Of a stretch of DNA of 64,000 bases, positions 1 through 64,000 are shown in pieces. The position numbers were made by a program, and so were the translations under genes. Every line of letters begins with the position of its first letter. The first letter of the stretch is position 1. The notes under the pieces are model-generated. The model made no database searches. It was given only the letters and a program-made list of their open reading frames with translations, and was not told the DNA's origin. The stretch is from Neoarius graeffei (Eukaryota > Chordata > Actinopteri > Siluriformes > Ariidae), in assembly GCF_027579695.1 (NCBI RefSeq), contig NC_083577.1, forward strand, positions 31,795,198-31,859,197. Direction: 5' to 3'.

Positions 1-397
1 CTTCGCCTTGCTTCCGATAACAATCCACGGAGACCCCGCTGGTCTTGCTATCTCATCCGGAATGTTGTGCATGCGATGGAAATCGCTACAAACCGTCATT
101 TTCTGCTGGAAACCAATGTCCAGTAAGTCCATACGGTCGTAGTGGATATTGAAGTCCGGTACAGACGAACAACAGGCAAAAATACACACAAAAAACATAA
201 AAAAACATGCACAGGTAGGGAGAGCTTGTAGCCGCAGCCGTTGTAGTAGAATTGTATATAGTAGGGTTTTCCAGAAGAAAAGGTAGAAGTAAAAGCAGAA
301 GTAGAACCAGAAGTAGAAGGCGGAATATGGCGTTTGACCGACAAGATGGCGTCTGTCACAATCTGGATCGGCTGTGACGTCACATGCAAGTGCTCCA
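1..397 (-). mobile_element. Partial copy of TIR element E
   Basis: The reverse complement matches 29786-30190 nearly base for base, including the terminal CACTTGCATGTGACGTCAC (here at 379-397) and the internal CGCCATCTTGTCGGTC. The left part runs off the window. It carries the first codons of the same ORF as the 30-kb copy (reading MDLLDIGFQ...). Sequence to the right of 397 ends in AATAAA-bearing text (401-605) that looks like the end of an LTR, so this copy may sit beside or inside an LTR element; that part is inference. Confidence 0.6.
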
Positions 398-569
398 TAA
401 ATGGGAGCTGTGACCAGGAGCAAGAGGGGTTGTCTTCACGCCAGCAGCTGATGCCGTTATTTACCCTTATTATATTTAGTTATTGTTTTTGTTTTATTTA
501 CTATTTGCTTGTATTGTAAACCCCTTACTTGTAATAAACCCCCTAGACTTGAGTCTGTTGGTTTTTTGG

Positions 570-1086
570 TCATTCGTGTGTTACGCTGGTTAGCTGGTTG
601 TAACAATTAGACTCCAAGATGATGACCTTACTCCAGTCCTTCATGGTCCAATCCTTATGGTCTTTAGCAAACCTCAGCCTGGCTCTTCTTTCCTTCTCAC
701 TTACGAAGGGCTTTATTTTTCTCACTTTGCATGACTTCAATCCCACTCGGAGGAGCCCGTTTCGAACCGTCCTTACCGTGCACTTAACCCCAGCTACCAT
801 TTTCCATTCTTTTTGTAGGTCACTTCATGTCATCTTATGGTTGTTGAGTGACACTCAAAGGAGCTGATGATCATCCCGGTCAGTGGAGAGTCGTTTTCGC
901 TCTCTGCCAGTCTTGTAACGTAGTTGTCCCCAATGTCTGCTGTTTGACCTTGTTTTTATGAACTGCCATTTTTGAAATTTTGAGGATGGAAGCAACCTGA
1001 CACTCACTGTTTCCCTCTGCCAGTAAAGGCAGAATTGAAACCTTCCCTTTCTCACTCAAAACTGTTCCTTTTAACTCTCTTGGCAT
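570..1086 (-). pseudogene. Tc1-like transposase fragment
   Basis: Reading leftward from an ATG near 1086 gives MPRELKGTVLSEKGKV and a helix-turn-helix-like stretch. A second frame (about 800-607) reads RTVRNGLLRVGLKS and then KDWSKVIILES, the usual context of the first catalytic Asp region of Tc1 transposases. The two parts are in different frames with intervening sequence lost, and the second Asp and the Glu are absent. It is a dead remnant. Confidence 0.6.
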
Positions 1087-1732
1087 GATGAATAGATATT
1101 TTTGTATTCTAATTCAAGTTACTACTAGCACTGTTTTCACCATCCAAACTGGTCCTATTGCAAGTGGATAGTGATGACCACAGCAGTGGTTTTTATACTT
1201 TTCCTTGTTAAATAAGATTTAGTTCAGGTGATCACCTAAATCAGTACCTTAAGTAAAATTAAGTGTGCTTGTGTTGGAATTCCAGCACAGATGCTGGAAT
1301 GAACTGGCTGCCATACATAAAGGTGTGGATTTAAAAAAATTGAAGTGGTTTCTAAATTATTTCTAGAGCAGAATGTGTGTGTGTGGTTGATGGTTTTCAC
1401 AAACAACCTGCTCTCCTTTTTTTTGTACCTCAAATATAATTATTCAAGGAAAACCTTTTTTTTTTTGCAGTTCAAAGATACACATAAATGCTGGAACAGG
1501 AACAATTTTATTCCATATAGTGTGCTGAATATTCCAATAGTCGATCATCTATGGATATTAGATAAAAAGAAAACTGCACTCAAGGTAAAAACACCTACTC
1601 ACAGCTTAAAATTGCCTTCCAGGCAGTCTCTCACATGGTCTTCATTGATAATGCACCTATACAAAAAGATCAGTAAATTTAATATGTCCACTGTTCTTTG
1701 GGAGACAATTATATAAACCGTCCAGGGCTCGA
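1087..1732. other. No gene recognised
   Basis: AT-rich sequence. Short open frames on both strands have no family features I recognise. It lies downstream of the last rnf17 exon found, so further 3' exons of that gene could hide here, but I could not identify one. Confidence 0.4.
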
Positions 1733-1958
1733 CATTAAGGACTGCCCGATTGCCCGGGGCAAGTGAAACATACATTCGGGCAAGTGGGATATGTCCCTGA
1801 CATGCCTGACCGGGCAAGTTGGAATGAGCCTATATTACCAACTAGCACGACAAAAATTAGGCTTTTTGATCTTTTATTTCAGTTCCTAAAAGCGTCCCTC
1901 ACTACGTATCCGCCATTATGTCTTGGCTGTTTTCTTAGTATCGGTTTCATTTACTGCT

Positions 1959-2083
1959 CATCTCATATCATCTCTAGCCGCTTTATCCTTCTACAGGGTC
2001 GCAGGCAAGCTGGAGCCTATCCCAGCTGACTACGGGCGAAAGGCGGGGTACACCCTGGACAAGTCGCCAGGTCATCACAGGGC
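1959..2083 (-). mobile_element. V-SINE, 5' truncated
   Basis: This is the 3' third of the V-SINE consensus in this window. It is flanked by a perfect 14-bp target duplication, TTTCATTTACTGCT (1945-1958 and 2084-2097). Confidence 0.85.
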
Positions 2084-2249
2084 TTTCATTTACTGCTTTG
2101 CAAGATATTTTATATACCCCCGCTGTTGTAGTATGGTACACGTACTGTTTGTATAGACCCCTTGTGCATGACGTCACGCATCACGTGATTACAGCTGAGG
2201 TCAGACAGACACCGTCTTTCATCCAAGCAAGGCTTAATCTGTCTTCAAT

Positions 2250-2460
2250 ATGGTTCATTTTTGCGCCGTTTTTGCATGTTCAAACAGAGAAATAGATAAA
2301 AGGCGTCACCGTCTCCCCGCTATCAAGAAAAATGTTAACAAATAGAAGCAAATGCTTCAAGAACAACGAGGAAATGAGTGGCTAAAGAATACGAGGAGAA
2401 GAGCTCAGCCTGAAAACTCCAGAGAAATTCACGATTGTATTTAAAATGTATTTTACAAAA
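2250..2460 (+). pseudogene. THAP-domain fragment, frameshifted
   Basis: An ATG at about 2250 opens MVHFCAVFACSNREIDKRRH, with the C-x(4)-C spacing and the basic/aromatic N-terminus of a THAP zinc finger. The frame soon stops. The next part (NEWLKNTRRRAQPENSREIH, about 2368-2430) continues in another frame and holds the conserved Trp. At least one indel and a stop break it. It is one of five THAP fragments in the window. Confidence 0.6.
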
Positions 2461-2761
2461 ACGAAGTCGGAAGTGAGGATGGAAGAGTTTGCTTAAGAAT
2501 CTCGTTTTATTTTTTTCTGCTCGCTTTCGAGTCAGCGCCTTCATGAAAGGGTTTGATTTTCTTACGGGTGAAGCCGCTTCCTTATTCGACACAGAAAACC
2601 CAGATTGGTTTCAGACAACTCGGGCATAAAAAACTCAACAAGGAGTGACATGCGCGATAAATCCTGAAAGAACAGAACAGATTAAGAGCAGAGCGCTGGG
2701 GCTTTGTTTCTGTTAATCAGAGGAACACAGTCCTGTGCAAAATATTTATACATCATTTTTT

Positions 2762-2998
2762 TTTTTAAATTGTTGTTGTTATATCATCATCCACCTCTAG
2801 GTTTATTTAACCCTCCCCGCGCTGTGTCCCGACAGGCCGGCTGCGCCGATTCAGTTACAGGTTGCCAGGTCTGTATAAAAAACACCCACAACCTACACAC
2901 TAACAATTTTAAACTCGTACATTATTCTGTCTGTCATGACGCAGTGCAGGTTTGTTTGTTTTTTTTAAACCTAGAGGTGGATGATATAAAAAAACAAA
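2762..2998. repeat. Palindromic MITE
   Basis: The outer sequence ATATCATCATCCACCTCTAGG on the left reappears inverted as CCTAGAGGTGGATGATAT on the right. About 170 bp lie between the arms, with no ORF. Confidence 0.65.
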
Positions 2999-3027
2999 AC
3001 CGATACATAAATCTTCTCTAAGGCTGC

Positions 3028-3614
3028 TGGGCCATAGAAGGTTCACGCTGCATGCTGCACGCTACACGTTCACGTGAAGAACCGGACCCTGGGCCATTAA
3101 ACTTCATGCTTGGATGTTCACGTGTTGCGTCTGTTCTACTTTGACCGAGTAACCAACAATACGGACTCTTCGGATGACGACGATTGCCTCATTCTGCTTT
3201 TACTGAGACAGAGGAAGAGAAAAAGGAACAGAATTTGGAGCCGAGAACACTTCCTTCTGAGAGAAACCCGTGGTGAATTTCACCGAACATTCTATAATCT
3301 GCTTGACAATCCCGATGAAGAACTATTTTTCAATTATACCATTCAATTATATTTTTTCTTAAGTTTTCCCCTGAAAGCATAGAGTTATCTCCCTAGACCC
3401 GTTCTGATTGGCTGGCGCGGCGGTGACCGCATGCATTGACTGGAATTTCCATCTTCACGCCTAGAAAAAAGTGTGCATGTTCATTTCTCGCTTCACGCGT
3501 GAAGTGTGCAGCGTGCAGCGTGCAACGTGAACGCCGTTCTATGGCCCAGAGCAAGTCATGCTACATTTGCCCACTTTTCTTTACACGCGTGTAGCGTGAA
3601 CCTTCTATGGCCCA
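3028..3614 (+). mobile_element. PIF/Harbinger-like element, internally deleted
   Basis: The terminal inverted repeats are TGGGCCATAGAAGGTTCACG and its complement. GCTGC flanks both sides (3023-3027 and 3615-3619). The internal ORF from 3110 reads RKRKRNRIWSREHFLLRETR then GEFHRTFYNLL, resembling the N-terminal region of Harbinger transposases (basic run, then GEFH). The catalytic core is missing. A 5-bp duplication is not usual for this superfamily (3 bp expected), so family placement rests on the ORF. Confidence 0.5.
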
Positions 3615-3967
3615 GCTGCCTAACACAGTACTGTTCAAAGGTTTTGGCACCCTATTGTTTTCTTCATACAAACTTTGTTATAGATTTCTATTTTATGACT
3701 TCTGCATCATCAAGTAATGAACCTGCAGTCAGAGAGAGTTTTACACAAACACACTGAACTTTACAACAGCTGCATGCATGTGAAATAGAAATAAATCGAC
3801 TAAGGCAGGAAAAACTATTTTGGATAAAATTGTTATTGTCTGTTACAAGTAAAAAGTAACCAATAACCAAACTTCAACTCAGTGTGTGATCTTCATTTTA
3901 TGTTGCAATTCACAACTATTCTATGGTTTTCCTAAAAAAATAAATAAATAAAATTTGTACTCGCAAA

Positions 3968-4340
3968 GGGCGGCACGGTGGTGTAGTGGTTAGCGCTGTC
4001 GCCTCACAGCAAGAAGGTCCTGGGTTCGAGCCCCGTGGCCGGCGAGGGCCTTTCTGTGTGGAGTTTGCATGTTCTCCCCGTGTCCGCGTGGGTTTCCTCC
4101 GGGTGCTCCGGTTTCCCCCACAGTCCAAAGACATGCAGGTTAGGTTAACTGGTGACTCTAAATTGACCGTAGGTGTGAATGTGAGTGTGAATGGTTGTCT
4201 GTGTCTATGTGTCAGCCCTGTGATGACCTGGCGACTTGTCCAGGGTGTACCCTGCCTTTCGCCCGTAGTCAGCTGGGATAGGCTCCAGCTTGCCTGCGAC
4301 CCTGTAGAAGGATAAAGCGGCTAGAGATAATGAGATGAGA
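3968..4340 (+). mobile_element. V-SINE, full length
   Basis: It has a tRNA-like head (GTGGTTAGCGCTGTCGCC, then GGGTTCGAG as box B), the conserved V-SINE core GTTTCCCCCACAGTCCAAAG, and an (ATGAG)n tail. A perfect 12-bp target duplication TGTACTCGCAAA flanks it (3956-3967, 4341-4352). Confidence 0.92.
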
Positions 4341-4571
4341 TGTACTCGCAAAATAGGGGGAAATGATAATATTGGGGGGGGGGGGGAATTTACCCCCACT
4401 TGCCTGTTTAAAAGTTAATGATGTCGGGCCCTGCTGTCAGTAACAGTACTTACGTACAACACACTGACCTAAAATCAGGCTCTGGTAAAGTGCAAATTAC
4501 AAACAGAAATATAAGACACATTAGGAAAAGTGTGATGTATATTATATCATATTTAGTGGTTTAAGACCTAC

Positions 4572-4648
4572 CCAAGACCTGAACGCAGAGTGAGGCAGCT
4601 CATATCGTACGATTCTGTGTCCACAGGGCTCTGCAGAGTCTCCAGAAT
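4572..4648 (-). CDS. rnf17: rnf17-like exon (ILETLQSPV...)
   Basis: Acceptor TTTACTTGCTCAG, then ATT CTG GAG ACT CTG CAG in phase 0, as required by the preceding exon. It reads ILETLQSPVDTESYDMSCLT and ends at a GG/GTAGGT donor (phase 2). A GT four codons earlier (TCAG/GTCTTG) is an alternative donor. It follows directly on the exon ending TYCHLDE. I saw no downstream exon before the window start. Confidence 0.65.
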
Positions 4649-7600
4649 CTGAGCAAGTAAATTCAAAATTTGGGGGGGGGGGGGAATCAGGATATTATAA
4701 ATTAAATACAGCAGCGTTTTAAATGTACTCACCAATCACTTTATTAGGAACACCTGCACACCTAGTCATTCATGATCTGATCATCTCTAATCAGCCCTTG
4801 TGTGGCAGCAGTGCAATGCGTAAAATTTAATATATCTTTACGTTTAAAATATATCAGGACTACAATATTTTACTGTTGCTGTCAAGCACCAGTGATAAAG
4901 TACCTCATCGAGATGGCAGTAAGTCTCCAGCAACGGGACCTGGCGAACATGTCGTGCTTTCTGGATGGCTGTGTGTAACTCTCTCCGTCTCACTTGCAGT
5001 TTCTGACACTCCTCCCTCCCAGCTGAGAAGAGCTTCTCGAGACAGCTCAGTTCAGACACCAGCACACTACGTCTGAATTCACACATGATAAATATGCTGC
5101 TTGATATATTATTCTAAATATTATAGCTATGACCTACAGGCTCTACCATGACACTTCACTCAGATTTATACATGAATCTTAAAAAAGGTACTGACTACAA
5201 AGTTAAATTCTGGGGAAAATGTTCTGCGTCTATAGCTGTTGCGATGCTGCACACATCACGTACCCTGTGTGCCACTGTTTTGCAAAGATAAAACGTGTCC
5301 CGCATTTTACGATTCCAAAAATTGTCGAAGCAAGCAAGCAGCAATATCACATGACCACCGTCAGGTGTGTTTGACCTACTTTTAACCAAAACAAGTAGGT
5401 GTGGACAAACACGGTGGACTACGCTCTCCTGCAAGCTAAGAGCCAGTAGAAAAGAAAAGGAAAGCCTGCCTAGTGAGTGCAACTGAAAGATAGAACAAAG
5501 TTAGAAGACATGTTATTTTTCTGAACAGATAACTAAATTATTCTAGCTAGCACTTAGCTATCTTAGCCTTAGAATGCATGGGCTCGACTCCACGGTAGCG
5601 AGTATGGAGTTTTTGGGGCCTTTCGCGTGACGTCATCGTAACTGCAGTTTTGTTTATCCGGCCAAGCTTTATGTTTGACAACGACCGGCAAAAGTGTATG
5701 CAAGTAAAAGTCAGTAAAAAAGTCTACATGCAAACTTGGAAATGTTATATCTAAAAAGAACAATGCCAGAGACCTGTAGTGCTTTTGGATGTAATAACAG
5801 ACGTGGCGATAAGCCTGGTTTAACTTTTCACCACTTCCCAGTGAACCCAGAAAGATGTAAAAAAAAAAAATGGCAAGCTGCAATTAAATGGGAAGACTGG
5901 ATGGCAACAAACCATTCCTGTGTGTGTGGCGAACACATCAGGTTAGTATGAAAGCTCTGTGCAACGTTAAAATGTATATCTGGATGTGGGCTTTGGATGC
6001 GATACATTTTATTTAGACCCAATGCTTGGCTAAACTAGCAACATATTTGTTATATACTGATAATGTAGGCTCGACAAAACACCATAAAACGCGCTAGATC
6101 TAGGCCCTGGCTTGTTTATTACTATTAGAAGTCTACGTTTAAGTTTACCTTTGTCATAATAAGGTATTTTTTCTTTATCAGGAATTTCCCATAACGTTCC
6201 GGCATGAACCCGGCCTCGAAATATTGGTAGACAGCTGCAATTTCGCATGACTTTAGCATTTCCAGTGTATTTAGAAGTCCCAAATACTAAATAGCAGACA
6301 TGTGGACTCGAGTCATGTGACTTGGACTCGAGTCAGACTCGAGTCACCATTTTGATGACTTGAGACTTGAAATCCCTAGATGAGGAATGACTTGCAACTC
6401 GACTCGGACTTGCACGCTGTTGACTCGAGACTTGACTTGGACTTGACAGTTTTAGCTTGCAATGACTTGGCGTATCAGGTATATTCTCCCCCCTCCCGAT
6501 TTTGAATCCAAGTACACTCGTTATTATTTGAATGCGGTGTAGCTCCTTGTCCTAGGCTATGGCAGCTCAATCCACTAGCACTAGGTGTCACTCAAGCACT
6601 TCAACTGGTTCAAATGAAAAACCAAACGGTGATGGGCAACGAGGACGCTGAACATTGATGACGCTGAATGATGAACGGACGGATAAAAACATGATTCCCC
6701 GCGTAATTTCCTTTGGATTTAAAGAATACTCCAATACAGATGGCAAACGCATTGCTACGTGCAGAACATGTGGAGCCACAATTTCGGACAGTCAGTCAAC
6801 CACATCAAACTTCGCTCGTCACCTGAGGCTGCATAAGGAAAAGTAAGTAACAAAGCTAGGCTACAGCTAGCAAGAATCTGTACAGGCTAGTTGGTGGCTA
6901 GAAGTGGAATGTGTTAATATATTAACGCTGTCAAGGATTTGTTTTGCTTCGCTGAATATAAAATAGTGAAGTAGATTTTTTTATTGGATTGCTTTTGTGT
7001 TCAGTCTAGTGTTAGATTATGTGGACTAGGCTACCAGTTAACACACATTGGGAAGGCATAGCCAGAAGGTGGTGATTTGGTCAGAGCAGAGAACGTTTAC
7101 AAGATTGTTATAAAGGCTCTGGTCAGAACGACACAGACTTATGATAAGAACCGGACAGCAAAGGATAAAACGTGAATCAAATAAACAGTTACCCAGGCTG
7201 CAAACTAAGTATGTAAAACAGAAGTTAGCTCTTTGCAATGAGAAAGTCAGTGCTTGTCATGAAAGGCATTTAAACCACTGAGACGAGATGACTAGCAATG
7301 CAAGTTAAACCAGGCGTTTAACTGTTTGCTACGTACTGCACCAAGTCGTGGACGCTGTGCGATGTGTGTTATTAGTGCTGGGATTACGTGTCATCAGAGA
7401 CATTCAATTCTATTCTCTTCCTCTCTCTGGTGTCATGTAGGCAATGTGAATAATGGGCCATTTGGGCTATGTAAAATGTAAGCTCAGCTAGGGCTGTGCG
7501 ATGTCCCCTTAATTGGCATCGACAATGTTTACAGTGCAAACATCGTGATGGACGATGATTGCGGGGGGGGTTTAATACCACGTTATTAAATATATTATTA

Positions 7601-10600
7601 TTATTAAAAAAGTATTATTAGATACTCATCCGAGGCTTTGGCACGTAAAGGAAAAAAAAAAAAGCGCTAGGTGATGTGGAATATTTGGCCTTGACAACGG
7701 ATATGTGGTCCAGCTGCAACATGATGCCCTATATGTCAGCTACTGTACATTATGTGGACCGAGAGTGGGCAATGCAGTCCAAATGCCTGCAGACGAGTTT
7801 CGTGCCAGAGACACATTCAGCGGACAACTTAGAAGACGCATTGCGCGAGACACGTGCCGAATGGAAAATAGAGGAGAAAAAGATCGCCTGTATAACAACG
7901 GGGCGAATAATGCCACAGCCATCAGGCAATTGAAATGGCCGTGGTTAAGTTGTTTTGGGCACAATTTGAACCTGGCCATAACCAACTCGCTTGCGCAACA
8001 GAGGGCCAGTACAGACCGAGCGTTTGGAGTTTGCCGAGCAGTCAACACTGCGTTTGCGCACAGCTGGCTTCGGAGAAATGAGCTGCGCAAAGTGCAGGTG
8101 GAAATGAACCTCCCCGAGCACTCACTGATCACCGCAAGATATTAATCTGCTCTAACAATGAAAGACTAGTATTCAAACTATGAGAAGAAACTACACTTAA
8201 GCTATTACTCATTGTTTATTTACACCATATCAATTGAAGATGCGTTTCGGCCTTTAGTGCGCACTTGAACGCGCTAATTTTTCCAATTTATTAGTGTTTG
8301 AATTACTGCACTGGCTTTTAAAATCATGATTTAATATTGTTTTTTTACTGTCTTTACATTTATCAGCATCACCTTCATTCTTCCCTTTGGTTTGACATTA
8401 TGGCTTAGAGTGGACCATTCTGTGTCTGAAAGTAGGCCTATTTACCAGATTAAAAAGTTATTTGACTTCTGCCGAAGTCTGCGCTTCACTGCCGTTTGAT
8501 AAGGTGCAATATTTCCCGACTGAAGTCGTTAATAGTGGCTATTTGTTTGAACAACATGACAAATTTTACATTAAAAGTATAGTGTAGGCTAAAAAATGAA
8601 GTCGAAATTTATTATTAGTAGCATACTGTATTTGTGTAACCACGTTATGTTCACTAGCACGTCCCTGCACCATAGCCTACGTGAACAAGCGGTAATAGGA
8701 TATTACTTTATAATGATTTATATAATTATGTATTTATACATATGTTATATAATATATTTATATATTAAACAAAACTAACTAACTAAACTAACAAAAAACT
8801 AAGTTTTTAGGTTAAATAGGCCCAGATGATACCGTATATGCATGTTTATGACAGGAGGGGGCGTGGTATCACAATAGTGGCTCTCCATCGTGATGGATGA
8901 CCACCATCGTCGATGGACGATGGCATCGTCTATCGGCACAGCCCCAAGCTCAGCTGACGTTTTATAGCGCAGTACATCCCGACAGATTGGAGTGTAGCCT
9001 ACTCCGACGCGAAGCATTATCCCACAGTCTTACCCAAACGACAGGGCACACAATGCCTCTAAATAGCATGGCTTTACCAGTGCATTTATTAGTCTCTGGC
9101 GAGAAACCAAATTCGCCAAAAGCACGCAACTTGGATCTGGAGGATTCCGCTGAACATTCTGAAATTCACAACAACTGTTTATTCTACTTTATTATACGGC
9201 TCTCTAGAATGTTGCCAGGGCTTCATTCTCACATTCTGGCCAGAGCCCTAGAGGACTCCGATTCTGGCTACATCGTCACAACGTTCTGTGTTTACTGAGG
9301 CTACCGGTATTTTAGCGAGTGTTTAGTGAATGCATTGTGGTCTAGCTAAACTGGGAACATCCTGGCTGGCTTGTATTAAACATTATACTGTGTATAAACA
9401 AATATGTTCAGATTAAATGAACTCAGACTTTGATATTGAAAATGATAAAAACATGTTAATGTCTACATGATTAAAAACAAGTAGGCCTACTAATTTTACA
9501 TTTTTTTTTCTTGTTTAGATTTGCAGAATATCTGAAGAACAAGATCATCCCAAGTGAGACAGAGCAGCCGTCCATTTCTAGATTCCTTACTGCAAAAGAT
9601 ACAGTACAATGCTACCCACCCACAACAAAAAGCCATCACAAATTCAATACTAACAGATTTGGTCATTGGGTGCAACATCCCTCTCTCAGTAGTGGAGAAC
9701 AGATATTTCCAGAATTTTTTGTCAGTTAGTTGGTCTCTCTCACACACACAAACGTACTCAAGTCACGTTGTATTGTGTTAAAGGCATGTCATGTTGTATG
9801 TTGGGACAGTGTCTAACTTCAGAAGGAAAACCATTCTTTGATCCTAAAAGTACACAGATCATCTGTTAGCTTGGACTTTGAGTTTCATGTCTTAAAATGC
9901 ACATGAAAAGCATTTTTATGTGAAAAATGACATGAATGAAATGAAAAGAAAATGATTTTTGTTCCACAGTACCAGTACTAGTTTTGTTTAGAATTTTGTT
10001 TTAATTTCTCACTAATTTTCCAATAAAAAATTTAAGGAAATGGTCATACTTTCACTCATTCTCACACCCTTAGCCTCAGATGTACACTGACTCACTCAAA
10101 CTAAACTCACTGAAAATTTAGGATGCTTTACTAACGTTAACTAACTAATCATTGTCTCCTCTGAGATTCTTTGATTGTCTTGGGGCAAGCTCTAAAACAT
10201 TTTAAAATGGAAAAGAATGGGTGTACTGTAGTTACTTGTGCTGACTCTATGAATCATTGACATTACATTAAGCAGACATTTTTATCCAAGGTGACTGGAA
10301 AAGGAGGACATACACGGCAGTGTGGAGAGGTAATACATTTGTGGTAAAAAATGTGTTGATTGCCTGTAGAATAAATGGTGACTTGTTAGGGACTTGGAAA
10401 AAAATGAGACTTGGACTCGACTTGGCTTGGGTAGGACTTGGACTTGACTTGGTCAAAAGTGCCTTGACTTGTGACTTGACTGGGACTTGAGTGGTAGGAC
10501 TTGAGACTTACTTGTGACTTGCACATTAGTGACTTTGTCCCACCTCTGCTAAATAGTTCAGGATGTCAGTGTCCCAAATCCGGTAGCTGGTTTGCTGAAC

Positions 10601-11513
10601 AATTTTCAAGTGGAATAAACACATTTGTGGGTAAATTAAGAACAAGCCACCTTTATTTTCGTCACATGTAAATTCAAGCACAGCGAAATTCCTCCTCTGC
10701 ATTTAACCCAATCTGAAACAGTGAACGCACACGCAGCGGGCGCACACACACACACGAGAGAGAGAGCAGAATAAATAAATAAATGTGTGGGTAAATGTAT
10801 TTGGCTCTGTGATGCCTGCATGTTTCAGCTTTTGGATGCAACATGATCTGCTAGTATATTCTAAATTTTTAATCGTCACAATGTTTTCTGCATGTTGCCA
10901 TCTTGGTGTGATGCAGTTCCATAGTTATGCTAACTAGTTTCTCGCGTTCGGCTGTTTCTGTAGGGCCGTACTGTTTACCTAAAGAGGGAGGGAAAACGGT
11001 CCCAAAATGGAGAAAAGCGACCCTCAGCACGTCAAAATGATCATATTTTGTCTGCATGATATTGTTCTTGCGAGACATAGGAAAATGCCATGCACAATAA
11101 TTTTTTTTTTTAATTACCGGTACAGATGACTTTGTAGTCAGCATCTTTAATGTATTCAAATGTGTAAAATTAAATCTGTGAAAACTTGAGTATCTACTCA
11201 AGAGTAGAATAAAATGACCAAATAAACTAAGTTGGTAAACAAACTGAGCAAAAAGTGCTTTAAATCAATATACTAAGGTTTGTGAACTTGCTGCAAGTCA
11301 TTTCTTTTTCCTCCCCCCTTAAAACATTTCTATGATTTTCCACTTCAATTTTTGTTGGTTGCTATACCACAAAAAAGAGCTGACATTTTTTTATCTTGGT
11401 TTCATTATTTAGTTCACAAAAAGCTGCAATTTTATCAGGCATGTGTAGACTTTTTATATCCACTGTAACTCCAGGACCATTGGTACCGTGAATGCAAGTA
11501 AGTAAATTTAAAA

Positions 11514-11545
<32 letters not shown>

Positions 11546-14500
11546 AATATTGAGTTGTATAGTTTCATTATTCTTTTCAAGCACAAATTGTACAGTTGCA
11601 GCATTACTGGCACCTCCACAATTCTGACTTGTGAAGCATCCTATTATGAGAACAAAAACACAAAACAAAAAACAATAGGGCTCACTGGGGGGGGAAAAAA
11701 AAAAAAAAAACTTGTATGTTAAACCTTAACATTCTGTTAAGGTTTAACATGTTTGCAGTTCAACATACTAGTGGATGCAGGTTATTTGCTTATAGTCACT
11801 AAATTATGATGTGAACTTGAACTACAAGAATGGAGAATGGTGTAACACAGCATATCTCCCTTTGACCAGTCAGTTTTGCATGTTAACATGATGAGATATT
11901 TATGGTGAGAAAGGGTCCAACTAACTCCCTGATGATTTTTCGATCAGTGTATACGGTACAACACACCTTCTTTGCAGTAGCACAATTGCCTTTTCAATGC
12001 AGTCATCAATTTCCTTTATGATTCGATTCCTCTCTTTCTTCAGTCGAGACTGAATTCCTGTAACCAGAGTCTTGGAGCAAAAACAAATTTGAATCAAGGG
12101 AAAGTCACCACGAGCAGAAGTAACAACTTTTCTAATAACAAGGGCTGTAACAGACACTTCACGGAATCCAGGGACGCATGTCGGCCGAAATGAATCTGAG
12201 AAAATCACAAAAGCAGCATTTTTTTTTCGAAATTTGACATTTTCATTTTTTTCCATAATATGCAAGTTGAGATCTTGAAGAATGCAATCAGTATTTCAGA
12301 TAATAGATTGTTTTGTTGGAAAAGCATACATTTTTTGTTGCAAATTGTCTCGTTTTTGTCAGGAATGTAGCCTGCTGGGGGGTGTGGGTAAATTACCATA
12401 TGGGCCATTCACATGATGATTTAAGTCTTTTGTTGTTGTTTTTTCGCGAATCAGCTGTATGATACGGGCTGAGCGCATGGCTACTTAAGCTGCATACAGG
12501 CATGTAATTTCACTATGGAATGAGCAAGCTAAACAGAGCGCAGAAGAGCTGAAACACCGCGAAGCAAACAGACACACGGTGATTACATCGGAGATAACCA
12601 TTTCTAGCAAAAAAAAAAAAAAACAACAACCAAAAGGAAGTGTTCTAGGACTACATTATTCCATCGGAGGCATTGGTGTGTGCAAGGCGACGTTTCTCTT
12701 TCTGATGGGGTAAGTCTATTAATCTAAGGCTGTGTGGTTATTTTTGCATGTAACGGAGAGCGTTGTGGTTTGGTTACATGAAAGTAGCGTTGTGTTATCA
12801 TCGTGCTATCTTTCTTAAGGTGCGAGTAATTTTTCAACCACAAAACGTTAACGTATACTTTAGGACTTATTTTTGTACTTCATAATTGTGTTGGGCATAC
12901 TTTGCATGGAAGGAAAATTGACGTGGTGATCTTTGTTTACATGAAAGTAGCATCGTGCTAGCTAGTAGGGGGTAGGGCTTTCCTTAATGTCATGCAAATG
13001 AGCACCATTATGTGCCCTCCCTGCACCCAGAGTAACTGAGAAAGAACTTTTTTTGGGGGGGGGGGGGGGGGCTTTTTTCACCTTTATTGGATAGGACAGT
13101 GCAGAGACAGGAAACGAGCGGGAGAGAGAGACGGGGAGGGATCGGGAAATGACCTCGGGCCGGAACCAAACCCGGGTCCCCGGATCCATGGCACGGCGCC
13201 TCATCCACCTGAGCCACGACGCCCCTGAGAAGGAAAAATTTGAGGGCGATTTTCTCCCTTTCCTGTTTTAAGAAGTATGCACTTTCAAAAGGCCACACAT
13301 TCTTCAAATATTGTCAGATCTCCACATGGAAGGCATCATTGGAAAGCTTAGAAACTGTACTTTCTGAATCTGTCAATAACTCAAAATGCCCCCGGGCCGA
13401 CATGTATCCCTGGATTTCGTGATCTGACACCAGTATGCATCCTTTACCTGGTACAGGCTGTCCACGGTATTAAGGTTTTCTGATGCTTTACAGAGGGCTT
13501 CATTTAGAATCTTCACCATATCTGGACCCTGCACACAGTTGATTTCTTTTACTGTTTTTGTACAGCTGAACACTATTTTTTAAAACCGTTTACAATAAAA
13601 CATCTGTACAATTTTTTTTAAGATCTATTGAATTTAGTAAAAATAACATGAATTTTTAAATCAACATAAGTTGAATATTTCCCAACCGACACAGACCTGT
13701 AGACCTCAAAGTCAATGCTATCAACAGGGATCCCTCCAACACAAACAAATCTAATTCCAACGTTAAACTGGCTGAGCACGTGACTCATAACTTGGCCTAT
13801 GAAAAAAACTGTAATAGTCAGTCAATCACATGTACCTCTTCAGAAAGCTGCTTCGGGGTAGACACGTCTCCTGCTGGACTCCTCAATCTGCGAAGTGTCT
13901 GTCTGACTCCCCCATGGAGAACCCTTCCATTTATGCATTTATTCAGACAGCAAATAATTTATGTCAAGGTTTTCATGGTAATGCATTATTTATTAGCTTA
14001 GTAAAGGGGGAAGGAATCACCTCCTCTTGGAGTTCATCTTGGCTGTGTAGATAAGGCCAATTATCCTGCTGTCCACTTGCAAACCATCAACCCCTTCCTC
14101 ACCAATTTCAGTGCTCATCTACAGCAAAAGTTCAATGTTAATACAATTATGAACTTCAATCAAAGTACAGTACCAGTCAAAAGTTTGTACATCCCACTCG
14201 TTCATAGTTTGTATTTTATGGTTCATAATCCCCAACTTCATATTTTTTCAATAGATTAATGAAGACATGCACTTTCCAGTGGTATAATTCTTTTTATGGT
14301 AGACCTTGTCATACATGAGCAATATGCATTTGAAATGTAGGCGTGAAATGATTCATTTTTAATGCCTCATGAATCAGAAAATTTTATTTATTTTAGAAAA
14401 ATACTTAGGTCACCAAAATAGTACTACAAAATGAGAAATAAATACCAAAGTTTGAACGATCCGATGTGCTTCAACGTGGAAATACAGAGGGCCAAAACTG

Positions 14501-15551
14501 CTCCAAAGCACAAACAATTTTTTTTTCTCCACAGTTTCCAGCAAGCTATAAACTGACAAATATGCAACTGTGGATCTTCTTTTAGAGTAGTTAAAAAGAC
14601 ATCTAGTACCCAAGAACAATTCCTGAAAATTTCATGCATTTAGCATGAATAGTTCAAAAGTAATGACTTATTGAACTTAGCATCTTTTTCTGTACCACTT
14701 GTTTTCACAGTAAAATCAGTGTCACACCCCATTTTTAAAGCCCCAATATCTCAAAAACTAATAAAAGATATAAGGCTGAAATTTTGTATGGTGTTTACGG
14801 AGAATAATAACAGTAGTTTGTGAAAAGTATGAAGCAAATCGGAGATGGTCAGTCAGGAGGCCTTTGGTGATTTCATATGGACTGATCCACTTTTCTACTT
14901 GAATGAATGATCAGGAAACTCCAGGATTTAAAAAAAAAAAAAAAAAAGTCTGTATAAATACAAATCCAGACACTGATTTCATGTTATGGGGTGTAGTAAT
15001 GACACAAACTAGCTTTATGTACTTAATATAACTGAGAAAGTTGTGTTTTAATAATAAGGCTGCATTTACTGCAGTTAAGCCACTAAACGCAGTCCCATTG
15101 TGAGAAATTCTGCAAATTTCTAAGAAACGCAAACAATGCAACTAGCATTAATTTTTTCAGACACATCCACCCATCCATTATCTGTAGCCGCTTATCCTGT
15201 CCTACAGGGTCACGGGCAAGCTTGAGCCTATCCCAGCTGACTATGGGCGAAAGGCGGGGTACACCCTGGACAAGTCACCATCTCATCACAGGGCTGACAC
15301 AGACAACCATTCACACTCACACCTACAGTACGGTCAATTTAGAGTCACCAGTTAACCTAACCTGCATGTCTTTGGACTGTGGGGGAAACCAGAGCACCCG
15401 GAGGAAACCCACGCGGACACGGGGAGAACATGCAAACTCCACACAGAAAGGCCCTCGCCGGCCACGGGGCTTGAACCCGGACCTTCTTGCTGTGAGGAAA
15501 CAGTGCTAGCCACTACGCCGCCCTCAGACATTTCTTCATTAACATTTTTTT

Positions 15552-15601
<50 letters not shown>

Positions 15602-15968
15602 GCGGCACGGTGGTGTAGTGGTTAGCGCTGTCGCCTCACAGCAAGAAGGTCCTGGGTTCGAGCCCCGGGGCCGGCGAGGGCCTTTCTGTGTGGAGTTTGC
15701 ATGTTCTCCCCGTGTCCGCGTGGGTTTCCTCCGGGTACTCCGGTTTCCCCCACAGTCCAAAGACATGCAGGTTAGGTTAACTGGTGACTCTAAATTGACC
15801 GTAGGTGTGAATGTGAGTGTGAATGTTTGTCTGTGTCTATGTGTCGGCCCTGTGATGACCTGGCGACTTGTCCAGGGTGTACCCCGCCTTTCGCCCGTAG
15901 TCAGCTGGGATAGGCTCCAGCTTGCCTGCGACCCTGTAGAAGGATAAAGCGGCTAGAGATAATGAGAT

Positions 15969-16054
<86 letters not shown>

Positions 16055-19000
16055 ATCTCCCCTTCTCACCCCCGGCAGGGGGGTGGGGTGTATCCATGTC
16101 ATCCTCAAGCTCGGGTCCTCTACCAGAGGCCTGGGAGTTTGAGGGTTCTGCGCAGTATCTTCGATGTTCCGAGTACTGCGCTCTTCTGGACTGAGGCTTC
16201 AGATGTTGTTCCTGGGATTTGCTGGAGCCACTCTCCCAGTTTGGGGGTTACTGCCCCAAGTGCCCCCACTACCACGGGGACCACGCAACCCTTGACCTTC
16301 CACATCCGTTCCAGCTGCTCTTTCAACCCTTGATACTTCAAGTTTCTCATGTTCCTTCTTCCTGATGTTGGCGTCAGCTGGGATCGCCACATCTATCACC
16401 ACCACCCTCTTCTGCTCTTTGTCCACCACCACTATGTCCGGTTGGTTAGCCAGGATCTGTTTGTCAGTCTGGAAGCTGAAGTCCCACAGAACCTTGGCCC
16501 TGCTGTTCTCAGCCACCTTCTGTGGTATGGCCCATTGGGACTTGGGTACTTCTATTCCATACTGGTTGCAGATGTTCCTGTATACTATCCCAGCCACTTG
16601 GTTGTGCCTCTCCATGTACGCTGATCCAGCTAGCATCTTACACCCTGCAACTATGTGCTGGACTGTTTCAGGGGCTTCTTTGCACAGTCTGCATCTTGGG
16701 TCTGATCTACTCTGGTAGATCCTGGCCTCTATGGCTCTTGTGCTTATGGCCTGTTCTTGTGCTGCCATGATTAGTGCCTCTGTGCTGTCTGTCAGTCCTG
16801 CATTATCCAGCCATATATATATATATATATATATATGGCTTTCCCCAGAGGAAAAAGGAAAAAAAAAAAAAAAAGTCTACTGATGTGGAGCCTGGCCTGG
16901 CCTAGAGGGCCTGAAGGCTGCTGGGGGGTCCGGGGGCATGCTTTCTCTGAAAATTTAAATTAGAGACTTCAAAAAATGGTGCATTCTGGAGGCATCTAGG
17001 GCTGATTTAGGCACAATTCAACATTAGTAAATTTGCTGTTTTTTACCTTGTCAAATATGCAAGGGGCAAAATTAGATTTGAAACAAAAACACTTCATAGC
17101 ACGCCTCTTCATTTTACAATTCCAGGATGCCAAGAACAGAATCGAGGTCAAAATCAGAACACCACCATCTAGTGACCAGCACCTAGAACATGGTTTTATA
17201 TATGGCTGCAAATGACAGTCAGTGCCTGCAGCGAAAGCCTTTATTTTCACTTCTGGATTGAGTACCAGGACAGTCTAGTAATATCTTCCTATTTCTATTA
17301 GTTATTACGCATTTTCAGAGGAAAACAGGAGGCATTTAGGTGCGGACAGTACTCTGCATTGGTCAATTTATGGCACTGCTTTTTTTTTTTTTTGGTGTGC
17401 AAGTGACAGCACGGCACTGACGTCGTACAGCGCGGCAGAATGCCACGTATCCGCACTTTGGCAAAAGCCCTGAAATAATAAGTGGACAAACCAGCAGAAG
17501 TATAAATCAAATTACTGTATATTAGGAGTCAAAATCTCCCCCACTTCAGGTAACACAGACACAAGAAATATCCATGGAATTGGGCTATTTAACAGCTATG
17601 GGCTCTTTCCCCCCCCCCCCCAATACTGGAGGTTGTGAATGTATTAATTATATCACTGTTTCACGAACCAAATAGGTATGCTGAAGTAAATGCACATGGG
17701 CTGTGGTTATGAGTAAATTTATTAAAATGGTTATAATTTAACGTTTCTGACTGCAAAGTTGAATTCTGGACAGAAATGTTCTATTTCTATTGTTGTAGTT
17801 TTGAGATGTTTTGAGTTGAAACTGAGGAGTCGTGCTGCTGCACACACCATGTATCCTATGTGTAAATGTTTTGCCAAGATAAAAAGCGTCCTGCATTTTA
17901 GGATTCTGAAGATCACTGAAGCAAGTGAGCAACAATATCACATGACCACCATGGGGTGTGTTTGACCTACTTTTAACCAAAACAAGTTGACATGGGCAAA
18001 TATGGCAGACAACGCTATCCTGCCACCTAAAAGTCGGTGATAAAGAAAAGGGAACTATGAAAGCAAAAATCAGCTAGAAAGTGCGCCAGAAAAGCGATGG
18101 AAACCAAAAGGTTGTTCTCAAGAATTTTCATGAAGAGACAGCTCGACCGCTGGAATCGACTGAAAGATGAAAAACACAAAATCTGATGAAGAATTTGCAG
18201 TGCTTGTCTTGGATTGGTGAGTCTGAGTATGGAGTTACAGTGGTATGCAAAAGTTTGGGCACCCCTGGTCAAAATTGCTGTTACTGTGAACAGTTAAGCA
18301 AGCTGAAGATAAAATGATCTCCAAAAGGCATAAAGTTAAAAGATGACTCATTCCCTTTATATTTTAAGCAAAAACAAATTTTTTTTATTTTCATCTTTTA
18401 CATTTTCAAAAATGACAAAAAAGGAAAAGGGCCCAAAGCAAAAGTTTGGGCACCCTGCATGGTTAGTACCTAGTAACACCCCCTTTGGGAAGTATCACAG
18501 CTTGTAAACACTTTTTGTAGCCAGCTAATAATCTTTCAGTTCTTACCTGGGGGATTTTCACACATTCATCCTTTCAAAAGGCTGCCAGTTTTACAAGTTT
18601 CTTGAGCTGTCTTGCATGCACTGCTCTTTTGAGATCTATCCACAGATTTTCAATGATGTTTAGGTCAGGGGACGGTTGCCCCTTTTCCACCAAAGCAGTT
18701 CCAGGGCTGGTTCGGGGCCAGTGCTTAGTTTGGAACCGGGTTTTCTGTTTCCACTGACAAAGAACTGGCTCTGGGGCCAGAAAAACCAGTTCCAGGCTAG
18801 CACCAACTCTCTGCTGGGCCAGAGGAAAGAACCGCTTACATCAGCGGGGGGGCGGAGTTGTTAAGACCAACAACAATAACAAGACCGCGAAAGATCGCCA
18901 TTTTTAAGCGACGAGAAGCAGCAGCTGTACAAACGCGAAGTCATCCATTATTATTATTGTTGCTGCTTCTTCTGTGTTGTTTTTGCTTCGATATTCGCGC

Positions 19001-22000
19001 CAAGGTTTATGCAAACGTAGCGACGTAACTGACGTATACAGCAACGTAATGACGTGGCTTCCCTTAGCACCGCGAGCTATGGAAAAGCAAACTGGTTCTC
19101 AGCTGGCTCGCAAGTTGAACAAGTTGTGAACCAGCACCAGCACTGGCTCCGAACCAGCCCTGGAACTGATTTGGTGGAAAAGGGGTATGTGAGGGCCAGG
19201 GCAAAACCTTCAGCTTGTGCCTCTTGAGGTATTCCATTGTAGATTTTGAGGTGTGTTTTGGATCATCGTCTTATTGTAGGACTCATCCTCTTTTTAACTT
19301 CAACTTTTTTACAGATGGTGTGATGTTTGCTTCTAGAATTTGCTGGTATTTATTCGAATCCATGCTTCCCTCGACCAATGAAATGTGCCCTGTGCCACTG
19401 GCTGCACACAACCCCAAAGCATGATCGATCCACACCCATGCTTCAGAGTTGGAGAGGTGTTCTTTTCCTGGAATTTGGCACCCTTTTTTTCTCCAAACAT
19501 ACCTTTGCACATTGTGGCCAAAAAGTTCTATTTTGATTTCATCAGTCCACAGGACTTGTTTCCAAAATGCATCAGGCTTGCTTAGGTGTTCATTTGCAAA
19601 CTTCAGACGCTGAATTTTGTGGCTAGGACGCAGGAATGGTTTTCTTCTGATGACTCTCCCATGAAGGTCATATTTGTTCAGGTGTCGCTACATGGTAGAA
19701 CAGTGCACCACCACTCCAGGGTCTGCTCAATCTTTCTGAAGGTCTTTTGCAGTCAAACAGGGGTTTTTAATTTGCCTTTCTAGCAATCCAACAAGCAGTT
19801 TTTTCAGAAAGTTTTCTTCATCTTCCAGACCTCACCTTGATCTCCACTGTTTCTGTTAACTGCCATTTCTTAATAACATTACGATCTGAAGAAACAGCTA
19901 CCTGAAAACACTTTGCTACGTTCTTGTAGCCTTCTCCTGCTTTGTGAGCATCAATTATTTTATTATTCAGAATGCGAGGGAGTTGCTTAGAGGAGCCCAT
20001 GGCTGTTGATTTTAGGGACAAGTTTGAGGAGTCAGAGAATTTATACAGCTTTGAAATCTGCATCATCTAACCTGGCGGCACGGTGGTGTAGTGGTTAGTG
20101 CTGTCGCCTCACAGCAAGAAGGTCCGGGTTCGAGCCCTGTGGCCGGCGAGGGCCTTTCTGTGCGGAGTTTCCATGTTCTCCGCGTGGGTTTCCTCCGGGT
20201 GCTCCGGTTTCCCCCACAGTCCAAAGACATGCAGGTTAGGTTAACTGGTGACTCTAAATTGACCGTAGGTGTGAATGTGAGTGTGAATGGTTGTCTGTGT
20301 CTATGTGTCAGCCCTGTGATGACCTGGCGACTTGTCCAGGGTGTACCCTGCCTTTCGCCCGTAGTCAGCTGGGATAGGCTCCAGCTTGCCTGCGACCCTG
20401 TAGAACAGGATAAAGCAGCTAGAGATAATGAGATGAGATCATCTGACCTTTCCTAACGAAGAATTTGAACAAGCCGCAGCTCAATAAGCTAATTAAGGTC
20501 TGGAACCTTGGTAAAAGTTACCTGAGAACTCAAATGTATTGGGATGCCCAAACTTTCGCATGGTGTTCCTTTTCTTTTTTTTACTCTCCAATTTTACAAA
20601 ACAAAAATACAAAAATCCTGCAGAAAACGCTGAAAAGAAAAGGTGTCATCTTTATCTTTATGCCTTTTGGGGATCAGTTCATCTTCTGCTCACTTAACTA
20701 TTCACAGTAACAGACATTTTCAGTAAGGGTGCCCAAACTTTTGCATGCCACTGTAGACACCTAAATGTTTTAATCTTACAGAGAAATAAATGATAAAACA
20801 AAAGCAGTAACAGAGAAAAGATGTATTCGTCTTTTGTTTCACGGGTCTATCCGTGAATGGCAATCACAAATTATATCCCTGCAACTCAAAACTCTCGGAG
20901 GTCGATCCAGAGTCACAATGCTGTCTGTGCATCACCATCTTGGTCTAACCCAGTTCCCAAGTTATGCTAATTATGCCGTGTTCACATATATACACACACA
21001 CACACACACACACCGGTACAATAGTGGTATAACTGTATCGATACAAAGTATACCGGTACAGTTTAGTGCATCTGTCCACACTAGCGAGAAATGTTTGCAG
21101 TTTTCTTTCACGGTAATTGAAATGCACGTGCACGAAATGTTTCCGTGGTTACCGAGTAACTTCCTTCCGAGAATATGGTGGATGAAACAACGTGTGTGCT
21201 TTCTGTTGGCAATGTACCGTACAATCTGTATTTCTGGTGGTCATTTATTCAGTCGAATCGTATAAACCGCGCAAGGCAGTTGAGAAAGAAACAAAGAAAA
21301 CGAATCTCCGTTCTTCACCATTTTATTCAGCGAAGACATCGATTGAGGTGTGTGACTTTGCGCTTGTGCATTATATTTGTATCGATACAGAGCCGCTTCA
21401 TCTGTCCACACTACAGCGAAGCGCTACAGTACCGATACGAAACCCATACATTTGTGGGTTTCGTACCGATACAGTTATACCGCTACAGTACCGGTATAGT
21501 TGCTAGTGTGGACAGGTGTTGCGGTACGAAAGTAGTTTCGTATCGGTACAAAATCCCTAGTGTGGACAGGGTATTAGTTAAAGCTCATTCTAAAATTGTC
21601 CAGAGGTGTGAATGTGCATGTCTGAGAGGAGAAAAACTAATAATCCAGTAGAAGGCAACGGGAAACCACTACTGTAATTCTTCCCTAGAAAACTTTGATG
21701 GCTGAAGCTGTCAGAGCAGAGCTGCCATCAGGAAGAACACTAAAGAAGAGAAGAGAGTTAAAGCTCCTCGTGATCGGCTGTTTCCATGGGGCCATACTGT
21801 TTACCTCAAGAGATGGGATATTCATTCCTAAAACATAGGAAAGCGACCCTCAGCACATCAAAATGATCACATCTCGTCAGCATGATATTGTTTTTGCAGG
21901 ACATAAGAAGATGCCATGCACAATTTTTTTTTTTTAAATTTCAGGTGACTTTGCAGTCACCACCTTTTATTAAAAAAAAAAAAAAAACCGTGCTATTCTT

Positions 22001-22063
22001 CACAAGCATGTGTGTACATCGTTGTTGCATAATGAAGTCACAGAATACAGATTCACAGAAAAT

Positions 22064-22152
<89 letters not shown>

Positions 22153-24981
22153 ACAAACCACGGACCTTTTATTCCTGGATGGGATTTTCTGTGAAATATC
22201 AATCTTAAATTAAACATATAAATGCAGGCAAGATATTTTAAAAGTCCAAAGATTTCATTGTTTTAGACTTCTTAATTTTTTTTTTTTTTTTTTATCTGTG
22301 ATACATCTGTAAGAAATCAGTAACCAATCTGTAATACACTGAAACGCCCGTGACCAAGCCGTAAATTATTAGCATCCGTGATGCATCCATATTAAAATCC
22401 GTAACCACTTCGTATTTTGTATTCTTTTATTATATTTCCATAATCCATAGTCCATGACCGATCAACCACTGGAGTATATGCATGGGCTGTTTTGAAGTCC
22501 AAGCGATATGTGCTACTACTTGGAAAAAACTTCCATGACTCTTCCTAAATTGCATGCATTTATTTACCCGAGTGGCAGGACCAAGCGATATTATACAGGT
22601 AGTCGTCGACTTATGACCGCGTTTGGTTACGACTGACCGGTTGTAAACCGATCTGGTCGTAAGTCGGCCTATGTTAAATGAACGCAAGTATATTGTGATG
22701 TGTAATGATATTGTAATCATCTTAAAGTCTTATTTTATCAACATTTTATTTCATTACCTTGGCTCATTATTTGGTTTAAGTCAAACACTGCATATTCGGG
22801 GTGAAAGTAACTTTTATTTCTTGCTGGTATATTATTTTGAGTCATAGTGCACCTAATTATTTATTATTGTCTACTTATCAAGCATTCACTAGGACTTCTT
22901 ATCACTCAGTAGTACTAGTATAGTACTTTATCACACACTAGTATAGTACTTTATCACACTTTCATCTACCTGTATCAGTTTTTGATTATAAATAAATTGC
23001 AAACATCATTTCAACAACACAATCGTTTTAATTACTTTTTTTTTTAGCTGAACAGTTGAAAACTAACTTTTCATTTTGGACATTGGACACAGAACAGTGG
23101 AACAGAACAGAAAAGTGAAAGTTACTTTGATTACCAGCTGCGCACATTATAGCACAAGATCTGGTTAAGCCGTATGCGCGCTGTAGCTTGCTCGTTGTTT
23201 GTCCAGTGAAACACTGCACACCTAACAGAAGAGGCTGGATGCAGTGTTGCCAGATTGGGCGGGTTTTGAACATATTTTGGGCTGGAAACCGTCAGCAGTA
23301 TCTGGCAACACTGGCTGGATGCTAGGCGCTGCTGGGAGCTGGGGCGGAGACCATCGTACGCTCAGCTAGCAAACACTTGCCAGTCATAACCAGACGATTG
23401 TAAAGTCAAATCAGTCGTAAGTCAATGACTACCTGTAGTTAAAATTATAGTTATGGTGTGACTGCTCCAGACTGGAACTAAATTCAGGCATAGTTATGTG
23501 TTGTGCTGCCCACAAATAAAACAATTTTTTTTTACCCTGTGAATGTGCATTATTTAAAATAAATAAATAAAATTAAAAAAAAAAAAAAAAAAGTAAACCA
23601 ATTTTAAAGAGCTGTTATTTACGACAATATCCTATATCCTTGTCACTTTCTGGGGTTTTCTTTGTACTGTATATTCATCAATGGTAGTAATGCTTTAGAA
23701 AGGGTTTAAGGGGTTCAGATGGTGATACTGGGCTGGTTGAGGCTGACACTGACATCAAGACGTTTCCAACTTAAAGACTGTTACTGGATTTGGTGACTTA
23801 AGATCCCTTTGAGGCCATCCTTAAAAAAAAAAAAATCCGTTTCCTGTCCACCAGGTGAGCAAAAAAATTCAGTCGGGAGATTTTTTTATATATAAGAAAT
23901 CGCAATGCTGTGTTTGCTTTTTCTTTCAGTACTTTATTACAAAAGCAGACATTTAATAAAATGACAGTTTAATCAACTGAAACTTGTACAAAAACTTTGT
24001 TAGCATTTTAAATGCTGACTGCAACATTTGCAAAACTTTTACAAAGGTACTTAAAATGTCCGACACATGGACTTTTTGTAGTTCTAAATCGACCGTTAGG
24101 CCTAGTTCGGATGAAATTACACTATTAAAATGATCACTGAATGATTTGTTTTTCTGAATCTTTACTATTTTGTTGTTCGCTAGAATACCATTTTGCAATT
24201 TCACACTTAAGCAAATGTTTGAAAACTCCGGATCTCCTTCCTTCATTGGTGGCTGCCATTTTTTTTTTGGGCCGCACGGCGCATGCGCAGAGCTGATTCA
24301 ATTCAGAGTGCACGCACACTCGGCGGAGGCAGTAGTGTGTCGGAGGGAACAGAAGCAGAGATAACGCTTATTTTGTCTCTGGTAAACCAGTCTTCTCTCG
24401 CTCAATTACGTGCTGGCATCAAAAGACACCGTTGGTTGTAAATGAAACCAAACTGAGTGGTTGGAGTGTATTTTCATACACAAATGGAGAAATGTTCGCC
24501 GAGTGTGTAATTGTGTAGCCGCCACTGCAGACCGCTGTCGCTGTTAATTCATAGCATGCTCGGTTGCGTGAATGTGTCATGCACCGAAAATAAGAGATTT
24601 ACAAGCCAGGAACGCCTCATGATGCAATACGCAAGAAAAGAAAGAAGATTTACTGCCATTTTACTTTGTATTTGAGTAACGTGAATAAATAAATGGTCTG
24701 CGGAAAATACATTTAATCCTGGGAACTGCGTGCACAGGAGTTTGTGTTTACTCCCCCCCGGCTGGCTACTTATTTGTCATGGCTGGCTAGTATGAGCCTT
24801 AGTGGAAAGCCCTGGGAATGCGGAAATGTCAAGTTGGATTTTAGATTTATGAACCCGGAAAAAAAAATATGTCGAAAAACCGGCGTTAAAAAGTAAATAA
24901 ATAAAAATTTCAACCGCTCAAATGGCACTCACCCGGCCGGTGGACCGGAAACAGAACATTTTTTAATAATGGCCTGATTCT

Positions 24982-25017
<36 letters not shown>

Positions 25018-25077
25018 TGGCAACAAATCTAGAGACTTTTGTGCAGATGTTAGTCAAGAGGCGTTACAATAGTGCTG

Positions 25078-25139
<62 letters not shown>

Positions 25140-28100
25140 CAGCACCGGGATGTTTCACTGTGTGCATCACACTGCTCACCACAAACTTCCACTTCCTAGT
25201 CCAAAAGAGTTACTATAGCAGTGTTCGTGTCATCAGCAGCAGACATGGCAAATGAAACTTTTCAGGAATACAACTTTTTTTTTTTTTTAATAGATTTTAA
25301 AAGTTTGTCAGATGAAGAGGAAACAGAAAAAGGGACACCAATTTTACCGAGGCACCTTTAACAGGAATGTCGTACAAATCAATGTGAGCTAGCTAGCTAG
25401 CCAACATGCTATAAAGTGAGTGTATCTATCTTCAAGGTCTATTTCTGCTAGTAGAGCAAACAAAGAGAACATTCCATATTGTTTACAGAAAATTAATTTC
25501 TTATTTATAGAACCGTTATATAAAATGAGCAATATCACACTCAAAGTTGTGCTGTTGTACTGAATATCAGCACAGCTGTGATCATCTTTACAGCCATCCC
25601 AGTCATGTGATATTGCTTAAATGTATCGTTTTCTATTCTGATAACGCTATAAAATTCTAAAACATAATTCGATATTTTAAGTGAAAAATCTGTTTCTTCA
25701 CATACCCTCATTGGAAATACGATATACAGTGAGCGCCATTTCGCGAGATTCAGAACGACATCCCGAAGATGACATCAACATTGGACATATGGTCGCCACC
25801 ATTTTATTTTTCTCTACTCACGGTATATGAGCTGATAGCCAAGTAGCAGAGCAGCCAATCAGAGTGCACAATTGCTCATGTTCAGGGAATGTGTTTTTTT
25901 TTTTTTTTTTTTTTAATACATTTCTCCCCAGGATTAAAATAAAGCTCTAATTTTGCGCAGCCTGTAGAGTGGAGAGTATGTGGGCACATGAGGGGGGTTC
26001 CCCCTCAAAATTTTGCAAAAAGGGAGCCCATTTGGTGGCATCTGGTGACTTTTAGGAGCATTTTGTGGTGGTAGCGACACGGTCACTTTTTACTGTTAAC
26101 ATGGTTGAAACAGTTGCCATGACAGGTGGAGGCCTGTGATGCTGTGGTCTGTAGCATGGGGTTCACATGAGTGACAAATAAAGTCATCATCTGACAACAA
26201 CGCATATAATAAGGCTGTTTTATTACCTGAACCACTGCCAGAAGACCACTAACCAAAAAGTTTGTGTTCTATTGCAATTAGAAAAAAAAAACAAAACAAA
26301 AAAACCACCCACTGCAGACTGCATTTGCTGCAGAAATGCCCTTTATACTTAGGCCTACTTAATACTTTGGATAAAATTGTTATTGTCCGTTACACACTTA
26401 TCAACCTGTGTGGCCCAGTTGTGCCTTTTGAATTGAGAATAAATGAAGAGGGAACTGAACATTAACCGTTTATTGAAATTATAATTACTATACGAGGCCA
26501 TCCTTAAAAAAAAAAAAATCCGTTTCCTGTCCACCGGGTGAACAAAAAAAAAAATAATGTTCAGTCGGGAGGGAGGGATTTTTTTTTTTTTTATATGGAT
26601 GGATAAGAAATCGCAATGCTGTGGCAGCAGGGGCGTGGTCAAGCGCTGGTCTGTGACAGGGGGGAGGAGTCAGGGAAGGTAAGTGGCAGAATCACTACAC
26701 CTGAGGGCAATTAACCCGTGTTTGTGTGTCTTCCCAGTGACCGCGCCCTACTTAAGAAGGGAGAGCGAGAGCAGAGGGTCTCTTCCCCGAACCAGACACC
26801 GAGTGTGTCTGTGAAGTTCTCAATAATTGTTAGACTGAAAAGTGTAGCAATAAAGCGCCATATCAACCTGAACTCTGTCCTGCCATCTTCTGTGCTCCAC
26901 CCTTTCACAAGAACCGCTACAGTGGTACTGAAACCCGAGATCTGGAGCGCAGACGCCGAACCGCCCCATGGAGTCTTCCCCATTTGCCGACCTGGTCCAC
27001 GCCCTCGCCACGGCCCAGCAAAGCCAGCACCAGGGGCTAGTCACTCTCCGTAAGGAGCAGGAGCAGCGATTCGATGCCCTGGTGTTGGCCCAGCAAGAGG
27101 ATCGACAGGCGTTCTGGCACCTCCTCGCGTCGGCGGGGTCTACCAGCGGTCCCACCGCGGGCCCGTCCCCCCTCACCCTGACAAAGATGGGCCCGCAGGA
27201 TGACCCCAAGGCTTTCATCACGCTCTTTGAGCAAGTTGCAGAGACCTCGGGGTGGCCGATAGATCAGCATGCGGCGCGCCTCCTCCCCCTGCTAACGGGA
27301 GAGGCACAGCTGGCCGCGCTACAGCTCCCCGCTGACCGCCGGCTGGCCTACACGGACCTTCGCCGGGCCGTCCTCCAGCGTGTGGTGCGCATCCCCGAAC
27401 AGCAGAGCCAGCGCTTCCGCGCTTTGCACTTGGAGGAAGTTGGCCGGCCGTTCGTGTTTGGCCAGCAACTCCGGGACGCCTGCTGGTGGTGGCTAAGGGC
27501 CGACAACCGCGACGCCAAGGGGATCATCGACCAGGTGGTACTGGAGCAGTTCAACGCGCGCTTGCCAACAGGAACTGCAGAGTGGGTCCAGTGCCGCTGC
27601 CCAGCGTCGCTGGATCAGGCCATCGAGCTGGCGGAGGACCATTTGGCGGCTGTCCCGGCGGCAGGACAGCAGACAGCCTCTTTTCTTCTCTCTCTCTCTC
27701 TCTCTCCCCCTGTGTCCCGTCCTCGCCCCATTCCCCCCATCGCGGAGGCGGGGCCCGGCGCCACCTCAGCCGGCCCGGCGCACCCGCGGTGCCCTCCCGT
27801 TTCTCCCTTCTGTGTCCGTCTCTCCCCCCCCCCAGGTGAGTGAGCCCCAGAACACCGGTGCAGAGAGGAAGCCCGGGCTGGTTTGCTGGCACTGCGGGGA
27901 GCCAGGCCACCTCCAACAGCAGTGCACGGCAATGGAGGTGGGCGCGGTGGTTCGGATCCCCGACGCGCCAGGAGCCGCCCTTGATCGGGCCGGAGCGTAT
28001 CGCATACCGGTGAGTATTCAAGGGGATACATATCAGGCGTTGGTGGATTCCAGTCGTAATCAAACCTCAATTCACCAAAGCCTGGTGCAAAACAAGGCAT

Positions 28101-31100
28101 TGGAGGGGAGCACAGGGGGTGAAGGTGTTGTGTGTGCATGTGGATGTTCACAGCTACCCTTTGGTGTCGGTCCACATTTTTTTCCGAGAGGAAAAATTTA
28201 TAGTAAAGGCAGCAGTTAATCCTCGCCTCACCCACTCGATAATTTTGGGGACTGATTGGCTGGGATTCGGGGAGTTGAGCCGTTTAGTGGAGAGTGGGTC
28301 CTGCCATACTTCAGCAGGGGGAGGTCCCGGTGTCGCCTTGGCGGGAGCAGCTGTCACAGAGCCGTCTACGTCATCTCCGCATCAGAGTGAGGAGCCACAG
28401 GCTCCTCCTCCCTCTCTCGGGGAATCCCTCGCGGATTTCCCGTTAGAGCAGTCGCGAGACGAGACTCTGCGGCATGCGTTTGACCAAGTGAGAGTAATCA
28501 ATGGTCAAACGCTCCCGCCGAACGCCACCCCGCCCTTCCCTTATTTTTCTATTATGAAGGATAGATTATACCGAGTGACGCAGGACACTCAGACAAAAGA
28601 GCAAGTCACGCAGCTGTTAATTCCAAAGAGGCGCCGGGAATTGGTATTCCAGGCGGCTCACTTTAATCCCATGGCTGGACACTTGGGGCAGGATAAGACA
28701 CTAGCCCGAATAATGGCCCGATTCTATTGGCCGGGGATTCGCGGCGACGTTCGCAGGTGGTGTACGGCGTGCCGCGAATGCCAGTTAGTGAATCCAGCGG
28801 CCATTCCAAAAGCGCCTTTGCGCCCTCGACCATTAATCGAGACCCCGTTCGAAAGAGTCGGGCCGGATCTCGTCGGGCCATTAGATCGGTCGACACGAGG
28901 GTACCGCTTTATATTAGTTCTGGTGGACCATGCAACGCGATAACCGGAAGCAGTGCCTCTGCGCAGTATCTCAGCATGCAGTATTGTGGAGGCGCTCTTC
29001 CGCGTTATCTCCCGAGTTGGAATACCGAAAGAGATTCTGACTGACCAAGGCACCACGTTTATGTCACAGACACTGCGCGAACTGTATGGGTTATTGGGGA
29101 TTAAGCCGATCCGCACCAGCGTGCATCACCCACAGACGGACGGTTTAGTTGAACAGTTCAACTGCACCCTCAAGAATATAATTAAAAAATTCGTAAGTGA
29201 GGACGCGTGTAACTGGTATAAGTGGCTCGAACCCTGGTTGTTTTCAGTGCGAGAGGTTCCCCAAGCCTCCACGGGGTTCTCCCCGTTCGAATTATTATAT
29301 GGGCGTAAGCCGCGCGGCATTCTAGATGTGCTGCGGGAAAATTGGGAGGAAGGACCTTCACAAAGCAAAAACGAAATTCAATACACTATGGACCTGCGCG
29401 CAAAACTCCACACCCTCACCCACCTAACCCAGGAGAATTTGCGGCAGGCCCAAGAATGGCAAACCCGCCTGTACAACAAGGGGACTCGCCTTAGAGTTCG
29501 CACCGGGAGATAAAGTACTCGTACCGTTGCCCACATCGAGCTCCAAATTGGTCGCCAAGTGGCAAGGACCCTTTGAGGTCACACAGCGAGTTGGGGACGT
29601 CAACTACGAGGTGAGGCGGACGGACAGGGGTGGGGCGCTACAGATTTACCACCTCAATCTGCTTAAACTCTGGAACGAGGAGGTCCCCGTGGCGTTGGTG
29701 TCGGTGGTTTCGGAGAAGGCGGAGCTGGGGCCGGAGGTTCAAAAAGGGGCATTTGCGTCACGTACCCCTCCGGTCCCCTATGGAGCACTTGCATGTGACG
29801 TCACAGCCGATCCAGATTGTGACAGACGCCATCTTGTCGGTCAAACGCCATATTTCCGCCTTCTACTTCTCCCTTTTCTTCTGGAAAACCCTACTATATA
29901 CAATTCTACTACAACAGCTGCGGCTACAAGCTCTCCCTACCTGTGCACGTTTATGTTTTTTGTGTGTATTTTTGCGTGTTGTTCGTTTGTACCGGACTTC
30001 AATATCCACTACAACCGTATGGACTTACTGGACATTGGTTTCCAGCAGAAAATGACGGTTTGTAGCGATTTCCATCACATGCACAACATTCCAGACGAGA
30101 AAAAAAAAAAAATTCCGGACGAGATAGCGAGACCAGCGGGGTCTCCGTGGATTGTTCTCGGAAGCAAAGCGAAGGAGGCAGCGCTGGGAGCGGAAGCAAA
30201 AGCGAGGCTGCAGAGCCGGCCTGTTGACTAAGCTCAGAAAACAGTTACTCAAATCTCCACTGCCAAGCCTCTACCTCTCCAACGCCAGATCCATGTAAAC
30301 AAGGCGGACGATTTGGAATTACAGCTGGAATTACCTTATTCTATAATCGGCTGGTCAGTGCTATACTCAATACTTAAGTGACTTACCCGTCCAATGAGGA
30401 TTCTTGTTTACAAGATGCCACATCCGAGTCGCTGACAAATCCTGAATTTCTGTAGAGATAACTGTCCAGAGATTTATAAGCACGCAGTGCTTCACCACTG
30501 AACAGCGAGGGAAAGTTAATGAGGTAATTATACACGTCCGGGTATTCCACTGGCAGTTCAAAATCCGGTCGTGAAAACTCCGTCCAGTAAGCCATAAGGG
30601 TCACAAATCTGTAGATCGTTTATTTTAGACATATATCTAGTTATCTGTTCATTAGAAAAATGAGCCGTGTAGTCCGTCGGTTGAAATTGATCCATTCTGT
30701 ACACGAGTGCAGCAGTATTCAGCGGTGTTTTTTGACCGACAAGATGGCGGTTGTGTACTTTCCGGTCACGTGACTGCAAGATCTCTATAGAGACCACCTC
30801 TCCCCGACCCAACTCGCGGAGGTCGCCCAATTGCAGACCGAGTTTTCGGATGTGTTCTCGCCCCTGCCCGGTCACACTGACCTCATAGAGCACCACATAG
30901 AGATGCCCCCGGGGGTGGTAGCGCGTAGCCGCCCTTACAGGCTACCCGAACACAAAAAAAAGGTGGTTCGGGAAGAACTCGAGGCCATGCTCGAAATGGG
31001 CATTGTCGAGGAGTCCCACAGTGATTGGAGCAGCCCGGTGTCCTCGCCCTCCGTTACTACCTGCTGGGACGCCCTTTCACCCTCTGTTCGGACCACGCGC

Positions 31101-34100
31101 CCCTCCAGTGGCTCCACCGCATGAAGGATGCCAACGCGTGGATCACCCATTGGTATCTGGCACTCCAACCCTTTAATTTCAAGGTGGTCCACAGGCCGGG
31201 GGCGCAGATGGTCGTGGCCGTCCGGGGGGGGGGGGGAGTCGGCTGCAGGCTGGACAGCCGCCCGGCCTGAGTCGGGCAGTGGGGGTATGTGGCAGCGGGG
31301 TCGTGGTCAAGCGCTGGTCTGTGACAGGGGGGCGGAGTCAGGGAAGGCAAGTGGCAGAATCACTACACCTGAGGGCAATTAACCTGTGTTTGTGTGTCTT
31401 CCCAGTGACCGCGCCCTACTTAAGGAGGGAGAGCGAGAGCAGATGGTCTCTTCCCTGAACCAGACACAGAGTGTGTGTGAGTGTCTGTGAAGTTCTCAGT
31501 AATTGTTAGACTGAAAAGTGTAGCAATAAAGCACCATATCAACCTGAACTCTGTCCTGCCGTCTTCTGTGCTCCACCCTTTCACAAGAACCGCTACAGCT
31601 GTTTGCTTTTTCTTTCAGTACTTTTTTTATTACAAAAGCAGACATTTAATAAAATGACAGTTTAAATCAACTGAAACTTGTACAAAAACTTTGTTAGCAT
31701 TTTAAATGCTGACTGCAACATTTGCAAAACTTTTACAAAGGTACTTAAAATGTCCGACACACGGACTTTTTGTAGTTCTAAATCGACCATTAGGCCTAGT
31801 TCGGATGAAATTACACTATTAAAATGATCACTGAATGATTTGTTTTTCTGAATCTTTACTATTTTGTTGTTCGCTAGAATACCATTTTGTGATTTCACAC
31901 TTAAGCAAATGTTTGAAAACTCCGGATCTCCTTCCTTCATGGTGGCTGCCATTTTTTTGTGCCGCACGGCGCATGCACAGAGCTGATTCAATTCTATATC
32001 CTGCGCAGAATGCAGGGCTTTCCACAAGCGCCGGCTGCCGGCCATACAGCCGACTACACAATTAAGTCCAGCCGGCTACTTTAATGACCATTTTTGTAGC
32101 CCACAGGCTCTAAACATTAATTTTCGATTTTAATAAAATTAAATGTTTCTAACGGACTGACAATAATGTCAAACTGAACTGCACTCATTTAAGTTGTGAT
32201 TCACGCTGTTTGTACCGATAATAACCACAAATTCCCCGCCGACTTCGTTGATCAAGGGAGAGTAACTCATCCGCGGCCCCGACATGCGGTGTGTGCGCGC
32301 ACTCGGCGGAGGCAGTAGTGTGTCGGGGCTGTCGGAGGGGACAGAAGCAGAGATAACGCTTATTTTGTCTCCGGTAAACCAGCCTTCTCTCGTTCAATTA
32401 CGTGCTGGCATCAAAAGACACCGTTGGTTGTAAATGAAACCAAACTGAGTGGTTGGAGTGTGTTTTCATACACAAATGGAGAAATGTTCGCTGAGTGTGT
32501 AATTGTGTAGCCGCCACTGCAGACCGCTGTCGTTAATTCATACCATGCTCAGCTGCGTGAATGTGTCATGCACAAAAAATAAGAGATTTACAAGCCAGGA
32601 ACGCCTCATGATGCAATACGCAAGAAAAGAAAAAAGATTTACTGCCATTTTACTTTGTATTTGAGTAACGTGAATAAATAAATGGTCTGTGGAAAATACA
32701 TTTAATCCTGGGAACTGCGTGCACAGGAGTTTATTTTATTTTGTGTTTACCCCCCCAGCTGGCTACTTATTTGTCATGGCTGGCTAGTATGAGCCTTAGT
32801 GGAAAGCCCTGGGAATGCGTAAATGTTAGGGCTGTAACGATACACCCAACTCACGATTCGATTCGTATCGCGATTTTTGACCCACGATTCGATACATCCA
32901 CGAGTTTTTTAAATGTATTTTTAAAGTAGTAAATTTGACTTATTAACATTTACTTACTTACATTAACTATTTAATAGCAAATAATTCAGACCACTGCAGA
33001 GAATGAGTAATATGTATGCAAAAATGAACAAATGTATATCCAAAGACTGTTTTATTTCTCAAAATAATGCTGTTGAGCCGGAAGCTCTGTTTTTTTCGGT
33101 TCTGAAAAAGTCATTTTTCCAAATCGTGTAAATCCGTTAAGATTTTTTTTTTGGGGTGGTGGCTCTCTCACTGTCTCACTCTCATAGGGCCAATGATTTT
33201 CTGTGATCGCAGAAAACAGATGGAAATTACGGAATTTTTATAGTGAAACATTGCTCGCGTGTCAAAATGTAACTACCGCAGAAGGCTTCCGCCCAAGCAG
33301 ACATGCCTTCAGTGTTGCCAGATATTGCTAACGTTTTCCACCCCAAAATATGTTCAAAACCAGCCAAAAAGCACCTAAACCCGCCCAATCTGGCAACACT
33401 GCATGCCTTTCCGGTCAAGTGATTGTGATTGGCTTGTGGCACACCTAGCCAGCCAATGAGCTGCTTGTTTACAGATTCGCTCCCCGCGTCGCAACCAGAA
33501 TGGCGACCGCTTAAAAGAAATGAATGCTCTGCCAGTGGAGAGTGTGGACGTTGCGTGACTCGCAGAAGATTGTCGCAGGTCGGCGAAAAAACGACTTACT
33601 AATAGATATAAAAAATAAAAGTATTTTAAGTAAGTTTAAAACGTAATTTAAATAAAAAGTAAAGTATTCATAAATTGAAGTTTGGAAGCACCTCTGTTTT
33701 TGGGCTGAGGAGAAGTTTGAAAGGGTGTACCGCGATTCTGCCTTCTTGTATCGCGACACGGATCGTGGCTCTGCGTATCGCGATTTCGATTTCGATATGC
33801 ATATTGTTACAGCCCTAGTAAATGTCAAGTTCGATTTTAGATTTACGAACCCGAAAAAAAATGTCGAAAAACCGGCGTTAAAAAAAAAAAAATTTCAACC
33901 GCACAAATGGCACTCACCCGGCCGGTGGACCGGAAACAGAACATTTTTTAATAATGGCCTGACTACAGCTACAACTGGAATGTGCCAATTGTTAGTGTTT
34001 AATTATTATACCATCCACGATTAGATAAGATTAAAATAAAATCTTACAGTATTGTTTGAAAGTGTAGAGCAAGATATTTTATTTTACAAAAAAAACCCTT

Positions 34101-37100
34101 CAGATATTGTTTTAACAATAATAAGCATCACTGTATAAATGACGCACTGCAAATAGCTCTGTAACTAGATGTCCTTGGGTTTGTTGAGACATGGAGGGCA
34201 GGAATACCGGTACCATCTAGCCCACAGTTCAGGTCGGAGTCCTTTGAGATTAAACACTTTGGCTTTCACAATATTCTGTTCCCAAAAGCTGATGCAGGGA
34301 AAAAAAGTCTTTACACAAAGAAGGTTTTCTTGCTTTTGTAGTTTTTTTTTTTTTTTTAAACTGTTCTTCCATGTCGGGACTCTTCAGGAAAAAGAAGGTA
34401 TATTCCAACATGTAGCTAACGCTAGGCCACAAATCTGCACGGTCACTCCAGTTGTTTCGAGGAACTTTGTACAGATCATAACCACTAATAAGCTAATTTT
34501 CACATATACCTATCCTTTGCTTCTATCTATCTGACCAAGATTATCCAAGTAATCCAGTAGTAGAGCTTTTTTTTAGCTGTAGTTTTCTTCAGACAACAGC
34601 AGCAGATGCCAGACATCTTCACTTGGCTTCAGTATGCGAACAGTATGCAAACAAAGTTCGCTTATCCCCCAGGCACAAGGTAGCGACAGCTGCGAAGGTA
34701 AATGTGATGTCAGTGCAAAGGTGCTCGCCCACACACTGAAGCATCATGGTACCAGTGCAGGAACAAAGTGATTGAGGGCGTTTGTTGCGATTGTGGATTT
34801 CCCAGGGGTATTTCTGGTCTGCCTGAGTGCATCATGGCAGCAAACTGGCTCAAAACACTGATTTTCCTTCAAAATATGCCCCGAACACCGCAAGGTAGAA
34901 ATCAGACATGATTTTTCAGCAAGTGTCAGAGAGGAAGGAAAAAAAAAAAAAAAAAAAAAAAAAAGTGTGTCTCAGTATGAAATTAAAGCGTGTTGGCCCC
35001 GACACGCAAAAGCGCTCTGGGGAGAACAATATTTATTTATACACTACATTTTAAGCTGGGGATTTATCAAGTTCATGAGCTGACATCATTACTGCTTTGA
35101 ATTATAGCTACACTACCGTTCAAAAGTTTGGGGTCACCCAGACAATTGTGTTTTCCATGAAAAGTCACACTTTTATTTACCACCATAAGTTGTAAAATGA
35201 ATAGAAAATATAGTCGAGACATTTTTCTGGCCATTTTGAGCATTTAATCGACCCCACAAATGTGATGCTCCAGAAACTCAATCTGCTCAAAGGAAGGTCA
35301 GTTTTATAGCTTCTCTAAAGAGCTCAACTGTTTTCAGCTGTGCTAACATGATTGTACAAGGGTTTTCTAATCATCCATTAGCCTTCTGAGGCAATGAGCA
35401 AACACATTGTACCATTAGAACACTGGAGTGAGAGTTGCTGGAAATGGGCCTCTATACACCTATGGAGATATTGCACCAAAAACCAGACATTTGCAGCTAG
35501 AATAGTCATTTACCACATTAGCAATGTATAGAGTGGATTTCTGATTAGTTCAAAATGATCTTCATTGAAAAGAACAGTGCTTTTCTTTCAAAAATAAGGA
35601 CATTTCAAAGTGACCCCAAACTTTTGAACGGTAGTGTACGACACGAACAATCTCAGAATTCCAAACACGCCCAACAAAAAGTACAACACCTATTAAGAAG
35701 CCTTTTTTATTTAAAAAGAAATCATAATTAAACCTGTTTTTTTTTTTACATTATTACTATGGTGATGAACCCCGTGTCCAAAATTGCTCCCTACTCACTA
35801 TATAGGGCACTAGGGCAATTCCATGTAAATATCAACCTCACCATGCAAAAATAAAGCAACATGTAATACATCAAAACCACTCCCAGAGATATCACCTAGG
35901 CCTGTATTTTACAGATGTGAATAAGTTGAACCAATTTGTAACCAACCTAATGTCACTGTCAGTCTTTCTTTCTTTCTTATAATGTAAAACCCAAGCTAAA
36001 ATCAACTTTGATCATGTACAATTCTATATTATTGCCACAAACCACAGAAATGTATGCTAAAATCCACAAAACAGCAAAACAATAGCCATCCTAAATATTA
36101 TTTAAGAACTTTGATAGTTTTAGCTGATATTTAGAGAGTTTTTCAAAGGGTTATGGTGGTTAAATTGCTGATTTTCTAAACATACGCCATGTCTATTTCA
36201 GACGCGTCACATCCATAACGGAATTTCGTCACATCCATAACGCTGACTTTTCCTTCCGAAACTCTGCATGAAATACAAAATATTTTAAACAAAGATTTTT
36301 TAATATTCACCTTGGACCCCTCTATCAAATGGATATCTCCATTTCGACATTAGGTTTACAATTTCACAGAGTTTGATAAAAATGTACAGTCACCCAAGAA
36401 AAGTGATACTTTTTCTGTCACATCCATAACGCATCTTTTATTGGCATTTTCTGGCATGCCCTAGATGTACTATGGGAATTGTTCTTGTTCTATCACTTCT
36501 CCAGTATGGTACAGCCTTAAAATATGCAACACCTGTTTAAATACTGGGAGACAATAAAACATGCACTGGGTCATTTGTCGCCATTTTGAGTTCAAGTGTC
36601 ACGTCCATAACGCTGGAATTGCTCATTATATAGTGAGGACGCCATGTTGTAGTGCTGTCCAAAACCTTAGTGAGGATTATTTACACCCTACATAGTGCAC
36701 TCAAAGTATCCCACAATGCATTACAAAAAGTAGAGTACAACCGATGGTCACTAACCAAAGCAATATATCCCATCATGCATTGCAGTTGCGCTGAAAGAAA
36801 TCAAATTAAAAGTCTCAAATTTGATTTAATAAAAGACAGCGGCAAAGAGGAAAGTATTTAGCCTTAATTTTAAAAGAACTGAAAGATGCAGGTACTTTGT
36901 ACTGATTAATGTGGGAAATACGCTCAGTATAATATGGATCCATCACAAAAATGCATGCATGTATTTATTATTTTTGAAAACCCACCAGCCGACTGATCTG
37001 GCACGTTTTAATTGTGCGACAGTGATGACAAATACCAGCGCGATGGACTAGTGTCCGAAAGTGTATTTTCATTTTACCAATGAGCTCACTATATAGTCCT

Positions 37101-37493
37101 CTATATAGTAATTCCCTATATAGGGAGTAGTGAACGAGTGAGCGATTTCGGACACAGGGAACATCTTCAGGATATCATTCTGAGTCTCGCAAAATAGCGA
37201 TCACCATGATGTACCAATGATAATGATGAATAAATAATATGCAAATTGGGGTATGACATGATCTGGTGACATTTTGAGTGCTTTCGCTACTTTCCCCCCC
37301 CCCCGAGTTGGAAAAGCTGGTTGACATGCTGTAGAGTAGTAAGGGAACTGCAGCCAGGGCTCACCGTGCACTCGGGGCAACTGATGGAGGACATGGAGTT
37401 AGAGTCCTGAGGACACTCCAGAGATCGGAGACACTCTGCACAGAAGATGTGGCCACAGAAGAGCACATGGGGCAGCCTCCCTATAACATTATT
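4572..37493 (-). CDS. rnf17: rnf17-like (RING + Tudor family) gene, partial
   Basis: Gene-level entry for the minus-strand exons listed separately: 37493-37365 (RING), then 13565-13448, 12070-11967, 5072-4904 and 4648-4572. RNF17/TDRD4 is a germ-cell protein with an N-terminal RING, a helical segment and C-terminal Tudor domains; in mouse it is needed for spermatogenesis. The last four exons splice in consistent phases and read as one helical segment ending ELHTAIQKAR...LLETYCHLDE / ILETLQSPVDTES, which aligns with human RNF17 as I recall it (AR-x-L, TYC-x-L, TLQ). At least one exon between the RING and 13565 was not found, nor the start codon or Tudor exons. Intron lengths are about 23.8 kb, 1.4 kb, 6.9 kb and 0.26 kb, filled with transposons. 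Confidence 0.7.
4733..4820. repeat. Dispersed repeat fragment
   Basis: CACTTTATTAGGAACACCTG followed by a GTGGCAGCAGTGCAATGC motif is a sequence I associate with a common fish interspersed repeat. It lies inside the short intron between the last two rnf17-like exons. Confidence 0.35.
4904..5072 (-). CDS. rnf17: rnf17-like exon (coiled/helical segment)
   Basis: The acceptor GTGTGAATTCAG is followed by one base completing an Arg codon, then RSVLVSELSCLEKLFSAGRE and ending LLETYCHLDE with donor GAG/GTACTT (phase 0). The 169-nt length fits: it enters at phase 2 and leaves at phase 0. The Leu/Glu/Arg-rich composition suggests a helix. The TYC-x-L motif and its spacing from the previous exon (57 residues against 61 in human RNF17 by recall) are the best support for the family. 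Confidence 0.78.
5205..5470. repeat. Dispersed repeat C, copy 1
   Basis: About 260 bp closely similar to 17745-18055. Shared stretches include CATGACCACC and GTGTGTTTGACCTACTTTTA. Neither copy contains a convincing ORF. Class unknown. Confidence 0.6.
5763..5941 (+). CDS. THAP-domain exon of a transposon gene
   Basis: ATG at 5763 opens MPETCSAFGCNNRRGDKPGL, with C-x(4)-C, then a basic KKKKW run, a second Trp and C-x2-H (VCGEH), so the whole THAP zinc-finger pattern is present. The exon ends CACATCAG before a GTTAGT donor. A TTG/ATG further upstream in frame is unlikely to be the start because THAP proteins start near the first Cys. No downstream exon was recognised. Such single THAP exons are usual for Kolobok- or P-type transposases; a host THAP gene is possible. 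Confidence 0.6.
6658..6842 (+). pseudogene. hAT transposase exon 1, BED zinc finger
   Basis: MTLNDERTDKNMIPRVISFG opens the exon. The BED finger is ATCRTCGATI...HLRLH (C-x2-C, H-x3-H), which binds transposon ends. The exon ends AAGGAAAA/GTAAGT (phase 2) and matches the phase of the exon starting at 9519. The exon itself is intact, but the gene is not. Confidence 0.8.
7489..8946 (+). mobile_element. Nested hAT element, deletion derivative
   Basis: Its termini are TAGGGCTGTGC and GCACAGCCCCA, flanked by a perfect 8-bp duplication AGCTCAGC (7481-7488, 8947-8954). It lies inside the intron of the outer hAT, so it arrived later. Its body keeps the transposase core fragment at 7676-8145 and a long AT-rich 3' part. 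Confidence 0.88.
7676..8145 (+). pseudogene. hAT transposase core fragment
   Basis: The frame beginning near 7676 reads EYLALTTDMWSSCNMMPYMS, the hAT motif that includes the first catalytic Asp (TTDMWSS). It runs to IACITT at about 7898. The continuation (ATAIRQLKWPWLSCFGHNLN, then the AFGVCRAVNTAFAHSW region) is in another frame up to a stop at 8145. The break lies in an ACAAC/GGGG stretch and is best explained by a small deletion between short direct repeats. The N-terminal BED and C-terminal dimerisation parts are missing. Confidence 0.85.
9519..9727 (+). pseudogene. hAT transposase exon 2 fragment
   Basis: TTGTTTAG acceptor, then FAEYLKNKIIPSETEQPSIS in the phase that fits the BED exon. 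Near 9622 the frame shifts and continues as QQKAITNSILTDLVIGC and PLSVVENRYFQNFL, a region that normally lies between the BED finger and the catalytic core of hAT transposases. It ends in a CACA-rich stretch with no core after it. Confidence 0.75.
10640..10770 (-). repeat. SINE 3'-tail fragment
   Basis: CACATG...TTCAAGCACAGCGAAATTC...CTGCATTTAACCCAATCTGA corresponds to the 3' part of the V-SINE variant at 47097-47285 and 59540-59680. It ends in a CA-rich stretch. Confidence 0.55.
10870..11170. repeat. Dispersed repeat D, copy 1
   Basis: About 300 bp similar to 20860-20970 plus 21758-21975 (GCCATCTTGG, GGGCC.TACTGTTTACCT, AAGCGACCCTCAGCAC). The second copy is interrupted by other insertions. 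No ORF. Confidence 0.6.
11515..11540. repeat. (TA)n microsatellite
   Basis: Short TA dinucleotide run inside the rnf17-like intron. Confidence 0.8.
11967..12070 (-). CDS. rnf17: rnf17-like exon (GIQSRLKKERNR...)
   Basis: The acceptor TTTGTTTTTGCTCCAAG has a good pyrimidine tract. Phase 0 entry reads TLVTGIQSRLKKERNRIIKE and continues IDDCIEKAIVLLQRR, ending AGAAG/GTGTGT at phase 2, as the next exon requires. A nearer AG (GGTTACAG) would put a stop in frame. The charged helical character fits the region after the RING in RNF17. Confidence 0.72.
12145..13440. mobile_element. TIR transposon F, copy 1 (fills an rnf17 intron)
   Basis: Inverted termini share AATCCAGGGA then CATGTCGGCC. Ends are uncertain by about 20 bp because similarity continues outward. 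A second copy lies at 43455-44890. No transposase recognised; a short conserved region near 12640-12720 ends in TGATGGGGTAAGT like a splice donor. The element takes up nearly all of the 1.38-kb intron between two rnf17-like exons. Confidence 0.7.
13055..13225 (-). mobile_element. tRNA-derived SINE (CGTGGCTCAGGTGG type)
   Basis: On the minus strand: GGGGCGTCGTGGCTCAGGTGG (A box) and GACCCGGGTTTGGTTCC (B box), a TCTC run, CCTATCCAATAAAGGTGAAA and a C/G-run tail. An imperfect duplication TGAGAAAGAA / TGAGAAGGAA flanks it. The second copy of transposon F (near 44680) lacks it, giving an empty site. Confidence 0.82.
13448..13565 (-). CDS. rnf17: rnf17-like exon (VKEINCVQGPDMVK...)
   Basis: It reads CTKTVKEINCVQGPDMVKIL and NEALCKASENLNTVDSLYQ, ending CAG/GTAAAG in phase 0, which fits the next exon. 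The start is less certain: acceptors at GTTCAG (used here), AAACAG or GTGCAG all keep the frame open. The helical region corresponds to the stretch after the RING in RNF17. Confidence 0.65.
13566..15160. other. rnf17 intron, mostly unassigned
   Basis: AT-rich. A Tc1-type terminus (ACAGTACCAGTCAAAAGTTTG) lies at 14165-14186 without a visible partner. A possible exon at 13836-13920 on the minus strand was considered and not accepted. Nothing else is recognisable. Confidence 0.4.
15164..15523 (-). mobile_element. V-SINE
   Basis: Near full length, with a GGATG-type tail at the left. TCAGACA occurs on both sides (15157-15163, 15524-15530) as a likely target duplication. Confidence 0.88.
15559..15599. 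repeat. (TA)n microsatellite
   Basis: TA dinucleotide repeat directly left of a V-SINE that inserted within it. Confidence 0.9.
15600..15973 (+). mobile_element. V-SINE inserted in a TA microsatellite
   Basis: Full-length copy with tRNA-like head, V core and ATGAG tail. TA repeats lie immediately on both sides. Confidence 0.92.
15974..16047. repeat. (TA)n microsatellite
   Basis: About 36 TA units between the SINE tail and the 3' end of the minus-strand LINE fragment. Confidence 0.92.
16048..16812 (-). mobile_element. LINE 3' end with restriction-like endonuclease domain
   Basis: 5'-truncated non-LTR retrotransposon of the R2/R4/NeSL type, which carry a C-terminal restriction-like endonuclease instead of an AP endonuclease. 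Coding part 16809-16120, then about 70 bp of 3' UTR (GC-rich near 16060-16090). Both ends abut TA microsatellites, so it probably inserted into a TA repeat. Confidence 0.75.
16120..16809 (-). pseudogene. RLE-type LINE ORF, C-terminal part, frameshifted
   Basis: The first frame reads NAGLTDSTEALIMAAQEQA, then the Cys/His knuckle CRLCKEAPETVQHIVAGC (C-x2-C-x8-H-x4-C) and the nuclease motif PDIVVVDKEQ...VVVIDVAIP (PD...D). Near 16340 the frame shifts, and the rest (WKVKGCVVPVVVGALGAVTP and LGEWLQQIPGT) continues in a second frame to a stop at 16120. The reverse transcriptase domain is missing by 5' truncation. Confidence 0.82.
16813..16837. repeat. (TA)n microsatellite
   Basis: Short TA run at the 5' truncation point of the LINE fragment. 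Confidence 0.85.
16838..17744. other. No gene recognised
   Basis: Unassigned intronic sequence with poly-A, poly-T and poly-C runs (near 16860, 17380, 17610). Confidence 0.4.
17745..18055. repeat. Dispersed repeat C, copy 2
   Basis: Similar to 5205-5470 over most of its length; see that entry. Confidence 0.6.
18676..19187. mobile_element. MITE with CCCCTTTTCCACC ends, inside Tc1
   Basis: Inverted termini CCCCTTTTCCACCAAA...CAGTTCCAGGGCTGG. GC-rich inner arms (GAACCGG, GGGGCCAG) repeat. It splits the Tc1 text at GTCAGGGGAC / GTGAGGGCC. The exact duplication is unclear (possibly 3 bp), so hAT or Harbinger origin is open. Confidence 0.65.
19283..20066 (-). pseudogene. Tc1 transposase remnant
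   Basis: The N-terminal part (from about 20000) reads MGSSKQLPRILNNKIIDAHK and KAGEGYKNVAKCFQVAVSS, the paired-type DNA-binding helices. Further on, KHGCGSIMLWGCVQPVAQGT matches the region between the catalytic residues. Frames change several times and no intact DDE set remains. Confidence 0.75.
20073..20438 (+). mobile_element. V-SINE inside Tc1
   Basis: Near full length; a short part of the core (the CCCCGTGTC stretch) is deleted. Flanked by TCATCTAACC / TCATCTGACC (one mismatch). Confidence 0.9.
20970..21577. mobile_element. Non-autonomous TIR element (GTGTGGACAGG type)
   Basis: The right end reads CTAGTGTGGACAGGGTATTA and the left TAATTATGCCGTGTTCACAT, a weak inverted match. The inside is rich in CGGTAC/GTACCG and GATAC motifs in both orientations. 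No ORF of known family. Confidence 0.4.
21578..21757. mobile_element. Short insertion flanked by TTAAAGCTC
   Basis: The 9-bp TTAAAGCTC occurs near 21580 and again at 21758, and copy 1 of repeat D lacks the block. The right end is A/G-rich (AAGAAGAGAAGAGA), so it may be a SINE-like retroinsert. Confidence 0.4.
22066..22146. repeat. (TA)n microsatellite
   Basis: About 40 TA units. Confidence 0.95.
22594..23437. mobile_element. TA-flanked MITE (TACAGGTAGTC ends)
   Basis: Left TACAGGTAGTCGTCGACTTA and right, inverted, TACAGGTAGTCATTGACTTA. TA at both ends suggests the Tc1/mariner group. No transposase. It contains the small fold-back at 23238-23314. Confidence 0.75.
23238..23314. repeat. Small fold-back GTGTTGCCAGAT element
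   Basis: Begins CAGTGTTGCCAGATTGGGCG and ends with the complementary ATCTGGCAACACTG. The same unit, inverted and diverged, is at 33309-33402 in an unrelated context. Confidence 0.5.
23811..24975. mobile_element. TIR repeat B, copy 1
   Basis: The left end AGGCCATCCTTAAAAAA...GTTTCCTGTCCACC pairs with the right end read inverted (AGGCCATTATTAAAAAATG...GTTTCCGGTCCACC). Copy 2 spans 26494-33961. Minus strand 24246-23953 holds an open frame (MKEGDPEFSNICLSV...) that stays open in copy 2; function unknown. A hAT-like insert present in copy 2 is partly deleted here. Confidence 0.65.
25081..25138. repeat. (TA)n microsatellite
   Basis: About 29 TA units; a poly-A tract lies just upstream (24982-25011). 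Confidence 0.93.
25139..26493. other. Unassigned; possible short ORF at 25245
   Basis: An ATG at about 25245 reads MANETFQEYNF, then a poly-T tract, then (another frame) DFKSLSDEEETEKGTPILPR. The acidic, Ser-rich character resembles the short first exons seen in the TTAA elements here, but the poly-T breaks it and no ends were found. Nothing else recognised. Confidence 0.25.
26622..26921 (+). repeat. 5' LTR of Gmr1-like element
   Basis: Starts TGGCAGC and ends GCTACA, about 300 bp, closely matching the 3' LTR at 31290-31597. It contains a TATA-like TACTTAAG and an AATAAA. Just after it, TGGTACTGAAACCCGAG is the likely primer-binding site. Flanking GCTG (26618-26621) recurs after the 3' LTR. 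Confidence 0.85.
26968..27843 (+). pseudogene. gag region of Gmr1-like element
   Basis: ORF of 291 codons starting MESSPFADLVHALATAQQSQ. It has a Gln/Glu-rich helical N-terminus, then a capsid-like part (DPKAFITLFEQVAE, RLLPLLTGEAQLAALQLP) similar to gypsy/SCAN-type capsids, and a Pro/Ser-rich end. It stops just before the zinc knuckle, which continues in another frame. Confidence 0.8.
27835..28220 (+). pseudogene. Zinc knuckle and protease region
   Basis: CWHCGEPGHLQQQC is a C-x2-C-x4-H-x4-C nucleic-acid knuckle. After it, YRIPVSIQGDTYQALVDSS is the aspartic protease active-site region, but the expected D-S/T-G reads D-S-S. The frame then runs out and pol resumes in another frame at about 28130. 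Confidence 0.8.
28119..29513 (+). pseudogene. Integrase region of Gmr1-like element
   Basis: The H-H-C-C zinc domain is at about 28650-28790 (H-x3-H in HFNPMAGH, then C-x2-C in CTACREC). The first catalytic Asp is in VGPDLVGPL, the second in ILTDQGTTF and the Glu in DGLVEQFN. A stop codon at about 28940 divides the frame, and a one-base shift near 29495 moves the C-terminal part into another frame. All three acidic residues are present, but no full reading frame remains. Confidence 0.85.
29520..29790 (+). pseudogene. Integrase C-terminal region
   Basis: Reads VAKWQGPFEVTQRVGDVNYE and IYHLNLLKLWNEE, the usual C-terminal integrase segment (GPF motif, IYHVN-like). It is cut at about 29779 by element E. 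Confidence 0.8.
29779..30790. mobile_element. TIR element E, inserted in the gypsy pol gene
   Basis: Left end TATGGAGCACTTGCATGTGA; right end inverted CTATAGAGATCTTGCAGTCA; both arms then share CGCCATCTTGTCGGTCAAA. Flanking gypsy coding text resumes after 30790. The plus arm has an ORF start at 30019 (MDLLDIGFQQKMTV) that leads into LLTKLRKQ...LPSLYLSNARS, recalling the start of a non-LTR endonuclease domain. The minus arm has a separate gene start (30695). A second copy begins the window. Exact ends are uncertain because target and terminus look alike (TATGGAG / TATAGAG). Confidence 0.65.
30387..30695 (-). pseudogene. First exon of a DPYG/YPD-type transposon gene
   Basis: ATG at 30695 reads MDQFQPTDYTAHFSNEQITR, then YMSKINDLQICDPYGL. 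After a one-base frame change it continues EFSRPDFELPVEYPDVYNYL and LRAYKSLDSYL, ending at a GG/GTAAGT donor. The pattern (Y-x-K...DPY..., YPD-x-x-NYL, AYKSL) recurs at 62753-63157 and 63904. I recall it from multicopy fish proteins with SWIM zinc-finger and YqaJ-type nuclease parts, but those parts are not in the window, so the function is not established. Confidence 0.5.
30797..31215 (+). pseudogene. RT start joined to RNase H end
   Basis: PTQLAEVAQLQTEFSDVF, then RSRPYRLPEHKKKVVREELE and SDWSSPV is the start of gypsy reverse transcriptase. At about 31045 it jumps to LALRYYLLGRPFTLCSDHAP and LQWLHRMKDANA, the end of RNase H. The whole polymerase core with its catalytic Asp pair is deleted. 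Confidence 0.85.
31290..31597 (+). repeat. 3' LTR of Gmr1-like element
   Basis: About 308 bp, nearly identical to the 5' LTR except for a small GTGTGA expansion. It is preceded by a purine-rich GGGCAGTGGGGGTATG tract (polypurine tract) and followed by GCTG. Confidence 0.88.
32013..32811. mobile_element. hAT-like element (CAGGGCTTTCCAC ends)
   Basis: Perfect 13-bp inverted termini CAGGGCTTTCCAC / GTGGAAAGCCCTG. Flanks AGAATGC / GGAATGC are a possible diverged duplication. No transposase. Its left part is missing in repeat B copy 1. Confidence 0.6.
32827..33817. mobile_element. hAT MITE with 8-bp TSD
   Basis: Termini TAGGGCTGTAAC...GTTACAGCCCTA with the perfect 8-bp duplication GTAAATGT (32819-32826, 33818-33825). 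Inner arms carry CGATTCG / CGCGATA repeats. Repeat B copy 1 at 24823 keeps the empty site. It contains a GTGTTGCCAGAT fold-back at 33309-33402. Confidence 0.9.
33309..33402. repeat. Small fold-back GTGTTGCCAGAT element, copy 2
   Basis: AGTGTTGCCAGATATTGC at one end and CCAATCTGGCAACACTG at the other; related to 23238-23314 in the opposite orientation. Confidence 0.5.
33962..35108. other. No gene recognised
   Basis: Unassigned rnf17 intron sequence with a long poly-A tract near 34937-34964. Confidence 0.4.
35109..35638. mobile_element. Tc1-type MITE (TACACTACCGTTC ends)
   Basis: Inverted termini TACACTACCGTTCAAAAGTT and AACTTTTGAACGGTAGTGTA, starting and ending in TA. About 530 bp, no ORF. 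A very common fish Tc1-derived family. Confidence 0.88.
35770..37160. mobile_element. MITE (CCCxGTGTCC ends) with nested insertion
   Basis: Left CCCGTGTCCAAAATTGCTC, right inverted CCCTGTGTCCGAAATCGCTC, followed inside by CACTATATAGGG motifs at both ends. A second repeat occupies 35812-36622. Confidence 0.65.
35812..36622. mobile_element. Nested repeat with CATCCATAACG motifs
   Basis: Ends AGGGCAATTCCA and (inverted) GAGCAATTCCAGCG. The motif TCAC(A/G)TCCATAACG occurs at about 36207, 36228, 36418 and 36600. No ORF. Confidence 0.5.
37365..37493 (-). CDS. rnf17: rnf17-like RING-finger exon
   Basis: Acceptor TGTGTGCACAG(AG), then NNVIGRLPHVLFCGHIFCAE and CLRSLECPQDS...ISCPECT, ending ACG/GTGAGC. 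It contains the middle and last ligands of a C3HC4 RING (C-x-H-x2-C-x2-C...C-x2-C); the first C-x2-C must be in an upstream exon, not found. RING fingers usually act in ubiquitin transfer, though RNF17 is known for a scaffolding role in germ granules. Linking this exon to the four downstream exons is an inference from order, strand and family. Confidence 0.65.
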
Positions 37494-37928
37494 CTCTGTG
37501 CACACAAACACATGTACAGCAATACAGAAGTTAACATATGAAGCAATGAGTCACGTGGTGTCAACTTCAATCAAACAACAACTTTATTAACATGTCCAAC
37601 TTACAGCTGGCCACAAGTAGCCTACTAATTGGGGACACTAGTTCAGTCCACACTGTTAAAGCATATACGCAGAGCCATGGCCTCACTTTCGTTTATAAAT
37701 GCCTTGAGACCTCAAGAATGGCACAGGAATAGTTTTAAGTGTTAACAATAAATCTAATACAGTAATTTTTACGATTAAAGTGATTCATATAGGTAGTGGT
37801 TTGAGTGAATGACCTTGATGTCCATAACGTCACAGCAGGAAGTCTATCGGTTTCATCGCCATTTCCGCTATACTAAAACACAAAGCTGACTGCAACTCTG
37901 ATTCTCTATTTTGAGCTAATTTATCACC

Positions 37929-38186
37929 ATGCCACGTAGATGTGTTGCTGGTGGGTGCAGTAACACGACAGAAGGTGGATTTATGCTGCATTTATGGCCC
38001 AAGAAATGTTCAAACTGCAAAGATTTAGACACGTTTTGCGAGAAGTTCACGAGCCCATTGGGCGGCTACGCAGTGGTTCTCTGCTCTGCACATTTTACTG
38101 AAGACTCATACGAGACCTCTGAGCTGTTGAGGAGCGTTGGCTATAAGCCCGTATTGAAAGAGGGTGCAGTACCAACAATTAAATAA
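37929..38186 (+). pseudogene. THAP domain ORF with compensated frameshift
   Basis: MPRRCVAGGCSNTTEGGFML starts an 85-codon ORF ending VLKEGAVPTIK, with both ends typical of THAP (C-x4-C; LCSAHF; AVPT). The middle (about 38004-38088) does not look like THAP in this frame, but in the +1 frame gives TRFARSSRAHW with the conserved Trp and Arg. So two opposite indels, and a stop in the ancestral frame, have occurred while the ORF stayed open by chance. Likely a transposon remnant. Confidence 0.6.
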
Positions 38187-38939
38187 AACAAGAAAGTATT
38201 TTATTTAATTTTTTTTTTTAAAAAGGAAAGTGAGAGTTTAGTTGCAGCAGTTCTCCAGGAGTGAACCGAGGGTTGTTGGTAAAACCCGGGAAGGAATGGG
38301 ATGGGACATATCGCTCAGGCAGTGACCTCCCCGCGGTTGCTGTTAAAACCGGTGATGTCCCGTTCTATCCCGGGTTTTAGTAATTGCCTGAGCAGTAATG
38401 GCGGAGTACTCAGTTTGGAGAAAATGGAGAATGAGTGGAGCAGCCGTCTGATTTCTCCGCTGGATATTGCTGCCATCTCGCCCTTGTGTGGAAGAAGCGA
38501 GTAAACAGAGAACTGAACGAACAACTGAAAGTCAGATTGTTTTGAAACAATCAGCCTTCAAGAAACGAGAACACAGATGGGTAGGCTGCGACTCTGGTTT
38601 GGATTTAAAAAAAGTCTACCTGCATTTAGATTAATACATGTAACTTGTATTGCGTGTTTAAGTTACCGGTATAAGATGATTTAATTTACTTCAGAATGTG
38701 ATTGTCTCAGTTCATCTGATTATTTAATTAGCCTTTTACATTTTATCAGTGAAAATGCATGCATGTACATGTATGTTGCATAAGTTATAACACCCATCCT
38801 GTTTTAATGAGAGTCAACCCACAATCAATGAAGTCAAATCAGTCTTAGTTGAGCAAGTCGGTGACGGTATTTCTTACTTTCACCGTAAATTTTTATTTAT
38901 ATGACTTTGGACTATAGCTGTCAAAGGCCTCAGCCTTAG
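38187..38939. other. Unassigned
   Basis: Contains two similar segments in inverted orientation (CCCGGGAAGGAATGGGATGGGACAT region near 38285 and TCCCGTTCTATCCCGGGTTTTA near 38358), i.e. a small fold-back. The minus-strand ORF 38482-38315 (MAAISSGEIRRLLHSFSIFS) has no recognised family. Confidence 0.35.
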
Positions 38940-39240
38940 AGGTCATAGGCAAGGGTCGGAGGTGGAACGTAGAATATCAACTCTATTGTCTAGAAGAACG
39001 ACCCAAAAAGCGAATTCAATCTTCCTGGTGTCTAATTTGCACCCTAAAATTGAATAAAACGGTTAAAATATACTGGTTTGTGCAACTTCTGAAGGTTTGT
39101 TTACATCTCACTTATGTGCACTTTCACTGCCAGGGGGCCGTCATTGTGACGTCATTCAAGACAAACAGACTGGGAGCAGTTCTGTGTTTACTTGCGAAAC
39201 GAGCACAAGTGTGGACTTTGGTCGTGAGAGGTCGTGTAAA

Positions 39241-39468
39241 ATGTCTGAAAGCGATAGCGATTTTGAAGTAGGAACTCTCCAAATTAAAATATCGAGAGGT
39301 GAAACCATATATGTATGTACTCGCTTCACGCGTACTATGGCCGTTGCAAAGCAACCAGTGAATGTGGCTCACTGGTTTGACCATGCAGTCTCGGAATCGG
39401 ACAGCGACTCGGATCGCAGTGACCCCGGACCTCAACAAGACTCACGCCCAAACGATTTATCCTGGTAG
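39241..39468 (+). CDS. Acidic short ORF of TTAA element
   Basis: MSESDSDFEVGTLQIKISRG, later HAVSESDSDSDRSDPGPQQD, then NDLSW and stop. A GTAGTT just before the stop could be a splice donor, making this exon 1 of a longer gene. The Asp/Ser-rich N-terminus resembles acidic first exons of several transposon-derived fish proteins, but it is too short to assign. It converges on the THAP exon. Confidence 0.4.
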   Translation: MSESDSDFEVGTLQIKISRGETIYVCTRFTRTMAVAKQPVNVAHWFDHAVSESDSDSDRSDPGPQQDSRPNDLSW

Positions 39469-39740
39469 TTATGATAAATTCTTACTTTTGTCGTAATACT
39501 AAATAAGAGCCCTTTTGAAGAATAATTAAACCACACGGGCGCACACATAATCCCTATAATATAAGGTGGATTCGTTTATATTGCTAATAAAATATATTGC
39601 TAATAGTAACACAAGCATTATACTATTTATAGCCTACTCTAAGCAGGAAAATATCCTTTCTGTCTCATTTCCACAATGATTGTACAGGATCCCTCAGGAT
39701 TCTTGACTTGTCATTTGCAAGCAAAGGTAAAGATGTTTAC

Positions 39741-40044
39741 CTCCAATCTTCTCCTTTTTGCTTGAGCATTGCTGCTCAGTTTCTTCTTTGACTGCTTGAT
39801 TTTGTGTTTTAATTTTGTCGGAACAGCGTCAGGTTTGAGCCTTCTCTGTCCGACACTGACACCTAAACTCCCCAACAGACGGGGATTCTTCAAAAAGTGA
39901 TCGGAGCACAGAGTGGCGTATTTACCCGGCTGCCAACCCTCTCACTTCACGCGTACAATCCACTCTCTCCGCCTCTTTCGGAAAAAGGTGAAAACTTCTT
40001 CCTGAACCGGTCCTGTTGTTACAGTTCACTGCACAACAAGGCAT
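39741..40044 (-). pseudogene. THAP exon of TTAA element, broken
   Basis: ATG at 40044 reads MPCCAVNCNNRTGSGRSFHL, then FPKEAE. A one-base insertion follows and an in-frame TGA (likely a CpG-derived change of CGA) lies a few codons on. The rest is in the shifted frame: YATLCSDHFLKNPRLLGSLG, then RRLKPDAVPTK and a Lys-rich tail to GAG/GTAAAC donor. All THAP landmarks (C-x4-C, C-x2-H, AVPT) are visible across the two frames. Confidence 0.75.
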
Positions 40045-40675
40045 GGGTTTTCTTTGGAAATTCCCGAACACACATCTGCACTCAAGCCAAACGGCAATGC
40101 AAATAAACGGAAGTGGACTCAACTCAAGCGGTTTGTTTGTCTTGAATGACATCACGCGCCGAGTGGTCACGAAAATCGCTGAGCAGAAATTCGCCGCGAT
40201 CCGCGCTAACTTATTTTAATTATTACTTATTAACGATATTTCTTGGGACCAGAAGAAAATTACAGAGGGTTTTTTAAACATATAAAAGTTTCAAATGTGC
40301 ATAAATTGAAAACCTTTGCCTATGACCTTTAAAACCGGTTCCTGCACAGGTAACCCAGGCTGACGATTTGTATAAGATGTATGTACTGTATACAAATTAA
40401 TATATTAAAAAAAAAAAAATTGTCCAAATTTCACAAATAAAGCTTAGATTGCAAGAAAACAAGTGTACTTACCGTTTCATGCATGTATTTGGTCATTTTA
40501 AGCATATTTTAGCCATTTTTTGGGTACCCCATACTCTTCGGTTACCTAAAAAAATAAGGTTGGAGACTCCAGCGAACCACCACGCCAAGTCACTCTGCTT
40601 CCACCTGATTTTCTTTTGACTAAAAACAAGGATTCTTCCAGATTTAAACCCACCAGGTAAAAGAAGAATGTCTAA

Positions 40676-41520
40676 GGATATCCAGGAGGTATTTCAATAC
40701 AAAATATATTTTAACTAATAGTATAAATTTCACCGTTTAATTATGAAAAGCAACAGGCCAAACTTCTTGCCAGGGAAAATCTGGACGGAAACGAATACGT
40801 CACACCACAGGAAACCCAAAACCAAACATTATCTCGAAGCTGATTGGACCATTATGAACAAAAGATAATTCAAACACTCTTACTAGGGCAAAAGTAGTTC
40901 GACAAATCAAAGCTAAGCAGGGGAGGGTATAATAATATGGCAGCCAATCAGAAACACACCTGACGAAGCCGGGGGGGGGGGGGGGGGGGGGGGGGGGGTG
41001 TTGCCAATTTTAAATCCCAAACCGACTCTGTAACAACTGTAAATAAACCAAAATGTTAAAACTGAAAATGTGAGATAACATTCAAGGTGTTAAGAAAATC
41101 AAAGGATGTTCTGCATCTTTCTATGTATCGCTGAAAACCTGGCAAGTTAGGAAATTAGATCGTCGTCACTGCGATGTTATTTTTCAATAATTTAAAAATA
41201 CGAAAACTCTATTCAAATCCTTCCTGTTTTATAGGATTTTGAAACATTACGAGCCTACGATTGGTAGTTTGGTCTTTCGAGATGATGTTGTGGCTCATGC
41301 TACCAGAGACATAGAAAATATCCAGCCAAGTCTACTGAATTATCTATTGTTCGTAACGGTCCAATCAGCTTCGAGATAACGTTTGGTTTCGGTTTTCCTG
41401 TGGCGTGACGTACTCGTTTCCGTCCAGATTTTCTGTGGCCTGTTGCTTTTTGTAATTAAACGGTAAAATTTATACTATTAGTTAAAAGATATTTTGTATT
41501 GAAATACCTCCTGGATATCC
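40676..41520. mobile_element. Long-arm palindromic MITE, TTAA-flanked
   Basis: The arms (from 40676 GGATATCCAGGAGGTATTTC) are repeated inverted to 41520 over roughly 190 bp. TTAA follows at 41521 and CTAA precedes. The centre contains a long poly-G (40970-40998). Confidence 0.75.
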
Positions 41521-41821
41521 TTAAGCCAGTATCTCACTGGGCTGCGACAGCCCGCGACTAGTTGGACACACAATTGCGATAAAATATGCGAATTAGCAAC
41601 AATTTTCACTTGGAATCACACTGAATTGATATTCGCATATTTTACCGCAATTGTTCTGTCTCCAACTAGTCGCAGGCTAGCCTGGGAAATCCCATGCTGC
41701 TTTGCACACTCGTTCCGATCTGAAAAGACAGCATGGAAACTATGGTCTAAAGGCTCGCCGGAGTTAGGGAGCCAATCAGAGAGTGGGGAGGGGTGGAAAG
41801 ACGGTGACGCGTACTACAGGC

Positions 41822-41948
41822 CGGTGATGACCTGGCGACTTGTCCAAGGTGTACCCCGCCTTTCGCCCGTAGTCAGCTGGGATAGGCTCCAGCTTGCCTG
41901 CAACCCTGTAGAACAGGATAAAGCGGCTAGAGATAATGAGATGAGATA
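41822..41948 (+). mobile_element. V-SINE 3' fragment
   Basis: The last third of the V-SINE, from GGTGATGACCTGGCGACTTG to the ATGAG tail. Confidence 0.85.
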
Positions 41949-42016
41949 TTAATTTGTATACAGTACATACATCATCTTATACAAATCATCAGCCTGGGTC
42001 ACCTGTGGTTCCTGCT

Positions 42017-42823
42017 GTGACGTCACGCACTCAGGGCTGGTTGGGGCAGCTCAATACCAACTTTATGGTCGATTTTAACTCTCAAAAATAGATATATTTT
42101 TAATTTCCCATTTCTGCAGCATACAAGAGTCAAGGATAGAGATACTATCCACTCAGAAATGTATTTAAAAATAAAGGCTGTGCGTCTCTGCTTTAACTTA
42201 TTTGTGTTGTCTCAATAAAAACACACTGTACCACCACACCACAGCTGACTTATCTAATTTTATATAAATACATATAACGTACATTTACCAAAACAAAGCT
42301 TTAATGAAGGGTAAGACGTTATAAATAAACTCAAACTAGTTTATTTAAACGCCATGTTTATGACTTGAGTCCTCATGTGGATTCCCTTGGAGGATGCACT
42401 CTGCTAATTAGCTTTTGTGATGCTAATTCATTAAGCTCAGGTCATTAGTTTGGCTCTGAAAAAACATTGCACATTTTATAATACAAGTAAATAAAGAGAA
42501 TTCGTTCATAAATTACCAGACAATGTGTAGGGTAAGCCACAGTTATTACACGCCACTGCAGGGTCCATCATGATGCTTCTTCAGCACAGCCAAGAGAAAG
42601 ACAAAAACAACAACTTTGCCTTTTTCACTCCTGGGCTCACTGGATCTTTTTAGTGAGTCGGTTCATTTGATTCAACTCTTTAATAAGAGCCGATTCCTTC
42701 GACTCCCGTACGAATCATTGCTATTTTTTGGGGGGGGGGGGGGGGGGGTGTTTGTTTGTTTGTTTGTTTTAAATCTGAATCAGAAACGTCCATCCATTAT
42801 AATGATCAAAATTATACATACAG
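42017..42823. other. No gene recognised
   Basis: AT-rich intergenic sequence between the rnf17-like and dnajc3 genes; poly-G at 42730-42749. Confidence 0.4.
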
Positions 42824-42899
42824 CGGGGGTGTCGTGGCTCAGGTGGATAAGGCGCCATACCATAAATCCAGGGACCCGGGTTCGATTCCCGATCCCTCC

Positions 42900-42930
<31 letters not shown>

Positions 42931-43001
42931 CCGCTCATTTCCTGTCTCTACACTGTCCTATCCAATAAAGGTGAAAAAAGCTCCCCCCCCAAAAAAAAAA
43001 G
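42824..43001 (+). mobile_element. tRNA-derived SINE (CGTGGCTCAGGTGG type)
   Basis: A box GTGGCTCAGGTGGATAAGG, B box GGGTTCGATTCC, (TC)n, then CCAATAAAGGTGAAAAAAGC and an A tail. Perfect duplication TTATACATACAG (42812-42823, 43002-43013). Same family as 13055-13225. Confidence 0.92.
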
Positions 43002-43046
43002 TTATACATACAGTACACCTAATATTTGGGTAAAATGTCTCTTCAC

Positions 43047-43419
43047 GGCGGCACGGTGGTGTAGTGGTTAGCGCTGTCGCCTCACAGCAAGAAGGTCCTG
43101 GGTTCGAGCCCCGGGGCCGTTGAGGGCCTTTCTGTGTGGAGTTTGCATGTTCTCCCCGTGTCCGCGTGGGTTTCCTCTGGGTGCTCCGGTTTCCCCCACA
43201 GTCCAAAGACATGCAGGTTAGGTTAACTGGTGACTCTAAATTGACCGTAGGTGTGAATGTGAGTGTGAATGGTTGTCTGTGTCTATGTGTCAGCTCTGTG
43301 ATGACCTGGCGACTTGTCCAGGGTGTACCCCGCCTTTCGCCCGTAGTCAGCTGGGATAGGCTCCAGCTTGCCTGCGACCCTGTAGAAGGATAAAGCGGCT
43401 AGAGATAATGAGATGAGAC
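43047..43419 (+). mobile_element. V-SINE, full length
   Basis: Perfect 11-bp duplication TGTCTCTTCAC (43036-43046, 43420-43430). Confidence 0.93.
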
Positions 43420-43454
43420 TGTCTCTTCACAAGAGTCACCTTGACCAAACATTT

Positions 43455-44890
43455 GTGACCCCTCACCAAATCCAGGGACACGTCAGCCGAAACGAATCCG
43501 AGATAATCGCAAAAGAAGCTTTTTTTTTTTTCAAAATTTGTGATTTTTGTTTTTTTCCATCATGTGCAAGTTGAGATCTTGAAGAATGCAATCAGTATTT
43601 CAGATAATAGATTGTTTTGTTGGAAAAGCATACATTTTTTGTTGCAAATTGTCTCGTTTTTGTCAGGACTGTAGCCTGCTGGGGGGTGTGGGTAAATTAC
43701 CATATGGGCCATTCACATGATGATTTAAGTCTTTTGTTGTTGTTTTTTCACGAATCAGCTGTATGATACGAGCTGAGCGCATGGCTACTTAAGCTGCATA
43801 CAGGCATGTAATTTCACTATGGAATGAGTTACTAAACACAGCGCAGAGGAGCTGAAACACCGCGAAGCAAACAGACACACGGTATTTACATCGGAGATAA
43901 CCATTTCTAGCAAAAAAAAACGCAACCTCATTTTCCAGATTGAATGGAATACTTGAATGATCGGATGATACACGGACCGTTCTAGGACTACTTTCCATCG
44001 GAGGCATTGATGTGTGCAAGGCGCCGTTTCTCTTTCTGATGGGGTAAGTTTATTAATCTAAGGCTGTGTGGTTATTTTTGCATGTAACGGAGAGTGTTGT
44101 GGTTTGGTTAAGCCTAGGTCACAACCGGACATACGATTTTTTGGCCGTGTGATTTTTGGCGTTTCCCAAATCGCTGCGTTTTTTTTTTTGTTCATGGAGA
44201 AAGACGCGCGTTGGCCATAAGTTTGTCTTGCAACTTGAAAAAAATGTAAGCGCCCGTAGAGTTTGTTTGACATGACAAAGAACCTCTGCGGCCAGTCTGC
44301 GGCTGGTCTGCAGCTCGAAAATCAGCACGTCACACGCGCGCTCTTGTGCGTTTTTTGCGTGTAGACTGGCCATAGGAGCACGGTACGGCCGGTTGTGACT
44401 GAGGCTTTACATGAAACTAGCGTTGTGTTAGTTGTGTCATCATTGTGCTATCTTTCTTTCTTATAGTGTAATTTTTCAGCCACAAAACGTTAAAGTATAC
44501 TTTAGGACTTATTTTTGTAGTTCATAATTGTTTTGGGCATACTTTGCATGGAAGGAAAATTGACGTGGTGATCTTTGTTTACATGAAAGTAGCATCGTGC
44601 TAGCTAGTAGGGGGTAGGGCTTTCCTTAATGTCATGCAGATGAGCACCATTATGTGCCCGCCCTACACCCAGAGTAGCTGAGATGGAAAACTTTGAGGGT
44701 GATTTTCTCCCTTTTCTGTTTTAAGAAGTATACACTTTCAAAAGGCCACACATTCTTCAAATATTGTCAGATCTCCACATGGAAGGCATCATTGGAAAGC
44801 TTAGAAACTGTACTTTCTGAATCTGTCAATAACTCAAAATGCCCCCGGGCCGACATGTGTCCCTGGATTCTGTTTTCTGACACATTTTTG
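43455..44890. mobile_element. TIR transposon F, copy 2
   Basis: Same ends and body as 12145-13440. It lacks the SINE found in copy 1 and instead carries a Harbinger-type MITE at 44111. Confidence 0.7.
44111..44406. mobile_element. PIF/Harbinger-type MITE, TTA TSD
   Basis: AGCCTAGGTCACAACCGG and inverted AGCCTCAGTCACAACCGG, flanked by TTA on both sides. Copy 1 of transposon F has the empty site (GGTTACATG near 12773), which proves the 3-bp duplication. Confidence 0.88.
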
Positions 44891-44999
44891 TTTGCCATGA
44901 ACAAGCTTCTGGCAGAATTCTGGTTGAATATTTCATGACTCTTCATGGTAGAATTGGTAGAGTTCAATTAAATGTTTTTTTTTTCTTGGCATGGACTCG

Positions 45000-45850
45000 A
45001 CTTATAAGCACGGTCCATATATTTTCAATAGGGTTGAAGTCAGGACTTGTTTTAAGCTTAATGTTAGCCTGCTTTATCCTCCACAACCAGCTCTGATGCG
45101 TGTTTGGGTTTATTGTCCTGTTGTAACTCCCAAGTCCCAAGTCCTGTTCAAGTTTCTGATGGTTTATGCTGAAGAATTCTGAGGTAGTCCTCCTTCTTCA
45201 TTATTCCATCCACGTGGCCAAACAACTCAATCTTTGTCTCATCTGACCATACAGCTTTCCTCCAGAAGGCTTTTTCTTTGTCTGTTTGATCAGCTTCAAA
45301 CTTTAGTTAAGCTTGAAGGTGTCAATTTTGGAGCAGTGGGTTATTTCTTAGATAGCAGCCTCTCAGTCCATGGTGATCTGAACTGTAGACAGTGATCTAT
45401 CAGCTTCCAGTTCATAGCAGGGCTGTGCCATGGTGGTTCCCAGGTTGTTCCTGACCATCCAAACCAATTTCCTTTCAGCTGAGGGTGACAGTTTGGGATT
45501 TCTTGAAGCAAAATGGCTTGGCAAAGTGACTACACCTTACAATAACTTGGACACAATTGTTTGAACTGATCTTGGAATTTGCAGTTGTTTAGAAATGGCT
45601 CCAAGAGACATTCCAGAGTTGTGTATATCTGCAATCCTCTTTCTCAGATCTGCACTGAGCTCCCTGGACTTTCCCATTTTGCTGTGTGTCAGTCAATCCA
45701 ATGAGTGCTGTAAACAAACCCTTTTTATGAAGGCACAGAGAAGCTACCAGCTGTAGTCAATCATGATCACTAACAAGAAGTTAAGAGACTTCGGCCTTGG
45801 CAAGATAAGAGACATTTTGGAAGTTTCAGCACCTCTGAATTAATAATCTA
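45000..45850 (-). pseudogene. Tc1-like transposase pseudogene
   Basis: ATG at 45677 reads MGKSRELSADLRKRIADIHN and SGMSLGAISKQLQIPRSVQT, the paired-like helix-turn-helix of Tc1 transposases, then a stop. Downstream text on the minus strand (TCTGGAGGAAAGCTGTATGG, GCCACGTGGATGGAATAATG) is typical Tc1 coding but heavily mutated. Confidence 0.75.
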
Positions 45851-46492
45851 AGTGAACATATATAAATTTTTGACCCTGTAGGTATAATTTTGACCTTGTG
45901 TTGATTTCAGAAAACCCAAAGAAAATTAAAACTTGTGCACCAAATTCGAGTAGTTTTTTTATTAAAGATGTATGCTGTACAATCATTCTACCACAGAAAA
46001 AGAACAGTTCAAAGAAATTACTGAAAGCCCAAATATTGCCATGACATTCATATCCAAGATGACATTCATGTCACTGTATGTAAACCACACTTGTATATGA
46101 CAGACTAGTGCAGAGTAAACTCACCATTTAATACTGTTAAACCAATTGGTTCTCAATAGAGGGCTCAAACAACACCAAGAAACCAGCAAAACCTAGTGAT
46201 ATCAGCACTGGGTTTGAGAAAGGTTGACATGCACATTATGTACTATTAACATGAACTGTGAAGATGATTTTGGGAATAGATTGGGTGGACCTTTGGAGGT
46301 GGATTTTTTCATTGGTCTTCTGTGCATCAGATACAGCTTGTGGCACACTTACATTCATCTCATCCATTGTTTGCTCAGACACACTTGGCATCACAGCCAA
46401 GAACCTGATACACACAAGGGAAATATCCAAACAACTATCCTATCTAAAAGAGTTCCAACTGATGATGATTTAGCCAGAAATGATATGCTATC
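45851..46492. other. No gene recognised
   Basis: Unassigned intergenic sequence. Confidence 0.4.
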
Positions 46493-46870
46493 AGGCAGCA
46501 CAGTGGTGTAGTGGTTAGCACTGTCGCCTCACAGCAAGAAGGTCCTGGGTTCGAGCCCAGTGGCTGGCGAGGGCCTTTCTGTGTGGAGTTTGCATGTTCT
46601 TCCCATGTCTGCATGGGTTTCCTCCGGATGCTCCGGTTTCCCCCACCGTCCAAAGACATGCAGGTTAGGTTAATTGGTGGCTTTAAATTGACCGTAGGTG
46701 TGAGTGTGAATGGTTGTTTGCCTCTGTGTCAGCCTTGCGATGACCTGGCAACTTGTCCAGGGTGTACCCCGCCTCTCACCCATAGTCAGCTGGGATAGGC
46801 TCCAGCTTGCCTGCAACCCTGTAGGACAGGATAAGCGGCTACAGATAATGAATGGATGGATGGATGGATA
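46493..46870 (+). mobile_element. V-SINE, GGATG-tail subtype
   Basis: A more diverged copy ending in (GGAT)n rather than ATGAG. Confidence 0.88.
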
Positions 46871-47096
46871 GTTTAGGTCCTTTTATGGTTAAATGGGTAT
46901 CTAATGTATGAACCATGCTTTTGACCTGAGTAAAAAGGTTGTGTGCCACAAATAACACCTATTATGGATATAATAATTGCATATTAATGATGTAATACTT
47001 TTAGACCAATTTCCTATGTGGTTTCAGGGCTCTTTTTATGCCCAAAGTTCCCCTGCATGATTAACTATGAAACAGCAGCCTACTGTACAAACATTA

Positions 47097-47466
47097 GAAG
47101 AAGAAACCTTTATTCATCACATGCACACTTCAAGCACAGTGAGATTCATCCTCTGCATTTAACCCATCTGAAGCAGTGAACACACACACACCCGGAGCAG
47201 TGGGCAGCCATACTACAGCGCCCGGGGGAGCAGTCAGGGGTTAAGTACCTTACTCAAGGGCACTTCAGCCCAAGGCTGCCCCATGTTAACCTAACTGCAT
47301 GTCTTTGGACTGTGGGGGAAACCGGAGCACCTGGAGGAAACCCACGCAGACATGGGGAGAACACGCAAACTCTGCACAGAAAGGCCCTCGCCAGCCGCTG
47401 GGCTCGAACCCAGAACCTTCTTGCTGTGAGGCGACAGTGCTAACCACTACATCACCGTGCCGCCCA
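47097..47466 (-). mobile_element. V-SINE, alternative 3' end
   Basis: V-SINE head and core (47466-47286) joined to a different 3' part (GGGCAGCC..., CAAGGGCACTTCAG, ACCCATCTGAAGCAGTGAAC). The same combination is at 59366-59680. Confidence 0.85.
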
Positions 47467-47570
47467 ACAACAAACATTACAACAAGTCCAGATTTATGGA
47501 TTTATATCTGAACTTGTATATTATTACCAAAAACAAGACTTGGCAAATTTTGAAAAGTAGCCTCCAAATA

Positions 47571-49176
47571 CAACCCTGATTCCAAAAAAGTTGGGACAAA
47601 GTACAAATTGTAAATAAAAACAGAATGCAATGATGTGGAAGTTTCAAAATTCCATATTTTATTCAGAATAGAACATAGATGACATATCAAATGTTTAAAC
47701 TGAGAAAATGTATCATTTAAAGAGAAAAATTAGGTGATTTTAAATTTCATGACAACAACACATCTCAAAAAAGTTGGGACAAGGCCATGTTTACCACTGT
47801 GAGACATCCCCTTTTCTCTTTACAACAGTCTGTAAACGTCTGGGGACTGAGGAGACAAGTTGCTCAAGTTTAGGGATAGGAATGTTAACCCATTCTTGTC
47901 TAATGTAGGATTCTAGTTGCTCAACTGTCTTAGGTTTTTTTTTGTCGTATCTTCCGTTTTATGATGCACCAAATGTTTTCTATGGGTGAAAGATCTGGAC
48001 TGCAGGCTGGCCAGTTCAGTACCCGGACCCTTCTTCTATGCAGCCATGATGCTGTAATTGATGCAGTATGTGGTTTGGCATTGTCATGTTGGAAAATGCA
48101 AGGTCTTCCCTGAAAGAGACGTCGTCTGGATGGGAGCATATGTTGCTCTAGAACCTGGATATACCTTTCAGCATCGATGGTGTCTTTCCAGATGTGTAAG
48201 CTGCCCATGCCACATGCACTAATGCAACCCCATACCATCAGAGATGCAGGCTTCTGAACTGAGCGCTGATAACAACTTGGGTCGTCCTTCTCCTCTTTAG
48301 TCCGAATGACATGGCATCCCTGATTTCCATAAAGAACTTCAAATTTTGATTCGTCTGACCACAGAACAGTTTTCCACTTTGCCACAGTCCATTTTAAATG
48401 AGCCTTGGCCCAGATAAGACGTCTGCGCTTCTGGATCATGTTTAGATACGGCTTCTTCTTTGAACTATAGAGTTTTAGCTGGCAACGGCGGATGGCACGG
48501 TGAATTGCGTTCACAGATAATGTTCTCTGGAAATATTCCTGACCCCATTTTGCGATTTCCAATACAGAAGCATGCCTGTATGTGATGCAGTGCCGTCTAA
48601 AGGCCCGAAGATCACGGGCACCCAGTATGGTTTTCCGACCTTGACCCTTACGCACAGAGATTCTTCCAGATTGTCTGAATCTTTTGATGATATTATGCAC
48701 TGTAGATGATGATATGTTCAAACTCTTTGCAATTTTACACTGTCGAACTCCTTTCTGATATTGCTCCACTATTTGTCGGTGCAGAATTAGGGAGATTGGT
48801 GATCCTCTTCCCATCTTTACTTCTGAGAGCCGCTGCCAATCCAAGATGCTCTTTTTATACCCAGTCATGTTAATGACCTATTGCCAATTGACCTAATGAG
48901 TTGCAATTTGGTCCTCCAGCTGTTCCTTTTTTGTACCTTTAACTTTTCCAGCCTCTTATTGCCCCTGTCCCAACTTTTTTGAGATGTGTTGCTGTCATGA
49001 CATTTCAAATGAGCCAATATTTGGCATGAAATTTCAAAATGTCTCACTTTCGACATTTGATATGTTGTCTATGTTCTATTGTGAATACAATATCAGGTTT
49101 TGAGATTTGTAAATTATTGCATTCCGTTTTTATTTACAATTTGTACTTTGTCCCAACTTTTTTGGAATCGGGGTTG
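47571..49176 (-). mobile_element. Complete Tc1 element, nearly intact
   Basis: TA on both sides (47569, 49177). Termini CAACCCTGATTCCAAAAAAG and inverted CAACCCCGATTCCAAAAAAG, extending as long arms of about 200 bp with an internal repeat of the AAAAAAGTTGGGAC motif (47766, 48976), the IR/DR layout of fish Tc1 elements. Length 1.6 kb. Confidence 0.93.
47930..48868 (-). CDS. Tc1 transposase, one C-terminal frameshift
   Basis: 312 codons; the likely start is the internal ATG at 48814 ([20 protein letters not shown]). Two helix-turn-helix parts ([20 protein letters not shown]) are followed by catalytic D in [16 protein letters not shown] in [11 protein letters not shown] and E in [11 protein letters not shown], the DD34E set of Tc1. 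A slip in an A9 run near 47935 ends the ORF early; the other frame stays open to a stop at 47791, giving about 45 more residues. Only this lesion is visible. Confidence 0.9.
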
Positions 49177-49204
49177 TATAAACAAATACCACCTGACTAC
49201 TACT

Positions 49205-49270
49205 GCTCTCATGTTGAGCGAGAAAACATTAAAAATAATAACAATAATAATAATAATAATAATAATAATC
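49205..49270. repeat. (AAT)n microsatellite
   Basis: ATA/AAT trinucleotide repeat upstream of dnajc3. Confidence 0.85.
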
Positions 49271-49427
49271 TCCTCAGTTCATTCATTCATTCAGACACAC
49301 CGTGCACGCGCACTCGCTCAGTTTAATGATGCCGTGGCTGTGGCTCGTTGAACCAGCAGGAGTAGGCGTGGGCTCGAACAGCACGACCCAATCAGAGAGA
49401 CCTGGGCGGGCTCTTGAGCAGAACGAA

Positions 49428-49446
49428 CCAATCGGAGTGACCCACG
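49428..49446 (+). promoter_or_regulatory. ER stress response element (ERSE)
   Basis: CCAAT at 49428-49432, nine bases, CCACG at 49442-49446: an exact match to CCAAT-N9-CCACG, bound by NF-Y plus ATF6/XBP1. It lies about 100 bp before the dnajc3 ATG. Two more CCAAT boxes (49389, 49450) lack the CCACG half. Mammalian DNAJC3 is induced by ER stress. Confidence 0.85.
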
Positions 49447-49544
49447 ACCCAATGGGCGCTATCGGGCAGTGTGACTCGGCGTGATCACTCAGTGGAGGAC
49501 GGGCACAGGGGGAGAAAAACGAGTTTATTAAAACCTATAATATC

Positions 49545-49626
49545 ATGGTGACCATAACAACAGACGCGTACAAACTAGTGAGTTATGTTCTGTTTGTGCT
49601 TGTGCTGCTCGATCTTCGATACGAAG
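49545..49626 (+). CDS. dnajc3: dnajc3 exon 1, signal peptide
   Basis: MVTITTDAYKLVSYVLFVLV then LLDLRYEG: a hydrophobic signal sequence for ER import. Donor GAAG/GTAAGA, phase 1. Only ATG in a sensible position; no in-frame upstream alternative needed. Confidence 0.92.
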
Positions 49627-50373
49627 GTAAGAAGGAAGTGATTTGGATGCAGTATATACCGGATACACACACACAGGGCGGAGTGAAGTGTGCAAACTGA
49701 AGTGTCACAGCTGTACAGATCACTGAACTCCTCACATGGCTTCATTAGACCTCAGGAATCTCAAGGAGTGAATCTTAAAGGTTTTCTTCTAGTGTACTAG
49801 GTAGAACTGTATGCACATATTTAAGACACAGCCAAGCTGCTTTATAAACAACAGTTATGAGTTTATTTATACAGATCAGACTAATCTGTGATGATGAGGA
49901 TGGAAAAGTCCAAGATAGTGATGTGCAATGTCTAAACAAATAATAGTATTTGTGTATATATAAAAAAAGAAGACACAGGGAGATTATGGTGTGAGTGTTT
50001 ATTATAATAATAATAATAATAATAATAATAAACAACTAAAAGGGCACTTGGTAGAGTGCATACCTCTGCCAAGCCACATATTCAGATTTGCATCAAAATT
50101 TAATCAATTGTTCCTTGGCCCATAGCGCACCTTTCCTCCAAATTTCATCAAAATCCGTTCACTACTTTGAGTTGTGTTGGGAACAGACTACTACTAATAC
50201 AGATAATAATAATAATAATAATAATAATCCTGGATCCACATATATATCTGGATTTACAACAAAATCTAATCAATTGTTCCTTGGCCCATAGTGCACCCTT
50301 CCTCCAAATTTCATCAAAATCTGTTCACTACTTTTTGAGTTGTGTTGGGAACAGACAAAAATAAATAAAATAA

Positions 50374-50419
<46 letters not shown>

Positions 50420-50549
50420 TCCTGGCTCTACATACATATCTGGATTTACAACAAAATCTAATCAATTGTTCCTTGGCCCATAGTGCACCTTTCCTCCAAA
50501 TTTCATCAAAATCCGTTCACTACTTTTTGAGTTGTATTGGGAACAGACA

Positions 50550-50582
<33 letters not shown>

Positions 50583-53500
50583 CCTGGATCCACATACATA
50601 TCTGGATTTACATCAAAATCTAATCAACTGTTCCTTGGCCCATAGCACACTTTTCCTCCAAATTTCATCAAAATCCGTTCACTACTTTTTGAGTTGTGTT
50701 GGGAACAGACAAAAAAAAAAATAATAATAAAATAATCCTGGCTCTACATACATATCTGGATTTACAACAAAATTTAATCAATTGTTCCTTGGCCCATAGC
50801 GCACCTTTCCTCCAAATTTAATCAAAATCCGTTCACTACTTTTTGAGTTACGTTGAGAAGTCAAATGAACAAACGGAGATGAAAACATATTCTCCTCCAA
50901 CAAAGTTGGAGGAGGTAATAGCAAGCATAGTGAAATGCAATGGTATTATTCTAGACAATCGTTTGTCACTATATAAAAATAAGAGGGTAAGTCAAAAAGT
51001 TCTAAGTAGGAAAAAAATCATTTATGAAAATAAAGATATTTCTCTACATATCCTCCATTTAAGTCTAAACACATCTGCAAGCGATGCTTCCATTGGAGAA
51101 TTCCTTTTGAAATTATAACATCTGTCTTAGAACTTTGACTTACCCTTGTGTGTGTATATTATAATATACACTTTTTTTTTTTTTTTGTCCTATAGTGGTG
51201 CTTGAAAGTTTGTGAATCCTTTATAATTTTCTTGATTTCTGCATAAATATGACCTAAAACATCATCAGATTTTCACACAAGTCCTAAAAGTAGATAAAGA
51301 GAACCCAGTTAAACAATTGAGACAAAAATATTATACTTGGTCATTTATTTATTGAGGAAAATGATCCGGTGGCACGGTGGTGTAGTGGTTAGCGCTGTCG
51401 CCTCACAGCAAGAAGGTCCTGGGTTCGAGCCCCGTGGCCGGCGAGGGCCTTTCTGTGTGGAGTTTGCATGTTCTCCCCGTGTCTGCGTGGGTTTCCTCCG
51501 GGTGCTCCGGTTTCCCCCACAGTCCAAAGACATGCAGGTTAGGTTAACTGGTGACTCTAAATTGACCGTAGGTGTGAATGTGAGTGTGAATGGTTGTCTG
51601 TGTCTATGTGTCAGCCCTGTGATGACCTGGCGACTTGTCCAGGGTGTACGCCGCCTTTCGCCCGTAGTCAGCTGGGATAGGCTCCAGCTTGCCTGCGACC
51701 CTGTAGAAGGATAAAGCGGCTAGAGATAATGAGATGAGATGAGGAAAATGATCCAATATTACATATCTGTGAGTGGCAAAAGTATAATATTGGATCATTT
51801 TCCTCAATAAATAAATGACCAAGTATAATATTTTTGTCTCATTTGTTTAACTGGGTTCTCTTTATCTACTTTTAGGACTTGTGTGAAAATCTGATGATGT
51901 TTTAGGTCATAGTGATGCAGAAATATAGAAAATTCTAAAGGGTTCACAAACTTTCAAGCACCACTGTATATCTTGGTCTGAGTTTATTTTTGATTACAGG
52001 AGTGCTATGCAGCAGTGAGAACAGTATAGAGAAGCACCTAGAGATGGGGAAGAAGCTCCTGGCTGCTGGACAGCTGGCTGATGCGCTTTCCCATTTCCAT
52101 GCAGCTGTTGGTGAGTTGGTGGGAGTTCTCAGGAAGTCACCAGCAATTGTTTCTTTTGTCTTATTTCGGCATCATAATATTCTTTCTGGAGATGGCACTG
52201 TAGTGCAGTGGCTAACACTGTCGCCTCACAGCAAAGAGAGTCTGGGTTCGAATTTGCCAGCCAATTCTGGCCTTTTTTGTGTGCATGTTTTCTTTGTTTC
52301 TGTATGGGTTTCCTCTGGGTGTTCTGGTTTCCTTCTACAGTCCAAAGACATGCGTATTAGGTCAACTGGATACTCTAAATTGTCCATAGGTGTGTGTATG
52401 TGAGCATGAATGGCAATCTGTTGCTCCGTGTTAGTATGGCAACCTGTCTAGGGTGTACCTCGACTTGGATAGGCTCCAGCTCACCTGTGAACTACAATGG
52501 GTAATCAGCATAATGAATGAATGAACCTTCTGACCTCTGTGTGTAGATGGTGACCCAAAAAACTACATGGCCTACTACAGAAGAGCCACAGTCTACCTGG
52601 CCACGGGGAAGTCGAAATCCGCTTTGCCGGATCTGAGCAAAGTCATCGAACTCAAACCTGATTTCACATCGGTGAATTTTACACTGTGATGAGACATGTA
52701 TATGAAATGAAGATTACTGTACATCATATGTAAAAGAGTTGTCAGTAACCAGTGATCTGTCACAGGCACGACTTCAGAGAGGGAACCTACTACTGAAACA
52801 GGGAAAGCTTGATGAAGCTGAGAGTGATTTCAAAAGAGTGGCAAGTAACTGTTTGATAACTCTCTGACCATCCTGAACAACATGCATTTTTGATAATTTA
52901 TAATTAATACGTGACCTCCATGATTAACATTCTGAGTTGACTGTTTTTTTTTAAATTTGGACTTCTTTCATAGACTTGTTGGTCATGTTTCTCTTGAATT
53001 AAGTTTCCTATGTTGCCCACAATGCAGTTGGACGACGTGCAGATATTAGTCCCAGTGAAATTTAGCAAACTTCAACTTTCATGCTAATACCACCACCAGT
53101 GCCATTGTGTGCATCATCTCTCAGATCACTAATTAGCCAGGTCAAGCCTTGCAGCGGGCAGCACGGTGGTGTAGTGGTTAGCACTGTCGCCTCACAGCAA
53201 GAAGGTCCTGGGTTCGAGCCCAGCGGCCGGCGAGGGCCTTTCTGTGTAAAGTTTGCATGTTCTCCCTTTGTCTCCGTGGGTTTCCTCCGGGTGCTCCGGT
53301 TTCCCCCACAGTCCAAAGGCATGCAGGTTACGTAGGTTAACTGGTGGCTCTAAGTTGACCGTGAGTGTGAATGGTTGTCTCTGTCAGCCTTGCAATGACC
53401 TGGTGACTTGTCTAGGGTGTACCCCGCCTCTCGCCCATAGTCAGCTGGGATAGGCTTCAGCTTGCCTGCGACCCTGTAGAAGGATAAAGCGGCTAGAGAT

Positions 53501-56500
53501 AATGAGATGAGATAAGATGTTGCCCACAATGCAATTGGACGACGTGCAGATATTAGTCCCAGTGAAATTTAGTAAACTTCAACTTTCATGCTAATACCAC
53601 CACCAGTGCCATTGTGTGCATCATCTCTCGGATCACTAATTAGCCAGGTCAAGCCTCGCAGCGGGCAGCACAGTGGTGTAGTGGTTAGCACTGTCGCCTC
53701 ACAGCAAGAAGGTCCTGGATTCGAGCCCAGCGGCCGGCGAGGGCCTTTCTGTGTAAAGTTTGCATGTTCTCCCCGTGTCTGTGTGGGTTTCCTCCGGGTG
53801 CTCCGGTTTCCCCCACAGTCCAAAGGCATGCAGGTTACGTAGGTTAACTGGTGACTCTAAGTTGACCGTGAGTGTGAATGGTTGTCTCTGTCAGCCCTGT
53901 GATGACCTGGCGACTTGTCCAGGGTGTACCCCGCCTCTCGCCTATAGTCAGCTGGGATAGGCTCCAGCTTGCCTGCGACCCTGTAGAACAGGATAAGCAG
54001 CTACGGATGATGGATGGATGGATGGAAGCCTCACAGCGCAACTGTCATATAGCTGCTTTACATTCACAAACATTTGCTGTCTTCACTATTCCCCCCCCCC
54101 CACTATATTGATGTTGCTGGAAATGGTGAGTTAGAAAGGAAGCTCTAGCAAGTTTGCTTTTAGGAGCTAAGTGGAGCATGAAGCTTATAATACAGACAAG
54201 GTCGAATTTCAACCTTCAGCCAGAAGAGTAAACTGTATCTATCTGGCAGCAAGGCTCTTGGAAGCCTTGGTATGTTGTCAGTGTGTTAATTCCATTTTCC
54301 AGAAAATTACAGAACATTGCATTATAGGCATTTAGCAGATGCTCTTATCCAGAGCGACACACAACATACCTAGAGCAGCCTGGGAGCAGGTGCCTTGTTC
54401 AAGGGCACTTCAGCCATTCCTGCTGGTCCAGGGAATTGAACCAGCAACCTTTCGGTCCCAAAACAACTACTCTAACCATTAGGCCATGGCTTCCTCTTAT
54501 GAACATGCTTTATAAGTGTTCAAACCAAGATGATGCAAATGTGATGCTTTCTGTGTGTGTCTTTTATTTCACTGTACTCTGTAGCTGAAATCAAACCCCA
54601 GCAGTAGAGATGAGAAGGAAGCTCAGAGCCAGCTGAAAAAATCAGATGAAATCCAGAGATTGGTGACTGAGGCTCAGAGCAGTTTCAAGCGCAAAGACTA
54701 CAGCTCAGCGGCTACACTGCTGGACACGGTTATTGAAGTGAGTTAGCTACTGTACTGTTGACATTTGATTAATATCAAAATCAGACCTAAAATTTACCCC
54801 AGATGCAATACCCAAGCAATGTATGAGTAGATTATGGAGCTTTCTGACTCTTCTGTAAATGTCATCAGAATGAACCAGAATCCTGTTCAAATGTGAGTTT
54901 TAAATGCTCTTATATACACAACCGTGACAGTGGACTAGGTTGAATTACCCATTAAAGCTTCAGGTAAAAATTCATAAGAGAGTTAGCTGGTGAAAACCCC
55001 CCAGCATCAATGTATTACCCTGGCTACCCATGCTACTGTAATGAGTACTCATGTAAATAAGTACTTACCGTACTTAAGGCTTTATAGCTGCAGCCCACAC
55101 CACCATGTGTTACTGTAATTTGGCTGGACATAATGTTACTGTATATTGTAATACTCCTATATAAGAGGATGGGTAAACACGGCCAGGTTTTTTTATTATT
55201 ATTATTATTATTATTTTTTTTAAAGTTTAGTTTTAGTCTTTTGTGTGAATTGGTCTTTAATTTCACACATGCAGACATGGGGTGGCACAGTGGTGTAGTG
55301 GTTAGCGCTGTCGCCTCACAGCAAGAAGGTCCGGGTTCGAGCCCCGTGGCCGGTGAGGGCCTTTCTGTGTGGAGTTTGCATGTTCTCCCCGTGTCCGCGT
55401 GGGTTTCCTCCGGGTGCTCCGGTTTCCCCCACAGTCCAAAGACATGCAGGTTAGGTTAACTGGTGACTCTAAATTGACCGTAGGTGTGAATGTGAGTGTA
55501 AATGGTTGTCTGTGTCTATGTGTCAGCCCTGTGATGACCTGGCGACTTGTCCAGGGTGTACCCCGCCTTTCGCCCGTAGTCAGCTGGGATAGGCTCCAGC
55601 TTGCCTGCGACCCTGTAGAACAGGATAAAGCGGCTAGAGATAATGAGATGAGATGAGACATGCAGACATCATTTTGAAATGTTATGACTTCATAAGTTGC
55701 CTGAGACACTAAACCAGAGGTGTCCTTCACTGGCTGGTGCTGCAATAATAATGGTACCCATAAATGCATTCTATTAAATCAAGGCTATTCAATAAGACTT
55801 GATCCAGTAAGTTTTGCAATGATCCAGCTACATTCAAATCCTGATAACGACAAGCCAATTACAAAAAAGTTGGAATGCTGTGTAAACTGTAAATAAAACC
55901 AAAATGCGATAATTTGCAAATCACGGAAACCCTGTATTTAATTGAAAATAGTACAAAGACAACATATCAGATGTTGAAACTGAGAAATTGTTTTTTGAAA
56001 AAATATATGCTCACTTTGAATTTGATGTCAGCAACACGTTTCAGAAAAGTTGGGACAGGGACATGTTTACCACTGTGTTGTATCACCTCTACTTTTAACA
56101 ACACTCTGTAAATGTTTGGGAACTGAAATCAGTTACTGTAGTTTTGAAAGAAAAATGTTGTCCCATTGTTGTCTGATATACAATTTCGGTTGCCCAACAG
56201 TTCGGTGTCTCCTTTGTCGTATTTTGTGCTTCATAATGCAGCAAATGTTTTAAATGGGAGACAGGTCTGGACTGCAGGCAGGCCAGTTTAGCACCCGGAC
56301 TCTTTTACTACGGAGTCATCCAGTTTTAATATATTCAGAAAGCAATTTAGCATTGTCTTGCTGATAGAAGGAAGGCCTTCCCTGAAAAAGATTTTGCTTG
56401 AATGGCAGCATATTGCTCTGAAACATGTAAAATTTCTCAGTTTCAACATTTTGATATATTGACTTTGTACTATTTTTTTTTTCCAATGAAATATAGGGTT

Positions 56501-58871
56501 TCCATGATTTTTGTAAATTATTGCATTCTGTGTTTATTTACAGTTTACACAATGCCCCAACATTTTTGGAATTGAGGTTGTACAGCATGGCAACCTTTTT
56601 AAAGGGCATATCACGGGTAAATTCAGGCACGAGATCAATGTAATTCTCCTATTTTATATTAAACTTTGGTCAAATATCTGTAACATTCTGCATTCTCTGC
56701 AATTTTTTTACCTTGCGCAATACCAGAAAAATTCAGTTGAAATCAAGCCATTTGAGGTGAATTGGTCCGCCTCTGAAAAAACTTGGCATTTGGATTTCCC
56801 GGGAAACATTGATTTTCGTGACATCTTCTGCGGGACGCCTCCCTCTGAATCCTACGTCAGCGCTGGTTTGTTTGAGAAAACGACCTGGTGGTTTTCTGCA
56901 AATTTCTTCAACGTTATCATGTAATTATTAAAATGGTTAACAGATGTATCGTAGGAGGGTGTAGCAACACCAATCATGATGGGATTAGTACTCATCGTTT
57001 CCCAAAAGACCGGACAATGAGAGAGAAATGGGAGCGCTTGGTCTACACAGGCTGTGCACTGAAACCGTGCAAAGCTCTTGCAGCCTGCTGGCGCTTCCGC
57101 AGGTGACGTCACGAATCTGGCTCCAATCTCCCTTGGGATTTTTCCAGACGCGTTTTATTATTATTTTTTTCTGCTGTAGACGGATGGCCTTGTGCAAAAT
57201 TACCCTTCTAGATGAGTGTGTAAAGGGACATACTTTCATATTAAAAAAAAAAAAAAGAAATTTGGTCCAGAATATGCAATTTAATGCTTGGTCAATTCAT
57301 GGCTATAAATAGTGCACGTCAGATTGAAGTGGTTATGTTTTGGTTTGTATTACCCATTGTATTTACTCACTGGACTATTAACAAATGAAACATTTGCTTC
57401 ATGGAGAAGCAGGAAGAATAAACTCAATTTTTTGGTCTTTATTCCTTTGCCTGTTTTCCTTGTTAATATTATGCCATTCAGCCTCCACATTTGTCTTCTG
57501 TAGATATGTTGGTGACTGAGTGGCAGCCATTTGAGAAATTAAATTTGGAGCACACTTCAGCCAGTGCAGTATATTGGTTTTACGACCCCTACTGTGGCTG
57601 TGTTTTCCATAGACATGTGTGTGGGACGTTTACTCCAGAGAGCTTCGAGCTGAGTGTTTCATTCAGTTGGGTGAGATGGGCAAAGCCATCAGTGACCTTA
57701 AAGCAGTATCCAAACTGAAGAACGACAACACGCAGGCTTTTTACCAGCTCAGTACCATCTATTACAACCTGGGAGATCATGAGATGTCCCTCAAGTAAGT
57801 TTCTGTGGGATTCAGCATCTGTTGCAGCAGGACCATTAACAGTGCTAGTACCCTTCAACGTGTAGTATTGTGGTGTGGTGATTTTATCAAGCTTGTAAAA
57901 CGCAAAGCTGGTTCTTCTGTGGTGGTATTCTGGCCACCAAAGCCTTAAAGGAACAGTCCACCGTATTTCCATAATGAAATATGCTCTTATCTGAATTGAG
58001 ACGAGCTGCTCTGTACCTGTCCGAGCTTTGCGCGACCTCCCAGTCAGTCAGACGCGCTGTCACTCCTGTTAGCAATGTAGCTAGGCTCAGCATGGCCAAT
58101 GGTATTTTTTGGGGCTGTAGTTAGATGCGACCAAACTCTTCCACGTTTTTCCTGTTTACATAGGTTTATATGACCAGTGATATGAAACAAGTTCAGTTAC
58201 ACAAATTGAAACGTAGCGATTTTCTATGCTATGGAAAGTCCGCACTATAATGACAGGCGTACTAACACCTTCTGCGCGCTTCGACAGCGCATTGATATCT
58301 GAGCTCCGTATCAATGCGCTGCCGAAGCGCGCAGAAGGTGTTAGTATGCCTGTCATTATAGTGCGGACTTTCCATAGCATAGAAAATCCCCATGTTTCAA
58401 TTTGTGTAACTGAACTTGTTTCATATCACTGGTCATATAAACCTATGTAAACAGGAAAAACGCGGAAGAGTTTGGTTGCATCTAATTACAGCCCCAAAAA
58501 ATACCATTGGCCATACTGAGCCTAGCTACATTGCTAACAGGAGTGACGGCGTGTCTGACTGACTGGGAGGTCGCGCAAAGCTCGGACAGGTACGGAGCAG
58601 CTCGTCTCAATTCAGATAAGAGCATATTTCATTATGGAAATACGGTGGACTGTTCCTTTAACCTTGAATTAACTTTTGGAGGTCGTGACAATCATAACAT
58701 GTACTTCATGTTCTAGGAAGATATGCTGACGCAATGCCTTTCTGTCGACAGTGAAGTGCGAGAGTGTTTGAAGCTGGATCCTGACCACAAGCAGTGCTTT
58801 AGCCACTATAAGCAGGTGAAGAAGCTCAACAAGCAGATCATATCAGCTGAGGAGCTGATCCAGCAGCAGAG
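49545..58871 (+). CDS. dnajc3: dnajc3 (P58IPK) gene, N-terminal exons
   Basis: ER-lumen co-chaperone of BiP that also limits eIF2-alpha kinase signalling; built of nine TPRs and a C-terminal J domain. Seven exons, 49545-49626, 52000-52110, 52547-52671, 52766-52840, 54585-54737, 57613-57794, 58752-58871, join in frame (848 nt, 282 codons plus two bases). Motifs shared with human DNAJC3 by recall include GKKLLAAGQLADALS, YYRRATVYLATGKSKSALPD, LQRGNLLLKQGKLDEAE, RELRAECFI and VRECLKLDPDHKQCF. The remaining TPRs and the J domain are beyond the window; no exon was found between 58872 and 64000. Human protein is 504 aa, so a little over half is here. Confidence 0.95.
50085..50920 (+). repeat. Five tandem ~155-bp units with (AAT)n spacers
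   Basis: Each unit reads ...AATCAATTGTTCCTTGGCCC...CAAATTTCATCAAAATCCGT...TTTTTGAGTTGTGTTGGGAA and is followed by a variable AAT/ATA run. The last unit ends in AACGGAGATGAAAAC...GGAGGAGGTAATAGC, the normal end of this dispersed family; only the first has the 5' part (CTCTGCCAAG). The array arose by local amplification. Confidence 0.85.
51191..51968. mobile_element. Palindromic Tc1-type MITE hosting a V-SINE
   Basis: Arms TATAGTGGTGCTTGAAAGTT and inverted TACAGTGGTGCTTGAAAGTT are complementary over about 190 bp each. TA-based ends. The SINE sits at the centre of the palindrome. Confidence 0.9.
51368..51740 (+). mobile_element. V-SINE, full length
   Basis: Perfect 14-bp duplication GAGGAAAATGATCC (51354-51367, 51741-51754). 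Confidence 0.95.
52000..52110 (+). CDS. dnajc3: dnajc3 exon 2
   Basis: GVLCSSENSIEKHLEMGKKL then LAAGQLADALSHFHAAV; first TPR. Acceptor TTGATTACAG, donor GTTG/GTGAGT, phase 1. Confidence 0.95.
52191..52525 (+). mobile_element. Old, diverged V-SINE
   Basis: Recognisable head (CACTGTCGCCTCACAGCAAA) and core (CAGTCCAAAGACATGCG) with many changes and a (GAAT)n tail. It ends only about 20 bp from exon 3, so it supplies part of the polypyrimidine-side intron sequence. Confidence 0.8.
52547..52671 (+). CDS. dnajc3: dnajc3 exon 3
   Basis: DGDPKNYMAYYRRATVYLAT then GKSKSALPDLSKVIELKPDF; TPRs 1-2. Acceptor GTGTGTAG, donor TCG/GTGAAT, phase 0. Confidence 0.95.
52766..52840 (+). CDS. dnajc3: dnajc3 exon 4, GC donor
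   Basis: ARLQRGNLLLKQGKLDEAES then DFKRV. The 3' end is GTG/GCAAGT: a GC donor with otherwise ideal consensus. The nearest GT (GCAA/GTAACT, four bases on) would break the frame with exon 5. Confidence 0.93.
53011..54025 (+). repeat. 507-bp tandem duplication containing SINEs
   Basis: The 145-bp text TGTTGCCCACAATGCA...GTCAAGCC at 53011-53155 recurs at 53518-53662 with four to five changes, each followed by a V-SINE at the same junction. Lies in dnajc3 intron 4. Confidence 0.9.
53156..53512 (+). mobile_element. V-SINE in duplication unit 1
   Basis: Follows GCCTTGCAGCG; has the ATGAGAT tail. Confidence 0.9.
53664..54027 (+). mobile_element. V-SINE in duplication unit 2
   Basis: Follows AAGCCTCGCAGCG and is followed by AAGCCTCACAGCG (its duplication); has the GGATGG tail, unlike unit 1. 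Confidence 0.9.
54318..54500 (-). mobile_element. tRNA-derived SINE (GGCCTAATGGTTAGAG type)
   Basis: On the minus strand: CATGGCCTAATGGTTAGAGT (A box), GGTTGCTGGTTCAATTCC (B box) and the 3' end GCTCTGGATAAGAGCATCTG then CTAAATGCC, shared with fish L2/CR1-type LINE tails. Confidence 0.85.
54585..54737 (+). CDS. dnajc3: dnajc3 exon 5
   Basis: LKSNPSSRDEKEAQSQLKKS then DEIQRLVTEAQSSFKRKDYS and SAATLLDTVIE; TPR 3-4. Acceptor CTCTGTAG, donor GAA/GTGAGT, phase 0. Confidence 0.95.
55279..55657 (+). mobile_element. V-SINE, full length
   Basis: Perfect duplication ACATGCAGACAT (55267-55278, 55658-55669). In dnajc3 intron 5. Confidence 0.94.
55845..56582 (-). mobile_element. Internally deleted, diverged Tc1 element
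   Basis: Ends and body resemble the Tc1 at 47571-49176 (AAAAAAGTTGGAATGCTGTG; GTTGGGACAGGGACATGTTT; TTTTTGGAATTGAGGTTGTA) with many changes; the transposase N-terminal half is gone. Confidence 0.75.
56603..57280 (+). mobile_element. TTAA element copy 1, keeps THAP end
   Basis: TTAA at 56599-56602 and 57281-57284. Ends AGGGCATATCACGGG and inverted ATTGCATATTCTGGACC. Sister of 59682-60381: both ends and the last 230 bp match. This copy retains the left-end THAP start codon region. Confidence 0.82.
56934..57106 (+). pseudogene. THAP N-terminus in TTAA element
   Basis: ATG at about 56934: MVNRCIVGGCSNTNHDGIST then HRFPKDRTMREKWERLV, the first half of a THAP finger. At about 57040 it runs into sequence belonging to the opposite end of the element (shared with 60140), so the rest is deletion-junction read-through, not protein. 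Confidence 0.75.
57613..57794 (+). CDS. dnajc3: dnajc3 exon 6
   Basis: TCVWDVYSRELRAECFIQLG then KAISDLKAVSKLKNDNTQAF and YQLSTIYYNLGDHEMSL; acceptor TTTTCCATAG, donor AA/GTAAGT, phase 2. Confidence 0.95.
57949..58657. mobile_element. 709-bp near-perfect palindrome, TTAA-flanked
   Basis: TTAA at 57945-57948 and 58658-58661. Starts AGGAACAGTCCACCGTATTT and ends in its complement; arms of about 350 bp meet near 58303 with almost no spacer. Non-autonomous. Lies in dnajc3 intron 6, between coding exons. Confidence 0.92.
58752..58871 (+). CDS. dnajc3: dnajc3 exon 7
   Basis: NEVRECLKLDPDHKQCFSHY then KQVKKLNKQIISAEELIQQQ, donor AG/GTGAGT, phase 2. The following intron runs to the window end. Confidence 0.95.
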
Positions 58872-59365
58872 GTGAGTACTACTAGCAAATTGCAAGCACA
58901 AATCGTATCATTGCAGTTTCACCAGTGAAAATCAGTAATGAAGGGAAATGAAGTTATAATAATGTGACAAATGGAGCAAGACATACACACCTAAACTTTG
59001 TATCATATCAAAACCCATGGTATAATAAATTTAAGACCATCGAAAGCTCCTCAAATTTCCTACATCAGCTATACACTTTTTTTCTTCCCTTTTCAAAAGA
59101 TACATTTAGTAATATCTACCACCTTTCTCGAATCATCCCTTTCTCCAGAAACCCCTGTGCTGGTTCATGACAGTTTGTTCACCAGCTTCTCTGCTATAGA
59201 TCTTTGAACTCGATACTAAATAGTGATCCTGAACCTGTCGGCTCACCCCTGCTCCTACTTTCCTCCTCAGAGCTTGTCTCTGTTCTGTCTACTCCTATTG
59301 GCTCATTTAATAAATTCATGTCTATTTTCTGGTTCTGTTCCCTCAGCCCTTAAAGAGGGATATAT

Positions 59366-59680
59366 GGGGTGGCACAGTAATGTAGTGGTTAGCACCGTCA
59401 CCTCACAGCAAGAAGGTTCTGGGTTCGAGCCCAGCAGCTGACGGGGGCCTTTCTGTGTGGAGTTTGTATGTTCTCCCTGTGTCTGCGTGGGTTTGCTCCG
59501 GGTGCTCCGGTTTCCCCCACAGTCCAAAGACATGCAGTTAGGTTAACATGGGCTGAGGTTGGACTGAAGTGCCCTTGAGCAAGGCGCACAACCCACAACT
59601 GCTCCCTGTAGCATAGCTGCCTACTCCTCTGGATGTGTGTGTTCACTGTTTCAGATGGGTTAAATTTCACTGTGTGCTTA
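59366..59680 (+). mobile_element. V-SINE, alternative 3' end
   Basis: V-SINE head and core, then GGTTGGACTGAAGTGCCCTT...GATGGGTTAAATTTCACTG. Same subtype as 47097-47466. It abuts the TTAA element to its right. Confidence 0.87.
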
Positions 59681-59681
59681 A

Positions 59682-60381
59682 AGTGCATATCACGGGTAAC
59701 GTCAGGAGCGAGATCAATGTAATTCTCCTATTTTATATTAAACTTTGGTCAAATACCTGTCACATTTTGTGCAATTTTTTTTACCTTGCGCAATACCAGA
59801 AAAATTCAGTTGAAATCCAGCCATTTGAGGCGAATTGGTCCGCCTCTGAAAAAACTTTGGCATTTGGATTTCCCAGCAAACATTGATTTTCATGACGTCA
59901 CGTGCGGGACGCCTCATTCTGAACCCTACGTCAGCGCTGGCTTGTTTATGAGAAAACGACCGTATTATTTACATCCCTGGTGTTGTCGCCGTCATCTTCA
60001 CTACTTGAATCATCATCAAATCCAAAAAGATGAAGCCCCAATTCTGACATCTCATTATATTCTTCATCCAAAGGTGAAGTAACATTGCGCTCAGGTGACA
60101 ATTCCATATTTCAATGCAAAATCGCTCGCTGCTAAACTTGGTCTACACAGGCTGTGCACTGAAACCGTGCAAAGCTCGCGCAGCCTGCTGGCGCTTCCGC
60201 AGGTGACGTCACGAATCTGGCTCCAGACTCCCTTGGGATTTTTCCAGACGCGTTTTATTTAATTTTTTTCTCCTGTAGACAGATGGCCTTGTGCAAAATT
60301 ATCCTTCTGGATGAGTGTGTAAAGGGACATACTTTCATATATAAAAAAAAAACAAACCAAAAATGGTCCAGGATATGCACT
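59682..60381. mobile_element. TTAA element copy 2, keeps acidic-ORF end
   Basis: TTAA at 59678-59681 and 60382-60385. Ends AGTGCATATCACGGG and inverted AGTGCATATCCTGGACC. The left 250 bp and right 240 bp match copy 1; the middle instead holds a minus-strand acidic ORF. Confidence 0.85.
59952..60113 (-). CDS. Acidic short ORF in TTAA element copy 2
   Basis: ATG at about 60113 on the minus strand: MELSPERNVTSPLDEEYNEM, SELGLHLFGFDDDSSSEDDG, then DNTRDVNNTVVFS and a stop formed where it joins left-end sequence. Acidic and Ser-rich like 39241-39468. A GT at AACACCAGG/GATGTA is not a clear donor. Confidence 0.4.
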
Positions 60382-60838
60382 TTAAGTCTGTGCTTGAGTG
60401 TACGTGTGACAAATAAAAAGCTTTTTGGCTTGTATATCATGAAAAAGTGAGTTTTTCAGTGCTTGTGCACATACATTTGGGTATTTGGAGCGTCTACGAA
60501 CCCACAAACTCCTGAAATAAGACAACCAGATACACATTTATTTTGTTCTGCCTGCTTCAGAAAACGTGCTGGTCAGATTTGGTTCCTTTTTCTAGGTCAT
60601 TAGAATAATCCTGCCCCCTCATCTCCACTCATGGATTGAGAACTGACTTTGAAAATTAATATGTATGAGTAAAGTGCTACCTGATTGGCTGGTGGGGGAG
60701 GTGAGCAGTGGCTTATTATCATTTAAACTGTGGTGCTTTTTATCCTTGTAGTATTTTGACCAAAGCATGTCAGATATTTTCATTATGAAGTCAGGGAACT
60801 GCATCAACTTGTAGAAAAGGGGTATGTCACCTATAGAA

Positions 60839-61850
60839 TAGAATAGAATGCCTTTATTGTCACTATACACATGTAAAATGAGATTAAAGCATCTCCAATA
60901 ACTGCAAACAGTGTGTAGAGAGAGAGAGAGAGAGAGGAAGGGGGGAGAGAGGAAAAAAAAGGGGGGGTAAGGTGCACAGTCTGAGGTGTATGTGTTGTGT
61001 TACACATTATGGAGTGAGGTATTGCACATATAAAGTATTGCACAGAGACAGTCACATTATAAATTATTGCACGAGAGAGTCACATTATAAGATAAAATAT
61101 TACACATTATGAAGTATTGCAAGGTAAGGTAATCATTCAGATGGTAAGGTAAGGTGCACAGACTTGAGGTGAATGTGCTGTGTGTAAGGTGCACAGTCCT
61201 GAGGTGAATGTGTTGCGTTTCACATTATGGAGTGTGGTATTGCACATTATAAAAGTATTGCATAGAGAGTCATCTTATAAAGTACTGCACATTTATAAAT
61301 AGTAAAATAGTAAAATAAATAGACTATAAAGTCAGAGCATATCCGAGTTCAGGGCGGTTATGGCTTTTGAAAAGAAGCTGTTTTTTAATTGATTTGTCTT
61401 TGTCCTGATGCACCTGTAGCGCCTCCCTGAGGGCAACAGGTTGAACAGATCAAAGCCAGGGTGGGAGCTGTCCTTGATAATGTTCTTAGCTCTGCTAAGG
61501 CAGTGGGAGGTGTAAATGTCCATCAGGGAGGGGAGAGGGCAGCCAATGATCTTCTGTGCTGCCTTAACTACCCTCTGTAGCCTCTCCCTGTCTATAGCAG
61601 TGCAGCTGCCGTACCATACTGTAATACAGTACGTCAGCATGCTCTCGATGGATGAGCAGTAGAAGGTCAGCAGCAGGTTGGAGCTTAAGTTGTACTTCCT
61701 GAGGACTCTCAGGAAGTGTAGCCGCTGCTGAGCCTTCTTGATGACTGCTGTAATGTTTGCTGACCAGGAGATATCGGCGGAGATGAGGACACCGAGAAAC
61801 CGGAAGGTGTGGACCCTCTCCACATACACGTTGTTAATGTAGTCCCATTT
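60839..61850 (-). mobile_element. L2-type LINE, 5' truncated
   Basis: Minus-strand coding end at 61332 followed by about 490 bp of 3' UTR ending GACAATAAAGGCATTCTATTCTATTC, the short-repeat tail typical of L2 LINEs. Confidence 0.88.
61332..61829 (-). pseudogene. L2 LINE ORF2, C-terminal end
   Basis: 165 codons: VHTFRFLGVLISADISWSAN, KKAQQRLHFLRVLRKYNLSS, YCITVWYGSCTAIDRERLQR, then SSHPGFDLFNLLPSGRRYRC. This is the segment after the polymerase core of L2/CR1-type reverse transcriptases. Open but lacking the endonuclease and polymerase domains by truncation. Confidence 0.9.
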
Positions 61851-62522
61851 AAACCACCTTTAAATTGTTACACTTATACTGAAGAAAACTGGTTATAGTA
61901 TAGACTGATCTCTGAGCTTCCATTATAGGTTGAAGTGATGCAAAAAGTAGGAGCCAAAATGATGACGTTTTATTTTTTTTTAACTGGATGTTTGTTTTAT
62001 GAGCCCTTCACTATGGATTTTTTTTTTTGTGCATATCGCAGTATTGAACCTGCTCTCTTGAGAGTGGTCCGTGACGACCTGCTATCTGTTGATGTTAACT
62101 AAACATTCTTCTTCTTGACTGCACAGTGACTTTTACTATGAACCTTTCCTCCTATGTACAATAAGAACAAATTCGTCTACAGCTCCCAAATTTACAACTA
62201 ATATAGCAATACCAGTTTTGGCAGCATGTGTTTCTGACCTAAAGCCTTTACTTCTTAAAGAACTTTCTTAGAGAAGTATTGCTACTCTGGTCCCAAATAT
62301 ATAGTGTCTCTGATTTCACGGACATTGATAGCGTGTCTATTAAATCTGTGAAGGTTGTCAGGAATCTTGCTATTTTTCTCCTCCACCACTTTCACTTGAG
62401 CCTCACATCACATCTCTCATTAAAGCTGCTACCCCCCTCCATAACATTGCTTGTCTTTCTCCCTTTTCTAAATAAACAGTGCTAAAAATCCATGCCTTCA
62501 TTACCCTGTCTGTCATGGGATT
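61851..62522. other. No gene recognised
   Basis: dnajc3 intron 7, unassigned. Confidence 0.4.
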
Positions 62523-62530
62523 GATTAGTG

Positions 62531-63718
62531 CAGGGGTTCTCAACCTCTTCTGCTTTAAGGCCCACCTATTCACGTTGTAACGAGTCGGAGGCCCATTAAA
62601 AAAAGATCCCCAATTATTTTGGCTCATCTGTTCTGTTAGAATCTAATCTACTGTAAAGTGTATTAATGGGATGCAACATCACTCTGTTACAGATGGGAGA
62701 CCAGGAATTAAATAAATGCAATAAAAACAAACTGTTTGTTTAATTGTAGGTATTGCATTTAAAACTGTATGGATGTACCAGAAGCCAAACCATGCATGCA
62801 GGGCATTCTCAGCCAAAAGGGATTAATGATCCAAAAGTGGAGTCTGGTCCATTAACACAAGAACTTATTGCCATGTTTTGTGTACAGCAAACAAGCAAGT
62901 TATTAAAACCGAGAAGTACACTCAAAAGAAGTGGATATAGAAACCACTCAATGGGATTAGATCCTTACGTGCTAAAACGGAAAGATTTTTCCTGTGAGTT
63001 AGAAAATTATCCATCCGTTGAGTTCCCTGACATTTCAAACTACTTGGTGCTGCAGACATCATTCTACACAGATGAAGAGCATGGAGGAGTACAACTTTTT
63101 ACATGTGGCTGGGTTAAAGATCTGGGGATCAGGACACTACAAGATAGACAGCGGTAGACAGATTTAAGTGCAAGAAGAGTGTTTATTAGCAGGTGTGATA
63201 TTTACAGACCCGAAAGCAAAGTATTTAAACAGTATTATAAACTTCGTTAGAAACAAATGCCATCGTGATAATGATGATACTTCACAATGCCTCTGTGAAA
63301 ACATCTGTATCTGCACGTGCTGATTGCCCTCAACTCAGTATCAGGTGTTTCCCATAATGACGGGGTCCTAAGAGCACGCACAACGATCTCTGTGAGCGCG
63401 TGCGGCCGCTCGAGCTGCACCAGACTCAAACGTGCAAAAGGTGTGATAGTCAGGTGTTTGCCTGCTGTGTAACCACAGCTTTTAGCTCATGTACATCACT
63501 ATGCATCGCCACCACAAATGCCTCATTTTCATCAATAACCCATCGCAAGCTGTAGTGTGACCGTAGCTTAATGAGATGGCGATGACCTCGGATGTAACCC
63601 AGCAATTATACCCTACTACAAGTAAAAATTAGCTTCAACTTGGAAAAAAAATCACAGCCCACTAGATGGCGCTTCGTGGCCCACGAATGGGCCACGGCAC
63701 AGCAGTTGAGAAACACTG
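62531..63718. mobile_element. hAT element carrying a foreign coding fragment
   Basis: Termini CAGGGGTTCTCAAC and inverted CAGTGTTTCTCAAC. Duplication GATTAGTG / GATTAGTA (62523-62530, 63719-63726; 7 of 8). No hAT transposase; instead it holds the fragment at 62753-63157. Confidence 0.82.
62753..63157 (+). pseudogene. DPY/YPD-type gene fragment inside hAT
   Basis: LDPYVLKRKDFSCELENYPS, VEFPDISNYLVLQTSFYTDE, then TCGWVKDLGIRTLQD. Same family pattern as 30387-30695 (DPY; YPD/FPD-x-x-NYL) and as the start at 63904. It begins after TTTAATTGTAG (acceptor-like). A short stretch near 63080 appears out of frame. Confidence 0.5.
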
Positions 63719-63903
63719 GATTAGTATAGAGTGCTCAGAGATAATGCTAAAAATAGTAACACTGCGGTCTGCGAGGCCATCTTGGAAGTCACTCGTTCCA
63801 GAGCGCTCATAGAGTACACATCAGCTATTTACATTCACCGATTCGTTTCCGCGTTAGAGGGCTTAGAAGCTTGGATTTTTTAAGAATTTAGACATCTGAA
63901 GTG

Positions 63904-64000
63904 ATGGAGCACTACTGTGATAGTTTAGATAAGCAGGCACGGGAGCGTTATGCTGAGAAGTTACGTTTCATTGGGAATGCAGATCCATACACTGTTAGTG
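63904..64000 (+). CDS. Start of DPY-type transposon gene, runs off window
   Basis: ATG at 63904: MEHYCDSLDKQARERYAEKL then RFIGNADPYTVS, open at the window end. The RY-x-x-KL-x-x-I...DPY pattern parallels RYMSKINDLQICDPYG in element E. Probably exon 1 of the same gene family; a host-domesticated copy cannot be excluded. Confidence 0.5.
   Translation, partial: MEHYCDSLDKQARERYAEKLRFIGNADPYTVS

What the first reader, a model, noticed from the sequence alone, without database searches (positions are those of the whole stretch)
38940..60381. TTAA-flanked elements with two converging genes: THAP at one end, acidic ORF at the other
Three elements (38940-40328, 56603-57280, 59682-60381) have TTAA at or next to both ends and inverted termini beginning AGG or AGTG. 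The first keeps both gene starts pointing at each other. The other two are sister copies that share both ends, but one keeps only the THAP start and the other only the acidic ORF on the opposite strand. Together they imply a parent element with two convergent genes. TTAA targets plus THAP fit the Kolobok superfamily; the acidic partner gene is the part I cannot place and could be a second required protein.
Basis: partly seen in the sequence, partly recalled or inferred. Interest (0 to 1): 0.8.

Follow-up and report, generated by a model that had tools for sequence, protein, structure and literature searches.

The report
Crippled two-gene fish Kolobok transposons
These are shortened, no longer self-sufficient copies of a known kind of fish jumping gene whose parent carried two genes facing each other; both gene starts sit behind the same type of promoter-like motif, and the second gene is probably, but not provably, the known partner protein KolX.

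Summary
In detail: three elements lie at the stated coordinates with TTAA at 5 of 6 boundaries, inverted ends, and THAP and acidic gene starts. Elements 2 and 3 share about 285 bp on the left and 250 bp on the right; one keeps only the THAP start, the other only the acidic start. They read as two different deletions of one parent with convergent genes; element 1, from another family, keeps both starts. TTAA, mostly RR/YY termini and THAP fit Kolobok. Two-gene Koloboks are published: lineage Kol0 encodes a transposase plus KolX, a P2X7-ballast protein. KolX is the best candidate for the acidic gene, but the pieces end before the ballast domain and comparisons with KolX N-termini were negative or inconclusive. 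New here: a CRE-like TGACGTCA block lies 94-114 bp upstream of the gene starts (degraded in one copy), and 4 of 5 THAP starts found in the window have it within one mismatch; the motif occurs 9 times against 0.63 expected. The species' genome could not be searched, so no full-length copy was seen. Verdict: a new member of a known kind, with a testable promoter feature.

The parts
38940..40328 (.). Element 1: internally deleted Kolobok-type element keeping both convergent gene starts
   Evidence: Inverted pair 38936-38956 / 40312-40332, 90% over 21 nt including TTAG/TTAA
39241..39468 (+). Element 1 acidic ORF, 75 aa, pI 4.5; candidate KolX N-terminus
39738..40044 (-). Element 1 THAP gene start, with a frame shift near 39940
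39146..39170 (+). CRE-like block upstream of the acidic gene (TGACGTCA at 39147-39154)
   Evidence: 25-nt inverted pair with 40131-40155, 92%
40131..40155 (-). CRE-like block upstream of the THAP gene (TGATGTCA, one mismatch)
56603..57280 (.). Element 2: sister deletion copy keeping the THAP start only
56933..57043 (+). Element 2 THAP domain, N-terminal part (37 aa)
   Evidence: Pfam PF05485 E=7.8e-7
56819..56826 (+). Degraded motif TGACATCT (two mismatches) 114 bp before the element 2 THAP start
   Evidence: read; aligned
57104..57111 (.). TGACGTCA in the right end of element 2
59682..60381 (.). Element 3: sister deletion copy keeping the acidic start only
59946..60107 (-). Element 3 acidic ORF, 53 aa (about 49 before the deletion joint), pI 4.1
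59893..59900 (.). TGACGTCA in the left (THAP-side) end of element 3
   Evidence: inverted pair 59889-59907 / 60197-60215, 89%
60204..60211 (.). TGACGTCA in the right (acidic-side) end of element 3

Best explanation
The three elements are non-autonomous, internally deleted copies of two families of Kolobok cut-and-paste transposons in a teleost. The parent had TTAA targets, AG-type termini, a THAP-headed transposase gene reading in from one end and a second gene reading in from the other, most likely KolX (acidic N-terminus plus zinc-binding ballast domain). Each gene was driven by a CRE-like promoter block inside its own end, so that host CREB/ATF/CREM-type factors would switch on both proteins together. 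Copies lost their middles, by inference through abortive repair after excision, and now move, if at all, only with transposase supplied in trans. Shown: ends, TTAA sites, THAP, acidic starts, convergent order, motif positions. Inferred: DDE transposase core, KolX identity, promoter function, joint expression, deletion mechanism.
For: Termini, TTAA and THAP. The two sister deletions, each keeping one gene start, and element 1 keeping both. Kolobok defined by TTAA and 5'-RR/YY-3', and the Kol0 lineage encoding KolX and found in vertebrates (PMC9587614); THAP usual in Kolobok transposases (PMC6004289). PF20478 proteins named 'P2X purinoceptor 7-like' occur in a range of teleosts; the N-termini of the 53 of 120 that could be delimited have pI 4.1-6.5 and median length 77 aa, as the two ORFs do (pI 4.1 and 4.5; 49 and 75 aa). 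MAFFT placed GLHLFGF under GIEPYRF and RPNDLSW under RLQNTEW. TGACGTCA 9 times against 0.63 expected, 94-114 bp before both kinds of gene start in elements 1-3 (with one mismatch before the element 1 THAP start and two before that of element 2).
Against: No transposase core and no ballast domain was found in the elements; tblastn of 120 KolX proteins against the window gave nothing convincing (best 15 lines seen, best E 0.021, not at an acidic ORF). KolX identity failed the sensitive tests: no candidate for the element 3 ORF among proteins of the allowed length; profile scores reached by 50 to 1760 of 2000 shuffles depending on model, setting and ORF (lowest for the element 1 ORF, 50 and 69); hhalign probability 0.5 and 0.2 per cent; no PYxFEP block, shuffles equal or better in 1821 and 3326 of 5000, although 46 of 53 KolX N-termini have a PY.FEP-like motif. 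One of six ends (element 2, right) is AT, not RR. The elements may have gained different insides by capture instead of deletion.
Confidence: 0.6

Rival explanations
1. Same Kolobok parent, but the acidic gene is a different accessory protein, not KolX, so these fish families are an undescribed two-gene Kolobok lineage.
For: The sensitive comparisons to KolX N-termini did not support KolX. Other Kolobok lineages carry other partners: DEDDh exonuclease, lambda-type nuclease, His-Me nuclease on the complementary strand, RecQ (PMC9587614).
Against: The ORFs have the size and acidity of KolX N-termini and stop at about the point where the ballast domain would begin; N-termini of fish KolX differ much among families, so a true KolX N-terminus could fail these tests too.
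Confidence: 0.27
2. The acidic ORFs are not genes: chance ORFs in the end sequence of MITEs; the parent had only the THAP transposase.
For: Short, one copy each in the window, no homologue found for the element 3 ORF.
Against: Two families with different ends each have a strongly acidic ATG ORF at the end opposite THAP, ranked 1 and 3 of 217 by D+E content, each 94-104 bp behind an exact TGACGTCA, much as the THAP starts are.
Confidence: 0.1
3. The elements belong to another TTAA transposon superfamily (piggyBac) or to a THAP-bearing superfamily with another target.
For: piggyBac also uses TTAA (PMC9587614).
Against: Five of six termini are AG (RR), which that paper uses to separate Kolobok from piggyBac; THAP domain present.
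Confidence: 0.03

Closest known systems
Kolobok superfamily, Kol0 lineage (Kolobok-1_XT type; transposase plus KolX), PMC9587614
   Same: TTAA target, RR/YY termini, two proteins, vertebrate hosts; THAP as usual in Kolobok transposases (PMC6004289)
   Different: Here only deleted copies; transposase core and ballast domain absent; acidic ORFs lack the PYxFEP-like motif seen in 46 of 53 delimited KolX N-termini; 'promoter' and 'subterminal' have no occurrence in that paper's main text
XKol / T2-MITE families of Xenopus, PMC6004289
   Same: TTAA, AG ends, THAP transposase, short non-autonomous relatives
   Different: Different terminal sequences; T2 motif AGGRR not met by these ends; no second gene in the passages I read
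KolobokP of invertebrates, PMC9587614
   Same: Second gene on the complementary strand, downstream of the transposase
   Different: Long terminal direct repeats and a His-Me nuclease; its authors found none in vertebrates
Nanor and P2X7 C-terminal ballast proteins, PMC7016195
   Same: Short proteins with the ballast domain behind a variable N-terminus; candidate relatives of the partner gene
   Different: Described there as genes of the host, with no mention of transposons in the text ('transpos' 0 occurrences)

Membership tests
Kolobok superfamily | TTAA target site duplication | tested here: met
   5 of 6 boundaries TTAA, 1 TTAG
Kolobok superfamily | Termini 5'-RR ... YY-3' | tested here: met
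   Read inward from each end: AG/AG, AG/AT, AG/AG; 5 of 6 RR, the exception being the decayed right end of element 2 whose sister has AG
Kolobok superfamily | THAP DNA-binding domain at the transposase N-terminus | tested here: met
   Element 2 E=7.8e-7 above the Pfam cut-off; element 1 two pieces below it
Kolobok superfamily | DDE catalytic core with C/DxxH and zinc motif | not testable with these tools
Kol0 lineage | Second protein KolX with ballast domain of 7 conserved Cys | not testable with these tools
   Both ORFs end before that domain would start
Kol0 lineage | Second protein resembles KolX N-termini | tested here: inconclusive
   Acidity and length fit; profile, PSSM and hhalign tests negative or inconclusive
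T2-MITE (Xenopus) | Terminal AGGRR next to TTAA | tested here: not met
   Left ends begin AGGTC, AGGGC, AGTGC; right ends AGGTC, ATTGC, AGTGC
piggyBac | Termini other than RR/YY (contrast drawn in PMC9587614) | tested here: not met
   5 of 6 ends are AG, one is AT

The most novel reading that the evidence does not exclude
Fish Kolobok transposons are two-gene elements with matched CREB/ATF-type promoters in both ends, so that transposase and an acidic partner are co-expressed in cells with high CREB/CREM activity such as the male germ line; and the partner may be a protein family not yet described.
Probability: 0.25. Interest if true: 0.6.

Novelty: new member of a known kind. Interest (0 to 1): 0.38.

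Why it matters
The second Kolobok protein is the proposed source of the P2X7 ballast domain and of the nanor gene (PMC9587614, passages); I saw no role for it in transposition in what I read. Copies that keep both gene starts give ends and promoter-like blocks with which full-length parents can be found and tested. If the paired CRE-like blocks are real promoters, they would explain how a transposon keeps two separately transcribed genes in step, and in which tissue it jumps.

Tried and rejected
Search of the window's own genome: not answered in 8 calls, so copy number and full-length parents remain unknown. Protein database search with the element 3 ORF, proteins of about 108-345 aa only: nothing; the element 1 ORF was not searched there alone, only as a row of the profile. 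Profile, PSSM and profile-profile tests of the ORFs against KolX N-termini: negative or inconclusive. Search for KolX-coding contigs in viral and prokaryote collections, hoping for a KolX-THAP pair: none. Terminal pattern in viral contigs: one contig, taken as chance, not read. Right end for a further THAP-headed left end at 37775: none within 3 mismatches in the window. Rfam on the window: no match at gathering scores. The idea that TGACGTCA is an end-binding site at a fixed distance from the terminus (207/174, 216/169, 211/170 in elements 1-3, my reckoning from coordinates) was set aside because the left end at 37779 has its TAACGTCA 46 bp in but still 104 bp before the ATG. I first met two of the THAP starts (2250, 5763) by looking at TGACGTCA sites, so I repeated the count with a THAP pattern that ignores the motif.

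Full report
What is there. The window is from a teleost by inference: exon-like ORFs between elements 2 and 3 (57619-57798, 58723-58875) resemble DNAJC3 (recalled resemblance, not searched). Element 1 spans 38940-40328. Its ends, with the flanking four bases, form a 21-nt inverted repeat at 90%. Left flank TTAG, right flank TTAA. Elements 2 and 3 are copies of a second family. Element 3 has TTAA on both sides and a perfect 15-nt inverted repeat, 10 nt of it inside the element; element 2 is more decayed, with TTAA on both sides and a right end that begins AT where element 3 has AG.

Two deletions of one parent. Elements 2 and 3 match over their left 285 bp or so (89%) and right 250 bp or so (92.8%), with no match reported in between. 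In element 2 the middle is 151 bp and begins a THAP gene on the + strand (ATG 56933). In element 3 the middle is 175 bp and begins an acidic ORF on the - strand (ATG 60107). The simplest account is one parent, left end - THAP gene > ... < acidic gene - right end, cut down by one deletion in each copy. Element 1, of another family, keeps both starts facing each other: acidic on the + strand (39241-39468), THAP on the - strand (from 40044, with a frame shift). Capture of different insides by the same ends is not excluded, but element 1 makes deletion likelier.

Superfamily. Published definition: Kolobok makes TTAA duplications and has 5'-RR/YY-3' ends, unlike piggyBac (PMC9587614; I read parts 1-2 of 6 of the text, section 10 and searched passages). 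Kolobok transposases usually carry a THAP domain (PMC6004289, searched passages only). The elements show TTAA at 5 of 6 boundaries, RR at 5 of 6 ends, and THAP by Pfam (element 1 below the cut-off in each of two pieces). The catalytic core is missing from every copy and could not be tested.

The acidic partner. PMC9587614 states that the Kol0 lineage encodes KolX beside the transposase, that KolX is similar to the P2X7 cytoplasmic ballast, and that Kol0 occurs in vertebrates. PMC7016195 (abstract, outline, searched passages) describes the same domain in nanor-like proteins with a short additional N-terminal region. I queried the protein database with a consensus recalled from memory and got 319 relatives at E<=1, 120 listed, all but one of these marked PF20478. 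A fish-weighted profile, which also held the two acidic ORFs as rows, gave 166 at E<=0.001, 120 listed. Of the first 120, 53 could be delimited by a WCxCxxC motif at residues 31-111 (67 dropped); 46 of these 53 have a PY.FEP-like motif; pI 4.1-6.5, median length 77 aa. The two window ORFs fit in acidity, length and position, and MAFFT puts GLHLFGF and RPNDLSW at the two KolX anchor sites (the alignment contained the ORFs by my choice). But the statistical tests do not establish it: BLAST at best 10 of 19 identities in an acidic run, E=0.004 against 120 sequences without composition correction (0.008 against 205); profile scores matched by shuffles in 1115, 761, 666, 69, 1760, 164, 306 and 50 of 2000 in the eight settings, the low values 69 and 50 being the element 1 ORF without null2 correction; PSSM of the PYxFEP block and hhalign negative. 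I therefore rate KolX as the likely identity by context, about two in three given a two-gene Kolobok, not as shown.

Promoter blocks. Within element 1 and within element 3 the repeat finder lists only two inverted pairs each: the termini and one inner block, GTGACGTCATTCAAGACAAAC-type in element 1 (25 nt, 92%) and TTCRTGACGTCACSTGCGG in element 3 (19 nt, 89%) (ends aligned); element 2 has no such pair of its own in that list. The core TGACGTCA is the CREB/ATF consensus as I recall it. It lies 94 bp before the element 1 acidic start (one search prints 95 because I gave it 39242), 110 bp before the element 1 THAP start (one mismatch), 104 bp before the element 3 acidic start; in element 2 the THAP-side copy has two mismatches, TGACATCT, 114 bp before, while its sister keeps the exact site (59893). 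Exact sites in the window: 9, against 0.63 expected from 100 shuffles, none of which reached 9; with one mismatch allowed the excess is modest, 29 against 20.1, reached by 4 of 100 shuffles. Of the 9, four lie in elements 1-3, two upstream of other THAP starts (2169 before ATG 2250; 5628 before ATG 5763), and three elsewhere (375 and 29796, in what looks like two copies of another repeat; 42018, unassigned). A THAP-start pattern blind to the motif found 5 loci (6 rows, two for one locus); 4 of the 5 have the motif within one mismatch in the 200 bp upstream (two exact, two with one mismatch), against 5.8% of 2907 overlapping 200-bp tiles outside these areas. By my own binomial arithmetic that is about 5 in 100,000; since the motif was noticed in elements 1 and 3, the fairer count is the three other loci, 3 of 3, about 2 in 10,000, loci taken as independent. 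The distance to the ATG is kept (81-135 bp) and the distance to the terminus is not (46 against 169-216 bp), so a promoter site is likelier than an end-binding site. Full-text searches for transposon + THAP + TGACGTCA, for Kolobok + CREB + promoter, and for TGACGTCA + terminal inverted repeat gave 0, 0 and 1 paper, the last (PMC3459987, listing only) about a piggyBac fusion protein and AP-1 in humans. These cover only the open-access library held here.

Limits. The host species was not identified.

Noticed in passing
37775-38186 (+): A further THAP-headed remnant with a Kolobok-like left end (TTAA then AGTGATTCATATAGG), TAACGTCA 104 bp before the ATG and an 85-aa ORF with THAP-like halves ending in AVPTIK; no right end found within 3 mismatches.
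   Followed up: partly
5628-5939 (+): Another THAP start (Pfam E=4.2e-9) with TGACGTCA 135 bp upstream and, by eye, a possible splice donor after ...CGEHIR; ends not found.
   Followed up: partly
2169-2342 (+): A THAP-like start MVHFCAVFACSNRE (no Pfam match at E<=1) 81 bp behind TGACGTCA.
   Followed up: partly
39320-39338 and 39941-39959: A 19-nt direct repeat (89%) shared by the acidic ORF and the THAP region of element 1; unexplained.
   Followed up: no
57945-58661: A near-perfect foldback (353-nt arms, 97%, 11-nt loop) lies between elements 2 and 3.
   Followed up: no
30383-30595 (-): An acidic ORF (MAYWTEFSRPDFELPVEYPDVYNYLINFPSLFSGEALRAYKS...) that from recall resembles the N-terminus of the YqaJ-type partner gene of ISL2EU transposons; possibly another two-gene element cut down.
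   Followed up: no
375 and 29796: TGACGTCA also sits in what looks like two copies of an unrelated repeat, near an ORF that from recall resembles a LINE protein.
   Followed up: no
47930-48877 (-): A long open frame (315 aa, stop to stop) that from recall looks like a nearly intact Tc1/mariner transposase.
   Followed up: no
40345-40403 and 41946-42007: The right flank of element 1 is repeated in inverted form 1.6 kb away (92% over 62 bp), next to another TGACGTCA at 42018 whose ACGTCACAGCAGGAA also occurs, by eye, before the THAP start at 37929.
   Followed up: partly
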